The translations under genes were made by a program, and so were the position numbers. From the NCBI GenBank assembly GCA_020630715.1, contig JAHDIQ010000001.1, positions 124,001 through 188,000 on the forward strand: 64,000 nucleotides of DNA, read 5' to 3'. The notes under the pieces were generated by a model. That model ran no database searches. It worked only from the letters and a program-made list of their open reading frames with translations, and was not told the origin of the DNA. The DNA comes from Nonlabens sp. GTDB taxonomy: Bacteria; Bacteroidota; Bacteroidia; Flavobacteriales; Flavobacteriaceae. Positions 1 to 64,000 of the stretch are shown here, one piece after another; the first letter of the stretch is position 1; every line of letters starts with the position of its first letter.

Positions 1-3000
1 CTAACGGTGGAATATCTTCTAATTGATCAAATTGTTGGGAATTACGAGTCCAATTAAAATTAGCGGTGTATGTGTAGCTCGCTTTCGCGAAAGCGAAATA
101 AGGAAATTTATCTAGTGGTAGATTATAGGTTGCCTGTAACTGCTGGTTATAATTATTAGGAATCCCTTCATTAAAAAAGTCAGACCATATTCCAAAGTTA
201 TCTTGTATCGAATTATCCTCATTGATGTAACTGCGTACAAGACGATCATTATTTGCCGAAAGATTTACATTGAATGAACTGGTAAGATCCCAATTCACTG
301 CATAGGCATGATTTAAGGTGAAATTGCGATTTGTTAATGGATCAAGTGTGATATTTTGAGCATCTGGAACACCGTCACCATCAGTATCTACAGGATTTGT
401 ATCCAGCTGTAGATCCCTAAAAGTTTGAGTATTAAATTGTCTTATCACATTTGCATTTGCGGTAAAATTGTTAGGCAATAGATTTAGATTAAAGTCTTTA
501 ATAAATTTCACGTATTTATTAGAACCTAGTAGTTTATCAAATGGCTTCACCTCCGCTTTAGGGAATGCGTAATTATAAACAGCACCTACATTTACGGACT
601 GATCTTTAAATTCTTCTATCTCAAAATTGCGTTGATCGGTCTGATTATAAGAACCAGAAAGAGTGAAATTTTCAATATCATAAGGCATAGGTTTTGCGTC
701 ACCGGTTCGTTCCTTACGTACTCCTATTAAATTCACACTTTGCCTTCTCGTATAGTCTTCTGATTGTTCTCTAATGATATCACGCTCTGCTGCAGAAGCG
801 GCGTTGTCTAGTCTAGTTTGTAATTCAATATCCTCAAATTGAGGATCAAATTGTGGTGTTATGGTTTCTTCACCTATAGAATAAGAGAAAGGTAAATTAA
901 CACCCCATTTTTCTGGTAATAATTGTCCTAAATTCAAATTTGTGGTTACATCATATTGGGTAACATTCTCTCTAGAACGTTCATTAGGGCCTTGCTCAAT
1001 GGCACCAAAACCTATGGTACTGCGTCTACCAGTTGCACTAATGTTAGCAAAATCTGCAAGATTAGCATCCATATTCACCACGGCAGCATAGCCACCTTGA
1101 TTTTGTAAACCTGCAAGTCGTAATTCATTGAACCATACTTCTCCACAAACATCATTAGTACTACCATTACGCACACCGATCATCATGGCACGTATATCAC
1201 CAAAATTAGGATTACCTTTTATCCCATAAATATGTTCTCCTATGGTTCCAGGACCTGTAAACTGGATAGGTCTACCATCTGCATCCAGTTGTTCTTGAAA
1301 AAAGTTGACGTCTCCTGGGTTTAATCCAGGACTTCCTAATACAGCAGCCTTAATTTTTTGAAGTATAGACAGGTCAACTTCAAAGTTATTCTCGTCAGGC
1401 CATATCAAATCTGGATCACTAACCGCCGTTGTAGGATTGATCTCTGTTAGTTTTAACGGAAGACGTATTTCATAATAATTATCTGTGTAGTCAACACCCA
1501 TTCTTATGAAGGCCTCTAATTCTCCATCTGCGGCATTTCCACCACGTAAAAGTTCCTCTGCATGGACAAACATTTTTAAGGATTCATATTGTCGCATGTC
1601 AATGCGTAAATTTTTAAAAACCGCACGTCCATCTTCTGGTGCTAGATCACAAACTCTTAATGCAAGTGATTGTTCATTCTGACGGATATTCTGATTTTGA
1701 GTACGCAATTCTTCTCTTATCACTCCTGGTGGCAATACATAATTAACTGGTGAGCGAGCTTCGTTATTCTGAATATTTACACCTTCTACATCAAATGAGG
1801 TCGTTGAGTTACTGGTTACAGTAGGATCTAAAGCTAATTCATAACGTCTGTAATCTCCTCTTACTAATTCTAAAGAACCTAAACGCAATAGTGTTTCCTG
1901 ACTAAAATCTGTTAGATACATTCTCATGAATCTAATCGCTCTAAAATCTGCAATACCACCTATTTCTTCACGATTAGGATCTGATAAAGGAATTCTAAAT
2001 TGTACCCATCGAGTATTTATGGTAGAACCGTTAGGTAAATCTACTGGAGCTACTTTAGTGTCAAACACGTAGTCACTAGACAACTGTCCCATATCATTTG
2101 TAATAGGAATGTTGTACTGGTAGTAACTGTCTATGGTATTCATGGTATTATCGCGATTGATATCCTCAACATCTGGTAAGGTAGTAGAACCACGATTATC
2201 TTGGGTTACCTCAACTGGCGAGTTACCTTGAGTATTATTGTACCTGCGATATCTGGTTACAATATCTCCACTAGCCTGCAAAAAATATTCATAATTATCA
2301 TTTGCTGGATCAGGACCAAAGGCAGGAAAACGATTTTGCTCTTCTGTATCGCTTAATCCATCTAGACCTATATCCTGATTAGTACGCTCCTGACCAGCCG
2401 TGTCAAAGGCATAAATTAGTGATTGATTTGCTGGGACTTTACCATACGCAGTTTCTATCGTGTTTGATCCTAAACCAAAACTACCATCATTAGGCAATCC
2501 ATTTTCAAACTGTTTACGATTATCTTTAAGGATATCCTCACTAATACTACCTAAGTTGATGGATATCGTACCACCAGTATTTGTAGGATCGTACTGAAAC
2601 GGATCCATCATCCAGAATTGCACATACTCTACATTAGTCTGTTCAAAATCTGTTGCACTAAACTGTCGCATGATTCCAGCCCAATTATCTTCTGGATTAG
2701 GAAGTACATCTGTTCCTGCAGCTACTGGATTGTAGTTATATGGTCCACGTTGATCTGGATTATAATGCAGGTCTAAGGTATTTACGACTTGTTGTTGTCC
2801 TTGTTGTAGATCTACATTAGGGAATAACTCGTCTACAAACACTCTACGGGTTCTGGGATCTGAAACGTCGTCATCTGAAATCGCGGCAGGTCTTTGATTA
2901 CCATAAAAAATAGGATCAATGGTATACCACGACATCCGTGCTCTAGAAAAGTTATACGCTAATCGATTTGTTGTAGACCCGTTGCCTTCAAAATCAACAG

Positions 3001-5656
3001 GAACACTTGCTAGTGTCCATGCAAATGGAGACAATATATCAATACTAGTTTGTGATCCCTCAAAATCATCTACATAAGCTGCAGCTTCACCTTGAAAATC
3101 ATCACCACGAGGTGATCCTGGAAAGAGATAAGCCATTTCACCTCTTAGAGAAAAGTTAGAGGTCACATCTGTATCTATATTGGGCAATTTATTTACTAAT
3201 CTAGTAAGAAATGGAGCTTCGGTATTATAAATTAAATTAGCTCCTAGAATGGTATTATTAATAGGTTCAAAACCTAAAGTAGATTTTTGGGTAATAGGTC
3301 GTTCATTAAGATTCAAAAAGGTACCACCTACAATAAAGTCTTCGCTAAAGGTGTGCTCCACATTAATTCCTGTAAATCGTTTTGTTTGTTGATTAAAAAC
3401 AGAATTGTTTTCTGTAGAAACCTGTATAGGTGTATTAGAATTCAATAAGGCTTGATCCTGAATAAAAACACGTCCTAATTGATAATCTACCGTATAATCT
3501 AATCCTTCTTGTAGTGTTCTTCCTCCTGCACTAACAGTTACAGATCCACGAGGCACGTTAAAACTACCTATAGGAATACCTTCCTGTCCAGTAGCTTTAT
3601 ACTGTCCTTTAATTAAGTATTTATTTTTATCCTGACTTTGTAATGCTTGTGCTTTTGTAGTACGATACATATCCCTATAAACGTACTTTTCTTGATTTGC
3701 ATTATAAGTGGTAGGGTCATTATAATTCTCAGGTCCAGCACCTGGAGTTGGGTCTAATTCATCAAAAAGATGTTCTCCAAAAGGCTCTGTAGTGGTAAAA
3801 ATAATCCTACCGTTCTCAGGATCAATGGTTAAACCTGGTATGAAATCAAAAAACCCATCACCATCTGGCTGTGGATCACCTTGCTGGTTTAGGCGGTCTA
3901 AATTAAAAACTCTAATTAAGGTAGTTTGATCTACATCTGGCGGTAACGGTAATGCAGTGGGGTTTTGCAGTGTTGGTTCAGCAGGTGTGATATAGTTCAA
4001 CTCTGGTGGAAATTGATAAAAAATATTTAATCTAAAGTCTTCTTGTGACAATTGAAAACCACCTAAATTGTAAACATTTTTCATCATTAAATCCCAAATA
4101 GGCTCACTTACGTTTGTAAGATTGCTCTTCAGTAACTTTACTACTAGACTTTGGTTACTTACCGGTGGCTGTGTAGGGTTAGTATTAGGAATAACATCTG
4201 TTGCAACAACGCCATCATTTGCAAATTCACCTACTTGATACACTCTACCATTCACCGTATATTGAAATGCAACAGCTAGTACCTCATCGTTATTTAATCG
4301 CTGTCTTAAGGAGATATATCCTAACTCTGTATTTAAGGTGTACTCACTAGGTGTTAATTTTCTAGCATTCTCCAGTGTAACGTAGTCAAATCCTTCATTC
4401 ACTTGTGCACTGCCAAAACCTTGTTGCGCTGTTGCAATATCTCTTATCTGACTATTTAATATGGTCTGACTTCCAGAACTAATACCTAATGGGTTAAAAT
4501 CATTGTTACTATTTGAAGGAAAAGCATCTGCTGGTGCATTAATAAAACCAGAAGGAACTACATCGATTCCTATATTAGTTAAATCAGATTCTCCTATATC
4601 CTGAATAGCTACCAGGTTACGTACGTCTTGAGTCCGGTTACCGCGATTTGTGATCCATACCTCTGCACGAGTGATTTGTACATTAGTATTTATAAATGGA
4701 TAATTTTCTAACGTACGATCGTAGTTATCTCTAAAGTAATGTGCTAGAAAGAAATGCCTGTTTTCATCATAATCTAATGAGAAAAAGTCAAAATCGTTAA
4801 TCGTTGCGCCACCTTCTGCTTGAACCGTTCTGGCCTCTGATTGCTGTTCTGAAAAAACACCTGTAATACGCGTTTTACCAAATTGTAATTGTGTTTTAAT
4901 ACCAAAAAGACTCTGCGCACCACGAATCAATGTAGAATTTAAAGGCATCGCTACATTACCTACTTCTATGCTTTGTAGAATATCATCCTCTGTAGGTGTA
5001 TAATCTAACTTAATCTGGTTCTGGAAGTTAAAGGTACTTTGTGTATCATAATTTGCATTAACTGCTAGTCGAGTTCCTACGTTACCTACTAGACTTAGAT
5101 TGATACGCTGGTTAAAGTCAAAAGTTAAATTCTGTCTATTACGTGGTGAAAAAGCTGGATTATCAGACCGATTAAACAACAAACCTAAATCCACCTCTAC
5201 AGATCCTTGTGGCACGACAGAGATTTCTGTCCCACCAAAAATACTCTCAAACAGATCTGAATCCACGTAAAAGTTAGGAAGTAGATTTTTTTGTTTTTTC
5301 TTGTCTGCTTCTGTTTTACCTGCAATTGCCGCAGCTTTATCTCTAAAATACTGGGTCATTTGCTCCTTTGTCACAAGTGCTAAATAGTCTTCACGCGTTA
5401 ACATAAAAGGATATCCTATATCAAAACCATTAAACTTTTTCTGATAGATGTATCGATCCAGTTTTGGGTCATATTTATAAAGTGTCGTTATACTTGGTGG
5501 ATCTGGTAAATCGATCTTTCCGATTCTGACTTGGGTAGAAGTTGAATCAGACGCAGTAGATTGTGGTGGTTGCGCTTTCGCGAAAGCGAAAACAAAAAGA
5601 CAGCATACTAAGAAAAAATACGATCGTATTTTATGGAAATTATTGCTATTATTCAA
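1..5656 (-). CDS. sprA: SprA, T9SS outer-membrane translocon / gliding motility protein (partial, C-terminus beyond window)
   Basis: About 1,884 codons are visible and the frame stays open to base 1, so the C-terminal part lies outside the window. SprA forms the very large outer-membrane channel through which type IX secretion cargo leaves the cell, and is needed for gliding in Flavobacterium. The translation shows the family's long beta-barrel sequence, with segments such as FNGFDIGYPFMLTREDY near the N-terminus and GEVWFNELRLAG further on. No ATG gives a secretory N-terminus; the best start is a TTG at 5654-5656, giving MNNSNNFHKIRSYFFLVCCL, then VFAFAKA and Q, a good signal peptide cut after AKA. 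It begins 3 bases after the ruvA stop codon, so the two are co-transcribed. Two copies of the 16-base palindrome lie inside it (80-95 and 5573-5588), both read as AFAKA. The family call is firm; the TTG start is an inference. Confidence 0.93.
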   Translation of the reverse strand, partial: MNNSNNFHKIRSYFFLVCCLFVFAFAKAQPPQSTASDSTSTQVRIGKIDLPDPPSITTLYKYDPKLDRYIYQKKFNGFDIGYPFMLTREDYLALVTKEQMTQYFRDKAAAIAGKTEADKKKQKNLLPNFYVDSDLFESIFGGTEISVVPQGSVEVDLGLLFNRSDNPAFSPRNRQNLTFDFNQRINLSLVGNVGTRLAVNANYDTQSTFNFQNQIKLDYTPTEDDILQSIEVGNVAMPLNSTLIRGAQSLFGIKTQLQFGKTRITGVFSEQQSEARTVQAEGGATINDFDFFSLDYDENRHFFLAHYFRDNYDRTLENYPFINTNVQITRAEVWITNRGNRTQDVRNLVAIQDIGESDLTNIGIDVVPSGFINAPADAFPSNSNNDFNPLGISSGSQTILNSQIRDIATAQQGFGSAQVNEGFDYVTLENARKLTPSEYTLNTELGYISLRQRLNNDEVLAVAFQYTVNGRVYQVGEFANDGVVATDVIPNTNPTQPPVSNQSLVVKLLKSNLTNVSEPIWDLMMKNVYNLGGFQLSQEDFRLNIFYQFPPELNYITPAEPTLQNPTALPLPPDVDQTTLIRVFNLDRLNQQGDPQPDGDGFFDFIPGLTIDPENGRIIFTTTEPFGEHLFDELDPTPGAGPENYNDPTTYNANQEKYVYRDMYRTTKAQALQSQDKNKYLIKGQYKATGQEGIPIGSFNVPRGSVTVSAGGRTLQEGLDYTVDYQLGRVFIQDQALLNSNTPIQVSTENNSVFNQQTKRFTGINVEHTFSEDFIVGGTFLNLNERPITQKSTLGFEPINNTILGANLIYNTEAPFLTRLVNKLPNIDTDVTSNFSLRGEMAYLFPGSPRGDDFQGEAAAYVDDFEGSQTSIDILSPFAWTLASVPVDFEGNGSTTNRLAYNFSRARMSWYTIDPIFYGNQRPAAISDDDVSDPRTRRVFVDELFPNVDLQQGQQQVVNTLDLHYNPDQRGPYNYNPVAAGTDVLPNPEDNWAGIMRQFSATDFEQTNVEYVQFWMMDPFQYDPTNTGGTISINLGSISEDILKDNRKQFENGLPNDGSFGLGSNTIETAYGKVPANQSLIYAFDTAGQERTNQDIGLDGLSDTEEQNRFPAFGPDPANDNYEYFLQASGDIVTRYRRYNNTQGNSPVEVTQDNRGSTTLPDVEDINRDNTMNTIDSYYQYNIPITNDMGQLSSDYVFDTKVAPVDLPNGSTINTRWVQFRIPLSDPNREEIGGIADFRAIRFMRMYLTDFSQETLLRLGSLELVRGDYRRYELALDPTVTSNSTTSFDVEGVNIQNNEARSPVNYVLPPGVIREELRTQNQNIRQNEQSLALRVCDLAPEDGRAVFKNLRIDMRQYESLKMFVHAEELLRGGNAADGELEAFIRMGVDYTDNYYEIRLPLKLTEINPTTAVSDPDLIWPDENNFEVDLSILQKIKAAVLGSPGLNPGDVNFFQEQLDADGRPIQFTGPGTIGEHIYGIKGNPNFGDIRAMMIGVRNGSTNDVCGEVWFNELRLAGLQNQGGYAAVVNMDANLADFANISATGRRSTIGFGAIEQGPNERSRENVTQYDVTTNLNLGQLLPEKWGVNLPFSYSIGEETITPQFDPQFEDIELQTRLDNAASAAERDIIREQSEDYTRRQSVNLIGVRKERTGDAKPMPYDIENFTLSGSYNQTDQRNFEIEEFKDQSVNVGAVYNYAFPKAEVKPFDKLLGSNKYVKFIKDFNLNLLPNNFTANANVIRQFNTQTFRDLQLDTNPVDTDGDGVPDAQNITLDPLTNRNFTLNHAYAVNWDLTSSFNVNLSANNDRLVRSYINEDNSIQDNFGIWSDFFNEGIPNNYNQQLQATYNLPLDKFPYFAFAKASYTYTANFNWTRNSQQFDQLEDIPPL
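80..95. repeat. 16-base palindrome copy 1 (exact, in sprA)
   Basis: Exact CGCTTTCGCGAAAGCG. It is read in sprA as AFAKA, in the context YFAFAKASYTY within a barrel segment. Confidence 0.9.
5573..5588. repeat. 16-base palindrome copy 2 (exact, sprA signal peptide)
   Basis: Exact copy. It is read as AFAKA at the end of the SprA signal peptide, directly before Q, forming the likely signal peptidase I site. Confidence 0.9.
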
Positions 5657-5659
5657 ATC

Positions 5660-6241
5660 CTATAACTGTTTAAGCGCGTCTTTAATTAATTGTTCTACAG
5701 TGGCTTCTGGCGATAAGGCGAGGATTTTATCCACGACATTTTGCGCCTGCTTGCGTGCGTAGCCTAGCGTTTCTAGTGCTGATAACGCTTCATCACGTCC
5801 TGTATTGCTCATAGAAGGAGAAATTTCACTCACATCCATCACCTGCATGATTTTATCCTTAAGATCTAGGATCACACGTTGCGCTCCTTTTGCACCTATT
5901 CCCTTTACACTTTGCACCGTACGTGCATCACCACTAGCAATAGCTTGTGCAATTTGAGACGGATTAAGACTGGATAACATGGTGCGTGCCGTGTTTGCTC
6001 CTATACCAGAAACAGACAATAATAGCTTAAACAATTCACGCTCTGACTTTTCTACAAAACCAAACAATCGCTGTGAATCTTCTCTAACCAGCATATAAGT
6101 ATATAGTTTGATCAATTCACTATCAGAAATTTGGGAATAAGTATGAAGTGAAATTTCAACTAAATATCCTACACCAGCGCAGTCTATGACTACATCAGTA
6201 AGGTTTTTTTCTACAAGTTTTCCAGTAAGTTGCGCTATCAT
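5660..6241 (-). CDS. ruvA: Holliday junction branch migration protein RuvA
   Basis: 193 residues, the usual RuvA length. RuvA binds the four-way Holliday junction as a tetramer and loads the RuvB motor for branch migration in recombination repair. The N-terminal OB fold starts MIAQLTGKLVEK; the middle holds two helix-hairpin-helix motifs (LLSVSGIGANTARTML and VQSVKGIGAKGAQRVI, about residues 73-125); the C-terminal domain III (about 148-193) contacts RuvB. The ATG start is well placed after a TAnnTTTG box. sprA follows 3 bases after its stop. ruvB lies about 4 kb upstream on the same strand, separated by the malic enzyme and P450 genes, so the two ruv genes are not in one compact operon. Confidence 0.97.
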   Translation of the reverse strand: MIAQLTGKLVEKNLTDVVIDCAGVGYLVEISLHTYSQISDSELIKLYTYMLVREDSQRLFGFVEKSERELFKLLLSVSGIGANTARTMLSSLNPSQIAQAIASGDARTVQSVKGIGAKGAQRVILDLKDKIMQVMDVSEISPSMSNTGRDEALSALETLGYARKQAQNVVDKILALSPEATVEQLIKDALKQL

Positions 6242-6264
6242 TACTTAATAAAACGTTAACAGGC

Positions 6265-6272
6265 CAAATGTA
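6265..6272 (-). promoter_or_regulatory. Possible -7 box of the ruvA-sprA unit
   Basis: On the minus strand TACATTTG matches the Bacteroidota -7 consensus TAnnTTTG, about 25 bases before the ruvA ATG. No clear TTG box at -33, so only modest confidence. Confidence 0.4.
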
Positions 6273-6301
6273 AGAAAATAAAGAGCATTGAAAGAAAAGA
6301 A

Positions 6302-8614
6302 TCAATTTTGTTGCAAACCGCCTTCTTGCGCTCGTTTAAGTTCATATTTCTCCTTTTGCTGGGCATCAATCACCGCAACAGCCGCCATATTTACAATTTC
6401 ATCTACACTTGCATTTAATTGCAGGATATGAACGGGCTTTTGCATTCCCATCATAATAGGCCCAATAGAATCTGTTTTATAAAGTTCTTTAATCAATTTA
6501 TAAGTAGAATTTGCTCCTTCTAGATTGGGAAATACTAGTGTATTTACTTTTCTACCAGCTAGTTTTGAAAACGGGAATTTTTCCTTCAGCATTTCAGAGT
6601 TTAGGGCAAAATCTGTTTGTATTTCACCATCTACCACAATATCTGGATAATAACGATGTAAATAATTAACAGCATCTGTCACTTTTGTAGCATGTGGATG
6701 TTCTGAAGATCCAAAGTTTGCATAACTTATCATCGCAATCACAGGATCCACACCGAACATGCGAGCCGTACGATCTGTCATTTGAGCTATTTTTGCTAAC
6801 TCTGTTGCATCCGGATTAATGTTTATAGAAGTATCTGATATAAATAGTGGTCCACGATCTGTAATCATCAGGTTAGTGGTCGCTACTTTTTGAACACCAG
6901 GTGACATTCCTATAATCTCCATCATGGGACGTACAGATTTAGGATAGGATTGTGCTACTCCAGTAATTAATGCATCTGCATCACCTAATTTTACCATCAT
7001 AGCAGCAAAATAGTTGCGTTGTCGCAAATATTTTCCGGCATCAAATTCTGTAACACCTTTACGAGCACGCATTTGCCAAAATTCATGAGCATAACGATCG
7101 CGACGTGGTTTCTCTTCGTCTGCCTTAGGATCTATGATCAATACGTTGTCTTCCCAACCTATTTCTTCCATTAAAGATTCAATGACATCACTTCTACCTA
7201 ATAAAATAGGTGTCGCTATTCCATCTTCATGTACAATTTGTGCTGCTTTTAAAACGTCTAGGTTATCAGCCTCGGCAAATACGATGCGCTTAGGATTAGT
7301 ACGTGCACGATTTAATACTAAACGGATTAATTTATTATCACTTCCCATTCTAGAATACAACTGGTCTTCATAGCGATCCCAGTCTGCAATAGGTTCTTGT
7401 GCCACACCACTTTCAATGGCCGCACGTGCCACCGCTGGTGGAATTGTTGCGATTAATCGTGGATCAAATGGTTTAGGAATGATATACTCTTTTCCAAAGG
7501 TGAGTTTAGTCTCACCATAAGCAATGTTTACTTGCTCAGGAACAGGTTCTTTTGCCAGTTGTGCTATTGCATGACAAGCGGCTAACTTCATTTCTTCATT
7601 AATCTTTGTAGCGCGCACATCCATAGCACCTCTAAAAATAAATGGAAATCCTAATACATTATTTACCTGATTAGGATGATCACTACGACCAGTCGCCATG
7701 ATGATATCTTCACGTGCTGCAACTGCCACGTCATATTCTACCTCTGGATTAGGATTTGCCATCGCAAACACGATAGGATCGTGATTCATGCTGCGCAACA
7801 TGTCTGGAGACACTAAATTCCCAACAGATAATCCTAAAAAGACATCTGCGCCTTTCATGGCTTCTGTTAAGTTAATCGGGTCCATATCACGGGCAAATTC
7901 CATTTGCTCTGCTCCTAGATTTGTTCTTGAAGTGGTAATTAATCCGTCGATGTCAAACATTAAAATATTCTCCTTGCGTGCTCCTAATTTAGAATACAAC
8001 TTTGTACAAGAAATGGCAGCACTACCAGCACCACTCACTACAATTTTTACATCTTCTATTTTCTTACCAGCAATTTCTAAAGCATTGAGCAAGGCAGCAC
8101 TAGAAATAATAGCCGTACCATGCTGGTCATCATGCATTACAGGAATGTCTAATTCCTCTTTTAAACGTCGTTCTATTTCAAAAGCCTCTGGTGCTTTTAT
8201 GTCTTCTAGGTTAATACCGCCAAAGGTAGGCGCGATATTCTTCACCGTTTTGATAAATTCTTCTACATCTGTAGCATCTATTTCTATGTCAAAACAATCT
8301 AGATCTGCAAAGATTTTAAATAGCAATCCTTTTCCTTCCATCACTGGTTTAGAAGCTTCTGGACCTATATCTCCTAGACCTAATACGGCAGTACCATTAG
8401 TGATTACAGCGACTAGATTTCCTTTTGTTGTATACTTATAGACATTAGACTTATCCTTTTCTATTTCTATACATGGTGCTGCAACTCCTGGACTATAGGC
8501 TAGCGACAAGTCTCGCTGACTACTGTATTTTTTTGTAGGGACTACTTTTATTTTACCTGGTGTAGGTTTAGCGTGGTAGACTAGGGCTTCTCTCCGTTTG
8601 CTTTCTTTACTCAT
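6302..8614 (-). CDS. maeB: NADP-dependent malic enzyme with C-terminal phosphotransacetylase-like domain (MaeB type)
   Basis: 770 residues, the length of MaeB-type hybrid malic enzymes. It oxidatively decarboxylates malate to pyruvate with reduction of NAD(P). The N-terminal malic domain holds YSPGVAAPCIEIEKD, the substrate region GLGDIGPEASKPVMEGK, and VMHDDQHGTAII. The nucleotide-binding domain follows, with VVSGAGSAAISC (about residues 192-204). From about residue 425 a phosphate acetyl/butyryltransferase-like domain begins (IVFAEADNLDVLKAAQ); in known hybrids it regulates the enzyme, usually by binding acetyl-CoA, rather than catalysing transacetylation. A 60-base gap and a -7 box separate it from ruvA downstream. 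The start MSKESKRREALVYH is the natural one. Confidence 0.95.
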   Translation of the reverse strand: MSKESKRREALVYHAKPTPGKIKVVPTKKYSSQRDLSLAYSPGVAAPCIEIEKDKSNVYKYTTKGNLVAVITNGTAVLGLGDIGPEASKPVMEGKGLLFKIFADLDCFDIEIDATDVEEFIKTVKNIAPTFGGINLEDIKAPEAFEIERRLKEELDIPVMHDDQHGTAIISSAALLNALEIAGKKIEDVKIVVSGAGSAAISCTKLYSKLGARKENILMFDIDGLITTSRTNLGAEQMEFARDMDPINLTEAMKGADVFLGLSVGNLVSPDMLRSMNHDPIVFAMANPNPEVEYDVAVAAREDIIMATGRSDHPNQVNNVLGFPFIFRGAMDVRATKINEEMKLAACHAIAQLAKEPVPEQVNIAYGETKLTFGKEYIIPKPFDPRLIATIPPAVARAAIESGVAQEPIADWDRYEDQLYSRMGSDNKLIRLVLNRARTNPKRIVFAEADNLDVLKAAQIVHEDGIATPILLGRSDVIESLMEEIGWEDNVLIIDPKADEEKPRRDRYAHEFWQMRARKGVTEFDAGKYLRQRNYFAAMMVKLGDADALITGVAQSYPKSVRPMMEIIGMSPGVQKVATTNLMITDRGPLFISDTSININPDATELAKIAQMTDRTARMFGVDPVIAMISYANFGSSEHPHATKVTDAVNYLHRYYPDIVVDGEIQTDFALNSEMLKEKFPFSKLAGRKVNTLVFPNLEGANSTYKLIKELYKTDSIGPIMMGMQKPVHILQLNASVDEIVNMAAVAVIDAQQKEKYELKRAQEGGLQQN

Positions 8615-8641
8615 AAATAACTGTGGTTATTTTATTGCAAA

Positions 8642-8649
8642 ACAAATGT
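8642..8649 (-). promoter_or_regulatory. Possible -7 box for maeB
   Basis: Minus-strand TACATTTG, a match to TAnnTTTG, about 28 bases before the maeB ATG. No convincing -33 TTG at the right distance. Confidence 0.4.
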
Positions 8650-8698
8650 AGTGACTATTGTTTACATGCGGTTTTAAGGATGCAGTAAATGTGGATTT

Positions 8699-8714
8699 CG
8701 CTTTCGCGAAAGCG
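8699..8714. repeat. 16-base palindrome copy 3 (exact, intergenic)
   Basis: Exact copy in the gap between the P450 stop codon and the maeB promoter. No T-tract follows on either strand, so it does not look like an intrinsic terminator. Confidence 0.9.
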
Positions 8715-8728
8715 AAATATCATCAACC

Positions 8729-10072
8729 CTAATGTTCCTCAAACTTCAATAGTGCTTCTTTAGGCTTTAAGGTAATTAATGGATGATATAAGATCGTATC
8801 ATTCACTGGTGTAATGGTGTATTGCTCTAAAATGCGTTTTACAATCAGGATCATTTCAAACATGGCAAAATTATTACCTACGCACATGCGTGGTCCAGCG
8901 CCAAATGGAAAATAAAAATCACGATACTGTTTTGCTTTTTCTGGCGCAAAACGTTGTGGTATAAAATCATGTGGTTGCTCCCACAAATCGTGACGTCTAT
9001 GCATTTCATAAAATGAAATTAACCAGATACTGTCTTTATCTAGCACGATATCATCACATACATCATCTTCTAAAGTCACACGATCTGTAACGTAAGCTGG
9101 TGGATATAAGCGCAAGGTTTCTTCTACACATTGTTTGATATAAGGCAATTGAATCAATTGTGTCATTAAATCACCTTTGTGAATTTGACGTGCTTCTTGT
9201 GTTGCTTTTTTAAGGGTTTCCGGATGATGCGCTAATAATTGAGCAATAAAACTAAGGGCATTTGCAGTGGTTTCATGACCAGCTACAAAAAGCACAAGAA
9301 TCTCATCAATGAGTTGTTCATCACTCATGTAAGTTCCATCCTCGTAGGTACTGTGCAACAACATATCAAGCAAATCGCCGGTTTGTTTATTACTTTCTCT
9401 ACGGCTGGTGATGATGCTTTGAATTAAGTCGCGCGCTTCTTCTATCAATGCTAAGGCATGCGGTATGCTTTTTTCACCAGATAACCATTCCCGCTCAAAA
9501 TACCATTTCATCCACGGTACGCGCAACTCTTTAATGAGCATTTTTTGAGCTTGCTCTGTAATGAACTGCAAGCGATCAATCTTTTGATCTAAATCTGGCA
9601 AATCTGCTAGGTCAAATAAACTACGGGCAACTACTTTAAAAGCAAGATCATTAAAAATCTCATAAACATCTGTCGTTGCACCTGATTTGATATGTGCCAG
9701 TTCTGCCGTGATCACCGCATCCATATTATCCATTAATTGGGCAATGGATTTTTTATAAAATGCTGGCTGGATCAATTTACGGTTAGCGCGCCATTGTTTG
9801 CCATTTGCCGTTAATAATCCATGACCTATGTATTTTCCTAAATCATCTGTTTGTAGCGATGATTTGTTGAAGTTCTTTTGGTTTTTTTGAAGAATGTATT
9901 GCGCAATTTTCTCATCACAGGTAAAATGAATCATCAGTCCTGGTTTAGGACTTATTTTAAACGTATTACCATACTTTTCAAAATTCTCATGATGAAACGG
10001 CAATGGATCTTTATAAATTTGCCTGGATTTACTTAAAAAGGTAAGTGCTGGAACTTGGTCTATTTTTCTCAT
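8729..10072 (-). CDS. Cytochrome P450
   Basis: 447 residues, a normal soluble bacterial P450 length. These haem-thiolate monooxygenases insert one oxygen atom into organic substrates using electrons from a redox partner. The hallmarks are present: the I-helix [11 protein letters not shown] (about residues 265-275), the K-helix ETLRLYPP with the ExxR pair, and the haem-binding loop [14 protein letters not shown] with the cysteine ligand (about 391-404). No signal peptide or membrane anchor is seen, and no ferredoxin or reductase gene sits beside it. The ATG overlaps the ruvB stop codon by 4 bases (ATGA), so it is translated from the ruvB mRNA. The substrate cannot be inferred. Confidence 0.93.
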
Positions 10073-11100
10073 GATTGATCAAATAATCCACCCATTGCAC
10101 CACCTTTAGTCTTACCTAAATGCTGGTAAGCTAATTCTGTCACCTCACGACCACGTGAAGTTCTCATGATGAAACCTTGCTGTATTAAAAACGGCTCATA
10201 TACTTCTTCTATGGTTTCTGGACTTTCCGATACTGCGGTTGCTATGGTAGTAATTCCCACAGGACCACCTTTAAATTTATCAATGATGGTGGTAAGTATT
10301 TTATTATCCATCTCATCTAGTCCATGAGCATCTACGTTTAAGGCTTTGAGAGAATACTTCGCGATTTTTAAATCGATGGAACCTGTTCCTTTGATTTGAG
10401 CAAAATCACGAACACGCCTCAGTAATGCATTTGCAATACGTGGTGTACCGCGACTGCGTCCTGCAATTTCAATAGCAGCTTCCATGTCTATAGGAACTTG
10501 TAGAATAGACGCGCTGCGATCTACGATCGTAGAAAGTAATTCTGTAGTATAATATTGTAACCTAGATTGAATCCCAAAACGCGCTCTCATAGGTGCTGTT
10601 AATAATCCTGATCTAGTAGTTGCACCTATAAGCGTAAATGGTGCTAAATTAATCTGAACCGTGCGTGCATTAGGTCCAGTTTCTATCATGATGTCGATCT
10701 TATAATCCTCCATTGCACTATAAAGATATTCTTCTACTATAGGGCTTAAACGGTGGATTTCATCAATGAATAAAACATCTCGTTCATCTAGATTTGTTAA
10801 TAATCCTGCAAGATCTCCAGGTTTATCTAGTACAGGTCCTGAAGTCACTTTAATTCCTACACCTAACTCATTTGCAAGAATGTGTGCCAGTGTTGTTTTA
10901 CCTAGTCCTGGTGGACCATGAAATAAGGTATGATCTAGAGCTTCATCACGCATATTTGCCGCCTGTACAAATACTTTTAAATTCTCAAGTACTTGATCCT
11001 GACCAGCAAAATCATCAAAACTCAATGGCCTTAATGCTCTTTCTATATCGTGCTCTTCATTTGTGAAGTGCTCGCCACTAGCATCTAGATGTTCATTCAT
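10069..11100 (-). CDS. ruvB: Holliday junction branch migration DNA helicase RuvB
   Basis: RuvB is the AAA+ motor that drives branch migration on RuvA-bound junctions. Visible are Walker [13 protein letters not shown], Walker B FIDEIHRL, sensor 1 GATTRSG and the C-terminal winged helix around [14 protein letters not shown]. The chosen start [12 protein letters not shown] gives 343 residues, the family length, and enters directly into the conserved core ([14 protein letters not shown]). The frame is open 105 bases further upstream to 11205, but that extension reads through one copy of the palindromic repeat and is basic and unlike RuvB, so it is taken as untranslated. The P450 gene overlaps its stop codon by 4 bases. 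The gene faces away from the coxA terminator. Confidence 0.96.
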
Positions 11101-11173
11101 ATCGTAAAGATAGTTGATGTAGTTTTTAATATACTTTTGTAGCTTATTAAAGTCAATATAAAATTTTAAACTC

Positions 11174-11189
11174 CGCTTTCGCGAAAGCG
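11174..11189. repeat. 16-base palindrome copy 4 (exact, upstream of ruvB)
   Basis: Exact copy in the leader of ruvB, about 75 bases before the preferred ATG. If the longer frame were used it would read LSRKR. Confidence 0.9.
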
Positions 11190-11228
11190 ACATAAAACCA
11201 GCCACGTTTATCCATCATCATACATAAA

Positions 11229-11256
11229 AAAAGCTGCCTTGATTTAGGCAGCTTTT
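11229..11256 (-). terminator. Intrinsic terminator of the act-cox operon
   Basis: Stem AAAGCTGCCT/AGGCAGCTTT with a short loop; on the minus strand it is followed by a run of Ts. It lies just after the coxA stop codon. Confidence 0.85.
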
Positions 11257-11274
11257 CTATATAGTAATATCAAA

Positions 11275-13095
11275 TTAATGATTCATTTCCTCTTCTCCAT
11301 CCTGCAGTGGAATGTGCTGTGGCACAAAATCCTGTCCAGGTATTACATATTCACCATCTTCATTTACTTTAGAGTAATCATAAGCCCATCTGTGAACATG
11401 TGGAATAGGTCCATCCCAGTTACCGTGAATATGCTTATCACCCGTAGTCCATTCTAAAGTAGTAGACTGCCATGGATTAGCTGGTGCTTTCTTGCCGTAA
11501 AATATTGATTTTACAAAATTATATACAAAGATCAACTGTGCTAACGCGGTTGCAATCGCAAAGTAAGTAATCAGTGTATTCGTATCTGCTAAATCATCAA
11601 AATATGGGAAATTTGTATTAGTATAATAACGTCTAGGTAGACCAGCCATTCCTATAAAGTGCATCGGGAAGAATACACCGTAAGCTCCTATCGCTGTTAA
11701 CCAGAAGTGAGCGTAACCCATATTCTTGTTCATCATTTTATTGAACATTTTAGGGAACCAGTGATAAACACCGGCAAATAAACCATACAATGCAGATATA
11801 CCCATTACTAAGTGGAAGTGAGCAACTACAAAGTACGTATCATGTACATTAATATCTAGCGTAGAATCTCCTAGAATAATACCAGTTAAACCACCAGTAA
11901 TAAAAGTTGATACTAAACCTATTGAGAAGAGCATCGCCGGATTGAGCTGGAGATTACCTTTCCACAAGGTAGTGATGTAGTTGAATGCTTTTACAGCAGA
12001 TGGTATTGCAATCAATAAAGTAGTAAATGTAAATACACTACCTAAGAATGGATTCATTCCTGAAATAAACATGTGGTGACCCCAAACAATCGTAGATAAA
12101 AATGCGATCGCAAGAATTGACGCTACCATCGCACGATACCCGAAAATAGGTTTACGAGAATTAGTTGCTATTACTTCAGAAGTGATTCCTAAAGCTGGTA
12201 AAAGTACAATATATACTTCTGGGTGACCTAAGAACCAGAAAAGGTGCTCAAATAATACTGGAGAACCACCTTGGTGTGCCAGAACTTCACCTTTAATATA
12301 AATATCTGATAAGAAGAATGACGTACCAAAACTTCTATCCATGATCAACATTAAGGCTGCAGCAAATAATACCGGAAACGATACAATACCAATAATCGCT
12401 GTAACAAAGAATGCCCAGATTGTCAAAGGTAGTCTAGTCATAGACATACCTTTAGTTCTTAAGTTGATTACCGTTACTACATAGTTCAAGGAACCTAATA
12501 ATGAAGATGCAATAAAGATCGCCATAGAAACTAACCATAAGGTCATTCCCATTCCAGATCCTGGCATGGCTTGTTCTACCGCACTAAGTGGTGGATAAAT
12601 TGTCCATCCTGCAGCTGCTGGCCCTAATTCTACAAATAAAGAACCAATCATAATAACAGAAGAAAGGAAAAACAACCAATAAGAAACCATATTAAGGAAT
12701 CCAGAGGCCATATCTCGTGCACCAATCTGTAATGGAATTAAAAAGTTTGAAAACGTACCGCTTAAACCTGCTGTTAGTACAAAAAATACCATGATGGTAC
12801 CGTGAATTGTAACTAATGCAAGGTACATGTTAGGATCCATGATCCCATCTTGTCCCCATTTACCTAATAATGCTTCAAAAATCACATTAGGCTCACCAGG
12901 ATTTGCTAGTTGCATTCTCATTAATACAGACATCATGATACCTATGGCACCCATGATTAATCCAGTAATAAGATATTGCTTTGCAATCATCTTATGATCC
13001 TGTGAGAAAATGTATTTTGTTACAAATGTTTCTTTGTGATGGTGGTGACCATCATCATGTCCATGCTCCGTTGCTGCTGCAATCACTTGTCCCAT
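11275..13095 (-). CDS. coxA: Cytochrome c oxidase subunit I (haem-copper oxidase)
   Basis: 606 residues with about 12 membrane segments. This is the catalytic subunit that reduces oxygen to water and pumps protons in the inner membrane. Ligand motifs are visible: HGTIMVFFVL (haem a histidine), GHPEVYIVLLPALGI (CuB histidine with the cross-linked tyrosine, A-family), GHHMFISGM (CuB histidines) and HDTYFVVAHFHLVMG (CuB/haem a3 region and the second haem a histidine). The short N-terminus carries a histidine-rich stretch (HGHDDGHHHHKE). It is the last gene of the act-cox operon, 5 bases after coxB, and is closed by a terminator. The arrangement suggests direct transfer of electrons from alternative complex III to this oxidase, as in the supercomplex known from Flavobacterium johnsoniae. 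Confidence 0.97.
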   Translation of the reverse strand: MGQVIAAATEHGHDDGHHHHKETFVTKYIFSQDHKMIAKQYLITGLIMGAIGIMMSVLMRMQLANPGEPNVIFEALLGKWGQDGIMDPNMYLALVTIHGTIMVFFVLTAGLSGTFSNFLIPLQIGARDMASGFLNMVSYWLFFLSSVIMIGSLFVELGPAAAGWTIYPPLSAVEQAMPGSGMGMTLWLVSMAIFIASSLLGSLNYVVTVINLRTKGMSMTRLPLTIWAFFVTAIIGIVSFPVLFAAALMLIMDRSFGTSFFLSDIYIKGEVLAHQGGSPVLFEHLFWFLGHPEVYIVLLPALGITSEVIATNSRKPIFGYRAMVASILAIAFLSTIVWGHHMFISGMNPFLGSVFTFTTLLIAIPSAVKAFNYITTLWKGNLQLNPAMLFSIGLVSTFITGGLTGIILGDSTLDINVHDTYFVVAHFHLVMGISALYGLFAGVYHWFPKMFNKMMNKNMGYAHFWLTAIGAYGVFFPMHFIGMAGLPRRYYTNTNFPYFDDLADTNTLITYFAIATALAQLIFVYNFVKSIFYGKKAPANPWQSTTLEWTTGDKHIHGNWDGPIPHVHRWAYDYSKVNEDGEYVIPGQDFVPQHIPLQDGEEEMNH

Positions 13096-13100
13096 ATATC

Positions 13101-14198
13101 TTAGTTTTCAGCGTTAGCTAAAGTTGTTTCAAATTTTGTTTGTGTTTCTAACCACTCTTGATAGTCTTCTTCAGACTCTACCACAATTTTCATTTGCATG
13201 TTGTAGTGAGAAGCTCCACAAATTTTATTACATAATAAATAGTACTCAAATTCATAAGGATCTAAGGCAACATCACCTGCTGCGATTAACTCCTCACTTT
13301 TTTGTCGTCTTATTTCATTAATCTTACTAACTTTTTCAGTCATAAATTCTGTTGACTTATAGTCCTCAGAAGTTACTGTAGGCGTAAACGAAAATTTAGT
13401 AACCATTCCAGGTACCACGTTCATTTGTGCTCTAAAGTGAGGAAAGTATGCAGAGTGCAATACATCCTGACTTCTAAAATTAAATACTACCGGACGATCA
13501 ACAGGTAAATGCAATTCTGTAGCTACAATATCATCTTTACCATCTGCATCTGTAGGATCAATACCTAATTGATTAACACCTTCAATAAAGCGCACATTAG
13601 CATCTCCTAAGATATTATCAGCACCACTATATCTTACTTTCCATCCAAATTGATAAGCGTACACTTCAACTACTAAAGGATCTTCATGCTTATCCACGTC
13701 CATAATATCATTCCACGAGAATAATCCCCATAAAATTAAACCTGCTAAAACTACTACTGGAATAGCGGTCCAGATAAATTCTAGACGATCGTTATCTGCA
13801 TAAAACAATGCTTTTTGACCTTTCTTACCACGATATTTATAACCAAAGTAGTGTAATAACGCTTGAGTAAGAAACTGAACGATCATGATAATAACCGTAG
13901 TTAATAATAAAAGATTATCATATTCTGCACCATGTGCAGAAGCTGCATCTGGTAAGAAGAAATCCTGATAACCTATAAAACAGGCGATCATCATCACATA
14001 CATAGCGATGACAAAGTATAGTAAAAATTTACCGTGACGATCGTTATCACTATCGTTAGCTATTTCTGCTTGCGCACCATTTTCTGATGCAGAGGCTGAT
14101 TTACCTAACTGTACAATTTTTGATATTTGCCATAATGCTACGACAAATAAGGCTGCAATTAATATGATTAGAAATGCTGTCATTTCAGTGTTTTTCAA
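13101..14198 (-). CDS. coxB: Cytochrome c oxidase subunit II (CuA)
   Basis: 365 residues. Subunit II receives electrons from cytochrome c in its periplasmic CuA domain and passes them to subunit I. An N-terminal membrane segment (LIILIAALFVVALW) is followed by further hydrophobic helices (YFVIAMYVMMIACF, LLLLTTVIIMIVQFL, AIPVVVLAGLILWGLF), more than the usual two. The CuA site is complete: HSAYFPHFRAQMN supplies a histidine and CNKICGASHYNM supplies both cysteines, the second histidine and the methionine. No cytochrome c domain is fused to the C-terminus, so the donor is probably ActE or ActA of the same operon. The start is ATG, 7 bases after actF. Confidence 0.96.
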   Translation of the reverse strand: MKNTEMTAFLIILIAALFVVALWQISKIVQLGKSASASENGAQAEIANDSDNDRHGKFLLYFVIAMYVMMIACFIGYQDFFLPDAASAHGAEYDNLLLLTTVIIMIVQFLTQALLHYFGYKYRGKKGQKALFYADNDRLEFIWTAIPVVVLAGLILWGLFSWNDIMDVDKHEDPLVVEVYAYQFGWKVRYSGADNILGDANVRFIEGVNQLGIDPTDADGKDDIVATELHLPVDRPVVFNFRSQDVLHSAYFPHFRAQMNVVPGMVTKFSFTPTVTSEDYKSTEFMTEKVSKINEIRRQKSEELIAAGDVALDPYEFEYYLLCNKICGASHYNMQMKIVVESEEDYQEWLETQTKFETTLANAEN

Positions 14199-14205
14199 TA
14201 ATTAA

Positions 14206-15573
14206 TTAATAATGGAAGTTTTTACTTTCTCCAATAAACGGATCACCTTTAGGTAATAATGGTGCCTGTGAGATGCTTCTGAATACCCAGAACAGGAATA
14301 AACCTGCAAAGAACATTACTGGACCTAGCTCTGTTAATCCTATGAACCAAGACTCACCTACAGTTGCTGGCATGATCATAACATAAATGTCAAGGTAGTG
14401 ACCTACAAGAATAAAAAATCCAGCAGTTATCACAAACCAGTTAATACGCTTAAAGTCGGAATTCATTAGAACTAATAACGGAAATAAGAAGTTAATTGCT
14501 ACCATTCCAAAAAATAATAGGTTATAGTCTTCAATTCTAGTTACAAAGTAAGTTACCTCTTCAGGAATATTAGAATACCAGATTAACATAAACTGTGAGA
14601 ACCATAAGTACGTCCAGAATATACTAACACCGAACATAAACTTTGCTAAATCATGAATGTGTGAATCATTAATCCATTCTAACTCACCTTTTCCTTTTAA
14701 GTATATCGTTACTAGTGCAATTACTGTAATACCAGAAACAAACATACTAGCAAACACATACCATCCAAATAATGTAGAGAACCAGTGTGGATCAAAACTC
14801 ATGATCCAGTCCCAAGACATAATTGATTCTGTAACAATAAAGAAAACTAAGAAAGCTGCACTATGCTTAAATGCTTTCTTATGCCATACATTTCCTTCTG
14901 GACTTTCATCTTGCTTCAAAGAGAATTTACGAACGTTCCATCGGTATAAATTCCAACCTACTAGGAAGGCACCAGCTCTAAATAACCAAAAAGGAACATT
15001 TAAGAAGCCTTGTTTTCCTGCAACTAAAGCGTCATAATTCTCATGTCCAGGATCTGCGATACCTTCATTCATCCATACAAAGATGTGATTCATGTGTAAT
15101 CCGGAAACTAGTAATATGATAAACATGATGATTCCACCAGGTAGAATGTAACTACTTATTCCTTCCATAACTCTAAATAGCCCAGGTGACCATCCAGCTT
15201 GTGCTGCACGTTGTACTGCATAAAAAGCTAAAACACCTAGACCTATCATAAAGAAAAAGAAACACGCGACATACAATGCTGCCCATGGTCTATTACTTAA
15301 TTGGTGATATAAATGCTCTATATGATCGCCACCATGATGATCGCCATCTGTTGCGTGATCACCACCGTGATGTGCATCACCATGTCCAGCTACTTGATGA
15401 GTATCTGCGGCTGCTCCATGATCATCACCATGGTGCGCTGCTTCATTTGCTAACATCTCTTTCACATCATCCTCAGATCCAGGCGCACTCATGAAACCCC
15501 AAACGGTCGCAATGATACCTAGTCCCATTAAGACAAAAGCGAAAAGATTTAATTTACTTGAAACTTTGTACAT
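14206..15573 (-). CDS. actF: Alternative complex III subunit ActF
   Basis: 455 residues, a polytopic membrane protein with about ten hydrophobic helices, matching the ActF/NrfD-like quinol:cytochrome c oxidoreductase subunit. After the first membrane helix there is a loop very rich in histidine and aspartate (about residues 47-85, with repeats such as GDAHHGGDHATDGDHHGGDH), which may bind metal or simply be a low-complexity insert. The rest follows the family (WAALYVACFFFFMIGLG, ITVIALVTIYLKGKGELEW). It works with ActC in the membrane arm of the complex. It sits between actE and coxB in a tightly spaced operon. The call is made from operon order and membrane topology. Confidence 0.93.
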   Translation of the reverse strand: MYKVSSKLNLFAFVLMGLGIIATVWGFMSAPGSEDDVKEMLANEAAHHGDDHGAAADTHQVAGHGDAHHGGDHATDGDHHGGDHIEHLYHQLSNRPWAALYVACFFFFMIGLGVLAFYAVQRAAQAGWSPGLFRVMEGISSYILPGGIIMFIILLVSGLHMNHIFVWMNEGIADPGHENYDALVAGKQGFLNVPFWLFRAGAFLVGWNLYRWNVRKFSLKQDESPEGNVWHKKAFKHSAAFLVFFIVTESIMSWDWIMSFDPHWFSTLFGWYVFASMFVSGITVIALVTIYLKGKGELEWINDSHIHDLAKFMFGVSIFWTYLWFSQFMLIWYSNIPEEVTYFVTRIEDYNLLFFGMVAINFLFPLLVLMNSDFKRINWFVITAGFFILVGHYLDIYVMIMPATVGESWFIGLTELGPVMFFAGLFLFWVFRSISQAPLLPKGDPFIGESKNFHY

Positions 15574-15594
15574 AAAATAAAATTTCCTGGTCGA

Positions 15595-16299
15595 TTACTC
15601 GCCGTCTGTTGATGAATGATTTTCTTGATCATGACTTTCACCATCATGTGTGTCCATCATATCTTGTGATACTTCTTCTACTTCTACCACTTCAGTAACT
15701 TTCTCAAATGCTCTAGGTTCTTCACCTTTCAATTCTTTGGTTAACTTGTCTACGTGGTGCGCTATTTGCCATCTTTCTTCGATTGAGGTTTGTGATGCAT
15801 AAGACCCCATATAGTTAATTCCCCAGTACATTACGTGATAAATAGATCCTTGAGAAATTTCTCGGTCTGCATATGATGGAACACCTAAGATTTTCTCTGT
15901 TTTCACAAGATGACCTTGTCCGTTACCATTTTTACCGTGACAAATACCGCAGTAAATATTATATAACTCTGCTCCTGTAGCTAGGTTTTCCTCTGTATAT
16001 GGCAATGGATTTTTTAAGTTCGCTTTCGCGGAAGCGTAACCTTCATTACTATCTTCATACTCATAAGGCATCCATCCTCTATTCACCGTTCCTTCTACTG
16101 GTTTCTGAGCTTCAATGCCACCTTTAAATAAATCCTCTGGTGCCTCTTGATACGTTTCATAACCTACAGATTCATACATATTAGGAAAATACTGTACGCT
16201 CCTACTTGATTTTTCATTTACCGTACCATCATTTCCTCCACAAGAGATAATGAGTAGCGCAGCTGTCGCGTAAATGAATGTGTTTACATATCTATTCAT
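15595..16299 (-). CDS. actE: Alternative complex III subunit ActE, mono-haem cytochrome c lipoprotein
   Basis: 234 residues. The N-terminus is a lipoprotein signal (ATAALLIISCGGN) with the cysteine at about residue 20, placing it on the membrane surface. One CxxCH motif (YCGICHGKNGNGQGH, about residues 116-130) binds a single haem c, and YMGSYASQ carries a candidate axial methionine. ActE is the likely exit point for electrons to the oxidase. A slightly altered copy of the palindromic repeat is inside the gene and is read as ASAKA. The C-terminal tail after about residue 200 is acidic and histidine-rich. The ATG overlaps the actD stop by one base (TAATG), indicating translational coupling. 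Confidence 0.94.
   Translation of the reverse strand: MNRYVNTFIYATAALLIISCGGNDGTVNEKSSRSVQYFPNMYESVGYETYQEAPEDLFKGGIEAQKPVEGTVNRGWMPYEYEDSNEGYASAKANLKNPLPYTEENLATGAELYNIYCGICHGKNGNGQGHLVKTEKILGVPSYADREISQGSIYHVMYWGINYMGSYASQTSIEERWQIAHHVDKLTKELKGEEPRAFEKVTEVVEVEEVSQDMMDTHDGESHDQENHSSTDGE
16021..16036. repeat. 16-base palindrome copy 5 (one mismatch, in actE)
   Basis: CGCTTTCGCGGAAGCG, one base off the consensus. It is read in actE as ASAKA instead of AFAKA. Confidence 0.8.
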
Positions 16300-16832
16300 T
16301 AGTGTGCGTCTTTGTCGATTAAATTAATTTCTACAGCACCTGTGTCTTGTAAAAACTTTGTTACTTCTTCCACATCCTTACCAGTAACGTCTACTTCCAT
16401 TAAGAAATGATCATCTGTAGTACGTACATCCGGATTTTCCGCTTTTTTAAATGGCCATAATCTACTTCTTAAATAAAAAGTGATCACCATTAAGTGAGCT
16501 GCAAAAAATACCGTAAGCTCAAACATAATAGGAACGAAGGCTGGCATATTCTCTATGTAAGAGAAACTAGGCTTACCACCAATGTTTTGTGGCCAGTCTT
16601 CTATCATGATATAATTCATCATCACAGTGGCAACCGTAAGTCCCACAATACCGTAAAGAAATGCGTTTATCGCTAGACGTGTATCTGCAATTCCCATCGC
16701 TTTTTCAAGTCCGTGCACTGGAAAAGGTGTAAACACCTCTTCAATATGATAATGCTTTTCTCTGACTTGTTTTACTGCACTAAGTAAAACATCATCATCT
16801 GTGTAAAAAGCGTGTATAGTTTTATCTGACAT
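16299..16832 (-). CDS. actD: Alternative complex III subunit ActD (DUF3341)
   Basis: 177 residues with two membrane segments (AINAFLYGIVGLTVATVMMNY and FVPIMFELTVFFAAHLMVITF) between soluble ends. The N-terminal VREKHYHIEEVFTPFPVHGL is characteristic of the DUF3341 family, the ActD subunit that braces the membrane arm of alternative complex III. The C-terminal part forms a small alpha/beta domain (FLMEVDVTGKDVEEVTKFL). It lies between actC and actE with 14 bases and a 1-base overlap respectively. It has no haem or Fe-S motif, in agreement with a structural role. Confidence 0.94.
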   Translation of the reverse strand: MSDKTIHAFYTDDDVLLSAVKQVREKHYHIEEVFTPFPVHGLEKAMGIADTRLAINAFLYGIVGLTVATVMMNYIMIEDWPQNIGGKPSFSYIENMPAFVPIMFELTVFFAAHLMVITFYLRSRLWPFKKAENPDVRTTDDHFLMEVDVTGKDVEEVTKFLQDTGAVEINLIDKDAH

Positions 16833-16846
16833 AATTAATATCTTAA

Positions 16847-18262
16847 TTAATGAGCATTCTCATTAGAGTGATCACTATTTGCTTTTGCTTCTCGTTGTTT
16901 CTTATATAAACTACCACTTGCTTTTAGGATAGATTTCACCTCTGCCTGCGCAATTACAGGGAATGTTCTAGAGTATAATAAGAATAATACAAAGAAGAAT
17001 CCTATGGTACCTATGAAGATACCTATATCTACAAATGTAGGCGAGAACATCGTCCAAGATGATGGTAAGTAATCACGATGTAACGATGTTACAATAATTA
17101 CAAAACGTTCAAACCACATCCCAATATTTACTACAATAGAAATAGCAAAAGAGAATACAATACTGGTACGCAATTTTTTAAACCACATGAACTGCGGTGA
17201 GAATACGTTACAAGTCATCATCGCCCAGTAAGCCCATGCATAAGGACCTGTTGCACGATTTAAAAATGCATATTGCTCATACTCTACTCCAGAGTACCAT
17301 GCTACAAAAAGCTCTGTAATGTAAGCAACACCTACAATAGAACCCGTAATCATGATTACAATATTCATTAACTCAATATGCTGGATTGTGATATAGTTTT
17401 CTAAGTTACATACCTTTCTCATTACAATAAGTAAGGTGTTTACCATCGCAAAACCAGAGAAAATCGCACCAGCAACAAAGTAAGGTGGGAAAATCGTGGT
17501 GTGCCATCCTGGTATTACGGATGTAGCAAAGTCAAATGATACAATCGTGTGTACAGAAAGTACTAAAGGAGTTGCAAGACCTGCTAATACTAAAGATACT
17601 TCTTCAAAACGTTGCCAGTCTTTTGCACGTCCACTCCATCCGAAAGAAAGAATTCCATAGATCTTCTTATTGAATGGTGTGATTGCACGATCACGTATCA
17701 TTGCAAAATCAGGTAATAAACCAGTCCACCAGAATACTAATGAAACCGATAAATACGTAGAGATCGCAAATACATCCCAAAGTAACGGTGAATTAAAGTT
17801 TACCCATAAAGAACCAAACTGGTTAGGAATAGGTAATACCCAGTAAGCTAACCATGGACGACCCATGTGAATAATAGGGAATAAACCTGCTTGGATTACT
17901 GAGAAAATAGTCATTGCCTCTGCACTACGGTTAATCGCCATTCTCCATTTCTGACGGAATAATAATAATACTGCCGAGATAAGTGTTCCTGCGTGACCTA
18001 TTCCTACCCACCAAACAAAGTTTGTAATATCCCAAGCCCATCCAATGGTCTTATTCAATCCCCAAACTCCAATTCCAGTAGAAATAGTATATGTGATACA
18101 TCCTAAACCATAAAGAAAAGCTACAAGACTGATCGTAAACACGATCCACCATTGTTTATTTGCCACACCTTCTACAGGTGCCGCAATATCTCTTGTTACA
18201 TCAGAATACGTTTTGTCTCCGGTAACTAAGGGTCTTCTTATGGGCGCTTCGTAATGAGCCAT
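16847..18262 (-). CDS. actC: Alternative complex III subunit ActC (NrfD/PsrC-like, quinol-binding)
   Basis: 471 residues with about ten transmembrane helices. It belongs to the NrfD/PsrC family and is the quinol-oxidising membrane subunit of alternative complex III. Conserved-looking stretches include FVWWVGIGHAGTLISAVLLLF near the second helix, IHMGRPWLAYW, and HTIVSFDFATSVIPGWHTTI. The soluble N-terminus (about 35 residues) precedes the first helix. The C-terminus is short, charged and histidine-containing. It lies directly after actB (25-base gap) and before actD, so it is part of the same transcript. No signal peptide is expected. Confidence 0.95.
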   Translation of the reverse strand: MAHYEAPIRRPLVTGDKTYSDVTRDIAAPVEGVANKQWWIVFTISLVAFLYGLGCITYTISTGIGVWGLNKTIGWAWDITNFVWWVGIGHAGTLISAVLLLFRQKWRMAINRSAEAMTIFSVIQAGLFPIIHMGRPWLAYWVLPIPNQFGSLWVNFNSPLLWDVFAISTYLSVSLVFWWTGLLPDFAMIRDRAITPFNKKIYGILSFGWSGRAKDWQRFEEVSLVLAGLATPLVLSVHTIVSFDFATSVIPGWHTTIFPPYFVAGAIFSGFAMVNTLLIVMRKVCNLENYITIQHIELMNIVIMITGSIVGVAYITELFVAWYSGVEYEQYAFLNRATGPYAWAYWAMMTCNVFSPQFMWFKKLRTSIVFSFAISIVVNIGMWFERFVIIVTSLHRDYLPSSWTMFSPTFVDIGIFIGTIGFFFVLFLLYSRTFPVIAQAEVKSILKASGSLYKKQREAKANSDHSNENAH

Positions 18263-18287
18263 AATTGTTAGATTAGTTTCTTTATTA

Positions 18288-21200
18288 TTATATGTTTGTA
18301 ACTTTAACCTGATACATCACATTAGGTTCAGTTCCTACTTCCTCTAATAGATGATACATACGATCACTGTTTTTCTTCTTATAGATTTCAGAGCTCTTAT
18401 CATTGATATCTCCAAATGTGATAGCACCACTTGAACAAGCATTTGAACATGCCGTAGCAAATTCACCATCCTTAATCATGCGACCATCTTTCTTAGCCTC
18501 TAAAATGGTCATTTGTGTCATTTGAATACACATAGAACATTTCTCCATTACACCACGTGAACGCACCGTAACATCTGGATTAATCACCATACGACCTAAA
18601 TCATTATTCATGTGGTAATCAAATTCGTCATTCCCGTTATATAAGAACCAGTTGAATCTACGTACTTTATAAGGACAGTTGTTTGCACAGTAACGGGTAC
18701 CTACACAACGGTTATAAGCCATGTGGTTTTGTCCCTGGCGACCATGTGAACTTGCTGCTACTGGACATACAGTTTCACAAGGTGCGTGATTACAGTGCTG
18801 ACACATTACTGGCTGGAATGCTACTTGTGGATTATCTGCTGGGTTTTCTAACTCACCAAATCCTCCTAGAGATCCATTATCACCAAATAATCCGTCAAAA
18901 TTATCTTTCTTATTCTCATCAGCTTCAAAACTATCTGTAGAAGAATAATATCTATCAATACGTAACCAGTGCATATCGCGAGATTTTCTAATCTCCTCTT
19001 TTCCTACAACTGGAACGTTATTTTCTGCATGACATGCTACTACACAAGCACCACAACCGGTACAAGCATTTAAGTCAATAGACATGTTGAAATGATGTCC
19101 TATAGAACGGTCAAAACTTTCCCATAAATCGACATCAGGTGATGTTACAGGAGTTTCAATGTGATTTAAAGATACGTGCGGTACTGGATTCCATTCTTCT
19201 TTTGAAGAAGTCATCATCGTAGCAAGATCAGTCTCACGAATAATATCGCGACCCATCATCGTATTTTGTAACTGTGTACAAGCAAATTCATGAGTGCCTG
19301 TAACATTACTTAAAGAAGCATTCTGAACTGAAACACCATTCTTATAGAAAGGATAAACATTTACTCCAGTTTGCATTTCTGCTTGTATCGCCGCTGTCTT
19401 ACCATAACCTAAAGCAATACCTAAGGTACCTTTAGCTTGTCCTGGCTGGATCAACGCTGGTAATTGCATTGTTTTACCATTTACAGTAACGTCTACATAA
19501 TTTCCATTTAATCCACCATCTGCTACATTTTCATTCTCAACTCCTTGAGCATCTGCATCTGCTTGTGAAATGGTTACATAGTTGTCCCATGTAGTTCTAG
19601 TAATAGGATCTGGAAGCTCTTGTAACCATGGGTTATTAGCTTGTGTACCATCACCTAAACCAGTTTTAGTATATAAAGTCAACTCAAAATCGCCAGCCTT
19701 TTTAGCACTAGCAAGACTATTTAACGCTTGTGAAGCAGACATTACAGCTACAGTTTCTACATCATCAGAAGAACTAGCTTCTGTTGCAGTAGCTTTAAAG
19801 AATCCATCTTGTAATGACTGTGCCCAGCTAGAAGCGCCAGAAGCCATACTTGATTCTTTTAAAAAGTCTTTATATGAAGTCGTATTACCTGACCACATCA
19901 ATAGCGTATCTTGCATTTGACGTGTGTCAAATAACGGCTGTATGGTAGGTTGCATTAAGGAAACTAATCCCTTTTTAATTTCTACATCACCCCAAGATTC
20001 TAAATAGTGAGGAGTGGTTGCCACATAATCACATTTCTGTGCTGTTGCGGTCTCTGATGATGCAAAAGCTACTTTTAGAGCTACTTTAGATAACGCTTTC
20101 GCGAAAGCGTCACTATTATCATAACTGTAAACAGGATCAACACCTGCAATAAAAACAGCTCCTACAGATCCGGAATTCATGTCCTTAACTAACTGGTCAA
20201 CAGCCTTACGACTTCCCTGACGCGTCATGATAGGAGCATCTGTATCTATAATCGTACTAGCAAGCTTAGCATTAATTTCTAAAGTTAATTGCTGTGCTGC
20301 CTGATCGTCAATTCCACACACTAGCACTGCTTTACTTCCAGCTTTCACAAGCTCTTGCGCCGTTTGCTGTACCGCTTTCTTCACCTTATCAGACATCTTC
20401 ACATTAGCAGATCCACCTACAATGCTACTGTAAAGAGCAGCAATAATATGTTTCTGCTCTGTAGGCGTTACTGGATAACGTAAATCTGCATTTGCACCAG
20501 AAAGTGTCATATTAGACTCAAACTGTATGTGGTGAGACATTTTACCATTTTCTGGAACACGTGAATGTGCATAACCTTTATCAAAGCCACCACCTTGCCA
20601 GTTTCCTACAAAATCAGCGCCTACACCTACGATACATTCTGCATTTGTAAAATCGTAATCTGCAAGAGCACGTAAACCATACATTGCTTCAAAAGCATTT
20701 AATGCAGCATCTTCTCCTACGGTATCGTAAGTTACATGTCTTACGTTAGTATATTTTGCTTTGAATTCCTCTACAATTGCCGCCGTTGATGGACTTGCAA
20801 AAGTTTGAGTTAAAAGAACGATTTCTTTTCCACCTAAAGATTGAAGTTGCGCTGCAACCTCTTTATCTAAAGTTTCCCAGTTAGATTCTGCACCTTTTAC
20901 TAAAGGTGTTTTTAATCTATTGTTATCGTATAATGAAAGAACAGATGCATGCACACGTGCATTTGCATCACCACGATACATGGCATCGCGATTACTTTCT
21001 ATTTTGATAGGTCTTCCTTCACGAGTTTTAACCAGGATACTTGCAAAATCATAACCATCTGCAATTGTAGTTGCATAATAGTTTGCCATTCCAGGAATGA
21101 TTTGCTCTGGTTGATTTACATAAGGTACAGAATTAATTACAGGACCTTCACAGGCTGCAAGTGATGCTGCTGCTGTACTAAATCCTACATATTTAAGAAA

Positions 21201-21362
21201 GTCACGACGAGATGTCGCACTTTGCTCCATCGTTTCTTCGTTTCCTAAAAATTCTTCTGTAGGGATAGGTTGTGCAAACTCGTTTTGTTCAAGATTTTTT
21301 ACGATCTCATTATCAGCATCGAGCTGTGCAGTACTTTTCCAATATTTCTTTGTAGTAGCCAT
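18288..21362 (-). CDS. actB: Alternative complex III subunit ActB, iron-sulfur protein with molybdopterin-like domain
   Basis: 1024 residues. A twin-arginine motif (SRRDFLKYVGFSTAAASLA, about residues 52-70) directs folded export. The long central part resembles a molybdopterin oxidoreductase; ActB proteins are known to lack the cofactor. The C-terminal third carries ferredoxin-like cysteine clusters: CTGCGACVVACH, CQHCNHAPCETVCPV, CVGTRYCANNCPY, CSMC, and ACSNACSSGA, enough for three 4Fe-4S and one 3Fe-4S cluster as in the known structures. It carries electrons from ActC to the haems. A palindromic repeat copy inside the gene is read as AFAKA (SDAFAKALSK). ActA lies 20 bases upstream and ActC 25 bases downstream. 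Confidence 0.95.
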   Translation of the reverse strand: MATTKKYWKSTAQLDADNEIVKNLEQNEFAQPIPTEEFLGNEETMEQSATSRRDFLKYVGFSTAAASLAACEGPVINSVPYVNQPEQIIPGMANYYATTIADGYDFASILVKTREGRPIKIESNRDAMYRGDANARVHASVLSLYDNNRLKTPLVKGAESNWETLDKEVAAQLQSLGGKEIVLLTQTFASPSTAAIVEEFKAKYTNVRHVTYDTVGEDAALNAFEAMYGLRALADYDFTNAECIVGVGADFVGNWQGGGFDKGYAHSRVPENGKMSHHIQFESNMTLSGANADLRYPVTPTEQKHIIAALYSSIVGGSANVKMSDKVKKAVQQTAQELVKAGSKAVLVCGIDDQAAQQLTLEINAKLASTIIDTDAPIMTRQGSRKAVDQLVKDMNSGSVGAVFIAGVDPVYSYDNSDAFAKALSKVALKVAFASSETATAQKCDYVATTPHYLESWGDVEIKKGLVSLMQPTIQPLFDTRQMQDTLLMWSGNTTSYKDFLKESSMASGASSWAQSLQDGFFKATATEASSSDDVETVAVMSASQALNSLASAKKAGDFELTLYTKTGLGDGTQANNPWLQELPDPITRTTWDNYVTISQADADAQGVENENVADGGLNGNYVDVTVNGKTMQLPALIQPGQAKGTLGIALGYGKTAAIQAEMQTGVNVYPFYKNGVSVQNASLSNVTGTHEFACTQLQNTMMGRDIIRETDLATMMTSSKEEWNPVPHVSLNHIETPVTSPDVDLWESFDRSIGHHFNMSIDLNACTGCGACVVACHAENNVPVVGKEEIRKSRDMHWLRIDRYYSSTDSFEADENKKDNFDGLFGDNGSLGGFGELENPADNPQVAFQPVMCQHCNHAPCETVCPVAASSHGRQGQNHMAYNRCVGTRYCANNCPYKVRRFNWFLYNGNDEFDYHMNNDLGRMVINPDVTVRSRGVMEKCSMCIQMTQMTILEAKKDGRMIKDGEFATACSNACSSGAITFGDINDKSSEIYKKKNSDRMYHLLEEVGTEPNVMYQVKVTNI
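20094..20109. repeat. 16-base palindrome copy 6 (exact, in actB)
   Basis: Exact copy. It is read as AFAKA in the context NSDAFAKALSK of the central domain of ActB. Confidence 0.9.
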
Positions 21363-21382
21363 ATTCTATCTCAAGCTATTAA

Positions 21383-22729
21383 TTAATAGTGGCATTTACC
21401 ACATTCTAGACCACCTAAATCTGCAACAGTAAGTTTCTTACCGCCACGTTTTTTAGATAACTCTTCATGAATTTTCTCGTAATATCCGTTATTCTCTAAG
21501 TCAACATTTGTTTCACGGTGACAATTTATACACCAGCCCATGGTTAATGGTGAGTATTGATACATAATCTCCATTTCTTCTACTGGACCGTGACAAGTCT
21601 GACATTCTATATTACCAGCAGTTACGTGCTGTGCGTGATTGAAATAAGCCAGATCGGGTAGATTGTGAATACGTACCCATCTTACTGGTTTAGTCTCTCC
21701 TGTAAATTTTTGCTCATCAGGATCCCAGCCGGTTGCTGCATACAACTTCTCGATTTCTTTATTATAATCGATACCGTATTCATCCATTCCTTCTTGATAC
21801 GTCTCTGCTGCTACTTCACCTATTGATTTGTGACAGTTCATACATACATTTAAAGACGGAATACCAGAGTGTTTAGATTCGCGAGCACTAGAGTGACAGT
21901 ACTTACACTCGATCTGATTAGTTCCTGCGTGAATTCTATGCGAATAATGAATAGGTTGTACCGGAGCATAACCTTGATCCACTCCTACAGACATCAGCGC
22001 GCCGTATGCAAAGTATGCACTAGCTAACAATAAGAAGATCGCACTTACTAAAACTAAGAATTGGTTTTCTACAAATGCTTTCCAGATAGGTCTGCGAGCT
22101 TCTACTTCTTCTTCATCAGCAATTGTTACAACTCCATTAGCCTCTGCAAATCTCTTAAGTGTATTGTTTACAACAAAAAGTAAAGCAACTAATAAAATTA
22201 AGATTAATGCTAAAGCAGCTAACACGATACTATTTAAAGTACTATCGCCACCACCAGTTGACGTACCTGCATCACCTGCTGCTGGAACTACTGCTGCCGC
22301 TACTTGCTTAGGAGTATCTGTGTAAGCTAGGATATTGTCCATATCCTGATTAGACAACTGCGGGAAGGCATTCATCGCAGTCTGGTTATACTCGTTATAG
22401 ATTGCGATTGCCTGAGCATCTCCAGATTCTATAAGCGCTTGTGAATTTTTGATCCAGCTATACAACCATTCACGATCATATTTTTGTGAAACATTGTAAA
22501 GTGCTGGTCCTACTGCCTTTTTGTAGAGCTTGTGACAAGATGCACAATTAGCCTTAAAAAGAGCTTCTCCTGCTGCTGCGTCTGCTCCACCGGTTGCTTC
22601 CACAGGTACCGCTGGCTCACCATCTGAGGTGGTTGCGTCCTGTGCGTAAGTACTCATAGCTGAGAACGTTACAAAAACAGATGCAACTATAAATTGCCAA
22701 GCGGAAAAACGTAATTTCCTTTTTATCAT
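21383..22729 (-). CDS. actA: Alternative complex III subunit ActA, multihaem cytochrome c
   Basis: About 448 residues. Six CxxCH haem-binding motifs are present: one in an N-terminal cytochrome domain (NCASCHKLYKKAVGP), then after a transmembrane helix (LNSIVLAALALILILLVALLF) and a second helix, CKYCH, CMNCH, CQTCH, CINCH and a final CGKCH ending two residues before the terminus. ActA links the Fe-S protein ActB to ActE. The start MIKRKLRFSAWQF gives a signal peptide that ends STYAQ; the frame is open to an ATG at 22762, but that adds 11 residues before the signal peptide and is less likely. It opens the act-cox operon. A 17-base inverted repeat lies in its leader. Confidence 0.93.
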   Translation of the reverse strand: MIKRKLRFSAWQFIVASVFVTFSAMSTYAQDATTSDGEPAVPVEATGGADAAAGEALFKANCASCHKLYKKAVGPALYNVSQKYDREWLYSWIKNSQALIESGDAQAIAIYNEYNQTAMNAFPQLSNQDMDNILAYTDTPKQVAAAVVPAAGDAGTSTGGGDSTLNSIVLAALALILILLVALLFVVNNTLKRFAEANGVVTIADEEEVEARRPIWKAFVENQFLVLVSAIFLLLASAYFAYGALMSVGVDQGYAPVQPIHYSHRIHAGTNQIECKYCHSSARESKHSGIPSLNVCMNCHKSIGEVAAETYQEGMDEYGIDYNKEIEKLYAATGWDPDEQKFTGETKPVRWVRIHNLPDLAYFNHAQHVTAGNIECQTCHGPVEEMEIMYQYSPLTMGWCINCHRETNVDLENNGYYEKIHEELSKKRGGKKLTVADLGGLECGKCHY

Positions 22730-22768
22730 GTCTTTTACTGAATATTGCAATAAATTTGGCACAATAAT

Positions 22769-22785
22769 TACGGTATTTTACCGTA
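22769..22785. promoter_or_regulatory. Perfect inverted repeat in the actA leader (possible operator)
   Basis: TACGGTA-TTT-TACCGTA, two perfect 7-base arms with 3 bases between. It lies just downstream of the -7 box at 22801-22808, where a repressor or a leader hairpin would act on the whole respiratory operon. The regulator is unknown. Confidence 0.5.
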
Positions 22786-22800
22786 TCGTAAATGCTCGTG

Positions 22801-22808
22801 CAAAAATA
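22801..22808 (-). promoter_or_regulatory. Possible -7 box of the act-cox operon
   Basis: Minus-strand TATTTTTG, followed by C, matches TAnnTTTG. It sits about 75 bases before the preferred actA start. No strong TTG at -33. Confidence 0.45.
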
Positions 22809-22877
22809 AGCTATAAACGTGATAAATTTGAGAGCTAAAAAATGATGAAAATAATTTATAATAATTCTAAATAACCT

Positions 22878-22893
22878 CGCTTTCGCGAAAGCG
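22878..22893. repeat. 16-base palindrome copy 7 (exact, intergenic)
   Basis: Exact copy between the divergent actA and SPOR-protein genes, 22 bases before the latter's ATG. Confidence 0.9.
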
Positions 22894-22915
22894 AAATCAC
22901 ATAAAACTCAACGCT

Positions 22916-23287
22916 ATGATTAACTTATCGTTACAATTTAAAATGCTACTAGGATGTCTGTTTTTTGTCGTTTTTTCCTATGGACAGCAAACACAACCTA
23001 TCGAATCCAGTCAACTCCATGAACTGGTGACAAAGAAAATTTCAATGGATAAAGACAACGATTTTAAGGACCGTTACACCATTCAAATTTTTTATGGAGA
23101 AATTCAAGGCGCTAAGAAAATGAAAACTAAATATAACTCGCTAGGATTATCATGGAATGCCTCTATGGAATATGAGGAGCCTAATCATAAGGTCTGGGTG
23201 GGAAAATACAGAAGTAGATTAGAAGCAGACAGAGCACTTATCGTAATAAAAAAGAATTTCCCTAATGCGTTTGTCTTAAAACCGTAA
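22916..23287 (+). CDS. Secreted SPOR-domain protein
   Basis: 123 residues. A signal peptide (FKMLLGCLFFVVFSYGQ) is followed by a mature part of about 95 residues whose second half resembles a SPOR domain: RYTIQIFYGEIQGAKKMKTKY, a middle VWVGKYRSRLEADRALIVIK and a final FPNAFVLKP, the usual YTIQIG...VGPF...A...A pattern. SPOR domains bind denuded glycan strands of peptidoglycan at division sites. It is a stand-alone gene between the actA promoter region and a terminator shared with infB. The domain call is by pattern only. Confidence 0.8.
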   Translation: MINLSLQFKMLLGCLFFVVFSYGQQTQPIESSQLHELVTKKISMDKDNDFKDRYTIQIFYGEIQGAKKMKTKYNSLGLSWNASMEYEEPNHKVWVGKYRSRLEADRALIVIKKNFPNAFVLKP

Positions 23288-23308
23288 ACGCTTCAAATCC
23301 TAAATAAG

Positions 23309-23342
23309 AAAAGCCCAATTCTATAAAAGAATCGGGCTTTTT
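23309..23342. terminator. Bidirectional terminator between the SPOR gene and infB
   Basis: Stem AAAAGCCCAATTCT/AGAATCGGGCTTTT with one mismatch and a short loop, flanked by T runs on the plus strand and by A-rich sequence on the other side. Both converging genes end next to it. Confidence 0.85.
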
Positions 23343-23360
23343 GCTAGTATTAATTCAGAC

Positions 23361-26150
23361 CTATTTTAAGGTCTTTTTAACCTCAACTTCACGGAAGGAT
23401 TCAATAATATCACCTTCATGAAGATCGTTGTAATTCTTAATTTGCATACCACATTCATAACCTTTTGCAACTTCTTTTACGTCATCCTTAAAACGTTTAA
23501 GCGCCGCAAGAACACCTGTGTAAACAACTACTCCATCTCTAATCAATCTTACACCGCTACTGCGATAGATTTTACCATCTGTCACCATACAACCTGCAAT
23601 GGTTCCGACTTTAGATATTTTAAAGGTAGCTCTAATCTCTGCATTACCAGTAACCTCTTCCTTAAGCTCTGGAGATAACATTCCTTCCATCGCATCTTTA
23701 AGATCATTAATAGCGTCATAGATAATCGAATACATACGGATATCTACTTCTTCTTGATCTGCAACAGTACGCGCATTTCCTTGTGGGCGAACGTTAAATC
23801 CTATTACAATTGCATCTGATGCAGATGCTAATAGCACATCACTTTCTGTAATCGCACCTACTGCTTTATGGATAATGTTAACTTGTATCTCTTCTGTAGA
23901 TAATTTCTGGAATGAGTCTGTCAATGCTTCAACAGATCCATCCACATCACCTTTAAGGATTAAGTTTAATTCTTTAAAGTCTCCTAATGCTATACGACGA
24001 CCTATCTCATCAAGAGATAGTGTTTTTTGTGTTCTTACAGATTGCTCACGCTGTAATTGAGTACGTCTAGCTGCAATATCTTTTGCCTCACGTTCATCTG
24101 CAAATACGTGGAATTTGTCACCAGCTTGCGGTGCACCATCTAGACCTAGTATAGATACTGGTGTTGATGGACCTGCAACTTCTACATTCTGTCCACGTTC
24201 ATCTTGCATCGCTTTGATCTTACCATGGCTACGTCCTGCAAGAACATAATCTCCTACACGTAACGTACCAGATTGTACTAAAATGGTTGATACATATCCA
24301 CGTCCTTTATCTAAGAATGCTTCTACAACTGTACCGTTAGCGCTTTTATCTGGATTTGCCTTAAGATCTAGAATCTCTGCTTCCAGTAATACTTTTTCTA
24401 AAAGCTCTTCAACACCTAAACCTGTTTTTGCTGATATATCATGAGACTGAATTTTCCCACCCCAATCTTCTACTAGCAAATTCATTTGTGCTAGAGACTC
24501 TTTAATTTTATCAGGATTTGCAGCGTCTCTATCTATTTTATTAATCGCAAATACGATAGGTACTCCTGCCGCCTGTGCGTGACTAATTGCCTCTTTAGTT
24601 TGTGGCATCACATCATCATCTGCTGCAATTACAATAATAGCAAGGTCTGTTACTTGAGCTCCACGAGCACGCATCGCTGTAAATGCCTCGTGACCTGGTG
24701 TATCTAGAAATGCGATTTTTTGACCGTTTTTCAATTCCACACCATAAGCACCGATGTGCTGTGTAATTCCACCACTCTCCCCAGCAATTACATTTTCCTC
24801 ACGGATGTAATCCAGTAAGGATGTTTTACCATGATCTACGTGACCCATTACAGTAACAATAGGAGCACGAGTTTGTAAATCTTCTGGTGCATCAACATCC
24901 TCTGCAATACTTTCTTCAATATCTGCATTTACAAAGTCTACTTCAAAACCAAATTCCTCTGCGACGATCGTAATTGTTTCTGCATCCAGACGCTGGTTCA
25001 TGGTCACCATCATTCCTAACGACATACATGCACCGATGATTTGTGTCACAGACACATCCATCATTGTTGCAATATCATTTACCGTTACAAACTCTGTAAG
25101 CTGTAATTTTTTATCTTGTTGTTCTGCCTGTTCTTGTTCAACCTTTTCACGGTGTTGATCACGTTTATCACGACGATAACGGGCAGCTTTAGATTTAGAG
25201 GATTTCCCTTGAAGTTTTTCAAGAGTTTCTCTTACTTGTTTTTGTACTTCTTCTTCTGTAAGCTCTGCTTTTACAACTGGCTTACGACCTGGAGCACCAC
25301 GACGGTTTCCTTGATTTCTATTCCCACCTGGTCCACCTGTGTTTTTAGTAATCCTTTTACGCTTGCGCTTATTAGGATCTTCTTTTTTCTTAGGCTTCTT
25401 AAATTGTGATAAATCTATTTTTTTACCAGTTACTTTAAGACCATCTAATTTTTTATATTCAGTTTTGATCCTTTCTGGCTCGCCATTCTCATCTGTTGTG
25501 GCTGTTGCCTCTTCTTTTTGAGATGCTTCTACTTTTTCTGTAGTTGTTGCAGGCTTTTCTGCTTTTACAGCAGCTGTTTCTTTCTTTTCAACAGGAGCTT
25601 CAACTTTTGCTTTAGGCTGTTCCTTTTTTGGAGCAGCTTTCTTAGGCTTATCAAGTTCGATTTTACCCTTTACTTTAGTTTCACCTTTTTTAGGTCTATT
25701 TGAAACTACCGCTGGCTCTTCCGTTTTTTCAACAACAGGTTCCTTAGGAGCAGTTTTCACTTCTTCCTTACGTGTTTCTTCTGTTTTAGCTGTTTCTTTT
25801 TCTTTAGGATTAAGATCAACTGTACCTACTTGCTTAGGGCCTTCTAGATTAGCTTTGGCTTTAATAACTTCTTGCCTTCTTTGCTTCTCTTCAAGTTCTT
25901 TTTCACGTTTTTCACGTAATTCCTCTTGCTCTTTACGGCGTTCTTCTCCTACTTCCTTTGAGGCAACTTTTTTACTCTTATCGGTTTGAAACTCGTCGGC
26001 TAAGGCTTTATACACAGTAGCATCGATCTTAGTGGTAGGTCTAGCTTCTATCTCAATTCCTTGAGATGAAAGATGTTCCACCGCTCGATCTAGAGAAATA
26101 TTAAATTCTCTTAGCACTTTGTTGAGTCTCATGTTTTTTACTTCGGCCAT
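23361..26150 (-). CDS. infB: Translation initiation factor IF-2
   Basis: 929 residues. IF-2 is the GTPase that positions initiator tRNA on the 30S subunit and promotes subunit joining. The N-terminal IF2N motif ([21 protein letters not shown]) is followed by a long lysine/glutamate-rich linker (about residues 60-330), typical of the Bacteroidota form. The G domain shows GHVDHGKT (about 435), DTPGHE and NKID. Domains II-IV follow, ending with the C-terminal fMet-tRNA-binding region. It lies 40 bases after nusA and is the last gene of rimP-nusA-infB; a terminator follows the stop codon. Confidence 0.97.
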
Positions 26151-26190
26151 AAAATGGTTATGGGTTGACTTTAATACTTAAATACTTCTA

Positions 26191-27423
26191 TTAATCTTCA
26201 AATTCTGATTTCAGAATATTAACGATTTCTTCAATTGTTTCTACTTCTAGATCGGTACGTTTTGCTAGGTCGTCGATATCATGTTCTAGAACACTTTTTG
26301 CGGTGTCTAGACCGATTTTCTTAAACTCTGCAATTACCCAATCTTCAAATTCATCAGAGAATTCTGTTAATTCAACATCTTCCTCTGCTCCTTCTCTAAT
26401 TACGTCAATATCATAGCCTGTTAATTTACCGGCTAATCTAATATTATGACCTCTACGTCCTATGGCTTTTGAAACCTCTTCTGGATTGAGTCGTACTTCT
26501 ACTTTCTTATCCTCTTCATTAATCTCCATAGAGACAATTTTTGCAGGGCTTAATGCTCTAGCAATAAAAAGCTGCGTGTTAGTCGTGTAGTTGATGACAT
26601 CAATGTTTTCATTTCCTAGTTCTCTAACGATTCCATGGATACGGGAACCTTTCACTCCTACACATGCTCCTACAGGATCGATACGATCATCATAACTATC
26701 TACAGCTACCTTTGCTTTTTCTCCTGGTTCACGAACCACTGCTTTAACAGTAATTAAACCATCAAAAACTTCAGGTATTTCTTGTTCAAACAACTTCTCT
26801 AAAAATTTAGGAGATGTTCTAGAAAGAATGATATTAGGCTTATTACCTCTTAACTCCACACTTTCAATCACACCTCTTACATTTTCTCCTTTACGGAAAA
26901 AATCAGAAGATATTTGACGATCCTTAGGCATTATGATTTCATTACCTTCATCATCTAGCAATATAATCGCTCTATGACGTATGTGATGTACCTCTGCACT
27001 ATACAGTTCACCTTCTAGCTCTTTAAAATGTTTATAGATATTTGTGTTATCATGCTCATGAATCTTTGCAATTAAATTTTGTCTTAACGCTAAAATAGCT
27101 CTACGACCTAATTGCACTAGCTTCACTTCTTCTGCCACATCTTCTCCTACTTCGTAATCTGGTTCGATTTTTCTAGCTTCAGTTAAAGAAATCTCAGAAT
27201 TATCTTCTTCCACTTCTCCATCTGCAACCACGACACGATTACGCCAGATTTCTAAATCACCTTTATCTGGGTTGATAATAATATCAAAATTATCATCATC
27301 ACCATATTTTCTTTTAAGAGCACTTCTAAAAACGTCTTCTAAGATCGCCATCAACGTGACGCGATCTATCATTTTATCATCTTTAAACTCAGAAAAAGAC
27401 TCGATCAATGCGAGATTTTCCAT
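26191..27423 (-). CDS. nusA: Transcription termination/antitermination factor NusA
   Basis: 410 residues from the ATG at 27421-27423; an in-frame GTG two codons upstream is less likely. NusA binds RNA polymerase and nascent RNA, promoting pausing and hairpin-dependent termination. An N-terminal domain (MENLALIESFSEFKDDK) binds the polymerase, an S1 domain follows (around GELYSAEVHHIRHRAIILL), then two KH domains including GVKGSRIHGIVREL and IGRRGHNIRLAGKLTG. The C-terminus carries a single helical repeat (LAKRTDLEVETIEEIVNIL). It lies 3-10 bases after rimP in the conserved rimP-nusA-infB order. A terminator-like hairpin in the leader could let NusA regulate its own operon. Confidence 0.97.
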   Translation of the reverse strand: MENLALIESFSEFKDDKMIDRVTLMAILEDVFRSALKRKYGDDDNFDIIINPDKGDLEIWRNRVVVADGEVEEDNSEISLTEARKIEPDYEVGEDVAEEVKLVQLGRRAILALRQNLIAKIHEHDNTNIYKHFKELEGELYSAEVHHIRHRAIILLDDEGNEIIMPKDRQISSDFFRKGENVRGVIESVELRGNKPNIILSRTSPKFLEKLFEQEIPEVFDGLITVKAVVREPGEKAKVAVDSYDDRIDPVGACVGVKGSRIHGIVRELGNENIDVINYTTNTQLFIARALSPAKIVSMEINEEDKKVEVRLNPEEVSKAIGRRGHNIRLAGKLTGYDIDVIREGAEEDVELTEFSDEFEDWVIAEFKKIGLDTAKSVLEHDIDDLAKRTDLEVETIEEIVNILKSEFED

Positions 27424-27432
27424 ATTCACTAA

Positions 27433-27900
27433 TTAATTAAATGTTATAACAACTTTTGCTTGTCTTATATTTTTATAAGCTACAGACCATTTCTTTTGTA
27501 CTGTAACTTTTCCTTTTCCTACAGGTTTAGGCTCACGTGCTTTCCACTCTATACTCACCGCATCATCAGTAACTGTAACTAACTTTCCCGTTTCTTTTCT
27601 CTTATCAATGTCTACAATCTCTAGAGATCTGCCTACATTTTTCTTAAACTGTCTAGGAAATTCTAGAGGTGAACTTGCTCCTGCACTGGTAACTTCAATT
27701 GAAAAATCAACCTCGTCACGATCTAGGTTATGTTCCACGGCTCTAGATACAAAGATGCAATCTTCCACCTTAACACCTTCATCACCGTCTATGACCACCT
27801 TTATATCATTACTTCCACCCATAGTGAAACTAATTAAAAACAAATCTGGTCGCTCATCAAAGGCTGCCTGTAATAAATCTTCTACTTTCTCTTTCAACAT
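27433..27900 (-). CDS. rimP: Ribosome maturation factor RimP
   Basis: 155 residues from the preferred start MLKEKVEDLLQAAF. RimP is needed for maturation of the 30S subunit. Conserved parts include IKVVIDGDEGVKVEDC and the segment VDFSIEVTSAGASSPLEFPRQ (the family's 'SPG' region, here with SAGASSPL). The frame is open to an ATG at 27933, but that extension of 11 residues (MRGRLSPLFIN) translates straight through a perfect terminator-like hairpin and is not RimP-like. It is the first gene of rimP-nusA-infB and diverges from the universal stress protein gene. Confidence 0.93.
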   Translation of the reverse strand: MLKEKVEDLLQAAFDERPDLFLISFTMGGSNDIKVVIDGDEGVKVEDCIFVSRAVEHNLDRDEVDFSIEVTSAGASSPLEFPRQFKKNVGRSLEIVDIDKRKETGKLVTVTDDAVSIEWKAREPKPVGKGKVTVQKKWSVAYKNIRQAKVVITFN

Positions 27901-27906
27901 ATTTAT

Positions 27907-27931
27907 AAAAAGAGGGGACAATCGTCCCCTC
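27907..27931 (-). terminator. Terminator-like hairpin in the rimP leader (possible attenuator)
   Basis: Perfect 8-bp stem GAGGGGAC/GTCCCCTC with loop of 4, followed on the minus strand by TTTTT. It ends 6 bases before the preferred rimP ATG and lies inside the transcript from the promoter at 27952-27982. It therefore has the form of an intrinsic terminator ahead of the operon it would control. Confidence 0.65.
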
Positions 27932-27951
27932 ATATTTGTTTAAATACTTTG

Positions 27952-27982
27952 CAAATATAGTACTTTTTTAAGGTTATACAAA
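27952..27982 (-). promoter_or_regulatory. Promoter of rimP-nusA-infB
   Basis: Minus strand: -33 TTTG (27979-27982), 19 bases, -7 TATATTTG (27952-27959), a full match to the Bacteroidota primary sigma factor promoter. Transcription would begin near 27945, giving a leader of about 45 bases. Confidence 0.75.
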
Positions 27983-27988
27983 CCTTAA
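27968..27988. promoter_or_regulatory. Inverted repeat overlapping the rimP -33 box
   Basis: TTAAGGTT-ATACA-AACCTTAA, two perfect 8-base arms. It covers the -33 element. A third half-site (TTAAGGTT, 28024-28031) lies just before the divergent universal stress gene. Confidence 0.45.
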
Positions 27989-28046
27989 TCATCAGAGTAA
28001 AAATGATTTACATTTTCTTATATTTAAGGTTCTAAAACTAACCGCT

Positions 28047-28868
28047 ATGAAAAAAATAATTGTACCTACAGACTTCTCAACTCAGGCAGATAACGCACTA
28101 CGCGTTGCAGCAGACATGGCTCGTGAAAATAATGGCGAAATCTTTTTGTTACACCAAGTAGATTTACCGCTTCATCTAGCTAACAATGCAAGCTCTAATC
28201 TTCCAGAAGCCGTTTTCTTTATGAAGTTAGCTAAAGAAAAATTTGACCATCTTCTAAAAGCAGATTACTTAGATGGTGTCACCATTCATGGCGATGTTCA
28301 AACAGGAGCTGCATTTAGCGGTATTATGGATACGGTAAGAAGACATGAGGCAGACATAATTGTTATGGGAAGTCATGGAGCAGAAGGAGTTAAAAATCTA
28401 TTCCTTGGATCCAATGCAGAGAAAGTAGTGCGTAATTCTGAAATACCAGTTTTAGTGGTAAAAGACCGTAAAAAACGTCTAGATGTTAATGATATGGTTT
28501 TTGCAACTGATTTAGATTCAAACTCTACAGGAGCGCTGAAAGAAGCCGCTCAGTTTGCAAATAATACAAATTGTAATCTTCATTTACTTTATGTGAATAC
28601 TCCATCAAACTTTATGAGCACTAAAAAGGCTGAAGAGAAGGTAGAGGAATATTTAAAGAATGTTGATCTCAATAACTTTGATTACACTATATGGAATGAT
28701 CACTCTATTGAAGAAGGCGTTTTCAACTATACTAAATCAATAAAAGGAGACATTATAGGTATGGCTACTCATGGTAGACGCGGTATCTCTCATTTCTTTA
28801 ACGGCAGTGTAAGTGAGGACATTGTAAACCACTCTGCTTTACCGGTAGTCACTTTTAGAATAAAGTAA
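28047..28868 (+). CDS. Universal stress protein, tandem UspA domains
   Basis: 273 residues made of two Usp domains. The first (about 1-145) begins MKKIIVPTDFSTQADNALR and ends with the nucleotide-binding loop GSHGAEGVKNLFLGSNAEKV then IPVLVVK. The second (about 150-273) has ATDLDSNSTGALKEAAQFA and GMATHGRRGISHFFNGSVSE then LPVVTFRI. The GxxG-x9-GS pattern implies ATP binding. Such proteins respond to starvation or oxidative stress, but the target is not known. Its mRNA seems to end before the tRNA-Gln terminator region on the opposite strand. Confidence 0.93.
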   Translation: MKKIIVPTDFSTQADNALRVAADMARENNGEIFLLHQVDLPLHLANNASSNLPEAVFFMKLAKEKFDHLLKADYLDGVTIHGDVQTGAAFSGIMDTVRRHEADIIVMGSHGAEGVKNLFLGSNAEKVVRNSEIPVLVVKDRKKRLDVNDMVFATDLDSNSTGALKEAAQFANNTNCNLHLLYVNTPSNFMSTKKAEEKVEEYLKNVDLNNFDYTIWNDHSIEEGVFNYTKSIKGDIIGMATHGRRGISHFFNGSVSEDIVNHSALPVVTFRIK

Positions 28869-28974
28869 GATTGCTTTAAAGTCTTTGTTAAAGGTAATTT
28901 TTACAAGCATTTGAATTTTGAGATTGCTTGTTATTAGAATAACATCTTAACTCGTCAAAACACTTGTAAATAAA

Positions 28975-29004
28975 AAGTCCTGACTCTATTAAGAATCAGG
29001 ACTT
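28975..29004 (-). terminator. Terminator of the tRNA-Gln gene
   Basis: Stem AAGTCCTGA/TCAGGACTT around a 12-base loop; on the minus strand it is followed by TTTTTATTT. It lies 6 bases downstream of the tRNA 3' end. Confidence 0.8.
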
Positions 29005-29010
29005 ACAAGT

Positions 29011-29080
29011 TGTCCCACAAGGACTCGAACCTTGAATGACGGTACCAAAAACCGGAGTGTTACCATTACACCATGGGACA
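29011..29080 (-). tRNA. tRNA-Gln (anticodon TTG)
   Basis: 70 bases that fold into a full cloverleaf: acceptor TGTCCCA/TGGGACA, D arm GTGT/ACAC, anticodon loop TTTTGGT with TTG at positions 34-36, T arm CAAGG/CCTTG around TTCGAGT. The 3' CCA is not encoded. The variable loop is short. Confidence 0.95.
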
Positions 29081-29090
29081 AAATGGATTG

Positions 29091-29121
29091 CAAATTTAAA
29101 ACAAATAATATTTTGCACAAA
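29091..29121 (-). promoter_or_regulatory. Promoter of tRNA-Gln
   Basis: Minus strand: -33 TTTG (29118-29121), 19 bases, -7 TAAATTTG (29091-29098), identical in layout to the rimP promoter. Confidence 0.7.
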
Positions 29122-29278
29122 TAGAATTAAGTTTTTTTATTTCCACATATCATTTTTGTAATTATTGCGTTAGCCTTTATGGTTATTTTAATAAATCCTT
29201 TCTACCATCAGAGTTCCTTAAAATGTGTAATGTAGGTTAGTTATATTAATATTATTTTAGCCGTAGCTAATGATTATT

Positions 29279-32200
29279 ATGAAATTGAATTACGATAAGC
29301 TTAATAAAATAGTAGGTTGGGCGGTATTTGCCATCGCTTTAATCACTTACTGGATGACCGTAGAACCTACGGTAAGTTTTTGGGATGCAGGAGAATACAT
29401 CGCAACTTCATCAACACTACAAGTAGGACATCCACCAGGAGCACCACTGTACCAGATGTTAGGAGCCTTCTTTTCCATGTTTGCTCTAGAAGCGTCACAG
29501 GTCGCCTACATGGTGAATTTAATGTCTGTTTTTTCTAGTGCCTTTTGCATTTTATTCATGTTTTGGTCGCTTACCTTATTATTAAAGAGTCATATTTTAA
29601 AAAACAAAGCAGATGATGTAATGGTTTTAGGAGCTGCCGCAATAGGTAGTCTTGCGTTTGCTTTTTCTGATAGTTTCTGGTTTAATGCTGTTGAGGCAGA
29701 GGTTTATGCATCATCCACGTTATTAACCAGCGCTATGTTCTACTTAGGATTATTGTGGGATCGCGATATGCTTAAACCACGTGGTAATCGCTGGCTAGTG
29801 TTACTTTCACTTATAGTCGGATTATCTTTTGGAGTGCATTTCATGGCCATACTTACCATTCCTGCGATAGGGCTGTTATGGTATTTTAAACATTATAAAA
29901 AGATCACGGTTGCAAATTTTATCATTGCAAATGTTGCTGTAGTTGCTGTATTGCTTTTCGTTTTTAAATTATTATTACCCTACACGCTGGCGATTTTTGG
30001 TTATTTAGAGGTCTTTTTTGTGAATGAAATCGGTTTGCCGTTCAACTCTGGTACTATCATAGCGTTGTTGCTAGTAGTAGGTCTGTTTGTGTTTTTAATT
30101 ACGCTTTCGCGAAAGCGTAATAAACCACTACTTAACCAGATTACCTTATGCATCATGTTTGTATTAGTCGGATTTTCTTCATGGACCATGTTACCTATAC
30201 GAGCAAATGCAGGAACACCTATCAATGAGAATAATCCAGATGATGCACGCGCATTGTTAGCATACTACAACCGCGAGCAATATGGAGAAACCGCTTTGTT
30301 TTACGGTAGTGCGTTTACAGATATGTACGCTGGACTAGACCCAGATAATCCTTTTAAGGATGGCAAGCCTAAGTATGAGAAAAATTATGAAACGGGCACC
30401 TATGATATCGTAAATAACTTCAAAAACTCTGTTCAAAATTCACACGATGACCATAAAGGATGGTTCCCTAGAATGACAGATCCATCTAGAGCTAGTAACT
30501 ATATGGAGTTTATGGGTGGTTTGAACTACAGCATAAAGGAACAGTATCAAAATAATGAAGAGTTACTACAAGTACTAGCTGATTATGAGCGTAATTTTCA
30601 GACTGGTCGTATGAGTCATGACGAATATTCAGATTTTTTACTCCAGTTGCGCGAAGCGGTTACGATAGAGAAACCTGACGGTTTAGATAACCTAAGATAC
30701 TTCGGTCAGTATCAGGTAAGTTATATGTACATGCGTTACTTTATGTGGAATTTTGTAGGAAGACAAAATGATATACAAGGTGAAGGTGGTAGATTTAACG
30801 GGAACTGGTTGAGCGGCATCAAATTTATAGATGAATTGCATTTAGGAACCCAAGATGAACTATCTGAGGATATGTTGAATAATAAAGGAAGAAACACTTA
30901 CTTCTTCTTACCTCTAATTCTAGGAATTATAGGCGCTTTATTTCATGCAAAAAAGGATTTAAAGTCATTCTATGTAACGCTGGTGCTATTCTTATTCACA
31001 GGACTGGCAATCATTGTTTACTTGAATCAAAGTATGTATCAGGTACGTGAGCGTGATTATGCTTATGTAGGATCATTTCTGGTATTCTCCATGTGGATAG
31101 GAATGGGCGTTTATAGCATCTATGAAGGATTACGCGCAAAATTCTCTGGAAACATCATTAAAATAGCAACACTCACCGTATGTTTTGCAGTTGCTCCATT
31201 ACTTATGGCTTCTCAAAATTGGGATGACCATGATAGATCAGGAAAGTACACAGCATTATCCAGTGCAAAAAAATATCTGGACAGTTGTTTACCTAATGCC
31301 ATCATTTTTACCATAGGTGATAATGATACGTTCCCTTTATGGTATTTACAGGAAGTTGAAGGTTACCGTACAGACGTGCGTGTGGTGTGTACATCCTTAT
31401 TATCGCAAGCATGGTACATGGATGACATGAAAAAACAAGCATGGGATAGTGAACCAGTTCCATCTAGTTTAACTCATGATAAGTATGTTTACGGTACGAG
31501 AGACGCGTTAATGCCAGTCGAAAAAGAACGTATAAAACAACGTCTGGGCAAAACAGATGCAGAAGTAGCACGACTACTTCCAGATACGATGGATCTAGAT
31601 AAATGGATGGAATGGGTTTCTAGTGACAACAAACTTACACAAGAACAAATGCGTAATGAACAATGGGAACAAACCTATCCATCAAGATATATACGCATTC
31701 CTGTGAACAAAGAAAATGTACTTAAAAATGGTGTTGTAGCTTCTAAAGATGCAAATCAAATTGTAGACGAAATCATTATTGATGTTAAGAACAAGTACCT
31801 GTATAAAAACCGTATGTTAATGTTAGACATTCTTAATACTAACAACTGGAAACGACCTATCTATTTCTCTGGTGGTGCATTTGCAGATGAAGAATACATC
31901 TGGATGAAAAACTACCTGCAATTAGACGGTTGTGCTTACTTATTAACTCCTATAAAAACAGAGCCAGAAAGTCTTAGAGATCCTTTTGACATGGGAAGAG
32001 TGGATCCACAACGTGGTTATGAGATTATCAAAAATTGGGATTGGGGAAATAGTGGCAGTCCAAACATCTATCACGATGTAGAAACCCGACGTAATAGTGT
32101 GGGTTATCGCAGTAATATTACTAGAGTTGCTGAAGCTCTTACCAAAATAGGAGAATTACAAAAGGCTGAAGAATTACTAGACCTAGGAATGGAAAAAATG

Positions 32201-32632
32201 CCTTTAGATATTTTTGGTCATTATTCATTAATCGAGCCTTTTGTAAATGGTTACTATGAAGTAAATGCTACAGATAAAGCCAGAGATTTATTAGATCGTG
32301 TGATACTAAAATATCAAGATGAATTAGATCATTACAAGGCTCTTCAATTAAATGAGCGTAATGAAATTGCGCAAGACTTAATAGCTGGTGTAGAACGATA
32401 TAGAAGTCTTGTAGAGTCCGCTATATTTTATGAGGATGATATGATGGTTCAAAAACACAAAGATGTTTTTAATGAATATGTTTTAGGTTTTGCTCCTATC
32501 TATAACGCTACAGAAATCATAGGCGGTAGTGCAAACGATCCTTTAGAATCAGAACTAGACAACCTGTTTAACGATGCCTTAAATAATGCAACAGAAACAG
32601 TGAAGGATACCATTCAACCAGTTGTAGAATAG
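29279..32632 (+). CDS. DUF2723 multi-pass membrane protein (GT117-like)
   Basis: 1117 residues from MKLNYDKLNKIVGWA; an ATG 9 bases earlier (MIIMKL) is also possible. The N-terminal third has about ten membrane helices and the DUF2723 signature (TVEPTVSFWDAGEYIATSS, then VGHPPGAPLYQMLGAFF), a family common in Bacteroidota and placed with membrane glycosyltransferases that use lipid-linked sugars. A second group of helices lies at about 545-660, followed by a large soluble C-terminal part with GDNDTFPLWYLQ and, after about 920, TPR-like helices. The acceptor is not known. A palindromic repeat copy is read as LSRKR in a loop between two helices. It is followed after 7 bases by a polysaccharide deacetylase. 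Confidence 0.88.
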   Translation: MKLNYDKLNKIVGWAVFAIALITYWMTVEPTVSFWDAGEYIATSSTLQVGHPPGAPLYQMLGAFFSMFALEASQVAYMVNLMSVFSSAFCILFMFWSLTLLLKSHILKNKADDVMVLGAAAIGSLAFAFSDSFWFNAVEAEVYASSTLLTSAMFYLGLLWDRDMLKPRGNRWLVLLSLIVGLSFGVHFMAILTIPAIGLLWYFKHYKKITVANFIIANVAVVAVLLFVFKLLLPYTLAIFGYLEVFFVNEIGLPFNSGTIIALLLVVGLFVFLITLSRKRNKPLLNQITLCIMFVLVGFSSWTMLPIRANAGTPINENNPDDARALLAYYNREQYGETALFYGSAFTDMYAGLDPDNPFKDGKPKYEKNYETGTYDIVNNFKNSVQNSHDDHKGWFPRMTDPSRASNYMEFMGGLNYSIKEQYQNNEELLQVLADYERNFQTGRMSHDEYSDFLLQLREAVTIEKPDGLDNLRYFGQYQVSYMYMRYFMWNFVGRQNDIQGEGGRFNGNWLSGIKFIDELHLGTQDELSEDMLNNKGRNTYFFLPLILGIIGALFHAKKDLKSFYVTLVLFLFTGLAIIVYLNQSMYQVRERDYAYVGSFLVFSMWIGMGVYSIYEGLRAKFSGNIIKIATLTVCFAVAPLLMASQNWDDHDRSGKYTALSSAKKYLDSCLPNAIIFTIGDNDTFPLWYLQEVEGYRTDVRVVCTSLLSQAWYMDDMKKQAWDSEPVPSSLTHDKYVYGTRDALMPVEKERIKQRLGKTDAEVARLLPDTMDLDKWMEWVSSDNKLTQEQMRNEQWEQTYPSRYIRIPVNKENVLKNGVVASKDANQIVDEIIIDVKNKYLYKNRMLMLDILNTNNWKRPIYFSGGAFADEEYIWMKNYLQLDGCAYLLTPIKTEPESLRDPFDMGRVDPQRGYEIIKNWDWGNSGSPNIYHDVETRRNSVGYRSNITRVAEALTKIGELQKAEELLDLGMEKMPLDIFGHYSLIEPFVNGYYEVNATDKARDLLDRVILKYQDELDHYKALQLNERNEIAQDLIAGVERYRSLVESAIFYEDDMMVQKHKDVFNEYVLGFAPIYNATEIIGGSANDPLESELDNLFNDALNNATETVKDTIQPVVE
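30102..30117. repeat. 16-base palindrome copy 8 (exact, in DUF2723 gene)
   Basis: Exact copy, read as LSRKR (FLITLSRKRNKPLL) in a predicted cytoplasmic loop between membrane helices. Confidence 0.9.
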
Positions 32633-32639
32633 CAACTTT

Positions 32640-33275
32640 ATGTGGTATCCAGATCGACTACCAGACGGGTTTACAAAATGGTTTGCTAGCTACCACTGGC
32701 ACGGAGATCGTGATGAGAAAACGGTGTATCTTACCTTTGACGATGGTCCTACACCTGTAGTTACTGATTATGTACTGGAGTTACTAGAAAAGTACAGATT
32801 TAAAGCAACGTTCTTTTGCATAGGAGATTGTGTACTGCGTCATCCAGAAATTTATAATCAAATCATTACTGCTGGTCATGCGGTAGGTAATCATACAATG
32901 AACCATTTCAATAGATGGAAAACTAAAGAAGCAATTTATTTAGATAACGTAAAAAAAGCTAGCCAACTTATTGATTCAAAACTATTCCGTCCACCATATG
33001 GTAAGATCTTGCCTAACACAGCAAGGCAATTGCGTAAACAAGGCTACGACATCATTATGTGGGATGTAATTTCTGGGGACTTTGACCATCAAAGAACTGC
33101 AGCTTCTTGCCTACAGAATTTAAAAAAAAACACCACTAATGGAAGTATTATCGTCTTACACGATAGTGAAAAGGCTTTTGAAAAACTTAAAGTGATCCTG
33201 CCAGATTATTTTGAATATTTGAGGATGAAAGGATATTCCTGTAAACAGCTTAAGAATACTGTTGCAACAGCGTAA
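32640..33275 (+). CDS. Polysaccharide deacetylase family protein (NodB domain)
   Basis: 211 residues. The NodB fold is recognisable by its five motifs: TFDDGPTP (catalytic Asp plus metal Asp), HTMNH (HxxxH metal ligands), RPPYG, DVISGDF with the aspartate, and IIVLHDS near the C-terminus. Enzymes of this family remove N- or O-acetyl groups from peptidoglycan, chitin-like or other sugars. No signal peptide is visible; the short N-terminus MWYPDRLPDGFTKWF is hydrophobic but unlike a leader. It follows the DUF2723 gene by 7 bases, so both probably act on the same glycan. The 3' end overlaps that of the opposite-strand thioredoxin-fold gene by 26 bases. Confidence 0.92.
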   Translation: MWYPDRLPDGFTKWFASYHWHGDRDEKTVYLTFDDGPTPVVTDYVLELLEKYRFKATFFCIGDCVLRHPEIYNQIITAGHAVGNHTMNHFNRWKTKEAIYLDNVKKASQLIDSKLFRPPYGKILPNTARQLRKQGYDIIMWDVISGDFDHQRTAASCLQNLKKNTTNGSIIVLHDSEKAFEKLKVILPDYFEYLRMKGYSCKQLKNTVATA

Positions 33276-33546
33276 TCAGTGTGTTAGATTCTTGAACGCC
33301 GCTTTGTCGCCATTTCATCTCACCACTTTTATAGATAATTAAAGTAGGTAGTCCTTTAATGCGTAAAGCATCGCATAACTCTGAATTCTTTTCTACGTCT
33401 ATTTTAATCACCTTTGCACCATCACCTAATGCAGCCGCAACATTGCGCAGGATTTCATTCATGTTATTAGAATCCTCATCCCAATCTGTAAAAAAGTTGA
33501 GTAACACAGGTACATCTGTACTTATAAGCTCACCAAACTTTGACAT
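33250..33546 (-). CDS. Thioredoxin-fold protein without the CXXC motif
   Basis: 98 residues, thioredoxin length. The fold is clear: VPVLLNFFTDW, then KVIKIDVEKNSELCDALRIKGLPTLIIYKSGEMKW and RQSGVQ. The position of the WCGPC active site reads WDEDSN, so both redox cysteines are missing; the only cysteine is in the helix after the third strand (NSELCDAL). It cannot act as a dithiol oxidoreductase and may be a binding or chaperone protein. The cis-proline in GLPTLI is retained. It ends inside the 3' part of the deacetylase gene and shares the strand with the metallophosphoesterase located 38 bases upstream. Confidence 0.88.
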   Translation of the reverse strand: MSKFGELISTDVPVLLNFFTDWDEDSNNMNEILRNVAAALGDGAKVIKIDVEKNSELCDALRIKGLPTLIIYKSGEMKWRQSGVQESNTLITLLQQYS

Positions 33547-33584
33547 ATCAACAGTTATTATCTATTCAAAAATAGTGAAAATTG

Positions 33585-34811
33585 CTATACAGTAGCACGT
33601 TTAAGCGTAATCACCGTAATTTCAGGCCAGATTCCTGCTCTACCAGAATAGCCTAAAAAGCCAAAACCGCGATTTACATTTAAAAATTGATCTGTTTCTT
33701 TATAGATACCAGCCCACTTTTTATAAACAAAACTAGCTGGGCTCCACTTAATGAAACCAGGTATTTCTATACCAAACTGCATTCCGTGCGTGTGGCCACT
33801 TAATGTAAGGTGATATTTCTTAGGATCATCTTTCACCTGTAAATCCCAGTGTGTAGGATCATGACTTAATAAGATTTTAAAGGCTTCATTTGATAAACCA
33901 TCACTAGCCTTTGCTAGATCTCCATATTTAGGAAAACGTCCACCACCCCAATTTTGAACACCTACCACATGTAGTTCATCATCACCTTTACGCAAGGTCA
34001 CATGTTCATCTAGTAACAATCGCCATCCCATATCTTTTTGAATTTGGAACAGCTCTTCTAAATTAGCTTGTTTTTTTTCTGGAGAATCCCAGGTGTAGTA
34101 ATCGCCATAATCGTGATTTCCTAGAATGGAATAGACGCCATCTTTTGCCTTTAGACTACTTAAAATTTCTTCCCAGCCGTATAATTCTCTAGTTACGTTA
34201 TTAACTAGATCACCTGTGAAAAATAACGCATCACTTCCTTGCTTATTTGCCAGGTCAATCGCATATCGCACTTCTTCCTTACTATCAAAACTACCGATGT
34301 GAATATCACTTAATTGTGTGATTTTGTACCCGTCAAATGCTGGTGGTAAGTCCTTAAAAATCAACTCATATTCACGTACTTGATAATTGTATTTTCCTTT
34401 CCACGCACCATATAATATCGCACCGAATGGCAATGCGGCTAGTCCTAAACCTATTTTTGAAATAAAAACTCTTCTGCTGGGTAAGAATGACTGTTCTGGA
34501 GTTCGCTTTCGCGAAAGCGAGTTAAACACAGCCTCAAAGAATCTATAAATATCCTCGCCTAACATAAAAACGATGAAGACCACTTTTGCCACAAAAAACG
34601 CTAATAATATGGTAGATGCGATATCTCGTGGAGTAGAAACCACGGCACGATCTTGATGCAAGTAGAATTGTAAAGCCACATTTAAAATCACTAGTATAGA
34701 AATGGCTAGATAAATCCATTTCCACCAGTGGCCACGCGACAGTGTGCGTATTAATTGAAAAGAATAAATTTCAATGAAAATAAAGAATGCAATAGGGATG
34801 ATCCATCTCAT
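33585..34811 (-). CDS. Membrane-anchored metallophosphoesterase (YkuE/YaeI-like)
   Basis: 408 residues. About three to four N-terminal helices (WIIPIAFFIFIEIY, WIYLAISILVILNVAL, IASTILLAFFVAKVVFIVF) and a further hydrophobic stretch after SRRVFISKIGLGLAA anchor a calcineurin-like phosphoesterase domain (about 160-408). Its metal motifs are LSDIHIGSFDS, FTGDLVNNV, GNHDYGDY and LSGHTHGMQFG. Relatives hydrolyse phospholipid pyrophosphates such as UDP-diacylglucosamine or related substrates; the substrate here is unknown. One copy of the palindrome is read as LSRKR in the linker before the phosphoesterase domain. The 38-base gap to the thioredoxin-fold gene suggests co-transcription. Confidence 0.9.
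   Translation of the reverse strand: MRWIIPIAFFIFIEIYSFQLIRTLSRGHWWKWIYLAISILVILNVALQFYLHQDRAVVSTPRDIASTILLAFFVAKVVFIVFMLGEDIYRFFEAVFNSLSRKRTPEQSFLPSRRVFISKIGLGLAALPFGAILYGAWKGKYNYQVREYELIFKDLPPAFDGYKITQLSDIHIGSFDSKEEVRYAIDLANKQGSDALFFTGDLVNNVTRELYGWEEILSSLKAKDGVYSILGNHDYGDYYTWDSPEKKQANLEELFQIQKDMGWRLLLDEHVTLRKGDDELHVVGVQNWGGGRFPKYGDLAKASDGLSNEAFKILLSHDPTHWDLQVKDDPKKYHLTLSGHTHGMQFGIEIPGFIKWSPASFVYKKWAGIYKETDQFLNVNRGFGFLGYSGRAGIWPEITVITLKRATV
34504..34519. repeat. 16-base palindrome copy 9 (exact, in metallophosphoesterase gene)
   Basis: Exact copy, read as LSRKR in NSLSRKRTPEQ, a basic linker after the third membrane helix. Confidence 0.9.
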
Positions 34812-34902
34812 GGTACGAATCTACCGCGACAATTTAAGGATCAAAAAACTAATCATCATAAGTTTATCATAAAAACGTATTTTTATCAGGCAATTTGCTC
34901 GT

Positions 34903-36678
34903 ATGCCTACCCACAAAATCTCTTTTTTACTAGCAACACTCCTATGTACTATTTCTTCAATAGGACAGATAGATATTAATAGTTATCTAAAACAAATAGA
35001 TACTATTAAAGTAAACAAGGATAGGGTTAAAGCTTATTTAGACATTTCATGGGAATATTACTTAATAGAAAATGACTCTGCATTAATATATGCAGATAAA
35101 GCTTACGAAATAGCTGCATCAACTAATGATCATTTTGGAATGGTAATATCATTAGAAAGTAAAGGTCTTTATTATGATTCTGTAAATAATGATTATGAGA
35201 AAGCCACGAATATTTATATGAACGCAATTGACATTGCTGAAACTAACAATCTCAACTATTCTAATTCATTATACATCTCATTAGGTATTATCTTTCAGAT
35301 GACAGAAGATCATGAAACTGCGGCTAGATACTTTGAAGAATCAATCTCTATTTCTAGACAAAATAATGATACTGAAGTACTTAAATACGGACTAGTTAAC
35401 TACGGGACGGCACTAGGTCAATTGAATAGATTAGATCAGGCAGAGCAAGTTTATCTAGAATGTCTTAGTTTAAATGAAAATAATGTTGAGGCAGATTTAT
35501 CTAGTTACTCTAATCTAGCAAACATCTATGATCGTAAAGGTGATTATGAAAAAGCTAGTATCTATCATGAAAAATCACTTCAATTCCCAAAGGATGAGAA
35601 AATAACCATAAGATATTTACCACTTTATGCCGCAACCCTAGATAACAATATTAAAAGAAAAGATCCAACGGGAATAGACAGCTTAATTACTAGGTTATAC
35701 GATTTTGCAAATTCAGGTTCTTCATTACACCATAAAATAACAGCGTATGACGCTTTAACTAGAGCGCATATTTTTAAGGAAGAATATCAACCAGCGGCGA
35801 TTACTGCACAAAAATCAAAACAATTATCAGATTCCTTGTACGAGTTAAATCTTAAAGAAACTACCTATGAATTAGAACGTAAATATGAGAATGAACGCAA
35901 CAGACAGACCTTAGAAAAACAACGCAATACTCAAAAGATTTACACCGCAGGAGTTGCAATTCTAGCCTCCTTTTTATTATTACTAGGTTACTTTTTTTAT
36001 AAACGTAGTAAAACTAATCAACTACTTTCAAGACAAAAATTACTACTAGAAAAAACAATTGATCAAAAAAACATCCTCTTAAAAGAGACACACCATAGAG
36101 TAAAAAACAGTTTCCAGATGGTGAGTAGTCTGTTGTACATTCAAGGAGAAACTACACAACAAGTAGATGCACAAATCGCTTTAAAAGAAGCTCAAAACAG
36201 AGTACGATCGATGGTATTAACCCATCAAAAACTATATAATACAGAAGATTTAATAGGTATTAATACTAAAGATTACATTACAGATTTAACTAACGATGTT
36301 ATAAATAGTTACACTTCACAAAATAATATAAACACTCGATTAAACATAGAGTCCCATATTCTAGACATTGATACTATTACACCATTAGGGATTATCATAA
36401 ATGAATTAGTAACTAACATTTTTAAGCATGCATTTAATGATCAAACGGCAAATCCTAAAATTGAAGTTGATTTTACTAAGAAAAAAGAATTATACAGCTT
36501 AAAGATAAAAGATAACGGTATAGGTATCTCAAAAAACAGACGTGACGGCGCTTTAGGCCTAGAACTATTAAAAAGTCTAGCTTCTAAAATAAATGGGGCT
36601 TTTTCCATTAATGCATTAAATAATCATGGCACTATAGCGATTATAGAATTTTCACTAAATAATAGCGCCATTCACTAA
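34903..36678 (+). CDS. Histidine kinase with TPR sensor and HisKA_2 core
   Basis: 591 residues. A signal peptide (about 1-21) leads to a periplasmic TPR region (about 60-320). One membrane helix (YTAGVAILASFLLLLGYFFY, about 346-365) is followed by a coiled stretch and the HisKA_2 phosphoacceptor helix (ETHHRVKNSFQMVSSLLYIQ), whose first or second histidine takes the phosphate. The HATPase domain shows IINELVTNIFKHAF (N box) and DNGIGIS then GALGLELL (G boxes). It is 58 bases from its probable partner, a LytTR response regulator, and about 0.9 kb upstream of the surface fibre gene. The ligand is unknown. Confidence 0.92.
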   Translation: MPTHKISFLLATLLCTISSIGQIDINSYLKQIDTIKVNKDRVKAYLDISWEYYLIENDSALIYADKAYEIAASTNDHFGMVISLESKGLYYDSVNNDYEKATNIYMNAIDIAETNNLNYSNSLYISLGIIFQMTEDHETAARYFEESISISRQNNDTEVLKYGLVNYGTALGQLNRLDQAEQVYLECLSLNENNVEADLSSYSNLANIYDRKGDYEKASIYHEKSLQFPKDEKITIRYLPLYAATLDNNIKRKDPTGIDSLITRLYDFANSGSSLHHKITAYDALTRAHIFKEEYQPAAITAQKSKQLSDSLYELNLKETTYELERKYENERNRQTLEKQRNTQKIYTAGVAILASFLLLLGYFFYKRSKTNQLLSRQKLLLEKTIDQKNILLKETHHRVKNSFQMVSSLLYIQGETTQQVDAQIALKEAQNRVRSMVLTHQKLYNTEDLIGINTKDYITDLTNDVINSYTSQNNINTRLNIESHILDIDTITPLGIIINELVTNIFKHAFNDQTANPKIEVDFTKKKELYSLKIKDNGIGISKNRRDGALGLELLKSLASKINGAFSINALNNHGTIAIIEFSLNNSAIH

Positions 36679-36718
36679 AAAACGATTTGAACTGTCACAA
36701 AAAAGAGTGAATTTTCAA

Positions 36719-36730
36719 TAAAACTAGGTT
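36719..36730. repeat. Arm A of an inverted motif flanking the LytTR gene
   Basis: TAAAACTAGGTT, the perfect reverse complement of 37427-37438. It lies 6 bases before the regulator's ATG. TTTTCA precedes it and the other copy is followed at similar distance by TTTGAAA. Confidence 0.6.
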
Positions 36731-36736
36731 AAACGT

Positions 36737-37420
36737 ATGTCCCTAAAAATATATATTGTTGAAGATGAACCTTTAATAGTTACCACACTTAAAATTGCGC
36801 TGTTAAAAAACAACTACCATATTGTAGGAGTTGCAAGTGACTATAGCAAGGCGTTAAGAGAAATATTATTATTTACTCCAGATTTAGTCTTACTAGATAT
36901 TCAATTAGATGGCAGGTTAGATGGAGTGGATATTGCCAAAGAATTAGACCTAAAAAACATTAACTATTTATTTCTCACCTCTCAAACTGACCCTAAAACA
37001 ATTGCTAGAGTAAGTCAAACTAGCCCGTTAGGTTACATTGTAAAACCATTTACAGAACCTGGATTAATAAGCAATATCGAGCTCGCTAAAAATAAAATTA
37101 ATAGCTTACAAAAAGAGTTTATCAAGATAAAATACAACGGTCGCACCATTGCTATAAATCAGGCTCATATTACATACTTAAAAGCTTACGACAATTATTG
37201 TTATATCCATACAATAAGTAATAAATATCTAGTACCACATACGTTAAAATATATGTCACTTCAACTATCACCAGATAGTTTTGCCCAGTCCCATCGTTCT
37301 TACTGGATAAATATTCATAAAATAAGAGGTAGTAGTCATAAGCATGTTCTTATCGATAATGAAGATGTCCCTTTAAGTAAAACCCATAGAGATACTATTT
37401 TGAAACTCTTAGAACAATAG
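36737..37420 (+). CDS. LytTR-family response regulator
   Basis: 227 residues. The receiver domain (about 1-120) has the acidic pair DE (YIVEDEPL), the phosphorylation aspartate in LVLLDIQLDGRLDG (about residue 55), a threonine in LFLTSQTD, and the lysine in YIVKPF. A LytTR DNA-binding domain follows (about 130-227): HITYLKAYDNYCYIHT, SFAQSHRSYWINIHKI and VPLSKTHRD. The receiver is atypical in carrying an IQLDGRLDGVD insertion after the Asp, as is usual for regulators paired with HisKA_2 kinases. It is bounded by a pair of inverted motifs and followed by the giant fibre gene. Confidence 0.93.
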   Translation: MSLKIYIVEDEPLIVTTLKIALLKNNYHIVGVASDYSKALREILLFTPDLVLLDIQLDGRLDGVDIAKELDLKNINYLFLTSQTDPKTIARVSQTSPLGYIVKPFTEPGLISNIELAKNKINSLQKEFIKIKYNGRTIAINQAHITYLKAYDNYCYIHTISNKYLVPHTLKYMSLQLSPDSFAQSHRSYWINIHKIRGSSHKHVLIDNEDVPLSKTHRDTILKLLEQ

Positions 37421-37426
37421 CTGTTC

Positions 37427-37438
37427 AACCTAGTTTTA
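37427..37438. repeat. Arm B of the inverted motif, upstream of the fibre gene
   Basis: AACCTAGTTTTA, the perfect reverse complement of 36719-36730. It begins 7 bases after the regulator stop codon and 118 bases before the fibre start codon, so it could serve as a regulator-binding site for the fibre gene. Confidence 0.6.
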
Positions 37439-37499
37439 GGTATTTGAAATTCTTTACTAAAAAAAAACACCGCTCGCTCAATAAAAAAATGGTTACTTG

Positions 37500-37560
37500 T
37501 TCATAATTAAGAACTTAGGCTTCTATTATTAGAATTAACTAAGACATTCTTAATTATGAA
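37500..37560 (+). promoter_or_regulatory. Long hairpin enclosing the fibre gene start codon
   Basis: Outer arms TTCATAATTAAGAA (37500-37513) and TTCTTAATTATGAA (37547-37560) pair perfectly over 14 bases. Nested inside are CTTAG/CTAAG and TTCTA/TAGAA. The start ATG (37556-37558) is within the right arm, so the folded mRNA would hide the start codon. No T run follows, so it is not a terminator. Confidence 0.6.
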
Positions 37561-40500
37561 ACTCTCTATTAAATTTACCATTATTGTTCTTCTATGCACC
37601 GCTTTCGCGAAAGCGCAAGTAGGAATAGGCACAAATGATCCTAAAGCAGCACTCGACATAAGAGCTACTGCAAATCCGGAAGAATCTGGAATATTGATAC
37701 CAAAATTATCAGATTTTCCTCCTGGAGTAACCGTAGATCAAGACGGAATGCTCATTTACATCGATGGATCTGGTGCTACTACTAAGGGTTTCTATTATTA
37801 TGAACATAATACCACAACATGGATTCCTATAGCTGGTGCCGCTGCTGCAGATAATCAGCAAATTGACGTCCTTAACCTCAACGGTACCAACTTAGAAATA
37901 TCACTGCAAGATGATGGTATTGCGACTCAAACTTTAGACCTGTCTCCTTTACAAGATGGCACAGGAACAGATAATCAAACCATAGATAATTTCAACTTTA
38001 ACTCTGGTACTGGTATTCTTACTTTAGAACTTGAGGATGATGGAGTTGCACCACAAACGGTAAATCTATCTTCTCTTGCAGGTTCTGGTGGAACAGATGA
38101 TCAACAAATCGATGTACTTAACCTAAATGGCACTAATCTAGAAATATCTTTAGAAGATGATGGCGTTGTTACACAAACATTAGACCTATCGCCAATGCAA
38201 GATGGAACAGGTACTGATAATCAAACCATAGACAATTTCAATCTCAACACTAGCACAGGGATACTTACTCTCGAAATCGAGGATGATGGCATTGCACCAC
38301 AAAATGTTGATATTTCTACGATAACTGGTTTTGGTGGAACAGACAATCAACAAATAGACGTTCTTAATCTTAATGGTACAGATCTGGAAATCTCTTTACA
38401 AGATGATGGAATTGCCATACAAACTCTGGATCTTTCATCATTGCAAGATGGAACTGGAACGGATAATCAAACTATAGACAACTTTAATTTTAATACTGGT
38501 ACTGGAATTCTTACCCTAGAATTAGAAGATGATGGACAAACTCCTCAAACAGTTAACTTAAATAGCTTAAGTGGTGATTCAGATTGGATTAGAATAGGAA
38601 CTACTTCTACTCCAGCAACCACTGTTGTTCAAAATATGTTTCATTCTGGTAACGTCAGTATAGGGTCAACTAATACAACCATAAACGGCAATAATAGTAA
38701 GTTATTAGTGAGCTCAAATGATGTTATTACATCAGGAATTCACAACTATGGTGCAGAAACTGCGCTAGCGATCAATTTAAGTGGTACAAGTAATTCCTCA
38801 GCTATTTCAGCTGCAATAGATATTAATAATAGTGCCTCAGGAACTCGCAATAAAGTAAATATTAATAATGAATTTACAGGTAGTGATGGTTCCATGACGG
38901 CGATGATTAACGATTTCAGTACCGGATCTGATTATACTATTGAAAACGGAATCATAAATAACTTAAATGGTAATTTGTTTGGATCAGGAGCTTCTAGTAC
39001 TGGAGAGAAAACAGGTGTTAGAAATAATATTATTGGTGTGCAAGATGGTGATAAAACTGGATTATATAATGTATTCGGATCATCAACTCCTGGAGCTGTA
39101 TTAACTAATGGTATTCTTTATGGCGTTAAAAATATATTCACGTCAAGAACTGGATCTTTTAATAAATATGGTTCCTATACTCAAATTGATCAAACTGCAA
39201 ATGGAACACATTACGGTACTTATAACGATGTGCAAAAAGCAAATAGTTATGCAGCTTATTTTATAGGTAGAACATCATTAGGTAATTCTACAACAAATAG
39301 ATATTTAATGCCTGCTAATGATGGGACGGTAGGACAAGTCATGACTACAGACGGCTCAGGAAATGTTTTTTTTCAAACACCTACAACCTTTACCGACACT
39401 GATAATCAACAAATAGACATCCTTAACCTCAACGGCACCAACTTAGAAATATCCTTACAAGATGATGGCATTGCAACACAAACACTTGATTTAAGTCCAT
39501 TGACTGGTGGTGGAACATTAGATCAAGCCTATGACTTTAGTGGTGCAGGAAATGGAAACACAATAATAGCCACAGATGGTGCGGTTACTATTGCTGGTGA
39601 AGATGGACTTCTAGTTTCAGGAACATTTGGTACAGGAGATGCTATTAATACTTCAGGAGCTGGAACACGCATGTTTTTTAATCCACGTAAAGCTGCATTC
39701 AGAGCAGGAAATGTAGGAGCAACACAATGGGATGATACAAATGTAGGCAGCTATTCTACCGCGTTTGGAAGTAGTTCGACGGCTAGCGGTAGTCAGTCAT
39801 TTGCTTTATCTGGTGGAACAGCCTCAGGAACACAATCTTTTGCGACGGGATTATTTGCTCAAGCATCAGGAAATGCTTCAGTGGCTTTTAGAGGTGGAAA
39901 CGCTAGTGGATTAGGATCATTTGCCATGGGAAGCTCCGCACAAGCAATTGGAAATTTTTCACATTCTTTTGGGATTAATACACGTGCTGAGCAAGATGTA
40001 TCTATCGCTATGGGATATGACGTAGTTGCTCCTTCTATTGGTGAAATGGCTGTAGGATTATATAATACAGATTATACTCCTAGTGCTTCATCAGGAGGTT
40101 TTTCGACTTCAGATCGTGTGTTTTCAGTAGGTAATGGATGGAATGGAGTAAGAAGTAATGCATTGTCCATCTATAAAAACGGCCGCATGAACATAAATGA
40201 TGAATATAATATGCCACTTACAGATGGAACAGCTGGTCAAGTAATGACTACTGATGGTGCCGGTAATGTGGTATTTCAAAATGTAGGTGGTAGTGCTGCA
40301 AATAATGGCCTCACCTTAACCGCAGGAGTAATCCGTCTAGGCGGCGCACTAACTCAAAACACAGTCATTACCCAAGCTACTAGAAGTCTAGACTTTAATC
40401 TCAATAGTACAGGAGATTTTGCCATACAGGATAATGGAACTGATGTATTTTTTGTAGAAGATAGTGGTGACATAGGAATAGGAACTTCAAACCCAGAACA

Positions 40501-41929
40501 TCCATTTCATATTATAGAAACAAATATTGCAGAGCGAGAAGGTCTATTTATTGATAAAAATGACAACACTACGGCGGAAAGTAATGGAATCTACGTAGAA
40601 AAATCAGGATCTGGAACAGGAAGAAGCCATGCTATAAGAACACGCAATGATGGAACAGGAACTGGCCAAAAATATGGAGTATTTAACACCATAACCTCCA
40701 CAAGTACAGGAAATCAATATGGTACTCGTAATTTTCTATCAGGTGCTACTGCCGCCTGGCAATTTGGAACCTTCAATAATATGGATAACGCTGGAACAGG
40801 AAATCGATATGGTGTTTATAACGGCATGCGTAACGCAAATGCAACTAACCTTTATGGAGTTTATAACGAATTTGAAAGAAATTATAACAGCGCAGATGAT
40901 ATAGTAGGAGTGCGCAATAGATTCACAGCAGGAACACCTGGGACTACCGGTATGAATGGAGTCTGGACAGATTTTACGACAGCTGCAAACGGTAATTACT
41001 ATGGAACACGTACTGAATATTCAACAGGTACAACTGGAACCGGTAATAAATACGGTAATTATAATATCATAAGCGCTAGTGCAGGTGGTACACATTATGG
41101 AATCTATAATTCAGTAGGTGTAAATAATGGCTGGGCTAGTTATAACCTAGGAAAAAGTTACATTTCTGAACGATTAAGCATAGGAGAAACTGATAATGCA
41201 GATGGTAGAGTTGCTATTTTAAATAATAGTGGTGGGACATTACCAGCTCATATACAACTCACAGAAACTACTGTAAATGATGGGCCTAGAATCCAGTTTG
41301 CAAATGCTGTAGAAACTACAAATGAGTGGACACTCTTCGGTCGTGCAGATGATACATTTGCAGATAGTTCCTTCAACTTTTTCTACACCACTACTGGTAA
41401 TATCATGGAGATTAAAGGAGATGGTGATGTAGAAATAAATGGACAATTAGGCGTTAATGTTAACAATCCTAATTATGCTATCCAATTACCTAATAATACC
41501 GCAAACGGCACTGGACGTGGTCAGGCAAACGCATGGGTAACTTATAGCGATCAACGTATTAAATCTAATTTAAGTGATCTTGATAATGGAACTGACTTGA
41601 TTATGAAAATGAATCCACAGCGCTATTTCCAGCACGATTCTAGTTTTAAAAACAGTGAATTGAGCTTAGAGAAAAGTGGGACATTTACTTTAGGATTTTT
41701 GGCTCAAGAATTATATGAAATTTTACCTGAAGCGGTGCAAAAACCAGATAATCAAAATGAGGAGCTGTGGTCTGTAAATTATAATAAAGTCATTCCAGTA
41801 GCCGTAAAAGCCATTCAAGAACAGCAACAAACTATTGAGGTCTTGCAAGATAAGATTCGTGTTTTAGAAGCAGAAAACAATCGTCTCAAAGAGCTAGAAA
41901 AACGCATAGAAGTATTAGAGAAAAAATAA
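37556..41929 (+). CDS. Giant repeat-rich secreted fibre with C-terminal S74 intramolecular chaperone
   Basis: 1457 residues. The signal peptide (MKLSIKFTIIVLLCTAFAKA then Q) has its cleavage site encoded by the palindromic repeat. Residues about 98-343 are three 82-residue repeats built from DNQQIDVLNLNGTNLEISL-type and DNQTIDNFNFN-type halves; a partial fourth copy lies near residue 616. Around residues 725-870 come short SxAxG-like repeats (STAFGSSSTASGSQSFAL, GTQSFATGLFAQASGNASVAF) like the YadA trimeric head, and near 1020-1200 repeats containing YGVYN. At about residue 1330, YSDQRIKSN matches the Ser-Asp cleavage site and lysine of S74/endosialidase chaperones, which trimerise fibres and then release themselves; the end is a coiled coil (about 1420-1457). 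It is probably a trimeric surface fibre. No T9SS sorting domain is seen; how it leaves the cell is open. Confidence 0.85.
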   Translation: MKLSIKFTIIVLLCTAFAKAQVGIGTNDPKAALDIRATANPEESGILIPKLSDFPPGVTVDQDGMLIYIDGSGATTKGFYYYEHNTTTWIPIAGAAAADNQQIDVLNLNGTNLEISLQDDGIATQTLDLSPLQDGTGTDNQTIDNFNFNSGTGILTLELEDDGVAPQTVNLSSLAGSGGTDDQQIDVLNLNGTNLEISLEDDGVVTQTLDLSPMQDGTGTDNQTIDNFNLNTSTGILTLEIEDDGIAPQNVDISTITGFGGTDNQQIDVLNLNGTDLEISLQDDGIAIQTLDLSSLQDGTGTDNQTIDNFNFNTGTGILTLELEDDGQTPQTVNLNSLSGDSDWIRIGTTSTPATTVVQNMFHSGNVSIGSTNTTINGNNSKLLVSSNDVITSGIHNYGAETALAINLSGTSNSSAISAAIDINNSASGTRNKVNINNEFTGSDGSMTAMINDFSTGSDYTIENGIINNLNGNLFGSGASSTGEKTGVRNNIIGVQDGDKTGLYNVFGSSTPGAVLTNGILYGVKNIFTSRTGSFNKYGSYTQIDQTANGTHYGTYNDVQKANSYAAYFIGRTSLGNSTTNRYLMPANDGTVGQVMTTDGSGNVFFQTPTTFTDTDNQQIDILNLNGTNLEISLQDDGIATQTLDLSPLTGGGTLDQAYDFSGAGNGNTIIATDGAVTIAGEDGLLVSGTFGTGDAINTSGAGTRMFFNPRKAAFRAGNVGATQWDDTNVGSYSTAFGSSSTASGSQSFALSGGTASGTQSFATGLFAQASGNASVAFRGGNASGLGSFAMGSSAQAIGNFSHSFGINTRAEQDVSIAMGYDVVAPSIGEMAVGLYNTDYTPSASSGGFSTSDRVFSVGNGWNGVRSNALSIYKNGRMNINDEYNMPLTDGTAGQVMTTDGAGNVVFQNVGGSAANNGLTLTAGVIRLGGALTQNTVITQATRSLDFNLNSTGDFAIQDNGTDVFFVEDSGDIGIGTSNPEHPFHIIETNIAEREGLFIDKNDNTTAESNGIYVEKSGSGTGRSHAIRTRNDGTGTGQKYGVFNTITSTSTGNQYGTRNFLSGATAAWQFGTFNNMDNAGTGNRYGVYNGMRNANATNLYGVYNEFERNYNSADDIVGVRNRFTAGTPGTTGMNGVWTDFTTAANGNYYGTRTEYSTGTTGTGNKYGNYNIISASAGGTHYGIYNSVGVNNGWASYNLGKSYISERLSIGETDNADGRVAILNNSGGTLPAHIQLTETTVNDGPRIQFANAVETTNEWTLFGRADDTFADSSFNFFYTTTGNIMEIKGDGDVEINGQLGVNVNNPNYAIQLPNNTANGTGRGQANAWVTYSDQRIKSNLSDLDNGTDLIMKMNPQRYFQHDSSFKNSELSLEKSGTFTLGFLAQELYEILPEAVQKPDNQNEELWSVNYNKVIPVAVKAIQEQQQTIEVLQDKIRVLEAENNRLKELEKRIEVLEKK
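37600..37615. repeat. 16-base palindrome copy 10 (exact, fibre signal peptide)
   Basis: Exact copy, read AFAKA then Q at the signal peptidase I site, the same placement as in sprA copy 2. Confidence 0.9.
37850..38587 (+). repeat. Tandem 246-base repeat, three copies
   Basis: Units start at 37850, 38096 and 38342, exactly 246 bases (82 codons) apart, each opening GATAATCA-like (Asp-Asn/Asp-Gln-Gln-Ile-Asp). Each has two related halves of about 40 codons. A partial copy of the first half lies at 39401-39504. Divergence is mostly at third codon positions. Confidence 0.85.
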
Positions 41930-41943
41930 TGTAATAAAAAACA

Positions 41944-41959
41944 CGCTTTCGCGAAAGCG
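41944..41959. repeat. 16-base palindrome copy 11 (exact, intergenic)
   Basis: Exact copy 14 bases after the fibre gene stop codon, before the terminator. Confidence 0.9.
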
Positions 41960-42007
41960 TAATCTCAACAACCATAATAATTTTTGAGAGAGTTATTATT
42001 ATGGCAC

Positions 42008-42047
42008 AACCGCTAGATACTTAATAGTTTTCTAGCGGTTATTTTTT
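42008..42047 (+). terminator. Terminator of the fibre gene
   Basis: Stem AACCGCTAGA/TCTAGCGGTT with a 13-base loop, followed by ATTTTTTT on the plus strand. Confidence 0.85.
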
Positions 42048-42141
42048 TAACATGATAGTGAATAAATAATAGTCAATAGCGCTACCTTAAACCTAGAAAT
42101 TGAACGGATACCGTTATATTTAACATCCATAAAATTTTAAG

Positions 42142-45003
42142 ATGACTAACGACGGAACGGACGATAAAAGATTATTTCTACTCGATGCTTATGCCTTAAT
42201 CTTTAGAGGTTATTATGCGCTTATAAAAAACCCTAGAATAAACAGTGCTGGAATGGACACCAGTGCGATTATGGGTTTTACAAATAGTCTTTTTGACGTG
42301 ATACGTCGTGAAAAACCTGAATACCTAGCCGTAGCTTTTGATAAAGGTGGTAGCCATGAGCGTGTAGAGCTTTATGAAGATTATAAAGCAAACCGTGATG
42401 AAACTCCTGAGGCTATAAAAATTGCGGTTCCGTATATACAGCGCATCTTAAAAGCCATGCATATTCCTATCGTAGTAGAAGAAGGTATTGAAGCAGATGA
42501 TTTAATAGGAACTCTTGCAAAGCAAGCCGAAAAAGAAGGTTTTACCACTTATATGGTAACGCCAGATAAAGATTATGCGCAACTCGTCTCTGAAAATATT
42601 TTTATGTACAAACCGGCGCGTATGGGAAATGGAATTGAGATCTGGGGAATTCCAGAGGTTCAAAAGCGATTTGAAGTAGAACGTCCAGAACAGGTGATCG
42701 ATTATCTAGGAATGATGGGTGATGCCAGTGATAATATACCTGGATTACCTGGTGTAGGTGATAAAACGGCCAAAAAATTCATAGCAGCTTACGGCTCTAT
42801 GGAAGGCCTTTTTGAGAACATCCACGAGCTTAAAGGTAAGATGAAAGAGAAAGTAGAAGCTAATCAGGAATTAGGCTTGCTTTCTAAACAACTGGCCACC
42901 ATAAAGCTGGATTGCCGAGTAACTTTTAATGCAAAAAACTACACACTAGACGATCCTGATGTAGAAGCAGTTCACGAGATTTTTGACGAGCTAGAATTCC
43001 GTAGGGCAAAAGAAACACTAGCTAAAATCTTTGCACCAGACGGTGTTCCAGGAGTGAATTATAAAAATGATGTCAGTTCGAGCGCAGTCGAGAACTCTAA
43101 CAAAAAAGCACCTAAAAACCCATCCGGACAATTCGATTTATTCAACGCACCAGGATCCGGAACCACAACAGAAACAACAAATTCTGGTCGTAAAAGCCTT
43201 GCAACTACAGATCATTTGTACCAGCTGGTGCAACCTGGAATGGGAACTAAACTGTTTTTACAGACTTTAATGAATCAGTCTAGCGTTTGTTTTGACACAG
43301 AAACTACCGGACTAGATCCGTTAACAGCGCAACTGGTAGGAATTGCTTTTTCATGGGAACAAGGAAAAGGATTTTATGTACCTATTCCAGAAGATCGCGA
43401 TGAAGCGCAGGCTATCGTAGATCAATTAAAACCGTTTTTTGAAAGCACCACCATTGAAAAAATAGGCCAAAACTTAAAATACGATCTTAAGGTCCTTCAC
43501 AAATATGGTGTCACCGCTCACGGACCGTTATTTGACACCATGCTGGCTCATTACCTCATCAATCCAGATATGCGCCACAACATGGACGTCCTGGCCGAAA
43601 CCTATCTGAATTACACACCACAACCCATTGTGGATTTAATAGGTAAGAAAGGTAAGAACCAGAAATCTATGCGCGATGTACCACTAGAAGATCAAAAAGA
43701 ATATGCGGTTGAAGATGCAGATATCACCTTGCAACTCAAAGAACATTTTGAAAAAGAACTCAAGCAAGCAGGAACAGACAAACTATTTTATGATATAGAA
43801 ATGCCACTATTACAGGTGTTAGTCGCGATGGAAATAGAAGGTGTTAATCTAGATAGTGAGTTTTTAAGCACGCTTTCGCGGAAGCTTAATGAAGACATCC
43901 TACAGCTAGAAAAAAGCATTTATGAAACCGCAGGTGAAGAATTCAATATAGGATCGCCCAAACAATTAGGAGAAATCCTTTTTGGTAAAATGCAACTGGT
44001 TGACAAGCCTAAAAAGACTAAAACGGGACAATATTCTACCGCAGAAGATGTGTTAAGTTACCTCGCAAAAGATCATCAAATCATTGCTGATGTGCTGGAA
44101 TATCGTGGTCTTACAAAATTGAAATCCACCTATGTAGATGCGTTACCTAATCAGGTGAATCCTGATACTGGTCGCATTCATACCAGTTATATGCAAGCAG
44201 TTGCTGCCACTGGCCGTTTAAGCTCTACAGATCCTAATTTACAGAATATCCCGATACGCACAGAGCGTGGACGACAAGTGCGTAAAGCATTTGTACCTAG
44301 AGATGAAAATTACACACTCGTCGCAGCAGATTATTCGCAAATAGAATTGCGTATCATCGCCGCATTAAGTGAAGAAGAAAACATGATTGCCGCATTCCAG
44401 AGCGGTGAAGACATTCACGCTTCTACTGCTGCAAAGGTTTTTAATGTCGCACTGGATGCAGTGACCAGAGAACAACGTAGTAATGCAAAAACGGTGAACT
44501 TTGGGATTATCTATGGAGTAAGTGCTTTTGGTTTAAGTAATCAGACCGATTTATCTCGTGGAGAAGCTAAAGAATTAATCGACACCTATTATGCTACCTA
44601 TCCTAAATTGAGAGCTTATATGCAAGACCAAGTGGATTTTGCTCGTGAAAATGGATATGTAGCAACTGTTTTAGGTAGACGTCGTTACTTAAATAACATC
44701 AACAGCTCTAACGCTATTGTACGCGGCGCAGCAGAACGTAATGCCGTTAACGCACCGATTCAAGGTAGCGCGGCAGATATTATCAAACTAGCGATGATCA
44801 ATATCCACAAGAAATTCCAAGAATTGAACTGCAAGTCTAAAATGTTGCTACAAGTACATGATGAACTCGTATTTGACATTCATAACGATGAATTAGACCA
44901 GATGAAAAAGCTTATTCAAGACGAAATGGAAAACGCTTATAAAATGACCGTGCCACTAGATGTGGAAGTAGGATTAGGGCAGAACTGGTTAGAGGCGCAT
45001 TAG
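42142..45003 (+). CDS. polA: DNA polymerase I
   Basis: 953 residues. Fills gaps in repair and removes RNA primers. Three domains are complete: the 5' nuclease (about 1-295; LLDAYALIFRGYYAL, VVEEGIEADDLIGTLA, TPDKDYAQLV, GDASDNIPGLPGVGDKTA), the 3'-5' exonuclease (about 370-560; CFDTETTGLDPL, NLKYDLKVL, YAVEDADITLQ, so proofreading residues are kept), and the polymerase (from about 560; DYSQIELR, RSNAKTVNFGIIYGVSAFGL, LQVHDELVFDI). One mismatched palindrome copy is read as LSRKL. The start MTNDGTDDKRLFLLDAYA is the first in frame. Its stop codon overlaps the GH16 gene's stop on the other strand by 4 bases. Confidence 0.97.
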   Translation: MTNDGTDDKRLFLLDAYALIFRGYYALIKNPRINSAGMDTSAIMGFTNSLFDVIRREKPEYLAVAFDKGGSHERVELYEDYKANRDETPEAIKIAVPYIQRILKAMHIPIVVEEGIEADDLIGTLAKQAEKEGFTTYMVTPDKDYAQLVSENIFMYKPARMGNGIEIWGIPEVQKRFEVERPEQVIDYLGMMGDASDNIPGLPGVGDKTAKKFIAAYGSMEGLFENIHELKGKMKEKVEANQELGLLSKQLATIKLDCRVTFNAKNYTLDDPDVEAVHEIFDELEFRRAKETLAKIFAPDGVPGVNYKNDVSSSAVENSNKKAPKNPSGQFDLFNAPGSGTTTETTNSGRKSLATTDHLYQLVQPGMGTKLFLQTLMNQSSVCFDTETTGLDPLTAQLVGIAFSWEQGKGFYVPIPEDRDEAQAIVDQLKPFFESTTIEKIGQNLKYDLKVLHKYGVTAHGPLFDTMLAHYLINPDMRHNMDVLAETYLNYTPQPIVDLIGKKGKNQKSMRDVPLEDQKEYAVEDADITLQLKEHFEKELKQAGTDKLFYDIEMPLLQVLVAMEIEGVNLDSEFLSTLSRKLNEDILQLEKSIYETAGEEFNIGSPKQLGEILFGKMQLVDKPKKTKTGQYSTAEDVLSYLAKDHQIIADVLEYRGLTKLKSTYVDALPNQVNPDTGRIHTSYMQAVAATGRLSSTDPNLQNIPIRTERGRQVRKAFVPRDENYTLVAADYSQIELRIIAALSEEENMIAAFQSGEDIHASTAAKVFNVALDAVTREQRSNAKTVNFGIIYGVSAFGLSNQTDLSRGEAKELIDTYYATYPKLRAYMQDQVDFARENGYVATVLGRRRYLNNINSSNAIVRGAAERNAVNAPIQGSAADIIKLAMINIHKKFQELNCKSKMLLQVHDELVFDIHNDELDQMKKLIQDEMENAYKMTVPLDVEVGLGQNWLEAH
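43871..43886. repeat. 16-base palindrome copy 12 (two mismatches, in polA)
   Basis: CGCTTTCGCGGAAGCT, read as LSRKL in STLSRKLNEDIL of the polymerase. Confidence 0.7.
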
Positions 45004-46562
45004 CGCTCCACAACAACTTGCTTAGTAACAACATTAGATCCTTGATACAATTTCAAAATATAAACACCACTAGATTGTTTAGCCACATTTAATTGATCTA
45101 GGTTGCTAGTAGACTCCATAACTTTCTGTCCTAGCATATTATACAGAACTACTCGATCTAATTTTTGAGGTGTATTTATATAGATGATCTCTTTTGCTGG
45201 ATTAGGATAAATTTTAATGCTAGTTGCAAATTCATTTTGATCTAGGCTTAAGGTGTTTTGATACACACGTACATAATCGATTTGCATATCACTTTGTGTA
45301 AAGCTAGGATCAATAGCACCAGCAATTCCACCCATAGCAACGTTAAGTAACATATATTGATCTGCGTCAAATGGCCAAGTGTCAATATTTTTTACCGCAG
45401 GATTGTAGGTATAAAAAGGTACATCATCTATTAAAAAAGTGATTTGCTGTGGTGACCAGTTCATAGAATACACATGAAAAGTATTTGCTACATCTGTAAG
45501 CATGAACGGCTGGTAGTTAATCGTCGCTCCAGAACAGCCAGCACAATTAGTATGTAACGCCGCAGACACCTGATTTGTAGCGCCTAATCCATGTTCCATG
45601 ACATCTATTTCACCACACAACGGCCAGTTAGTCGTACCATGTGTAGGTTGCCAGAAACCGCCAACTTCATTGATGTTTTTTCCCAGCGTCCATATCGCTG
45701 GCCACGTGCCATCACCTAGCGGTAATTTTGCCCTTACATCTACTCTACCATAGGTAAATGCAAATTTAGAATTCAATCTCGCGCTGGTAAATTGTTTGGT
45801 CTCGCCTTGATCTGTGAACGATTCCCGTTTTGCAACGATATGTAGCATCCCATTTTCTACATAAGAATTATCTGTTCTATTTGTATAATGCTGTACTTCA
45901 CCGTTGAACCAACTTCCACCAGCAGGAATCTGAGTTTGATGATGCCATTTTGTAGGGTCGATTGCGTTTTGAGTTCCTGGAGTATCAAATTCATCAGACC
46001 ATACCAGATCTGTGTAAATCACATCTACTGGAGGAACTAGAATTGCATTATTATCAATATCGTCTATGAGATAAGTACCTGCAGTAAAAGAACCACCGTC
46101 TATAAATATAGTAAGTCTACTATAAGTTCCTGATCCTACAACAGCACTACCAGATCCAGTTTGTATAGCATTAGAAAAGTCAAAAGTAAGATCAGTCCAG
46201 TTGTTTTGGGCACTAGGAATGGATCTAAAAACCTCTATATCTGGATTTGCACCATTCTCTAATTTAACAATCATGGTATGCACATTAGGGTCAAATGCAT
46301 AAAAACGTAAACTTAAATTGGTATCGTTATCTAAATCTACTGGATTGTTTAAGTCTATAAAGAAGCCTTGGAAATCACTAGAACCATCATTAAAAAATTG
46401 GCCTACATTGTTACTACTTTGCGCTGGGTCTGCTCTAAATGAAAAGGAGGAATTTGAAAAACCCGTAAAAGGAAAACTATTACTTTCAAAATCTAATGGG
46501 AGTTGCTGTGCATGAATACATACACTGAAAATCAAACACCATAAACCGATAATATTTCTCAA
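45000..46562 (-). CDS. Secreted GH16 family glucanase with T9SS sorting domain
   Basis: About 520 residues. After a signal peptide (RNIIGLWCLIFSVCIHAQ) a beta-sandwich module of about 180 residues is followed by the GH16 catalytic domain (about 195-430): WSDEFDTPGTQ, GEVQHYTNRTDNSYVENGML, GDGTWPAIWTLG and the active-site GEIDVMEHG (ExDxxE). Such enzymes cut beta-1,3 or mixed-linkage glucans, for example algal laminarin. The last 75 residues (IKIYPNPAKEIIYI ... GVYILKLYQG) form a type A sorting domain for T9SS export. The start is uncertain: the frame opens with GTG at 46619, but a TACTTTTG -7 box lies inside that extension, so a TTG at 46560-46562 just before the leader is preferred. There is no ATG. 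Confidence 0.9.
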   Translation of the reverse strand: MRNIIGLWCLIFSVCIHAQQLPLDFESNSFPFTGFSNSSFSFRADPAQSSNNVGQFFNDGSSDFQGFFIDLNNPVDLDNDTNLSLRFYAFDPNVHTMIVKLENGANPDIEVFRSIPSAQNNWTDLTFDFSNAIQTGSGSAVVGSGTYSRLTIFIDGGSFTAGTYLIDDIDNNAILVPPVDVIYTDLVWSDEFDTPGTQNAIDPTKWHHQTQIPAGGSWFNGEVQHYTNRTDNSYVENGMLHIVAKRESFTDQGETKQFTSARLNSKFAFTYGRVDVRAKLPLGDGTWPAIWTLGKNINEVGGFWQPTHGTTNWPLCGEIDVMEHGLGATNQVSAALHTNCAGCSGATINYQPFMLTDVANTFHVYSMNWSPQQITFLIDDVPFYTYNPAVKNIDTWPFDADQYMLLNVAMGGIAGAIDPSFTQSDMQIDYVRVYQNTLSLDQNEFATSIKIYPNPAKEIIYINTPQKLDRVVLYNMLGQKVMESTSNLDQLNVAKQSSGVYILKLYQGSNVVTKQVVVER

Positions 46563-46577
46563 AATCTTACTTTTTTC

Positions 46578-46612
46578 AAAAGTAGAAGCTACAATTTTGA
46601 TAGCGCAACATT
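46578..46612 (-). promoter_or_regulatory. Possible promoter of the GH16 gene
   Basis: On the minus strand, TTG then about 21 bases then TACTTTTG (TAnnTTTG), about 20 bases before the preferred TTG start codon. Positions of the boxes are approximate. Confidence 0.4.
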
Positions 46613-46670
46613 CTAACACTACAACAACTATACAGTAAGAATAATAGAACCTTAAATGTTAAGGTTATTA

Positions 46671-46686
46671 AGCTTTCGCGAAAGCG
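46671..46686. repeat. 16-base palindrome copy 13 (one mismatch at the end, intergenic)
   Basis: AGCTTTCGCGAAAGCG between the GH16 gene and the gliding-CTD gene, 15 bases from the latter's stop codon. Confidence 0.85.
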
Positions 46687-46700
46687 TAACTTAAACAACT

Positions 46701-48791
46701 CTATCGCTTTAACGCAAAATGACCTTTTACTAAAGGCTTTCCTGGTACTTGAAGTGTAAACCAGTAGGTACTGCTAGGTAAAGGATTCCTAAGATAAGTT
46801 CCATCCCATCCTACTCCATCTGGTGCCATTTGATGTAATAATTTTCCATGACGATCGTAAATAAAAATAATCGCATCTGGGAAAAATGGCAAACCGTCTA
46901 AAGTCCAGAAATCATGAATTCCATCACCATTAGGTGTGAAAAATCGCTGATAATCCAAAACCGCAAAATCTTCAACAAGCACTCCACAACCATTTTTATC
47001 ACGCACTCTTACCACGTGAAATCCTCTATACAATCCATCAAAGAAATTTGAATCTTGATACGGCCCATTATCTACAGAAAACTCATAATCACCAGGACCA
47101 GAAACCTCAAATTGTGCGGTGTTATCACCATTTCTAAAATCTTGTGTAATGATATCATCTAAGGTCGCAATATCAGATGGTAATGCAACAATAATTAAAT
47201 CACTATCACAACCAAAGTTATTTGTAACCGTAACGGTATAACTTCCTGGCTGGTTGATATCAATACTATTAAGTGTTGCTCCAGATTCACCAGTGCTCCA
47301 GTCGTAAAAATCAAATCCAGCCTCTACAGATATCGTGGTAGGATTCACAGCATCCACACATACTATAATATCATCCTGATCTGCAAGAACGGGTTTTGGG
47401 TTTATGGTAATATTAAAATCTACATCTTCAAAACAACTCGTTCTGGTTTCAGTTACGCGTACGTACATACGTTGTGGATTTGTAGTTGTGGTATAATTAC
47501 TAGATAAGGCGTTTTGTTCTCCAGCACGATCTGCGATAGATCCATAAAAACGTATTTCATGGCTAGCTGGATCTAAACCATTTAAAATAGTCGCGTTTTG
47601 ATCTGTAAGATTTACGTTTAAAAACCCATCAAAATCATCATCACATAAAAACAAATCTGCTGGCGTGGCGATTGCTGGTGGATTTGCAACAAATAATGGT
47701 GCGCTAATCACATACTCACAAGATAGACCTGTAGGATCAATTACTTTGATATAATAAACCTCTTCTATAGTTGAAGCAGTAAATACAGATCCTTGCAGAT
47801 TTACATCATCTATGGCATCCTGTTCTGTTAGATGGTAAGTGATATTAAAATTAGCCGAATTGGGAACCAAAGTGTCTATAATACTATTGAAATCAAAAAC
47901 CTCTATAGCATTATCAGAACATATAATGGTAGCATCTGCATCTGTGAGAACATCTGTATCATCTACTTCTAGTGTAAATTCTGTGAAATCTGTACAATCA
48001 GAATCATTGCGTATCACTCTTACAAAAATCTCTTGTGGATTAGAGGTATTTACATACGGGAACGTGATTTCATTGATACCTATGTTAGCATCGTTTAACG
48101 ATTCATGGTAGGTAACTGTGGTATTAGTCTGACCTAGCAGTATATCATTATTTAATGGTGTAAAATCAAATTCTCTAAAACCATCCTGCACGCCAAAATC
48201 GTCACAAACGTCTAAGTCATCTATGGGATTTGCGATAGGTGCTGGTGGTAAAGTCGCTGTACCACCAGGATTTAATTGAAAACCACCAGTTCCTATTGCC
48301 AGTCCTACAAGTATATAATAAACATCTCCAGCAGTAGCATCAATAGCCTGTAAATAACCATTTCCTTGAGGACCTGGACCTTCTACAGTATCTGTTTCTG
48401 TATCATTTAAACCAGTGTCACCAGTCACACCAGCCGCTTGCGGATTAGTACTACTACATCGTATCGCTGCACCTAGATTATTACAACTAGCACCAGGACC
48501 AAAAACCGCAAAATCATAATCAGCATTTGCTTGATCTGGTATCAAATCAAATGTAAATGTTCCTGTCGTTTCAATTTCTATACGGAACCACGCCTGATCC
48601 ACAGGGAAATTATAACAAGTAGGCGTAATATTATTGGGATTTAAAAACTCATTATTCCCAGCACCAGATGGTGTAATCCCTAATTCTGTATCACCACATA
48701 CCAGAATAGCATCTTCGCAATCATTTGGGTTTTGAGCGATAGCTGTAGGACAAACACACAGCAAAAGGGTCCATAGAATTAGTTTATGCAT
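46701..48791 (-). CDS. Secreted protein with gliding motility-associated C-terminal domain (T9SS type B)
   Basis: 696 residues. Signal peptide LILWTLLLCVCPTAIA. The N-terminal domain (about 20-180) resembles the cysteine-containing modules common at the head of these proteins (CEDAILVCGDTELGITPSG). The middle consists of repeated beta-sandwich segments, each with phrases like DVLTDADATIICSDNAIEV and PADLFLCDDDFDGFLNVNL, about 90 residues apart. The C-terminal 85 residues (FFTPNGDGIHDFWTLDGLPFF ... GWDGTYLRNPLPSSTYWF) are the typical gliding motility-associated domain, a type B signal for T9SS export and usually cell-surface attachment. Its start overlaps the end of the PLP gene by 8 bases, so they share a transcript, although functions seem unrelated. 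Substrate unknown. Confidence 0.9.
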   Translation of the reverse strand: MHKLILWTLLLCVCPTAIAQNPNDCEDAILVCGDTELGITPSGAGNNEFLNPNNITPTCYNFPVDQAWFRIEIETTGTFTFDLIPDQANADYDFAVFGPGASCNNLGAAIRCSSTNPQAAGVTGDTGLNDTETDTVEGPGPQGNGYLQAIDATAGDVYYILVGLAIGTGGFQLNPGGTATLPPAPIANPIDDLDVCDDFGVQDGFREFDFTPLNNDILLGQTNTTVTYHESLNDANIGINEITFPYVNTSNPQEIFVRVIRNDSDCTDFTEFTLEVDDTDVLTDADATIICSDNAIEVFDFNSIIDTLVPNSANFNITYHLTEQDAIDDVNLQGSVFTASTIEEVYYIKVIDPTGLSCEYVISAPLFVANPPAIATPADLFLCDDDFDGFLNVNLTDQNATILNGLDPASHEIRFYGSIADRAGEQNALSSNYTTTTNPQRMYVRVTETRTSCFEDVDFNITINPKPVLADQDDIIVCVDAVNPTTISVEAGFDFYDWSTGESGATLNSIDINQPGSYTVTVTNNFGCDSDLIIVALPSDIATLDDIITQDFRNGDNTAQFEVSGPGDYEFSVDNGPYQDSNFFDGLYRGFHVVRVRDKNGCGVLVEDFAVLDYQRFFTPNGDGIHDFWTLDGLPFFPDAIIFIYDRHGKLLHQMAPDGVGWDGTYLRNPLPSSTYWFTLQVPGKPLVKGHFALKR

Positions 48792-49854
48792 AATACAAAT
48801 CTAAACATTCCAACAGTCTATCGATGTCATTTGTGTTATTATAATGCGCACAACTTACTCGTATCCCACTACCTCTTAAAGAGGTAATAATTCCTTTAGA
48901 CCTTAAATGATCATATAATTCTTGATCTCCAGAAATATTGAAAATGTTAGAGTGTTCTCGATCTTCTAGCCATTTTGGGATCCATTCGCGTTCTAGTAAT
49001 TGGTTTTTTAAGTGAAAACTCAACTTTTTGATGTGATCGCCTATGGTTTGAATTCCTTGTGAGTCATGATTTTCAATCGCTCGTTGTAAAACTCCTGTGG
49101 TAACTAAATCGATGTGTCCAGGTTCAAATATTTGCTTTAAATCATCGGTCTTTTTAGTAATTTTATGTTGAAGTAACGTACTCATTTTTGGTTGTATTGC
49201 CATGACAGCACATCCATCGCCGGCATGCAACCATTTGTAACAACTTGCGATGATAATGTCTATGCCGCTTTCGCGAAAGCGGAATTCTTCAACACCTAGA
49301 TATTGAGTAGCATCTACCACGATACATAGATCTGGAAATTGTGATTTCAGTGTTTTAATAAAATCTGGATTCATTTTTACACCTGTGATGTATTGAACCA
49401 TACTAAAGCAAAAGTAATCTGGACGATTCTGAAGGCATTGTTCAATGATTTGTTGCTCAAAACCAGATTGAATAGATACTTTTTGATTTAAAAAACCGCG
49501 CTGTTCTATAGCGGTCGTAATGGACGGATAATCTTCATCCAGCACTAGAAAGGTACTTTCCTGAGGTAAAGCATCGAGAAAACTATTAAAACCAAAAGAG
49601 AAATTAGGTAAGAGAAAGGTATGTTGTGAATCTGCATGAAGAAACGAGGCTACTGTTTTTTTTACATCGGCTAGAAACTCATCTCGTTGCTCTATAAAAA
49701 AGCTGGTCTGATCATGTAATCGTAGTGATAATTCCTGCTGGTATGCGATTAATTCTTTTGAAAACATACCGTGATAGGCTGTGTTTAAATAGGTATAATT
49801 AGTTAAGACTGCGTACTGCTCACGTATTTTATGCATTTCTAAGGATTGATTCAC
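48784..49854 (-). CDS. PLP-dependent aminotransferase class V family protein
   Basis: 356 residues; a start at the internal MHKIREQYAVLTN (residue 7) is equally possible. The fold-type I pattern is present: TYLNTAYHG at the N-terminus, VVDATQYLGV (the Asp that pairs with the pyridine nitrogen), and the PLP-binding lysine in ASCYKWLHAGDGCAVM (about residue 210). Relatives are cysteine desulfurases, kynureninases and isopenicillin N epimerases; no CXXC or other landmark of a real cysteine desulfurase is seen, so the reaction stays open. One palindrome copy is read as RFRES. The downstream gene overlaps by 8 bases; the upstream side is divergent from the DHFR gene. Confidence 0.82.
   Translation of the reverse strand: MNQSLEMHKIREQYAVLTNYTYLNTAYHGMFSKELIAYQQELSLRLHDQTSFFIEQRDEFLADVKKTVASFLHADSQHTFLLPNFSFGFNSFLDALPQESTFLVLDEDYPSITTAIEQRGFLNQKVSIQSGFEQQIIEQCLQNRPDYFCFSMVQYITGVKMNPDFIKTLKSQFPDLCIVVDATQYLGVEEFRFRESGIDIIIASCYKWLHAGDGCAVMAIQPKMSTLLQHKITKKTDDLKQIFEPGHIDLVTTGVLQRAIENHDSQGIQTIGDHIKKLSFHLKNQLLEREWIPKWLEDREHSNIFNISGDQELYDHLRSKGIITSLRGSGIRVSCAHYNNTNDIDRLLECLDLYYA
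49266..49281. repeat. 16-base palindrome copy 14 (exact, in PLP enzyme gene)
   Basis: Exact copy, the only one read as RFRES (EEFRFRESGIDII), in the PLP enzyme shortly before the lysine. Confidence 0.9.
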
Positions 49855-49874
49855 AAAGGAACTGTTTAAATTTG
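49846..49874 (+). promoter_or_regulatory. Promoter of the 2TM-DHFR gene
   Basis: -33 TTG (49846-49848), 18 bases, -7 TAAATTTG (49867-49874). Transcription would start near 49880, 13 bases before the ATG at 49893. The same region holds the first codons of the divergent PLP gene. Confidence 0.65.
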
Positions 49875-49892
49875 ACCTTAAATGTACAGTTT

Positions 49893-50795
49893 ATGTTTGG
49901 TAGAAAGAAGAAAGAAACACCTGCAATAGATCCATTACAAAAAGAAATGATTGAAAATGCGCAACGCCGTATTAAAGAGAAGCGCGGTTTATTTACTCAT
50001 TTTGTCGTATTTCTAGTAGGTGCGGTAGGCTTAATCATCATTAGTCAGGTATTAATGAGTGTAGATCCTATTGTGATTCTAGGAATAGAATGGTGGATCT
50101 GGGTTTTATTTGTATGGTTGTTATTTTTAATCTATCACGCTTTCAAAGTATTTATTACTAATAGACTGCTGGGACCAGAATGGGAAAAACGTCAATATGA
50201 GCGACTGGTAGAAAAGCAACAAGAACGCATTTCAAAACTAGAAGAAAAAGTAGCACAACAACATCCTTTACCTGATGTAAAAATCGCAATTCCAGAAAAA
50301 CAAAATCGCACCATCACCATGATTGCTGCCGCAGGAGCAAATAATGAGTTAGGTAAAGATGGTGATCTAGTATGGCATTTACCAGATGATTTTAAGCGTT
50401 TCAAATCATTAACCACAGGTCATCATATTATTATGGGACGCAAGACTTTTGAAAGTTTCCCAAAACCATTACCTAATCGCACACACATAATTCTTACTCG
50501 TGATCCTAATTATAAGACTGATGGTGGAATTGTAGTTCATAATATGGAAGCAGCACTTGCGGTAGCTAGTGGCGATGAAGAACCGTTTATCATAGGTGGT
50601 GGCGAGATTTACAAACTAGGTCTAGAAGTAGCAGATCGTATTGAGCTTACTAGAGTTCACGGTAGTTTTGAAGTAGACACTTATTTCCCAGAATTTGACG
50701 AGAAGCAATGGAAATTAATCAGTTCTGAATCTCATCCTGCAGATGATCGTCATCAATATGCTTTTGATTTTGAGACTTGGGAACGAGTTGAGTGA
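49893..50795 (+). CDS. 2TM domain - dihydrofolate reductase fusion
   Basis: 300 residues from MFGRKKKETPAID; an in-frame TTG at 49872 lies inside the promoter and is rejected. Residues about 15-100 are a 2TM domain: an amphipathic helix, FTHFVVFLVGAVGLIIISQVL and WWIWVLFVWLLFLIYHAFKVF, then EWEKRQYERL. A coiled stretch (about 100-130) leads to a complete dihydrofolate reductase (about 141-300): NNELGKDGDLVWHLPDDFKRF with the catalytic Asp, GRKTFESFPKPLPNR, FIIGGGEIY, and the last strand. It makes tetrahydrofolate from dihydrofolate with NADPH, here apparently tethered to the inner membrane. In many relatives the two parts are separate genes. An internal ATG (50319) could make a soluble DHFR. 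Confidence 0.9.
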   Translation: MFGRKKKETPAIDPLQKEMIENAQRRIKEKRGLFTHFVVFLVGAVGLIIISQVLMSVDPIVILGIEWWIWVLFVWLLFLIYHAFKVFITNRLLGPEWEKRQYERLVEKQQERISKLEEKVAQQHPLPDVKIAIPEKQNRTITMIAAAGANNELGKDGDLVWHLPDDFKRFKSLTTGHHIIMGRKTFESFPKPLPNRTHIILTRDPNYKTDGGIVVHNMEAALAVASGDEEPFIIGGGEIYKLGLEVADRIELTRVHGSFEVDTYFPEFDEKQWKLISSESHPADDRHQYAFDFETWERVE

Positions 50796-50811
50796 TTCTC
50801 AAATAATTATT

Positions 50812-51267
50812 TTAATGAAGTCTTTCTTTTCTAAGTCTTGAAAATTCTTTGCCTTTTTTTAAAGCAAAAGTTTTTAGATTATCAATATTGAAGCCATTAG
50901 GCCTAATAACATCTGCATTATATAAGTTAGATATCATATGTTGTTTAAATTTTAAGACCGCTCTCTCTTCGTAAAGAATAGTGCTTAAATCGTTAGCCAT
51001 ATAAACCTCAAAATAGTCTATATTTTCTTCCACTTCTACACCATCTATTTGCACGGTATATTCTACTAATACCCACTTAAAATATAACAGCTTGCTATCA
51101 TTTAAATCATTCAAATAAAATGAATATCGCACAGATTTATCACCCTGTATTTTACAAGTAATCTCCTTATTAATATATACAACGTCTTTTTTTATCTTGA
51201 TTTTTTGACCGTAGCTCATTACACCTATTAATAGGCAAATAATTATTGTGATTTTCTGCATTCTCAT
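50812..51267 (-). CDS. Small secreted protein, function unknown
   Basis: 151 residues; a signal peptide (ITIIICLLIGVMSYGQ) is followed by about 130 residues with predicted beta strands (KIKIKKDVVYIN, VRYSFYLND, LLYFKWVLVEYTVQIDGVEV, YFEVYM) and a basic C-terminus. I do not recognise the family. No lipobox. It is separated by 59 bases and a terminator from the LRR protein gene, and faces the DHFR gene convergently. Confidence 0.65.
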   Translation of the reverse strand: MRMQKITIIICLLIGVMSYGQKIKIKKDVVYINKEITCKIQGDKSVRYSFYLNDLNDSKLLYFKWVLVEYTVQIDGVEVEENIDYFEVYMANDLSTILYEERAVLKFKQHMISNLYNADVIRPNGFNIDNLKTFALKKGKEFSRLRKERLH

Positions 51268-51285
51268 AATATTATTAATAAAATT

Positions 51286-51320
51286 AAAAAAAAGCGAGTT
51301 GAAAATTGCAACTCGCTTTT
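51286..51320 (-). terminator. Terminator of the LRR/LamG gene
   Basis: Perfect 12-bp stem AAAAGCGAGTTG/CAACTCGCTTTT, 7-base loop, followed on the minus strand by a run of Ts. It lies directly after the LRR gene's stop codon. Confidence 0.85.
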
Positions 51321-51326
51321 AATACT

Positions 51327-53543
51327 TTATAGTTTGACAAACTTTTTAACTGCAAACTCACCATCATTACTTATTACTCTAACAAAGTACATACCGCTCT
51401 TGAGATTACTGACATTAAATTGTAATTGATCTGTTTGAAATAGCTTTTCGCCTGTAATAGAAAATACCTCTATACTAGATATTCTGTTGTCACCTGATCT
51501 GAGAGTAATTAACGCTCTGGTGGTATTAGGATATAATTGTATTCCATTTTCAAATGACACATCATCATTACTAAGATTGCAATTTGTACTCCAATTAGCT
51601 GAAGCATCTTTTTGCCAGCCTGACACAGTTACTGGATTAAAGCCAGAATCGTGCTGGATACAAGCCTGATTAGCATTATTAGAAGCATCCATATTTGAAA
51701 TCATGCCATTATTACCATTTGCTAAGTTGATACTTGTAATAACATTGTCATGTATCCAGACACCTTGCAACTGGTTATTTGTTGTTAAGTCTAGACTTGT
51801 CAATTGGTTATTATTTAAATATAAAAAATTTAAAGAGGTATTAGTACTAAGGTTTACCATATTGAGTTGATTAAATCTCAAAAACAAATCAGTTAATAAG
51901 GTATTGCTAACCACATCAATAGAAGTTAATGAATTATTAGCCAAATTTAAAAATGTCAACGCCGTTAAAGAAGATACGTCAATAGTAGTTAATTGATTGT
52001 TTTCGATATTCAAAGCAGTTAAGGCATTATTAGCAGTGAGATCAATTGAAGTTAACTGATTAAAACCACAATTTAGTTGTGTTATATTTGTGAAAGCTTC
52101 AATTCCAGATAAATCAGATATATTTTCGGAGTCAACATTAATTCTTCCTGTATAAGTCAAAGCTTCAGTAGTGCAAATTTCACCATCTCCATCTGTATCA
52201 ATAACAGAAATACTTGAGCCCGTAATACCTATGCCGTGGTCTAACAATGCGCTCTTAAAGTTTGCATCTGGAATATTTACTATAGAAGTGCAAGAAACAC
52301 TAGGACAGCTTATACTCCAACTAGCTGTTGCATCTTTAAACCAATTAGGATCCGTATTGGGATCAAAACCGGTGTCATGCTGAATACAGGACAAATTAGG
52401 ACTTGCCGTGGTATCTAAGTAACTTTGTACCACGTTAGGAGGTACCATAAAGTCGACTCCGTTTCTACCATTGGCAACGTTTAAGTAACTTAATGTAGAC
52501 ATATTGTTACAAGTGATATTAGTCAAATTTGTGTTTGGAGAAAAATCTATGCTTGCTATAGGATTACGACTGCAGTTGATCGCTATTATACTAGTGAATT
52601 CTTCTATACCAGTTAAATTTGATATATTTTGATTTTCTAAGGTAAGAGATTTATCGTAGTCTTGCGCTTCAGACACACAAATTTCACCATCACCATTTGT
52701 GTCTATTGGTGTAGTTCCTGGAATTCCGTTTCCGTGAGCTAAAAGCCTAGCTTTTAAATTTGCATCTGGAATACTTACAATTTGAGTACATTGGAATACT
52801 GGCGGTTCACTCGCCAGGCTTTGAACATTTGCTGTTCCTAATGTCGCATGATATAATTTAATGTCATCAACTAGACCGGAAAAATTTGCTGTTTCATTTA
52901 GAATTAACTGCGCATTTTCACTAGGTAAAGTTCTAAAAAGATCTACGGTCGTTGCATTAGAAATCGTTACATCATTAGATAGAACTGTATTTCTAATGCC
53001 GTTAATAAATATATCTGCAATAAATACACTTCCATTTTTTCTAAACTGCATAAAAATATGATTCCAAGGTAGTGATGATAATGCAGGATTAGAGAATACT
53101 CTACGACGGGCTAGATTAACTGATACTTGAGTTGATACATAAAAATTTCCAGTAGCATCAATTCCAAAAGATATCCCGTTCCCATTAGTGCTTACATAGT
53201 CTAAAATACGTTCTTCTTGGGTGGCAGAGCTTTGTTCATTCTGCATGTTAACCCAAAAACTAATAGCTATATTATTCACTATTGCACCACCTGAGTTAGC
53301 CATTTCAAATCCCTCATGCTTTACATCATTGCAATCTAGTGCGCTATTTTGATAGTTTCCTCTATCTAAATCAAAAACCGGGATCGTAGAGGATGGTATG
53401 ACAATATCTCCATTTCCAGCATTTGCATCATTTGTCAAAGATGAATTTGTAAAGTCATATTTAGCGACATAATTAGTAGGAACTTGCGCAAGCGACATTG
53501 TGGTTATAAATAAGATCAAATAGTGTAAATTTCTTTTCATCAT
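51327..53543 (-). CDS. Secreted LamG / leucine-rich repeat protein with T9SS sorting domain
   Basis: 738 residues. Signal peptide about 1-19. Residues about 25-240 form a LamG/concanavalin-like module (NIAISFWVNMQNEQSS, GLVDDIKLYHATLG). Then two related modules follow, each beginning with IVSIPDANLKARLLAHG- or IVNIPDANFKSALLDHG-type sequence, an Asp-rich calcium-binding-like loop (IDTNGDGEICVSEA; IDTDGDGEICTTEA) and LRRs. The first has few repeats, the second about seven (LTALNIENNQL, FLNLANNSLTSI, LFLRFNQL, YLNNNQLTSLDL). Each ends with CIQHD and a Trp-rich segment. The last 75 residues (IQLYPNTTRALITLRSG ... GMYFVRVISNDG) are a type A T9SS sorting domain. The protein is probably cell-surface and adhesive. 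Confidence 0.9.
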   Translation of the reverse strand: MMKRNLHYLILFITTMSLAQVPTNYVAKYDFTNSSLTNDANAGNGDIVIPSSTIPVFDLDRGNYQNSALDCNDVKHEGFEMANSGGAIVNNIAISFWVNMQNEQSSATQEERILDYVSTNGNGISFGIDATGNFYVSTQVSVNLARRRVFSNPALSSLPWNHIFMQFRKNGSVFIADIFINGIRNTVLSNDVTISNATTVDLFRTLPSENAQLILNETANFSGLVDDIKLYHATLGTANVQSLASEPPVFQCTQIVSIPDANLKARLLAHGNGIPGTTPIDTNGDGEICVSEAQDYDKSLTLENQNISNLTGIEEFTSIIAINCSRNPIASIDFSPNTNLTNITCNNMSTLSYLNVANGRNGVDFMVPPNVVQSYLDTTASPNLSCIQHDTGFDPNTDPNWFKDATASWSISCPSVSCTSIVNIPDANFKSALLDHGIGITGSSISVIDTDGDGEICTTEALTYTGRINVDSENISDLSGIEAFTNITQLNCGFNQLTSIDLTANNALTALNIENNQLTTIDVSSLTALTFLNLANNSLTSIDVVSNTLLTDLFLRFNQLNMVNLSTNTSLNFLYLNNNQLTSLDLTTNNQLQGVWIHDNVITSINLANGNNGMISNMDASNNANQACIQHDSGFNPVTVSGWQKDASANWSTNCNLSNDDVSFENGIQLYPNTTRALITLRSGDNRISSIEVFSITGEKLFQTDQLQFNVSNLKSGMYFVRVISNDGEFAVKKFVKL

Positions 53544-53644
53544 TTATGGTATTAATTATTAGTGGACAAAAATCATTATCCTACATCTAAATAATCATTG
53601 ACCTTTCTAAAACGTAATGGAATCTTTATGAATGGTATTTAAAT

Positions 53645-53674
53645 AAAAACCATCTCAATAAAAAGATGGTTTTT
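53645..53674 (-). terminator. Terminator of the 53800-54243 gene
   Basis: Stem AAAAACCATCT/AGATGGTTTTT, 8-base loop; Ts follow on the minus strand. The rest of the 250-base gap has no recognisable gene. Confidence 0.8.
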
Positions 53675-53799
53675 AACTAGAGATTGAATTAAATGAGTTT
53701 AATAAAGTATGTTTTTGATTAAAGTTTTCCTGATGTAATCACACTTTAAATGATGGCTTGTGAATAACTATACAGTGTTCGTAATTATTTTTTCTGGCA

Positions 53800-54243
53800 C
53801 TATAGAAAATTTAAAATGTTATTTGCGTAATTCTGGATTTTCTCCAAACTCATCGCGTTCACCTTTGATTTGCTTTTACTGTAAAAATTGATATACTCAA
53901 AATCCTTTTCTAGAGAAACGGCTACCATACAGATGATAAAACTTTCATCATCATATTGTAATACATGAATTCGCGAACTATTATAAAATATAGGCTTACC
54001 AAATTTTCTGGTTAATTCTGGTTTATAACTGTAAATAGCTGGATAGCACTCTGCACACGGCGCAATTGCTAACATTTGTTGAGTATTCCTTTCAATAAAT
54101 TCTAGAATCATCTTGTAAGTTTTACCAGACGGACCTTTTTCGGGTGAATACAGATGATAAATACCATTCACTGATGGATCTATTTGTATTTGTGCATTTA
54201 GATTAAATGCACAAAATAAAATAAGGAATGCTAAGATTTTCAT
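53800..54243 (-). CDS. Small secreted protein, function unknown
   Basis: 147 residues; signal peptide ILAFLILFCAFNLNAQ. The mature part (about 130 residues) has a CAEC pair (IAPCAECYPAIYSY) and is otherwise unrecognised (GIYHLYSPEKGPSGKTYKMI). The two cysteines four residues apart could form a disulfide or bind metal. It starts 2 bases after the stop codon of the next gene upstream, so the pair form an operon and are likely to work together. Confidence 0.65.
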   Translation of the reverse strand: MKILAFLILFCAFNLNAQIQIDPSVNGIYHLYSPEKGPSGKTYKMILEFIERNTQQMLAIAPCAECYPAIYSYKPELTRKFGKPIFYNSSRIHVLQYDDESFIICMVAVSLEKDFEYINFYSKSKSKVNAMSLEKIQNYANNILNFL

Positions 54244-54245
54244 AT

Positions 54246-55253
54246 TTATAGATTAATAGTAACAACACTACCACAGGCTCCTTTAGCGCTATAAAATTTT
54301 GTCCCGTTTGAATTTCTTGCATTACTATAGTAATAATACATATCATTAGTACAGGTAACATTATTTCTAGATTCTCCAGCGTTTAGCTTAGTAGTAATAA
54401 AAGCCTTATCATTAGAACCTATCCATATAGTTCTTCCCGTATTATTTGTAACGGTCATATTTACATTCTTATCCATCCATCTTCTGTGCGCTAGCATGCG
54501 TTGATGTTCTGGACTATTAAAAATCGCATCGTTATAATTTTTAATTGCTTTTTCAGTTGCTGTTTCTAAATCCTTTAAATATTGAATAGTTTTGACATTT
54601 TCTGGCTGTTTAGACCATGTAGAATAAAAGCTGTTTTGTTTTGCCGTTGCCTTATCTAAATAGTTTTGTAATTTCTCATGTGGCTTTTCAGATTTCATCT
54701 TTTTAGGTGATTTCATGACTTCTTTCATCATTTTTAAGCCTTTTAATTTTTTCTCTCTGTATTCTAAAACAGCTTTTAAATTGTAATGATCCTTATCTTT
54801 CCAATTCTCTAAAATGTAAATCTTACCATCTAAAAATACCGCACGAGTATCCTCATAAACATCTGTACGAGGACAATAGCCTACATTTTCTTGTATTTTC
54901 CTATTTCCTTCATAAACACGCATCATGTAGGTTACAGGAAAAGCGACATTGTCAGGTATAAACATAGAAGGCTTGTGTTTTGAGGCGTCTGTTTTATTTC
55001 CTTTTAAAACAATGTATACCTCTTTATGAGGTAGTCCTGGAAGGACTTTGTAAGTTTCAATGCTAGTGACTTCATAAGTGCGATCATCGATCCCACCACC
55101 GTAATTTCTTTTCCCATCCCATTTAGCTAAATAAGGTGTGTAATTGCCTATTTGAATGGAGTTGAGCAAATGGCTTTGGTCTTTGACATTTTGAGCATTT
55201 GTCGTAAAGTGAGATATTGAAATACCTAGAAATAGCAAAACGAATGTTTTCAT
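54246..55253 (-). CDS. Secreted protein, function unknown
   Basis: 335 residues; signal peptide FVLLFLGISISHFTTNAQ. The middle holds a helical, lysine-rich segment (about 160-245). The C-terminal 75 residues (NMTVTNNTGRTIWIGSNDKA, NAGESRNNVTCTND, GACGSVVTINL) look like a small beta sandwich with two cysteines. I do not recognise a family. It is the first gene of the pair with the 147-residue protein. No lipobox and no T9SS domain are evident. Confidence 0.65.
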   Translation of the reverse strand: MKTFVLLFLGISISHFTTNAQNVKDQSHLLNSIQIGNYTPYLAKWDGKRNYGGGIDDRTYEVTSIETYKVLPGLPHKEVYIVLKGNKTDASKHKPSMFIPDNVAFPVTYMMRVYEGNRKIQENVGYCPRTDVYEDTRAVFLDGKIYILENWKDKDHYNLKAVLEYREKKLKGLKMMKEVMKSPKKMKSEKPHEKLQNYLDKATAKQNSFYSTWSKQPENVKTIQYLKDLETATEKAIKNYNDAIFNSPEHQRMLAHRRWMDKNVNMTVTNNTGRTIWIGSNDKAFITTKLNAGESRNNVTCTNDMYYYYSNARNSNGTKFYSAKGACGSVVTINL

Positions 55254-55458
55254 AATTATAAAATTTAAATGAGTTACAAATATGATTTCTGTTCCACTAA
55301 TTCATAGGGACTGTTTCTATAATGAGCCTAGTTCTTTATGAATGGTAATAGTTTAATCTACGATGGCTATTTTGATTTCTGTTAATTTCATTTTGATACA
55401 TTTTAAGAATTATTTTCACGTAAAGGTGAAGGTAGAGAATTAAGTTCTGTTATTATTT

Positions 55459-55474
55459 CACTTTCACGAAAGCG
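55459..55474. repeat. 16-base palindrome copy 15 (two mismatches, intergenic)
   Basis: CACTTTCACGAAAGCG, a decayed copy with two G-to-A changes, in the 237-base gap before the LytTR gene. Nothing else is recognisable in that gap. Confidence 0.65.
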
Positions 55475-55491
55475 AAATTGCAGACATATCA

Positions 55492-56253
55492 TTAAAATAC
55501 CTCATTAATAATATACAAGAAATCATCTTTTTTATCTCTTGCGAGTGGTATGGTCATACCATTTTCTAAGGTAAGCGTGTTGCCATCTTTTTTTGAAAAA
55601 GATTTCAGGAATTTTAAATTAACATAGTACGAGCGATGTGGTTTATAGAAAAATTTATAATGTGCAAGACGATCGATGAAATACTTAATAGGCTTAGCAA
55701 TCAAGGTTTTACTTTTATCATTAAGATAAACCGTTGTATACATACCATCAGCAACAAGAGCAATAATATCGTCTGGTGCAACAAACATTAAACCGTGAGG
55801 TATATCTAGTGCGATTTTACTGGATTTTAACTCAAGAAAAGTTTGTTTTAATTCTTCAATTTTATACTCTAATCCATTTATAGACTTTGTTCTTGCCTTC
55901 TCAATGGCATTCTCTAATTCATTAAAATCAATAGGCTTTAGTAAGTAATCAATAGCATTCAATTTAAAGGCTTCTATCGCGTACTCGCTGTAAGCTGTAG
56001 TAAATATCAACTGAAAATCGATAGTCTTATCTTCAAAAAAATCAACAATTTCTAATCCAGAATGCTCAGGCATTTCAATATCTAATAGCACTATATCTGG
56101 TTGAAATTCATTTATTTGTGATACAGCTTTTTTTAAACTGTTTGCTTCAAATAGCACTAAACCTGTTTCAGACCTATCAGATAAGATTTCTGACAACATT
56201 CTTTTGAGAAGTTGTCTAGCACCTCTCTCATCATCTACAATTAAGATTTTCAT
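55492..56253 (-). CDS. LytTR-family response regulator (LytR/AlgR type)
   Basis: 253 residues. Receiver domain about 1-125: acidic pocket IVDDERGARQLL, phosphorylated aspartate in PDIVLLDIEMPEHSG (about residue 58), threonine in IFTTAYSEYA and lysine in DYLLKPID. LytTR domain about 150-253: ALDIPHGLMFVAPDDIIAL, YKFFYKPHRSYYVNLKFL, PLARDKKDDFL. Its start overlaps the histidine kinase stop by 4 bases (ATGA), so the two are translationally coupled. Target genes are unknown. Confidence 0.95.
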   Translation of the reverse strand: MKILIVDDERGARQLLKRMLSEILSDRSETGLVLFEANSLKKAVSQINEFQPDIVLLDIEMPEHSGLEIVDFFEDKTIDFQLIFTTAYSEYAIEAFKLNAIDYLLKPIDFNELENAIEKARTKSINGLEYKIEELKQTFLELKSSKIALDIPHGLMFVAPDDIIALVADGMYTTVYLNDKSKTLIAKPIKYFIDRLAHYKFFYKPHRSYYVNLKFLKSFSKKDGNTLTLENGMTIPLARDKKDDFLYIINEVF

Positions 56254-58208
56254 ATTATACCGTTTACTGAAATTATAATTTTAACTTTAGTTCCTCTAGC
56301 TCTATTATTTTTATCTTTTAGATCTATTATTTTTACAGAAAGCTTGTTGTCACTTTTAATATTTATCAGTTTCACCCTATCTAGACTAGCCTCTGTTGAG
56401 AAGGATTTATAGGGTCTATTTTCATTGTGTTTTCTTGATGCCTCTCTTCCTATTCCATTGTCCTGAATTGTCACTTCTAATTGATTTTTACTATTGTTAA
56501 ATTTAAAATCAATAGTTAGTTCTTTTTTACCCATCTTGTGAAGTAACCCATGTTTAATAGCATTTTCAACATAGGGCTGTATAAAGAGTGAAGGCACTAG
56601 AATGGATAATAGATCTAGGTTGTTATCTACATTAATAACATAATTAAGCTGTTCATCGAACCTATTATTTTCTAGTTGTAAGTAAAGTTCTAGTGCTTGT
56701 ATTTCTTTCTCTAGCGTAATTTCTGACTGCTGGCTTTGTTCTAAATAAATTCTAATCAATCGTGAAAATTTAACTAAATAGGAACTTGCGAGCTTTTTCT
56801 CATTAGTAAATATGTATTCTTGAATAGAGTTCATTGCATTGAATATAAAATGTGGATTCATCTGAGACCGTAAGGCTTTAAGCTCACTCATTTGTTTAGC
56901 ATATTCTTGTTGCTCTTTTTCTAATTGTAATTTTAATCGTCGCCTGTTTGCGTACCATCCACCAGCAATCAATAAAGTAACAGGAATAATAGACGCTAGT
57001 AACAACATAAAACGCTGTCTTTGTAACTCTTGAATTTCTAGTTGTTCTAGACGCGTTTGTTGTTCCAGATTTTTAATCTCTCGTTCTTTTAAATCGGTTT
57101 CGTACTTGGTTTGTAATTCTGAAATACGCTCATTTGTTCTACCTTCAGCCAGTGCATTGTTTGCTATAACGGCTTGTTTAATAGCATAATCTGTACTATC
57201 GGGTTGATTATTGTAAGCATAAAGAACACTAAGAAAGTAGTTAGTCCCCAGCTTTTTATCATATTCAGTTGAATCTATTTGAGTAATTAAATCTCTAACG
57301 ATATCCTTAGCCTTTGCGTATTCACCATTATCTTTTAAAATTACGGCATAGTAAAAAGGAGCTGTATAATTAAACCGAATTGGAATATTTTGCTTAGGAA
57401 GATAAATAACACTTTCGATTAACTGTAAGGCTTCTTCATGTTGTTTGTTCACATTTAAAAAATCTGCAAGCCTTACAGTGCTTTCATAAATACCATAATT
57501 ATAATTAATGTCGCGAGCATGCTTTAAGGCTCTTTGTCCATGAAAAATTGCAGAATCTAGAGCTTTTTGAGTGCGTTGACGACTTAACCGTAGATGCGAC
57601 TGCGCAATTTTAATATGAATATCTGCTAAGTATTTTTTTAAATTATGTTTACTAGCAATTTTTAGTGCCTTCTTTCTATATGAAAATACCTTGTCATGTT
57701 GTTTTGTTAAATAATAAACGTCACCCATATCTATATAGGCTATAACTTTAAGTTCAGAATTATCCAGTCGATTTGCTATTTGAATTTCCTTTGTAGCATA
57801 AAGAAAGAGACTATCATTATTAGCAACCATGTCATGATAATCATATCGCATATGAAGACTTTTAAATAACATTGTAGAGTCTTTCAACTCCTTATATAAT
57901 GTGAGCGCTCTATTAGTATAAAAATTAGCTGAATCTTTTTGTTTTTCTATTTTTAAAAACTTTATTGCCTTAACTAATCTTGATATTGCTTTAGCTTCAT
58001 CAGATGGAACTAGGCCAGCTCTATTTAAGATATTTGTTGTAGTTTTTAAAGCTAACTCATTAGAATATAATAACTCATTTTCTAATCGTTCTATTGAAAT
58101 TTTTAAATCTTCAATTATTCCGCTTTGCGCATGTAGTGGTACACAATTTACCAAAGCCAATACTACAAATACAGCTTTAAAATGAGAATAAAGTTTTTTG
58201 ACTTCCAT
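56250..58208 (-). CDS. LytS/YehU-type histidine kinase with TPR sensor
   Basis: 652 residues. A signal peptide or first membrane helix (FVVLALVNCVPLHAQ) leads to a TPR region (about 30-340), then one membrane helix (FMLLLASIIPVTLLIAGGWY), a coiled coil and the His_kinase domain with ALRSQMNPHFIFNAMNSIQEYI (phosphorylated His). The HATPase part has IQPYVENAIKHGLLHK and DNGIGREASR. It is the partner of the overlapping LytTR regulator. This kinase family differs from the HisKA_2 kinase at 34.9 kb, though both use TPR sensors. Confidence 0.93.
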   Translation of the reverse strand: MEVKKLYSHFKAVFVVLALVNCVPLHAQSGIIEDLKISIERLENELLYSNELALKTTTNILNRAGLVPSDEAKAISRLVKAIKFLKIEKQKDSANFYTNRALTLYKELKDSTMLFKSLHMRYDYHDMVANNDSLFLYATKEIQIANRLDNSELKVIAYIDMGDVYYLTKQHDKVFSYRKKALKIASKHNLKKYLADIHIKIAQSHLRLSRQRTQKALDSAIFHGQRALKHARDINYNYGIYESTVRLADFLNVNKQHEEALQLIESVIYLPKQNIPIRFNYTAPFYYAVILKDNGEYAKAKDIVRDLITQIDSTEYDKKLGTNYFLSVLYAYNNQPDSTDYAIKQAVIANNALAEGRTNERISELQTKYETDLKEREIKNLEQQTRLEQLEIQELQRQRFMLLLASIIPVTLLIAGGWYANRRRLKLQLEKEQQEYAKQMSELKALRSQMNPHFIFNAMNSIQEYIFTNEKKLASSYLVKFSRLIRIYLEQSQQSEITLEKEIQALELYLQLENNRFDEQLNYVINVDNNLDLLSILVPSLFIQPYVENAIKHGLLHKMGKKELTIDFKFNNSKNQLEVTIQDNGIGREASRKHNENRPYKSFSTEASLDRVKLINIKSDNKLSVKIIDLKDKNNRARGTKVKIIISVNGII

Positions 58209-58401
58209 ATACGGAATAATAATTTGTAGTTAAGGTATGAATAATTATGACCATTCAAAATAATTGTAAAGCAAAGAAAAGTCATATTAATTCGTACGCT
58301 TTATTTATATAATGTAGTTAAAAGTGTATGAAATGAAATTAGTAGTCCTGAATTATACTATTTGATTTCGTACAGTCAAAATAATAGTAGTTACTTTTAG
58401 C

Positions 58402-58409
58402 TAAATTTG
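58402..58409 (+). promoter_or_regulatory. Possible -7 box of fabD
   Basis: TAAATTTG, followed by C, 23 bases before the fabD ATG. No TTG at the expected -33 distance. Confidence 0.45.
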
Positions 58410-58432
58410 CCACACCAATTAGAACAACAACT

Positions 58433-59317
58433 ATGAAATCATACGTTTTTCCAGGTCAAGGAGCTCAATTTACCGGAATGGGTAAAGATTTATACGATCA
58501 ATTCCCAGAGGCTAAAGCACTTTTTGAACGCGCAGACGAAATTTTAGGTTTTGAAATTTCTAAAATCATGTTTGAAGGAACTCCAGAAGAACTGAAAGAG
58601 ACTAAAGTCACACAACCAGCGATTTTCTTACATTCTGTAATCCTTGCAAAAATGATGGGTGATGATTTTGCACCAGATATGGTAGCTGGTCATTCTTTAG
58701 GAGAATTGAGTGCACTTACCGCTGTAGGAACTTTAAGTTTTGAAGATGGACTACGATTAGTTTCAAAGCGTGCGCTAGCAATGCAAGCCGCTTGTGAGTT
58801 ACAATCTAGCACCATGGCGGCAATTTTGGGATTAGAAGATGCGATAGTAGAAGAAGTATGTAAAAATATTGATGGTGTGGTAGTAGCAGCAAATTATAAT
58901 TGCCCAGGACAGCTGGTTATTTCTGGAGAAGTACCTGCTGTAGAAAAAGCTTGCGAAATCCTTAAGGAAAAAGGTGCAAAACGTGCTTTAATGCTTCCTG
59001 TAGGTGGTGCTTTTCACTCACCATTAATGGAGCCAGCTCGTGAAGAACTAGCCGCTGCAATAGAAGCAACAGAATTCAATGCACCAGATTGTCCGGTATA
59101 TCAAAATGTAACCACTACGGCTATGAAAGATGTGGATGATATTAAAACAAATCTGATCTACCAACTTACCGCACCGGTAAAATGGACACAATCTGTTCAA
59201 AACATGATCGCAGACGGTGCCACAGAATTTATTGAAGTAGGACCAGGACGCGCGTTACAAGGAATGATTAAAAAAGTAGATCGTAGTCTTGCGACTAGTA
59301 GTGGTAGTGTGGTGTAG
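58433..59317 (+). CDS. fabD: Malonyl-CoA:ACP transacylase
   Basis: 294 residues, typical FabD length. It transfers malonyl from CoA to acyl carrier protein for fatty acid synthesis. The N-terminal FPGQGAQFTGMGKDLY, the nucleophile motif GHSLGELSAL (serine about residue 90), QAACELQSSTM, and GGAFHSPLM (catalytic histidine) are all present. It stands alone, upstream of the inverted repeat and terminator shared with sucB. The start MKSYVFPGQGAQ is certain. Confidence 0.97.
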   Translation: MKSYVFPGQGAQFTGMGKDLYDQFPEAKALFERADEILGFEISKIMFEGTPEELKETKVTQPAIFLHSVILAKMMGDDFAPDMVAGHSLGELSALTAVGTLSFEDGLRLVSKRALAMQAACELQSSTMAAILGLEDAIVEEVCKNIDGVVVAANYNCPGQLVISGEVPAVEKACEILKEKGAKRALMLPVGGAFHSPLMEPAREELAAAIEATEFNAPDCPVYQNVTTTAMKDVDDIKTNLIYQLTAPVKWTQSVQNMIADGATEFIEVGPGRALQGMIKKVDRSLATSSGSVV

Positions 59318-59329
59318 TTTTCTAAACGA

Positions 59330-59427
59330 AACCTCACAGGTTTTGGTGATGATCATCTAATACATTTATATAGACATTAGAAGTGTTGTAGTACAAAGGT
59401 TTTTAATTTAGCCAAACCTGTGAGGTT
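59330..59427. repeat. Inverted repeat pair (AACCTCACAGGTTT type)
   Basis: Left arm AACCTCACAGGTTTTGG (59330-59346), right arm CCAAACCTGTGAGGTT (59412-59427), complementary with one extra T, 65 bases apart. Each arm contains its own small dyad AACCT-CAC-AGGTT. The pair occupies the gap after fabD. Confidence 0.75.
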
Positions 59428-59474
59428 GGTTTCCTTAAGAGGATTGACTTTACCGTTCTACTAAAAAAATCAAA

Positions 59475-59500
59475 CCCCAAAGATTTTAAAATCTTTGGGG
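59475..59500. terminator. Bidirectional terminator between fabD and sucB
   Basis: Perfect 26-base palindrome: CCCCAAAGATTTT and its complement, with T runs on both sides. Confidence 0.9.
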
Positions 59501-59561
59501 CTTTTAGTTTCAATATATTTTCAACTTCATAACTCTGAAGTCATAAATCTTAACTAGAAAT

Positions 59562-60830
59562 TTACATCTCCAGCGCTTTCTTAGGATTTCCATCCATCAA
59601 GATATTTATAGGATCTTCTAATGCTTCTTTAATAGCAACTAGGAAACCTACAGATTCTTTACCATCAATGATTCTGTGGTCGTAAGAAACGGCTAGATAC
59701 ATCATAGGTCTAGCAACGATTTCTCCGTCTACCACTACTGGACGCTCGATAATATTGTGCATTCCTAAAATCGCACTTTGTGGTGGATTAATAATAGGCG
59801 TACTCATCATACTGCCAAAAACACCACCATTAGTAATCGTAAACGTACCACCAGTCATTTCATCTACGGTGATATCTCCATCTCTTGCTCTTAAAGCCAG
59901 TCTTTTTACTTCAGACTCTACACCTCTAAAAGATAAGTTCTCTGCATTTCTAATTACAGGTACCATTAATCCTTTAGGACCAGATACGGCGATAGAAATA
60001 TCTTTATAATCAAATGTGACCATTTCCTTACCTTCTATCATAGAGTTTACCGCTGGATATAATTCTAACGCTCTAGTAACTGCTTTAGTAAAGAAGGACA
60101 TAAATCCTAATGATACTCCATGCTTTGCTTTAAAAGCTTCTTTATATTCTTTACGTAAGTCAAATATAGGCTTCATATCTACCTCATTAAAGGTAGTAAG
60201 CATCGCCGTGTCATTCTTCACACTTACTAAACGCTCTGCTACTTTACGACGTAACATCGATAATTTAGAACGCGATTCACCACGAGAACCACCTGGCGTT
60301 CCCATAGATGGTTTTGCCTTTACAGCATCTTCTTTTGTAATACGACCATCACGACCAGTACCAGAAACACTAGCTGCATCTACACCTTTCTCGTCTAATA
60401 TTTTCTTTGCCGCTGGACTTGCCGTACCGCTAGCATAGGTTTCCTTGGCTTTTTCTGGCTGTGGTGCTTTTTTAGAATCAGCAGTTTTATGATCTGGAGT
60501 TCTTTCATCCATTTTTGTGGCAATATCTTTATCATTGCCACCTTCATCACCGCCATCCATGGTCGCTGGCGCATCGCCACCTTGTGGTTTTGCAGCGTCT
60601 GTATCAATCAGACATACTACAGCTCCTACAGCAACGGCATCACCTTCTTCGGCCATTAGGGTGATGATACCGCTAGCTTCTGCTGGTAATTCCAGCGTTG
60701 CTTTATCGCTATCCACCTCGGCAATTGCCTGGTCTTTTTCTACATAATCGCCAGTTTCTACTAGCCATTCTGCTATTTCTACTTCTGTAATCGACTCGCC
60801 TGGTGAAGGCACTTTCATTTCTAGAGCCAT
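59562..60830 (-). CDS. sucB: 2-oxoglutarate dehydrogenase E2, dihydrolipoyllysine succinyltransferase
   Basis: 422 residues. One lipoyl domain (about 1-80) with the lipoylated lysine in [14 protein letters not shown], an alanine/lysine-rich linker, a peripheral subunit-binding domain (about 133-170; [20 protein letters not shown], then GRITKEDAV), and the catalytic domain with [14 protein letters not shown] and the active-site [11 protein letters not shown] (His and Asp). It transfers succinyl from lipoamide to CoA in the TCA cycle. It is 4 bases after sucA in the usual sucA-sucB pair. The lipoamide dehydrogenase gene is not in this window. Confidence 0.97.
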
Positions 60831-60834
60831 AATT

Positions 60835-63588
60835 TTATTTGTTGGTATTAAAAACGTCTTCTATTATTCTTGCCTGTCTTCTTTTAGATCTTGTGGAACT
60901 ACCTGAAGCAGGTGCTGCATACATATTTCTAGAGCATACGCGCCAGTTTCTAGTTTCTGGCATGTGTAGTAATAAATGGGAATATGCTCCCATATTACGT
61001 GGTTCTTCTTGCGCCCACACGATATCTTTTGCATCGTAATTTTTAATCACGGCTTGTATCTGATCTATTGGTAATGGAAATAATTGCTCAATACGCACTA
61101 TGGCAACATCATTCCTATTATTTTGCTCACGATGTTCTAGTAAATCATAGTAGAATTTACCAGACGTGAAGACTAATGTTTTTGCTTTCGCGAAAGCGGA
61201 ATTCTCACCATCTACATCGATTACCTCTTGAAAATGTCCAGTTACCAGTTCATCAACGGTGCTTACCGCTTTAGGATAACGCAACAAAGATTTAGGTGTA
61301 AAAACAATCAGTGGTTTACGATAATTAACGAGCATCTGACGTCTCAATAGGTGAAACATATTTGCTGGCGTTGTACAGTTTGCCATAAACATATTATCAC
61401 GTGCGCACAGTTGCAGGTAACGTTCTATTCTTGCGCTAGAATGCTCGGCTCCTTGACCTTCATAACCATGAGGTAACAATTGTACTAAACCATTTTGGTT
61501 TTTCCATTTATCCTCACCAGCACTGATGTATTGATCCATCATAATTTGTGCACCATTTGAAAAATCTCCAAACTGTGCTTCCCAAATCGTCAAGGTATCT
61601 GGTCGTGCCATCGCATAACCGTATTCAAAACCTACCACACCATATTCAGAAAGGTGTGAATTATAGATTTCCATTTTTCCTTTTACGTCATCAATATGAT
61701 TGTGTAAAATAAATTCCTTCTCACTATTTTCTGACTTGATAACGGCATGACGGTGAGAGAATGTACCACGCTCTACGTCCTGACCACTCATGCGTACATT
61801 ATAACCATCCATCATTAAACTACCGTAAGCTAGGTGTTCACCCATTGCCCAGTCTAGTTTATCGCTGTCAAACATTTTACGGCGATCATTCACTAACTTC
61901 TTAATCTTTCTAAAAAAATTACGATCTTCTGGCAGTTGTGATATAGTGGCTGTGATTTTTTCTAAGGTTGCTCTAGAAACACCTGTTTTTACAGGTTGCA
62001 TCATTTCCTTTTCTGTTGCAGTTTCAAAACCATTCCACTCATCCTGCATGAATGGTGTAATCACGGTGTTTTCTTTTTCTCTAGAAGATGCTAATTGTTC
62101 TTCTAGCTCTTCTTTATAAGCTTTTTCTAGTTTGCTTACGGTATCCTTTTCTATAACACCTTGTTCCAGCAATTGCTGTGCGTAAATATCTCGAGGATTT
62201 TTATGCTTTCCTATCGCTTTATAAAGTTTAGGTTGTGTAAACTTAGGCTCATCACCTTCATTATGGCCGTATTTTCTGTAACCTAATAGATCTATAAATA
62301 CATCACGACCAAATTTCATGCGGTAATCCAGCGCAAATTTCATGGCGTGAACCACAGCTTCTGCATCATCTGCATTTACATGAAGTACTGGTGAAAGTGT
62401 GACTTTTGCAATATCAGTACAATAAGTACTAGATCTTGCATCTAGATAATTAGTCGTAAATCCTACCTGATTATTCACAACCATGTGAATCGTACCTGCC
62501 GTTTTATAGGCATCTAATTGTGCCATTTGCACAACCTCATAAACAATTCCCTGACCAGCAATTGCAGCATCACCATGTAACACAATAGGCAATACTTTAG
62601 AGAAATCTTCTGGATTATGCATGTCTTGTTTTGCACGAGTAATTCCTTCTACAACTGCACCTACCGTTTCTAGATGTGATGGATTAGGAACAATATTAAT
62701 ATTGATCTCCTTGCCACTATCTGTTTTACGCTTACTAGTATATCCTAAATGGTATTTTACATCACCATCAAAAATGTCTTGCTCGTAATCCTTACCGTCA
62801 AATTCAGAAAAGATATCTGTTACTGGCTTTCCAAAGATATTTGTCAAAACATTCAAACGACCACGGTGTGCCATTCCTAGCACAAACTGATTCACTCCTT
62901 TATTTGCAGCACCTTCAATTAACGCGTCTAATGCTGGAATTAAAGATTCATTTCCTTCTAGTGAGAAACGTTTCTGTCCTACGTATTTAGTATGAAGAAA
63001 TGATTCAAAGGAAACGGCTTCATTTAATTTTTTAAGAATTTGCTTTTTCTCATCGCCTGAAAAATCTGGCTGATTGTTATTATTATGCAACCAGTTTTGT
63101 ATCCATCGCACCTCTTCAGGTTTGCGCACATACATATATTCTACACCTATACTGGTGCAGTATACTTGTTTTAAATGATCTACTATGGATCTAAGTGTTG
63201 CTTTACCTAGTCCTACTATAGAACCACTATCAAAGGCTGTATCTAAATCACTATCTGATAAACCAAAGTTCTCTAGCGTTAATTTAGGCTCATAATTACG
63301 GCGATCTCTTACCGGATTAGTCTGAGTGAATAAATGTCCTCTCGTACGGTAACCGTCAATTAATTGTACAACTTTGAATTCTTTCTGGACGTTTTCTGGA
63401 ACTGATGTTGTAGTACCACTATGGTTTACAACTAGATCACCTTCATGGGCGCTTTCCATTCCAAAATCAAATCCTTGAAAAAAGGCACGCCATGATGGCT
63501 CTACCTTATCAGGATTGATTAAATAATCGTCATATAGTTGTGCAAAATATGCGGTATGAGCCGCGTTGAGAAATGAAAACTTGTCCAT
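60835..63588 (-). CDS. sucA: 2-oxoglutarate dehydrogenase E1 component
   Basis: 917 residues, family length. This thiamine diphosphate enzyme decarboxylates 2-oxoglutarate and loads succinyl onto the E2 lipoyl arm. Motifs visible: the N-terminal [50 protein letters not shown] and [12 protein letters not shown] for cofactor and substrate binding, and the C-terminal [24 protein letters not shown] copy of the palindrome is read as AFAKA ([12 protein letters not shown]). A -7 box candidate (TATTTTTG) lies at 63626-63633. It heads the sucA-sucB operon. Confidence 0.97.
61183..61198. repeat. 16-base palindrome copy 16 (one mismatch at the end, in sucA)
   Basis: TGCTTTCGCGAAAGCG, read as AFAKA in [12 protein letters not shown] of SucA. 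Confidence 0.85.
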
Positions 63589-63625
63589 ATATCTAAGGAA
63601 TCTTCCTTTTTATCAAATAAAGTAA

Positions 63626-63633
63626 CAAAAATA
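63626..63633 (-). promoter_or_regulatory. Possible -7 box of sucAB
   Basis: Minus-strand TATTTTTG, about 38 bases before the sucA ATG; -33 box unclear. Confidence 0.35.
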
Positions 63634-63699
63634 ACCAAAAGCAAGATGATGACATTGCCTTTTGTATATTTATAACAGAGAAACGAAAAATATAAGGCT

Positions 63700-64000
63700 A
63701 TGAAAACCAATTCTATTTTTAACATTGCGATATTGACAATTTGTTGCCTGTTTTTTTGCACATCTTATGGTCAGCAACAGAACAGCTCTTCTAGCAACAC
63801 TGGAAAATCAGAATTCTGGAGTAAAGTGCGTTTTGGTGGAAACCTAGGTGGGAACTTTGGTAGGTTTACAAATTTGATTGTTGCACCACAAGCTATTTAT
63901 CAGGTGAACCCTAATTTAGGAATAGGTGCTGGTCTTAATTACAGTTATGTAGAACGTGATTTTAATGATGGCGGAGATTTTAAATCTAATATCGCTGGTT
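63700..64000 (+). CDS. Outer-membrane beta-barrel protein (partial, 3' end beyond window)
   Basis: About 100 codons are visible from the ATG at 63700. The N-terminus is a signal peptide (SIFNIAILTICCLFFCTSYGQ), followed by a short polar linker (QQNSSSSNTGKSEFW) and alternating beta strands (VRFGGNLGGNFGRFTNL, IVAPQAIYQVNPNLGIGAGLNYSYV), like the start of an outer-membrane protein beta-barrel of the OmpW/PorT-like type common in Flavobacteriia. Function cannot be told from this piece. It diverges from sucA. Confidence 0.75.
   Translation, partial: MKTNSIFNIAILTICCLFFCTSYGQQQNSSSSNTGKSEFWSKVRFGGNLGGNFGRFTNLIVAPQAIYQVNPNLGIGAGLNYSYVERDFNDGGDFKSNIAG

Follow-up and report, generated by a model that had tools for sequence, protein, structure and literature searches.

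Genus-wide, evenly spaced DNA words are rare, and the known ones have led to machines, namely uptake receptors, Chi enzymes and nucleoid proteins. The Noc sites, parS, matS and the SlmA sites are strict palindromic sites of dimers, dispersed over the genome. Chi is a short, asymmetric and oriented word, with a density in E. coli close to one site per ~4 kb. The HIPs of cyanobacteria are words of 5–8 bp that number ~1000–2000 per Mb (PMC4390886) and are tied to methyltransferases. Portions of PMC1939737 and PMC7811141 describe the USS as evenly or relatively evenly spaced and report molecular drive. Within the Flavobacteriaceae, one species prefers its own DNA, and the signal is not known there according to part of PMC7965970.

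Distribution of the palindrome

The window, which is the whole 64-kb stretch of Nonlabens DNA that was analyzed (G+C 36.5%), holds 16 sites of a 16-bp palindromic word, 11 of them exact and 5 of them near copies. The initial annotation listed 16 exact copies; all 16 starts were right, and the exactness was slightly overstated, as three sites carry one mismatch each and two carry two. The sites are listed below, with their state in relatives.

80..95: exact word inside the open-ended ORF 2-5656, minus strand; unaligned in all five relatives
5573..5588: exact word near the 5' end of the mechanical ORF 2-5656, minus strand; site present in G002, G020 and G022
8699..8714: exact word between ORFs 6302-8614 and 8729-10072; site present in G016, G002 and G014
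11174..11189: exact word, probably between genes, as ORF 10069-11205 (minus strand) likely starts downstream of it; site present in G002
16021..16036: word with one mismatch within ORF 15595-16299 (cytochrome c-type), minus strand; codon position shared by 9 Nonlabens loci, G266 and G250
20094..20109: exact word inside the 1024-aa Fe-S ORF 18288-21362, minus strand; frame AFAKA
22878..22893: exact word, intergenic; site present in G016, G020, G022 and G014, absent in G002
30102..30117: exact word inside the TMEM260-like ORF 29270-32632, plus strand; site in G020 and G022, four mismatches in G016
34504..34519: exact word inside the metallophosphoesterase ORF 33585-34811, minus strand; G016, G020 and G022 align, word not conserved
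37600..37615: exact word in ORF 37556-41929, plus strand, within its signal-peptide-like N-terminal part (TAFAKA); unaligned in all five relatives
41944..41959: exact word, intergenic, directly past ORF 37556-41929; unaligned in all five relatives
43871..43886: word with two mismatches inside the DNA polymerase I ORF 42142-45003, plus strand; one-mismatch site in the corresponding position of G020 and G022, absent in G016
46671..46686: word with one mismatch, intergenic; site present in G016
49266..49281: exact word inside the class-V aminotransferase ORF 48784-49854, minus strand; site present in G016, G020 and G022
55459..55474: word with two mismatches, intergenic; unaligned in all five relatives
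61183..61198: word with one mismatch inside ORF 60835-63588, minus strand; site present in G016, G020 and G022

We take ORF 10069-11205 to be ruvB-like, ORFs 15595-16299 and 18288-21362 to encode ActE of alternative complex III and ActB, respectively, and ORF 60835-63588 to encode the 2-oxoglutarate dehydrogenase E1. At codon 6, the word falls within the mechanical ORF 10069-11205, but the alignments with two relatives begin no earlier than codons 29 and 34, and the likely true start was therefore placed downstream of the word. With this site taken as intergenic, ten sites lie in genes and six between them, in agreement with the initial annotation.

The copies are beyond chance, as had been proposed: none of 100 dinucleotide-preserving shuffles of the window yielded any match with up to two mismatches, and the source genome holds 448 exact copies (~150 per Mb), compared with 0 for the reversed word used as a control. 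The genome-wide count is thus not at the expected frequency, nor are the copies confined to the window. All 23 Nonlabens genomes searched carry the word, with 180–737 copies each. The core word is also abundant in 18 of 18 genomes of a second genus and in one genome of a third, and it is rare outside these three genera among the genomes searched. Unrelated genera do have copies, and for some of these, distances such as 933 and 2446 bp recur. In the single stretch read from a foreign genus, they sit inside genes of an apparently transferred block, presumably metal efflux and copper ATPase genes.

No clearly comparable word of their own was seen in other flavobacterial genera, in a top-word survey of 15 stretches from 14 genera and 9 added named loci (20 stretches were fetched, and the five shorter than 3 kb were left out). 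The survey also showed dense repeats in locus L112 and a short word in locus L111. A literature search, which for palindromes took in Nonlabens and TTTCGCGAAA as well, did not find the 16-mer, nor the 14-mer core among the matches listed.

The spacing of the sites is strikingly even, with a mean of 4.2 kb and a CV of 0.46 versus 0.97 at random, and close pairs are avoided. On the complete chromosome of G019, the density is uniform over the 800 of 2916 kb covered (40 stretches, variance/mean 0.53, first harmonic p 0.64). No ori–ter gradient was seen there, which speaks against a site linked to ori or ter. Although DNA outside the mechanical ORFs makes up 9% of the sequence, 35 of 110 sites fall in it. 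Ten word-free gaps exceed 9 kb; the two longest (15 kb), which look like acquired DNA, contain a surface-polysaccharide cluster and a defence-like island, but some phage DNA carries the word.

Conservation and origin

The word is kept at orthologous positions in 32 of 36 cases, versus 21–33% for random 16-mers. The ActB word (20094) keeps its codon position in all 12 Nonlabens sequences compared, as an exact copy in 8 and with one mismatch in 4, and is absent in 11 of 11 sequences from other genera. The alignments of ActB and ActE with other genera, the two genes compared in this way, are ungapped over the word; two of the 11 other-genus ActB rows have a 3-residue gap immediately upstream of it. 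At these two loci, the alignments indicate that the word arose by substitution and not by insertion.

Remnants of a short mobile element would fit the recurrent distances between copies in unrelated genera. We nonetheless reject this origin, as the initial annotation did, because of the ungapped alignments at the two loci, and the foreign-genus copies that were read belong to genes of a transferred block; the chance that it is correct is negligible.

Architecture of the site

The initial annotation saw no shared flanking sequence. This was wrong, as the copies are flanked on both sides by C-poor arms of ~17–22 bp, which are AT-rich, strand-asymmetric and G/T-rich reading inward. Their AT-rich segments, near −1 to −4 and −9 to −12, are separated by roughly one turn of the helix and resemble the flanks of the USS. 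Within the core, two equivalent and independent half-sites have strict inner positions, the strictest being positions 3–5, far from the center, and deviations gather at the outermost positions. Genomes of the two further genera share the core and similar arms, the arms being weaker in G250. The best reading of these patterns is that each copy is the core of a ~50-bp recognition site for a candidate dimeric DNA-binding factor. The earlier suggestion of a chromosome-organizing or segregation protein is supported insofar as the strict half-sites, the orthologous conservation and the even spacing point to a protein-binding site, whereas a role tied to ori or ter is without support.

A perfect palindrome could also form an RNA hairpin, as a terminator or regulatory stem, or a DNA cruciform. 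Complementarity of the flanks exceeds that of shuffles at position 1 (z 5.3), but there is no excess at positions 2–18 (z −2.3 to 1.4). Among one-mismatch variants in genes, those that break the outer pair (CGC..GCA, 6) outnumber wobble variants (TGC..GCG, 2). Past the stem, the flank is rich in A rather than T, convergent genes flank just 2 of 35 intergenic sites, and 10 of the 16 sites in the window are in genes. A terminator is thereby rejected, in line with the initial annotation, as is an RNA hairpin, and a hairpin or cruciform function of any kind is very improbable.

A mark of self in DNA repair or defence, Chi-like or nuclease-stopping and read in both directions, would be in keeping with one site per ~4 kb, near the E. 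coli Chi density, with the inward G/T-rich arms and with the words in some phage DNA. However, half-words are mostly no more frequent outside full sites than expected: CGAAAGCG occurs 6 times versus 6.9 expected in G000 and 9 versus 13.8 in G019, CGCGAAAG 1 versus 9.1 and 7 versus 15.3, and only GCGAAAGC is slightly above in G019 (24 versus 19.7). With no clear enrichment of half-words in these two genomes, reading one arm alone does not seem sufficient; moreover, the phages P12024S/L manage without the word. We consider such a mark unlikely.

The likeness to HIP1 and methylation, offered earlier, is not supported as a mechanism. In favor of a word made by a methyltransferase with linked mismatch repair, the copies are highly iterated and palindromic, and their deviations gather at the outermost positions, as described for HIP1 in part of PMC4390886; TCGCGA outside full sites also exceeds expectation in G000 (80 versus 50). 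It is, however, not enriched in G019 (78 versus 85), and the sub-word TTCGCGAA counts 1 versus 5.9 and 4 versus 9.9 expected, so that neither Chi-like half-words nor HIP-like sub-words are consistently enriched in the two genomes. With 16 bp and its strictest positions off-center, the word is longer than usual methyltransferase sites. In addition, no C5-methyltransferase (PF00145) match was found in 3 of 10 word-bearing genomes tested (G016, G022 and G250), so a link to C5 enzymes is not universal, and we regard this mechanism as decidedly unlikely.

Candidate readers of the word

No cognate receptor or binding protein was found among the searches for ParB_N, C5 methyltransferase and ComEC. 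A single ParB_N match is present in 20 of 23 Nonlabens genomes and second matches only in G014, G018 and G019, so that a ParB/Noc paralogue reading the word is not genus-wide. ComEC is present in 13 of 13 word-bearing and 7 of 7 word-poor genomes tested, and does not distinguish them. The word is absent from the cultured Nonlabens phages P12024S/L, which are close relatives and in effect one lineage. Some phage contigs carry it, one of them with an integrase, and several at gaps of 3–6 kb.

Among the roles that such a dimer-type site could have, we tentatively favor that of a DNA-uptake (self) word. The candidate factor reading the ~50-bp site would be dimeric, dedicated to it and part of a DNA-uptake or natural-transformation route, and Nonlabens as well as the two further genera would encode it. 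Word-bearing DNA would enter and recombine preferentially, and molecular drive would create and keep words in chromosome-resident DNA, such as core genes and integrated prophages, at about one word per imported fragment, leaving virulent phage without words. The even spacing, the excess outside ORFs, the substitution origin and the orthologous conservation count for uptake, as do the acquired-looking word-free islands, the words in phage contigs but not in P12024S/L, the core and arms shared by two further genera, the USS-like arm segments, ComEC in all 13 word-bearing genomes, and the preference of one Flavobacteriaceae species for its own DNA.

Other observations weigh against it. Known uptake words are not palindromic, according to part of PMC1939737, and the word has ~1/4 of the density of the H. 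influenzae USS, whose average spacing is given as ~1 kb in a portion of PMC7811141. ComEC cannot explain the restriction to three genera, because word-poor genomes have it too, and an intracellular role would account just as well for the words in phage DNA. The same portion of PMC1939737 holds that compaction sites should be spaced more evenly than USS are, and for this reason the strong evenness of the word may favor a nucleoid protein.

A nucleoid protein as the reader is nearly as likely as uptake. On this alternative, the word would anchor a nucleoid or chromosome-architecture protein that is restricted to the genus and requires a contact every few kb, and selection would keep one site per ~4 kb. 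It is consistent with the uniform density around G019, the even spacing, the long footprint with AT-rich arm segments, the words in the integrase-carrying contig and the two independent half-sites. Against it, 15-kb islands without sites are tolerated, and the searches gave neither a genus-wide ParB/Noc-type paralogue nor another candidate.

In its full form, the uptake proposal is held more cautiously still: a self-recognition word with two C-poor arms (~50 bp in all), read by a dimeric receptor, may mark the DNA that resides in chromosomes at 4-kb intervals in the three genera, and also some of their phages, and would be the first in Bacteroidota. To our knowledge, no earlier uptake (self) word has been described in this phylum. 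Should the word act in uptake, it would be a candidate for the type of signal that underlies the self-preference seen when Flavobacteriaceae are transformed; otherwise, it points to a chromosome-organizing protein not yet described. As the word is long and strict and its spacing rule is common to three genera, its cognate protein should be easy to capture. The word may also serve as a donor-lineage tag in transferred islands and phages.

Relation to described systems

Compared with Chi, the word has a similar density, but the full palindrome seems to be needed in Nonlabens. It shares with the Noc, parS, matS and SlmA sites a strict palindromic, dimer-type site dispersed over the genome; those sites have far fewer copies, and the Nonlabens word shows neither an ori or ter bias nor a second genus-wide ParB-like protein. 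Like HIP1 and the alternate HIPs, it is an iterated palindrome spread across genes and intergenic DNA, with deviations biased to the outer bases, but it is 16 bp long, numbers ~150 exact copies per Mb and has no consistently enriched sub-word. With the USS and DUS of Pasteurellaceae and Neisseriaceae, it has in common over-representation in related taxa, a substitution origin (in two genes) and relatively even spacing, as well as hundreds of near-identical copies, an intergenic excess, gaps at acquired-looking islands and a taxon-specific word. This likeness, drawn from sequence, is set against a palindromic 16-bp core with two symmetric arms, a density near one site per 4 kb and a different phylum.

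Copies of the word and their taxonomic range

A mismatch-tolerant search of the window for the 16-base palindrome CGCTTTCGCGAAAGCG, hereafter the word, recovered the 16 start positions listed in the initial annotation: 11 copies are exact, three carry one mismatch and two carry two, and 100 dinucleotide shuffles of the window gave no match at up to two mismatches. The genome-wide count proposed in that annotation extends the repetition to the whole genome, as the exact word occurs 448 times in the 17 contigs (2.98 Mb), where the reversed word used as a control is absent. No description of the word was found in the literature searched.

The exact word is present in all 23 Nonlabens genomes, the window's own included, at 180–737 copies each. 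Of 76 genomes from elsewhere in the family and order, just four contain it (1–4 copies each). Within a set of 397 genomes of the family, 48 contain at least one exact copy: four Nonlabens, G266 of a second word-bearing genus (630 copies), G250, one genome of a third (153 copies), and 42 others with 1–13 copies. The 14-mer core occurs in 18 of the 18 genomes of G266's genus (369–905 copies) and in 16 of 296 genomes sampled across the phylum, 609 times in the window's own genome and 1–4 times in the remaining 15. Among 259 family genomes, the 12-mer core reaches 445–917 copies in the same three genera, the runners-up having 19, 19, 13 and 11.

Spacing along the chromosome

Over 464 kb of the window's own genome (four chosen stretches, the window among them), 110 sites, of which 68 are exact, 36 have one mismatch and six have two, lie on average 4.2 kb apart, with a CV of 0.46 versus 0.97 under random placement. 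Equal evenness arose in none of 5000 simulations, and gaps below 1 kb number two where 22 are expected. Gap lengths over 644 kb peak at 2–6 kb and follow a renewal process rather than a lattice. In 40 stretches (800 kb) of another Nonlabens genome, G019, the 171 exact, 41 one-mismatch and six two-mismatch sites have a variance/mean of 0.53 and show no first-harmonic density gradient (p 0.64). Listings of exact copies only gave CVs of 0.46 for Nonlabens G004 and 0.77 for Nonlabens G016 (p 0.045), the weakest case. For the exact core in G485, of the second genus, the CV is 0.74 versus 0.99 (p 0.0006); at up to two mismatches, the mean gap is 3.5 kb in G266 (CV 0.52, 32 gaps) and 4.4 kb in G250 (CV 0.46, 18 gaps), both means being shortened by the use of gaps within 20-kb stretches.

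Ten gaps exceed 9 kb; the content of the two longest was read, and judging by sequence one of them holds a surface-polysaccharide cluster, the other a defence-like island. A word gap occupies 1-12000 of L077, a stretch of G019 (G019:C1:1015001-1035000), with genes presumed from their sequence to encode a Dam-like methylase, ATPases and a GIY-YIG-like protein, presumably a defence-like island. Although DNA outside mechanical ORFs makes up 9% of the sequence, it holds 35 of the 110 own-genome sites (p 2e-11). Inside ORFs the favoured reading frame is AFAKA (38/75).

Anatomy of the site

Across 469 Nonlabens sites with up to two mismatches, half-site deviations from the outside to the centre are 10, 1.7, 0.4, 0.2, 0, 2.9, 2.1 and 0.6%, and half-words outside full sites mostly do not exceed their expected counts. 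Read towards the word, the flanking strand has T at -2 in 85% and A at -4 in 69% (intergenic sites), with further T peaks at -6, -9 and -11/-12, and its C content is 6–9% out to about 17 bp versus 17% far from the word. On both sides, the inward strands are G/T-rich and C-poor over about 17–22 bp. The flank pattern applies both to the 284 genic sites and to the 160 intergenic ones (mechanical ORFs), recurs in G266 and in 43 words of virus contigs, and is weaker in G250. Complementarity between mirrored arm positions is in excess at position 1 (z 5.3) and nowhere else. We read the word and its arms as two half-sites of a putative dimer that would cover about 50 bp.

Origin and conservation of sites

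Conservation at orthologous positions, another check that the initial annotation had suggested, is borne out: across five syntenic 70-kb regions, 32 of 36 fully aligned words keep to at most two differences versus 21–33% of random 16-mers, and identity is 0.91 in the word versus 0.68–0.69 in the flanks, these figures describing the alignable part, since for six of the window's 16 sites an alignment exists with one relative or with none. The outermost word bases, at 0.64 and 0.78, are barely above flank level.

In ActB, the 1024-aa Fe-S ORF of the window, the word keeps its codon position in all 12 Nonlabens sequences (eight exact, four with one mismatch). It is absent from all 11 sequences of other genera, which align without gaps over its position; two of them (L021 and L028) have a 3-residue gap just upstream. 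This site is not common to G266 or G250, whose ActB (62–64% identity) falls outside the Nonlabens branch in one FastTree tree. In ActE, the cytochrome c-type ORF, a word with one or two mismatches occupies the same codon in the window, nine Nonlabens loci, G266 and G250. Because AKA is already encoded at this position in five of ten sequences from other genera, the ActE word may have been gained independently.

Words in phages and in word-poor genomes

An IMG/VR scan yielded 41 word-bearing stretches in 30 records. When all 30 were counted, 23 had at least two sites (up to two mismatches), with a maximum of eight in 37 kb; some single matches in high-GC records are probably due to chance. Word distances common to several records suggest that these are near relatives. 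In six records with listed sites, gaps measure 0.8–10.9 kb, mostly 3–6 kb in three related records. Two annotated phage loci together encode a tape measure, baseplate hub, tail chaperone and endolysin, with an integrase in L034. In two phage loci, the word lies in or beside a 211-aa gene:
L066, 7402-8037, the gene being tail-chaperone-like
L034, 6860-7495
Since the word positions at this gene differ between the two loci, they suggest separate gain in phages. P12024S and P12024L, two phages of Nonlabens available in culture and each 35.7 kb long, contain no match even at three mismatches, about eight being expected at host density. No integrase is among their annotated genes, and both appear to be strictly virulent.

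Copies in several word-poor genera are grouped in small clusters with recurrent distances. The one such cluster whose gene content was read lies in the flavobacterial genome G138 (L191, G138:C1:2820001-2840000, at 6984-17737), where Nonlabens-type words sit inside what we take from sequence to be RND- and TolC-type genes of metal efflux and a copper-ATPase-like gene. Similar spacings occur in G161, G147, G220 and G275, a 933-bp distance recurring. The G138 block is likely DNA transferred from a word-bearing donor, a trace of the donor lineage. G033, a genome otherwise free of words, carries them in one block of some 100 kb (G033:C18:74148-174391) around a second ParB-like ORF of 616 aa, also present in Nonlabens G014, G018 and G019; the block is probably a conjugative or plasmid-like element. 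Another flavobacterial genus has a dense repeat of its own around ATATTAGATTGAAG (L112, G027:C1:1-20000; 14 copies in 20 kb).

Comparison with known systems

The strictness, symmetry and conservation of the word make it close to certain, on sequence grounds, that a dedicated factor reads it. The role that we infer for this factor, favoured by a narrow margin, is DNA uptake accompanied by molecular drive. Such a process would yield even spacing, origin by substitution, an intergenic excess and gaps at islands, and would also fit words in integrase-bearing phage DNA and none in P12024S and P12024L. Natural transformation is known in the family: for Riemerella columbina the best competitor is reported to be its own DNA, a search of k-mers up to 10 having given its authors no clear uptake word (PMC7965970), and R. 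anatipestifer is reported to use four unknown proteins, mainly found in the family (PMC8459023). Against uptake count the palindromy of the word, its lower density and the fact that no receptor was identified. A site for a putative nucleoid protein fits nearly as well, and uptake sequences are described as less evenly spaced than compaction sites ought to be (PMC1939737). The HIP model (PMC4390886) fits poorly, as does a Chi-like role.

To conclude, even spacing, substitution origin, intergenic excess and island gaps are features described for the USS/DUS (PMC1939737 and PMC7811141). The word behaves as an uptake word would, or else a site of chromosome architecture, and is a candidate member of either family.
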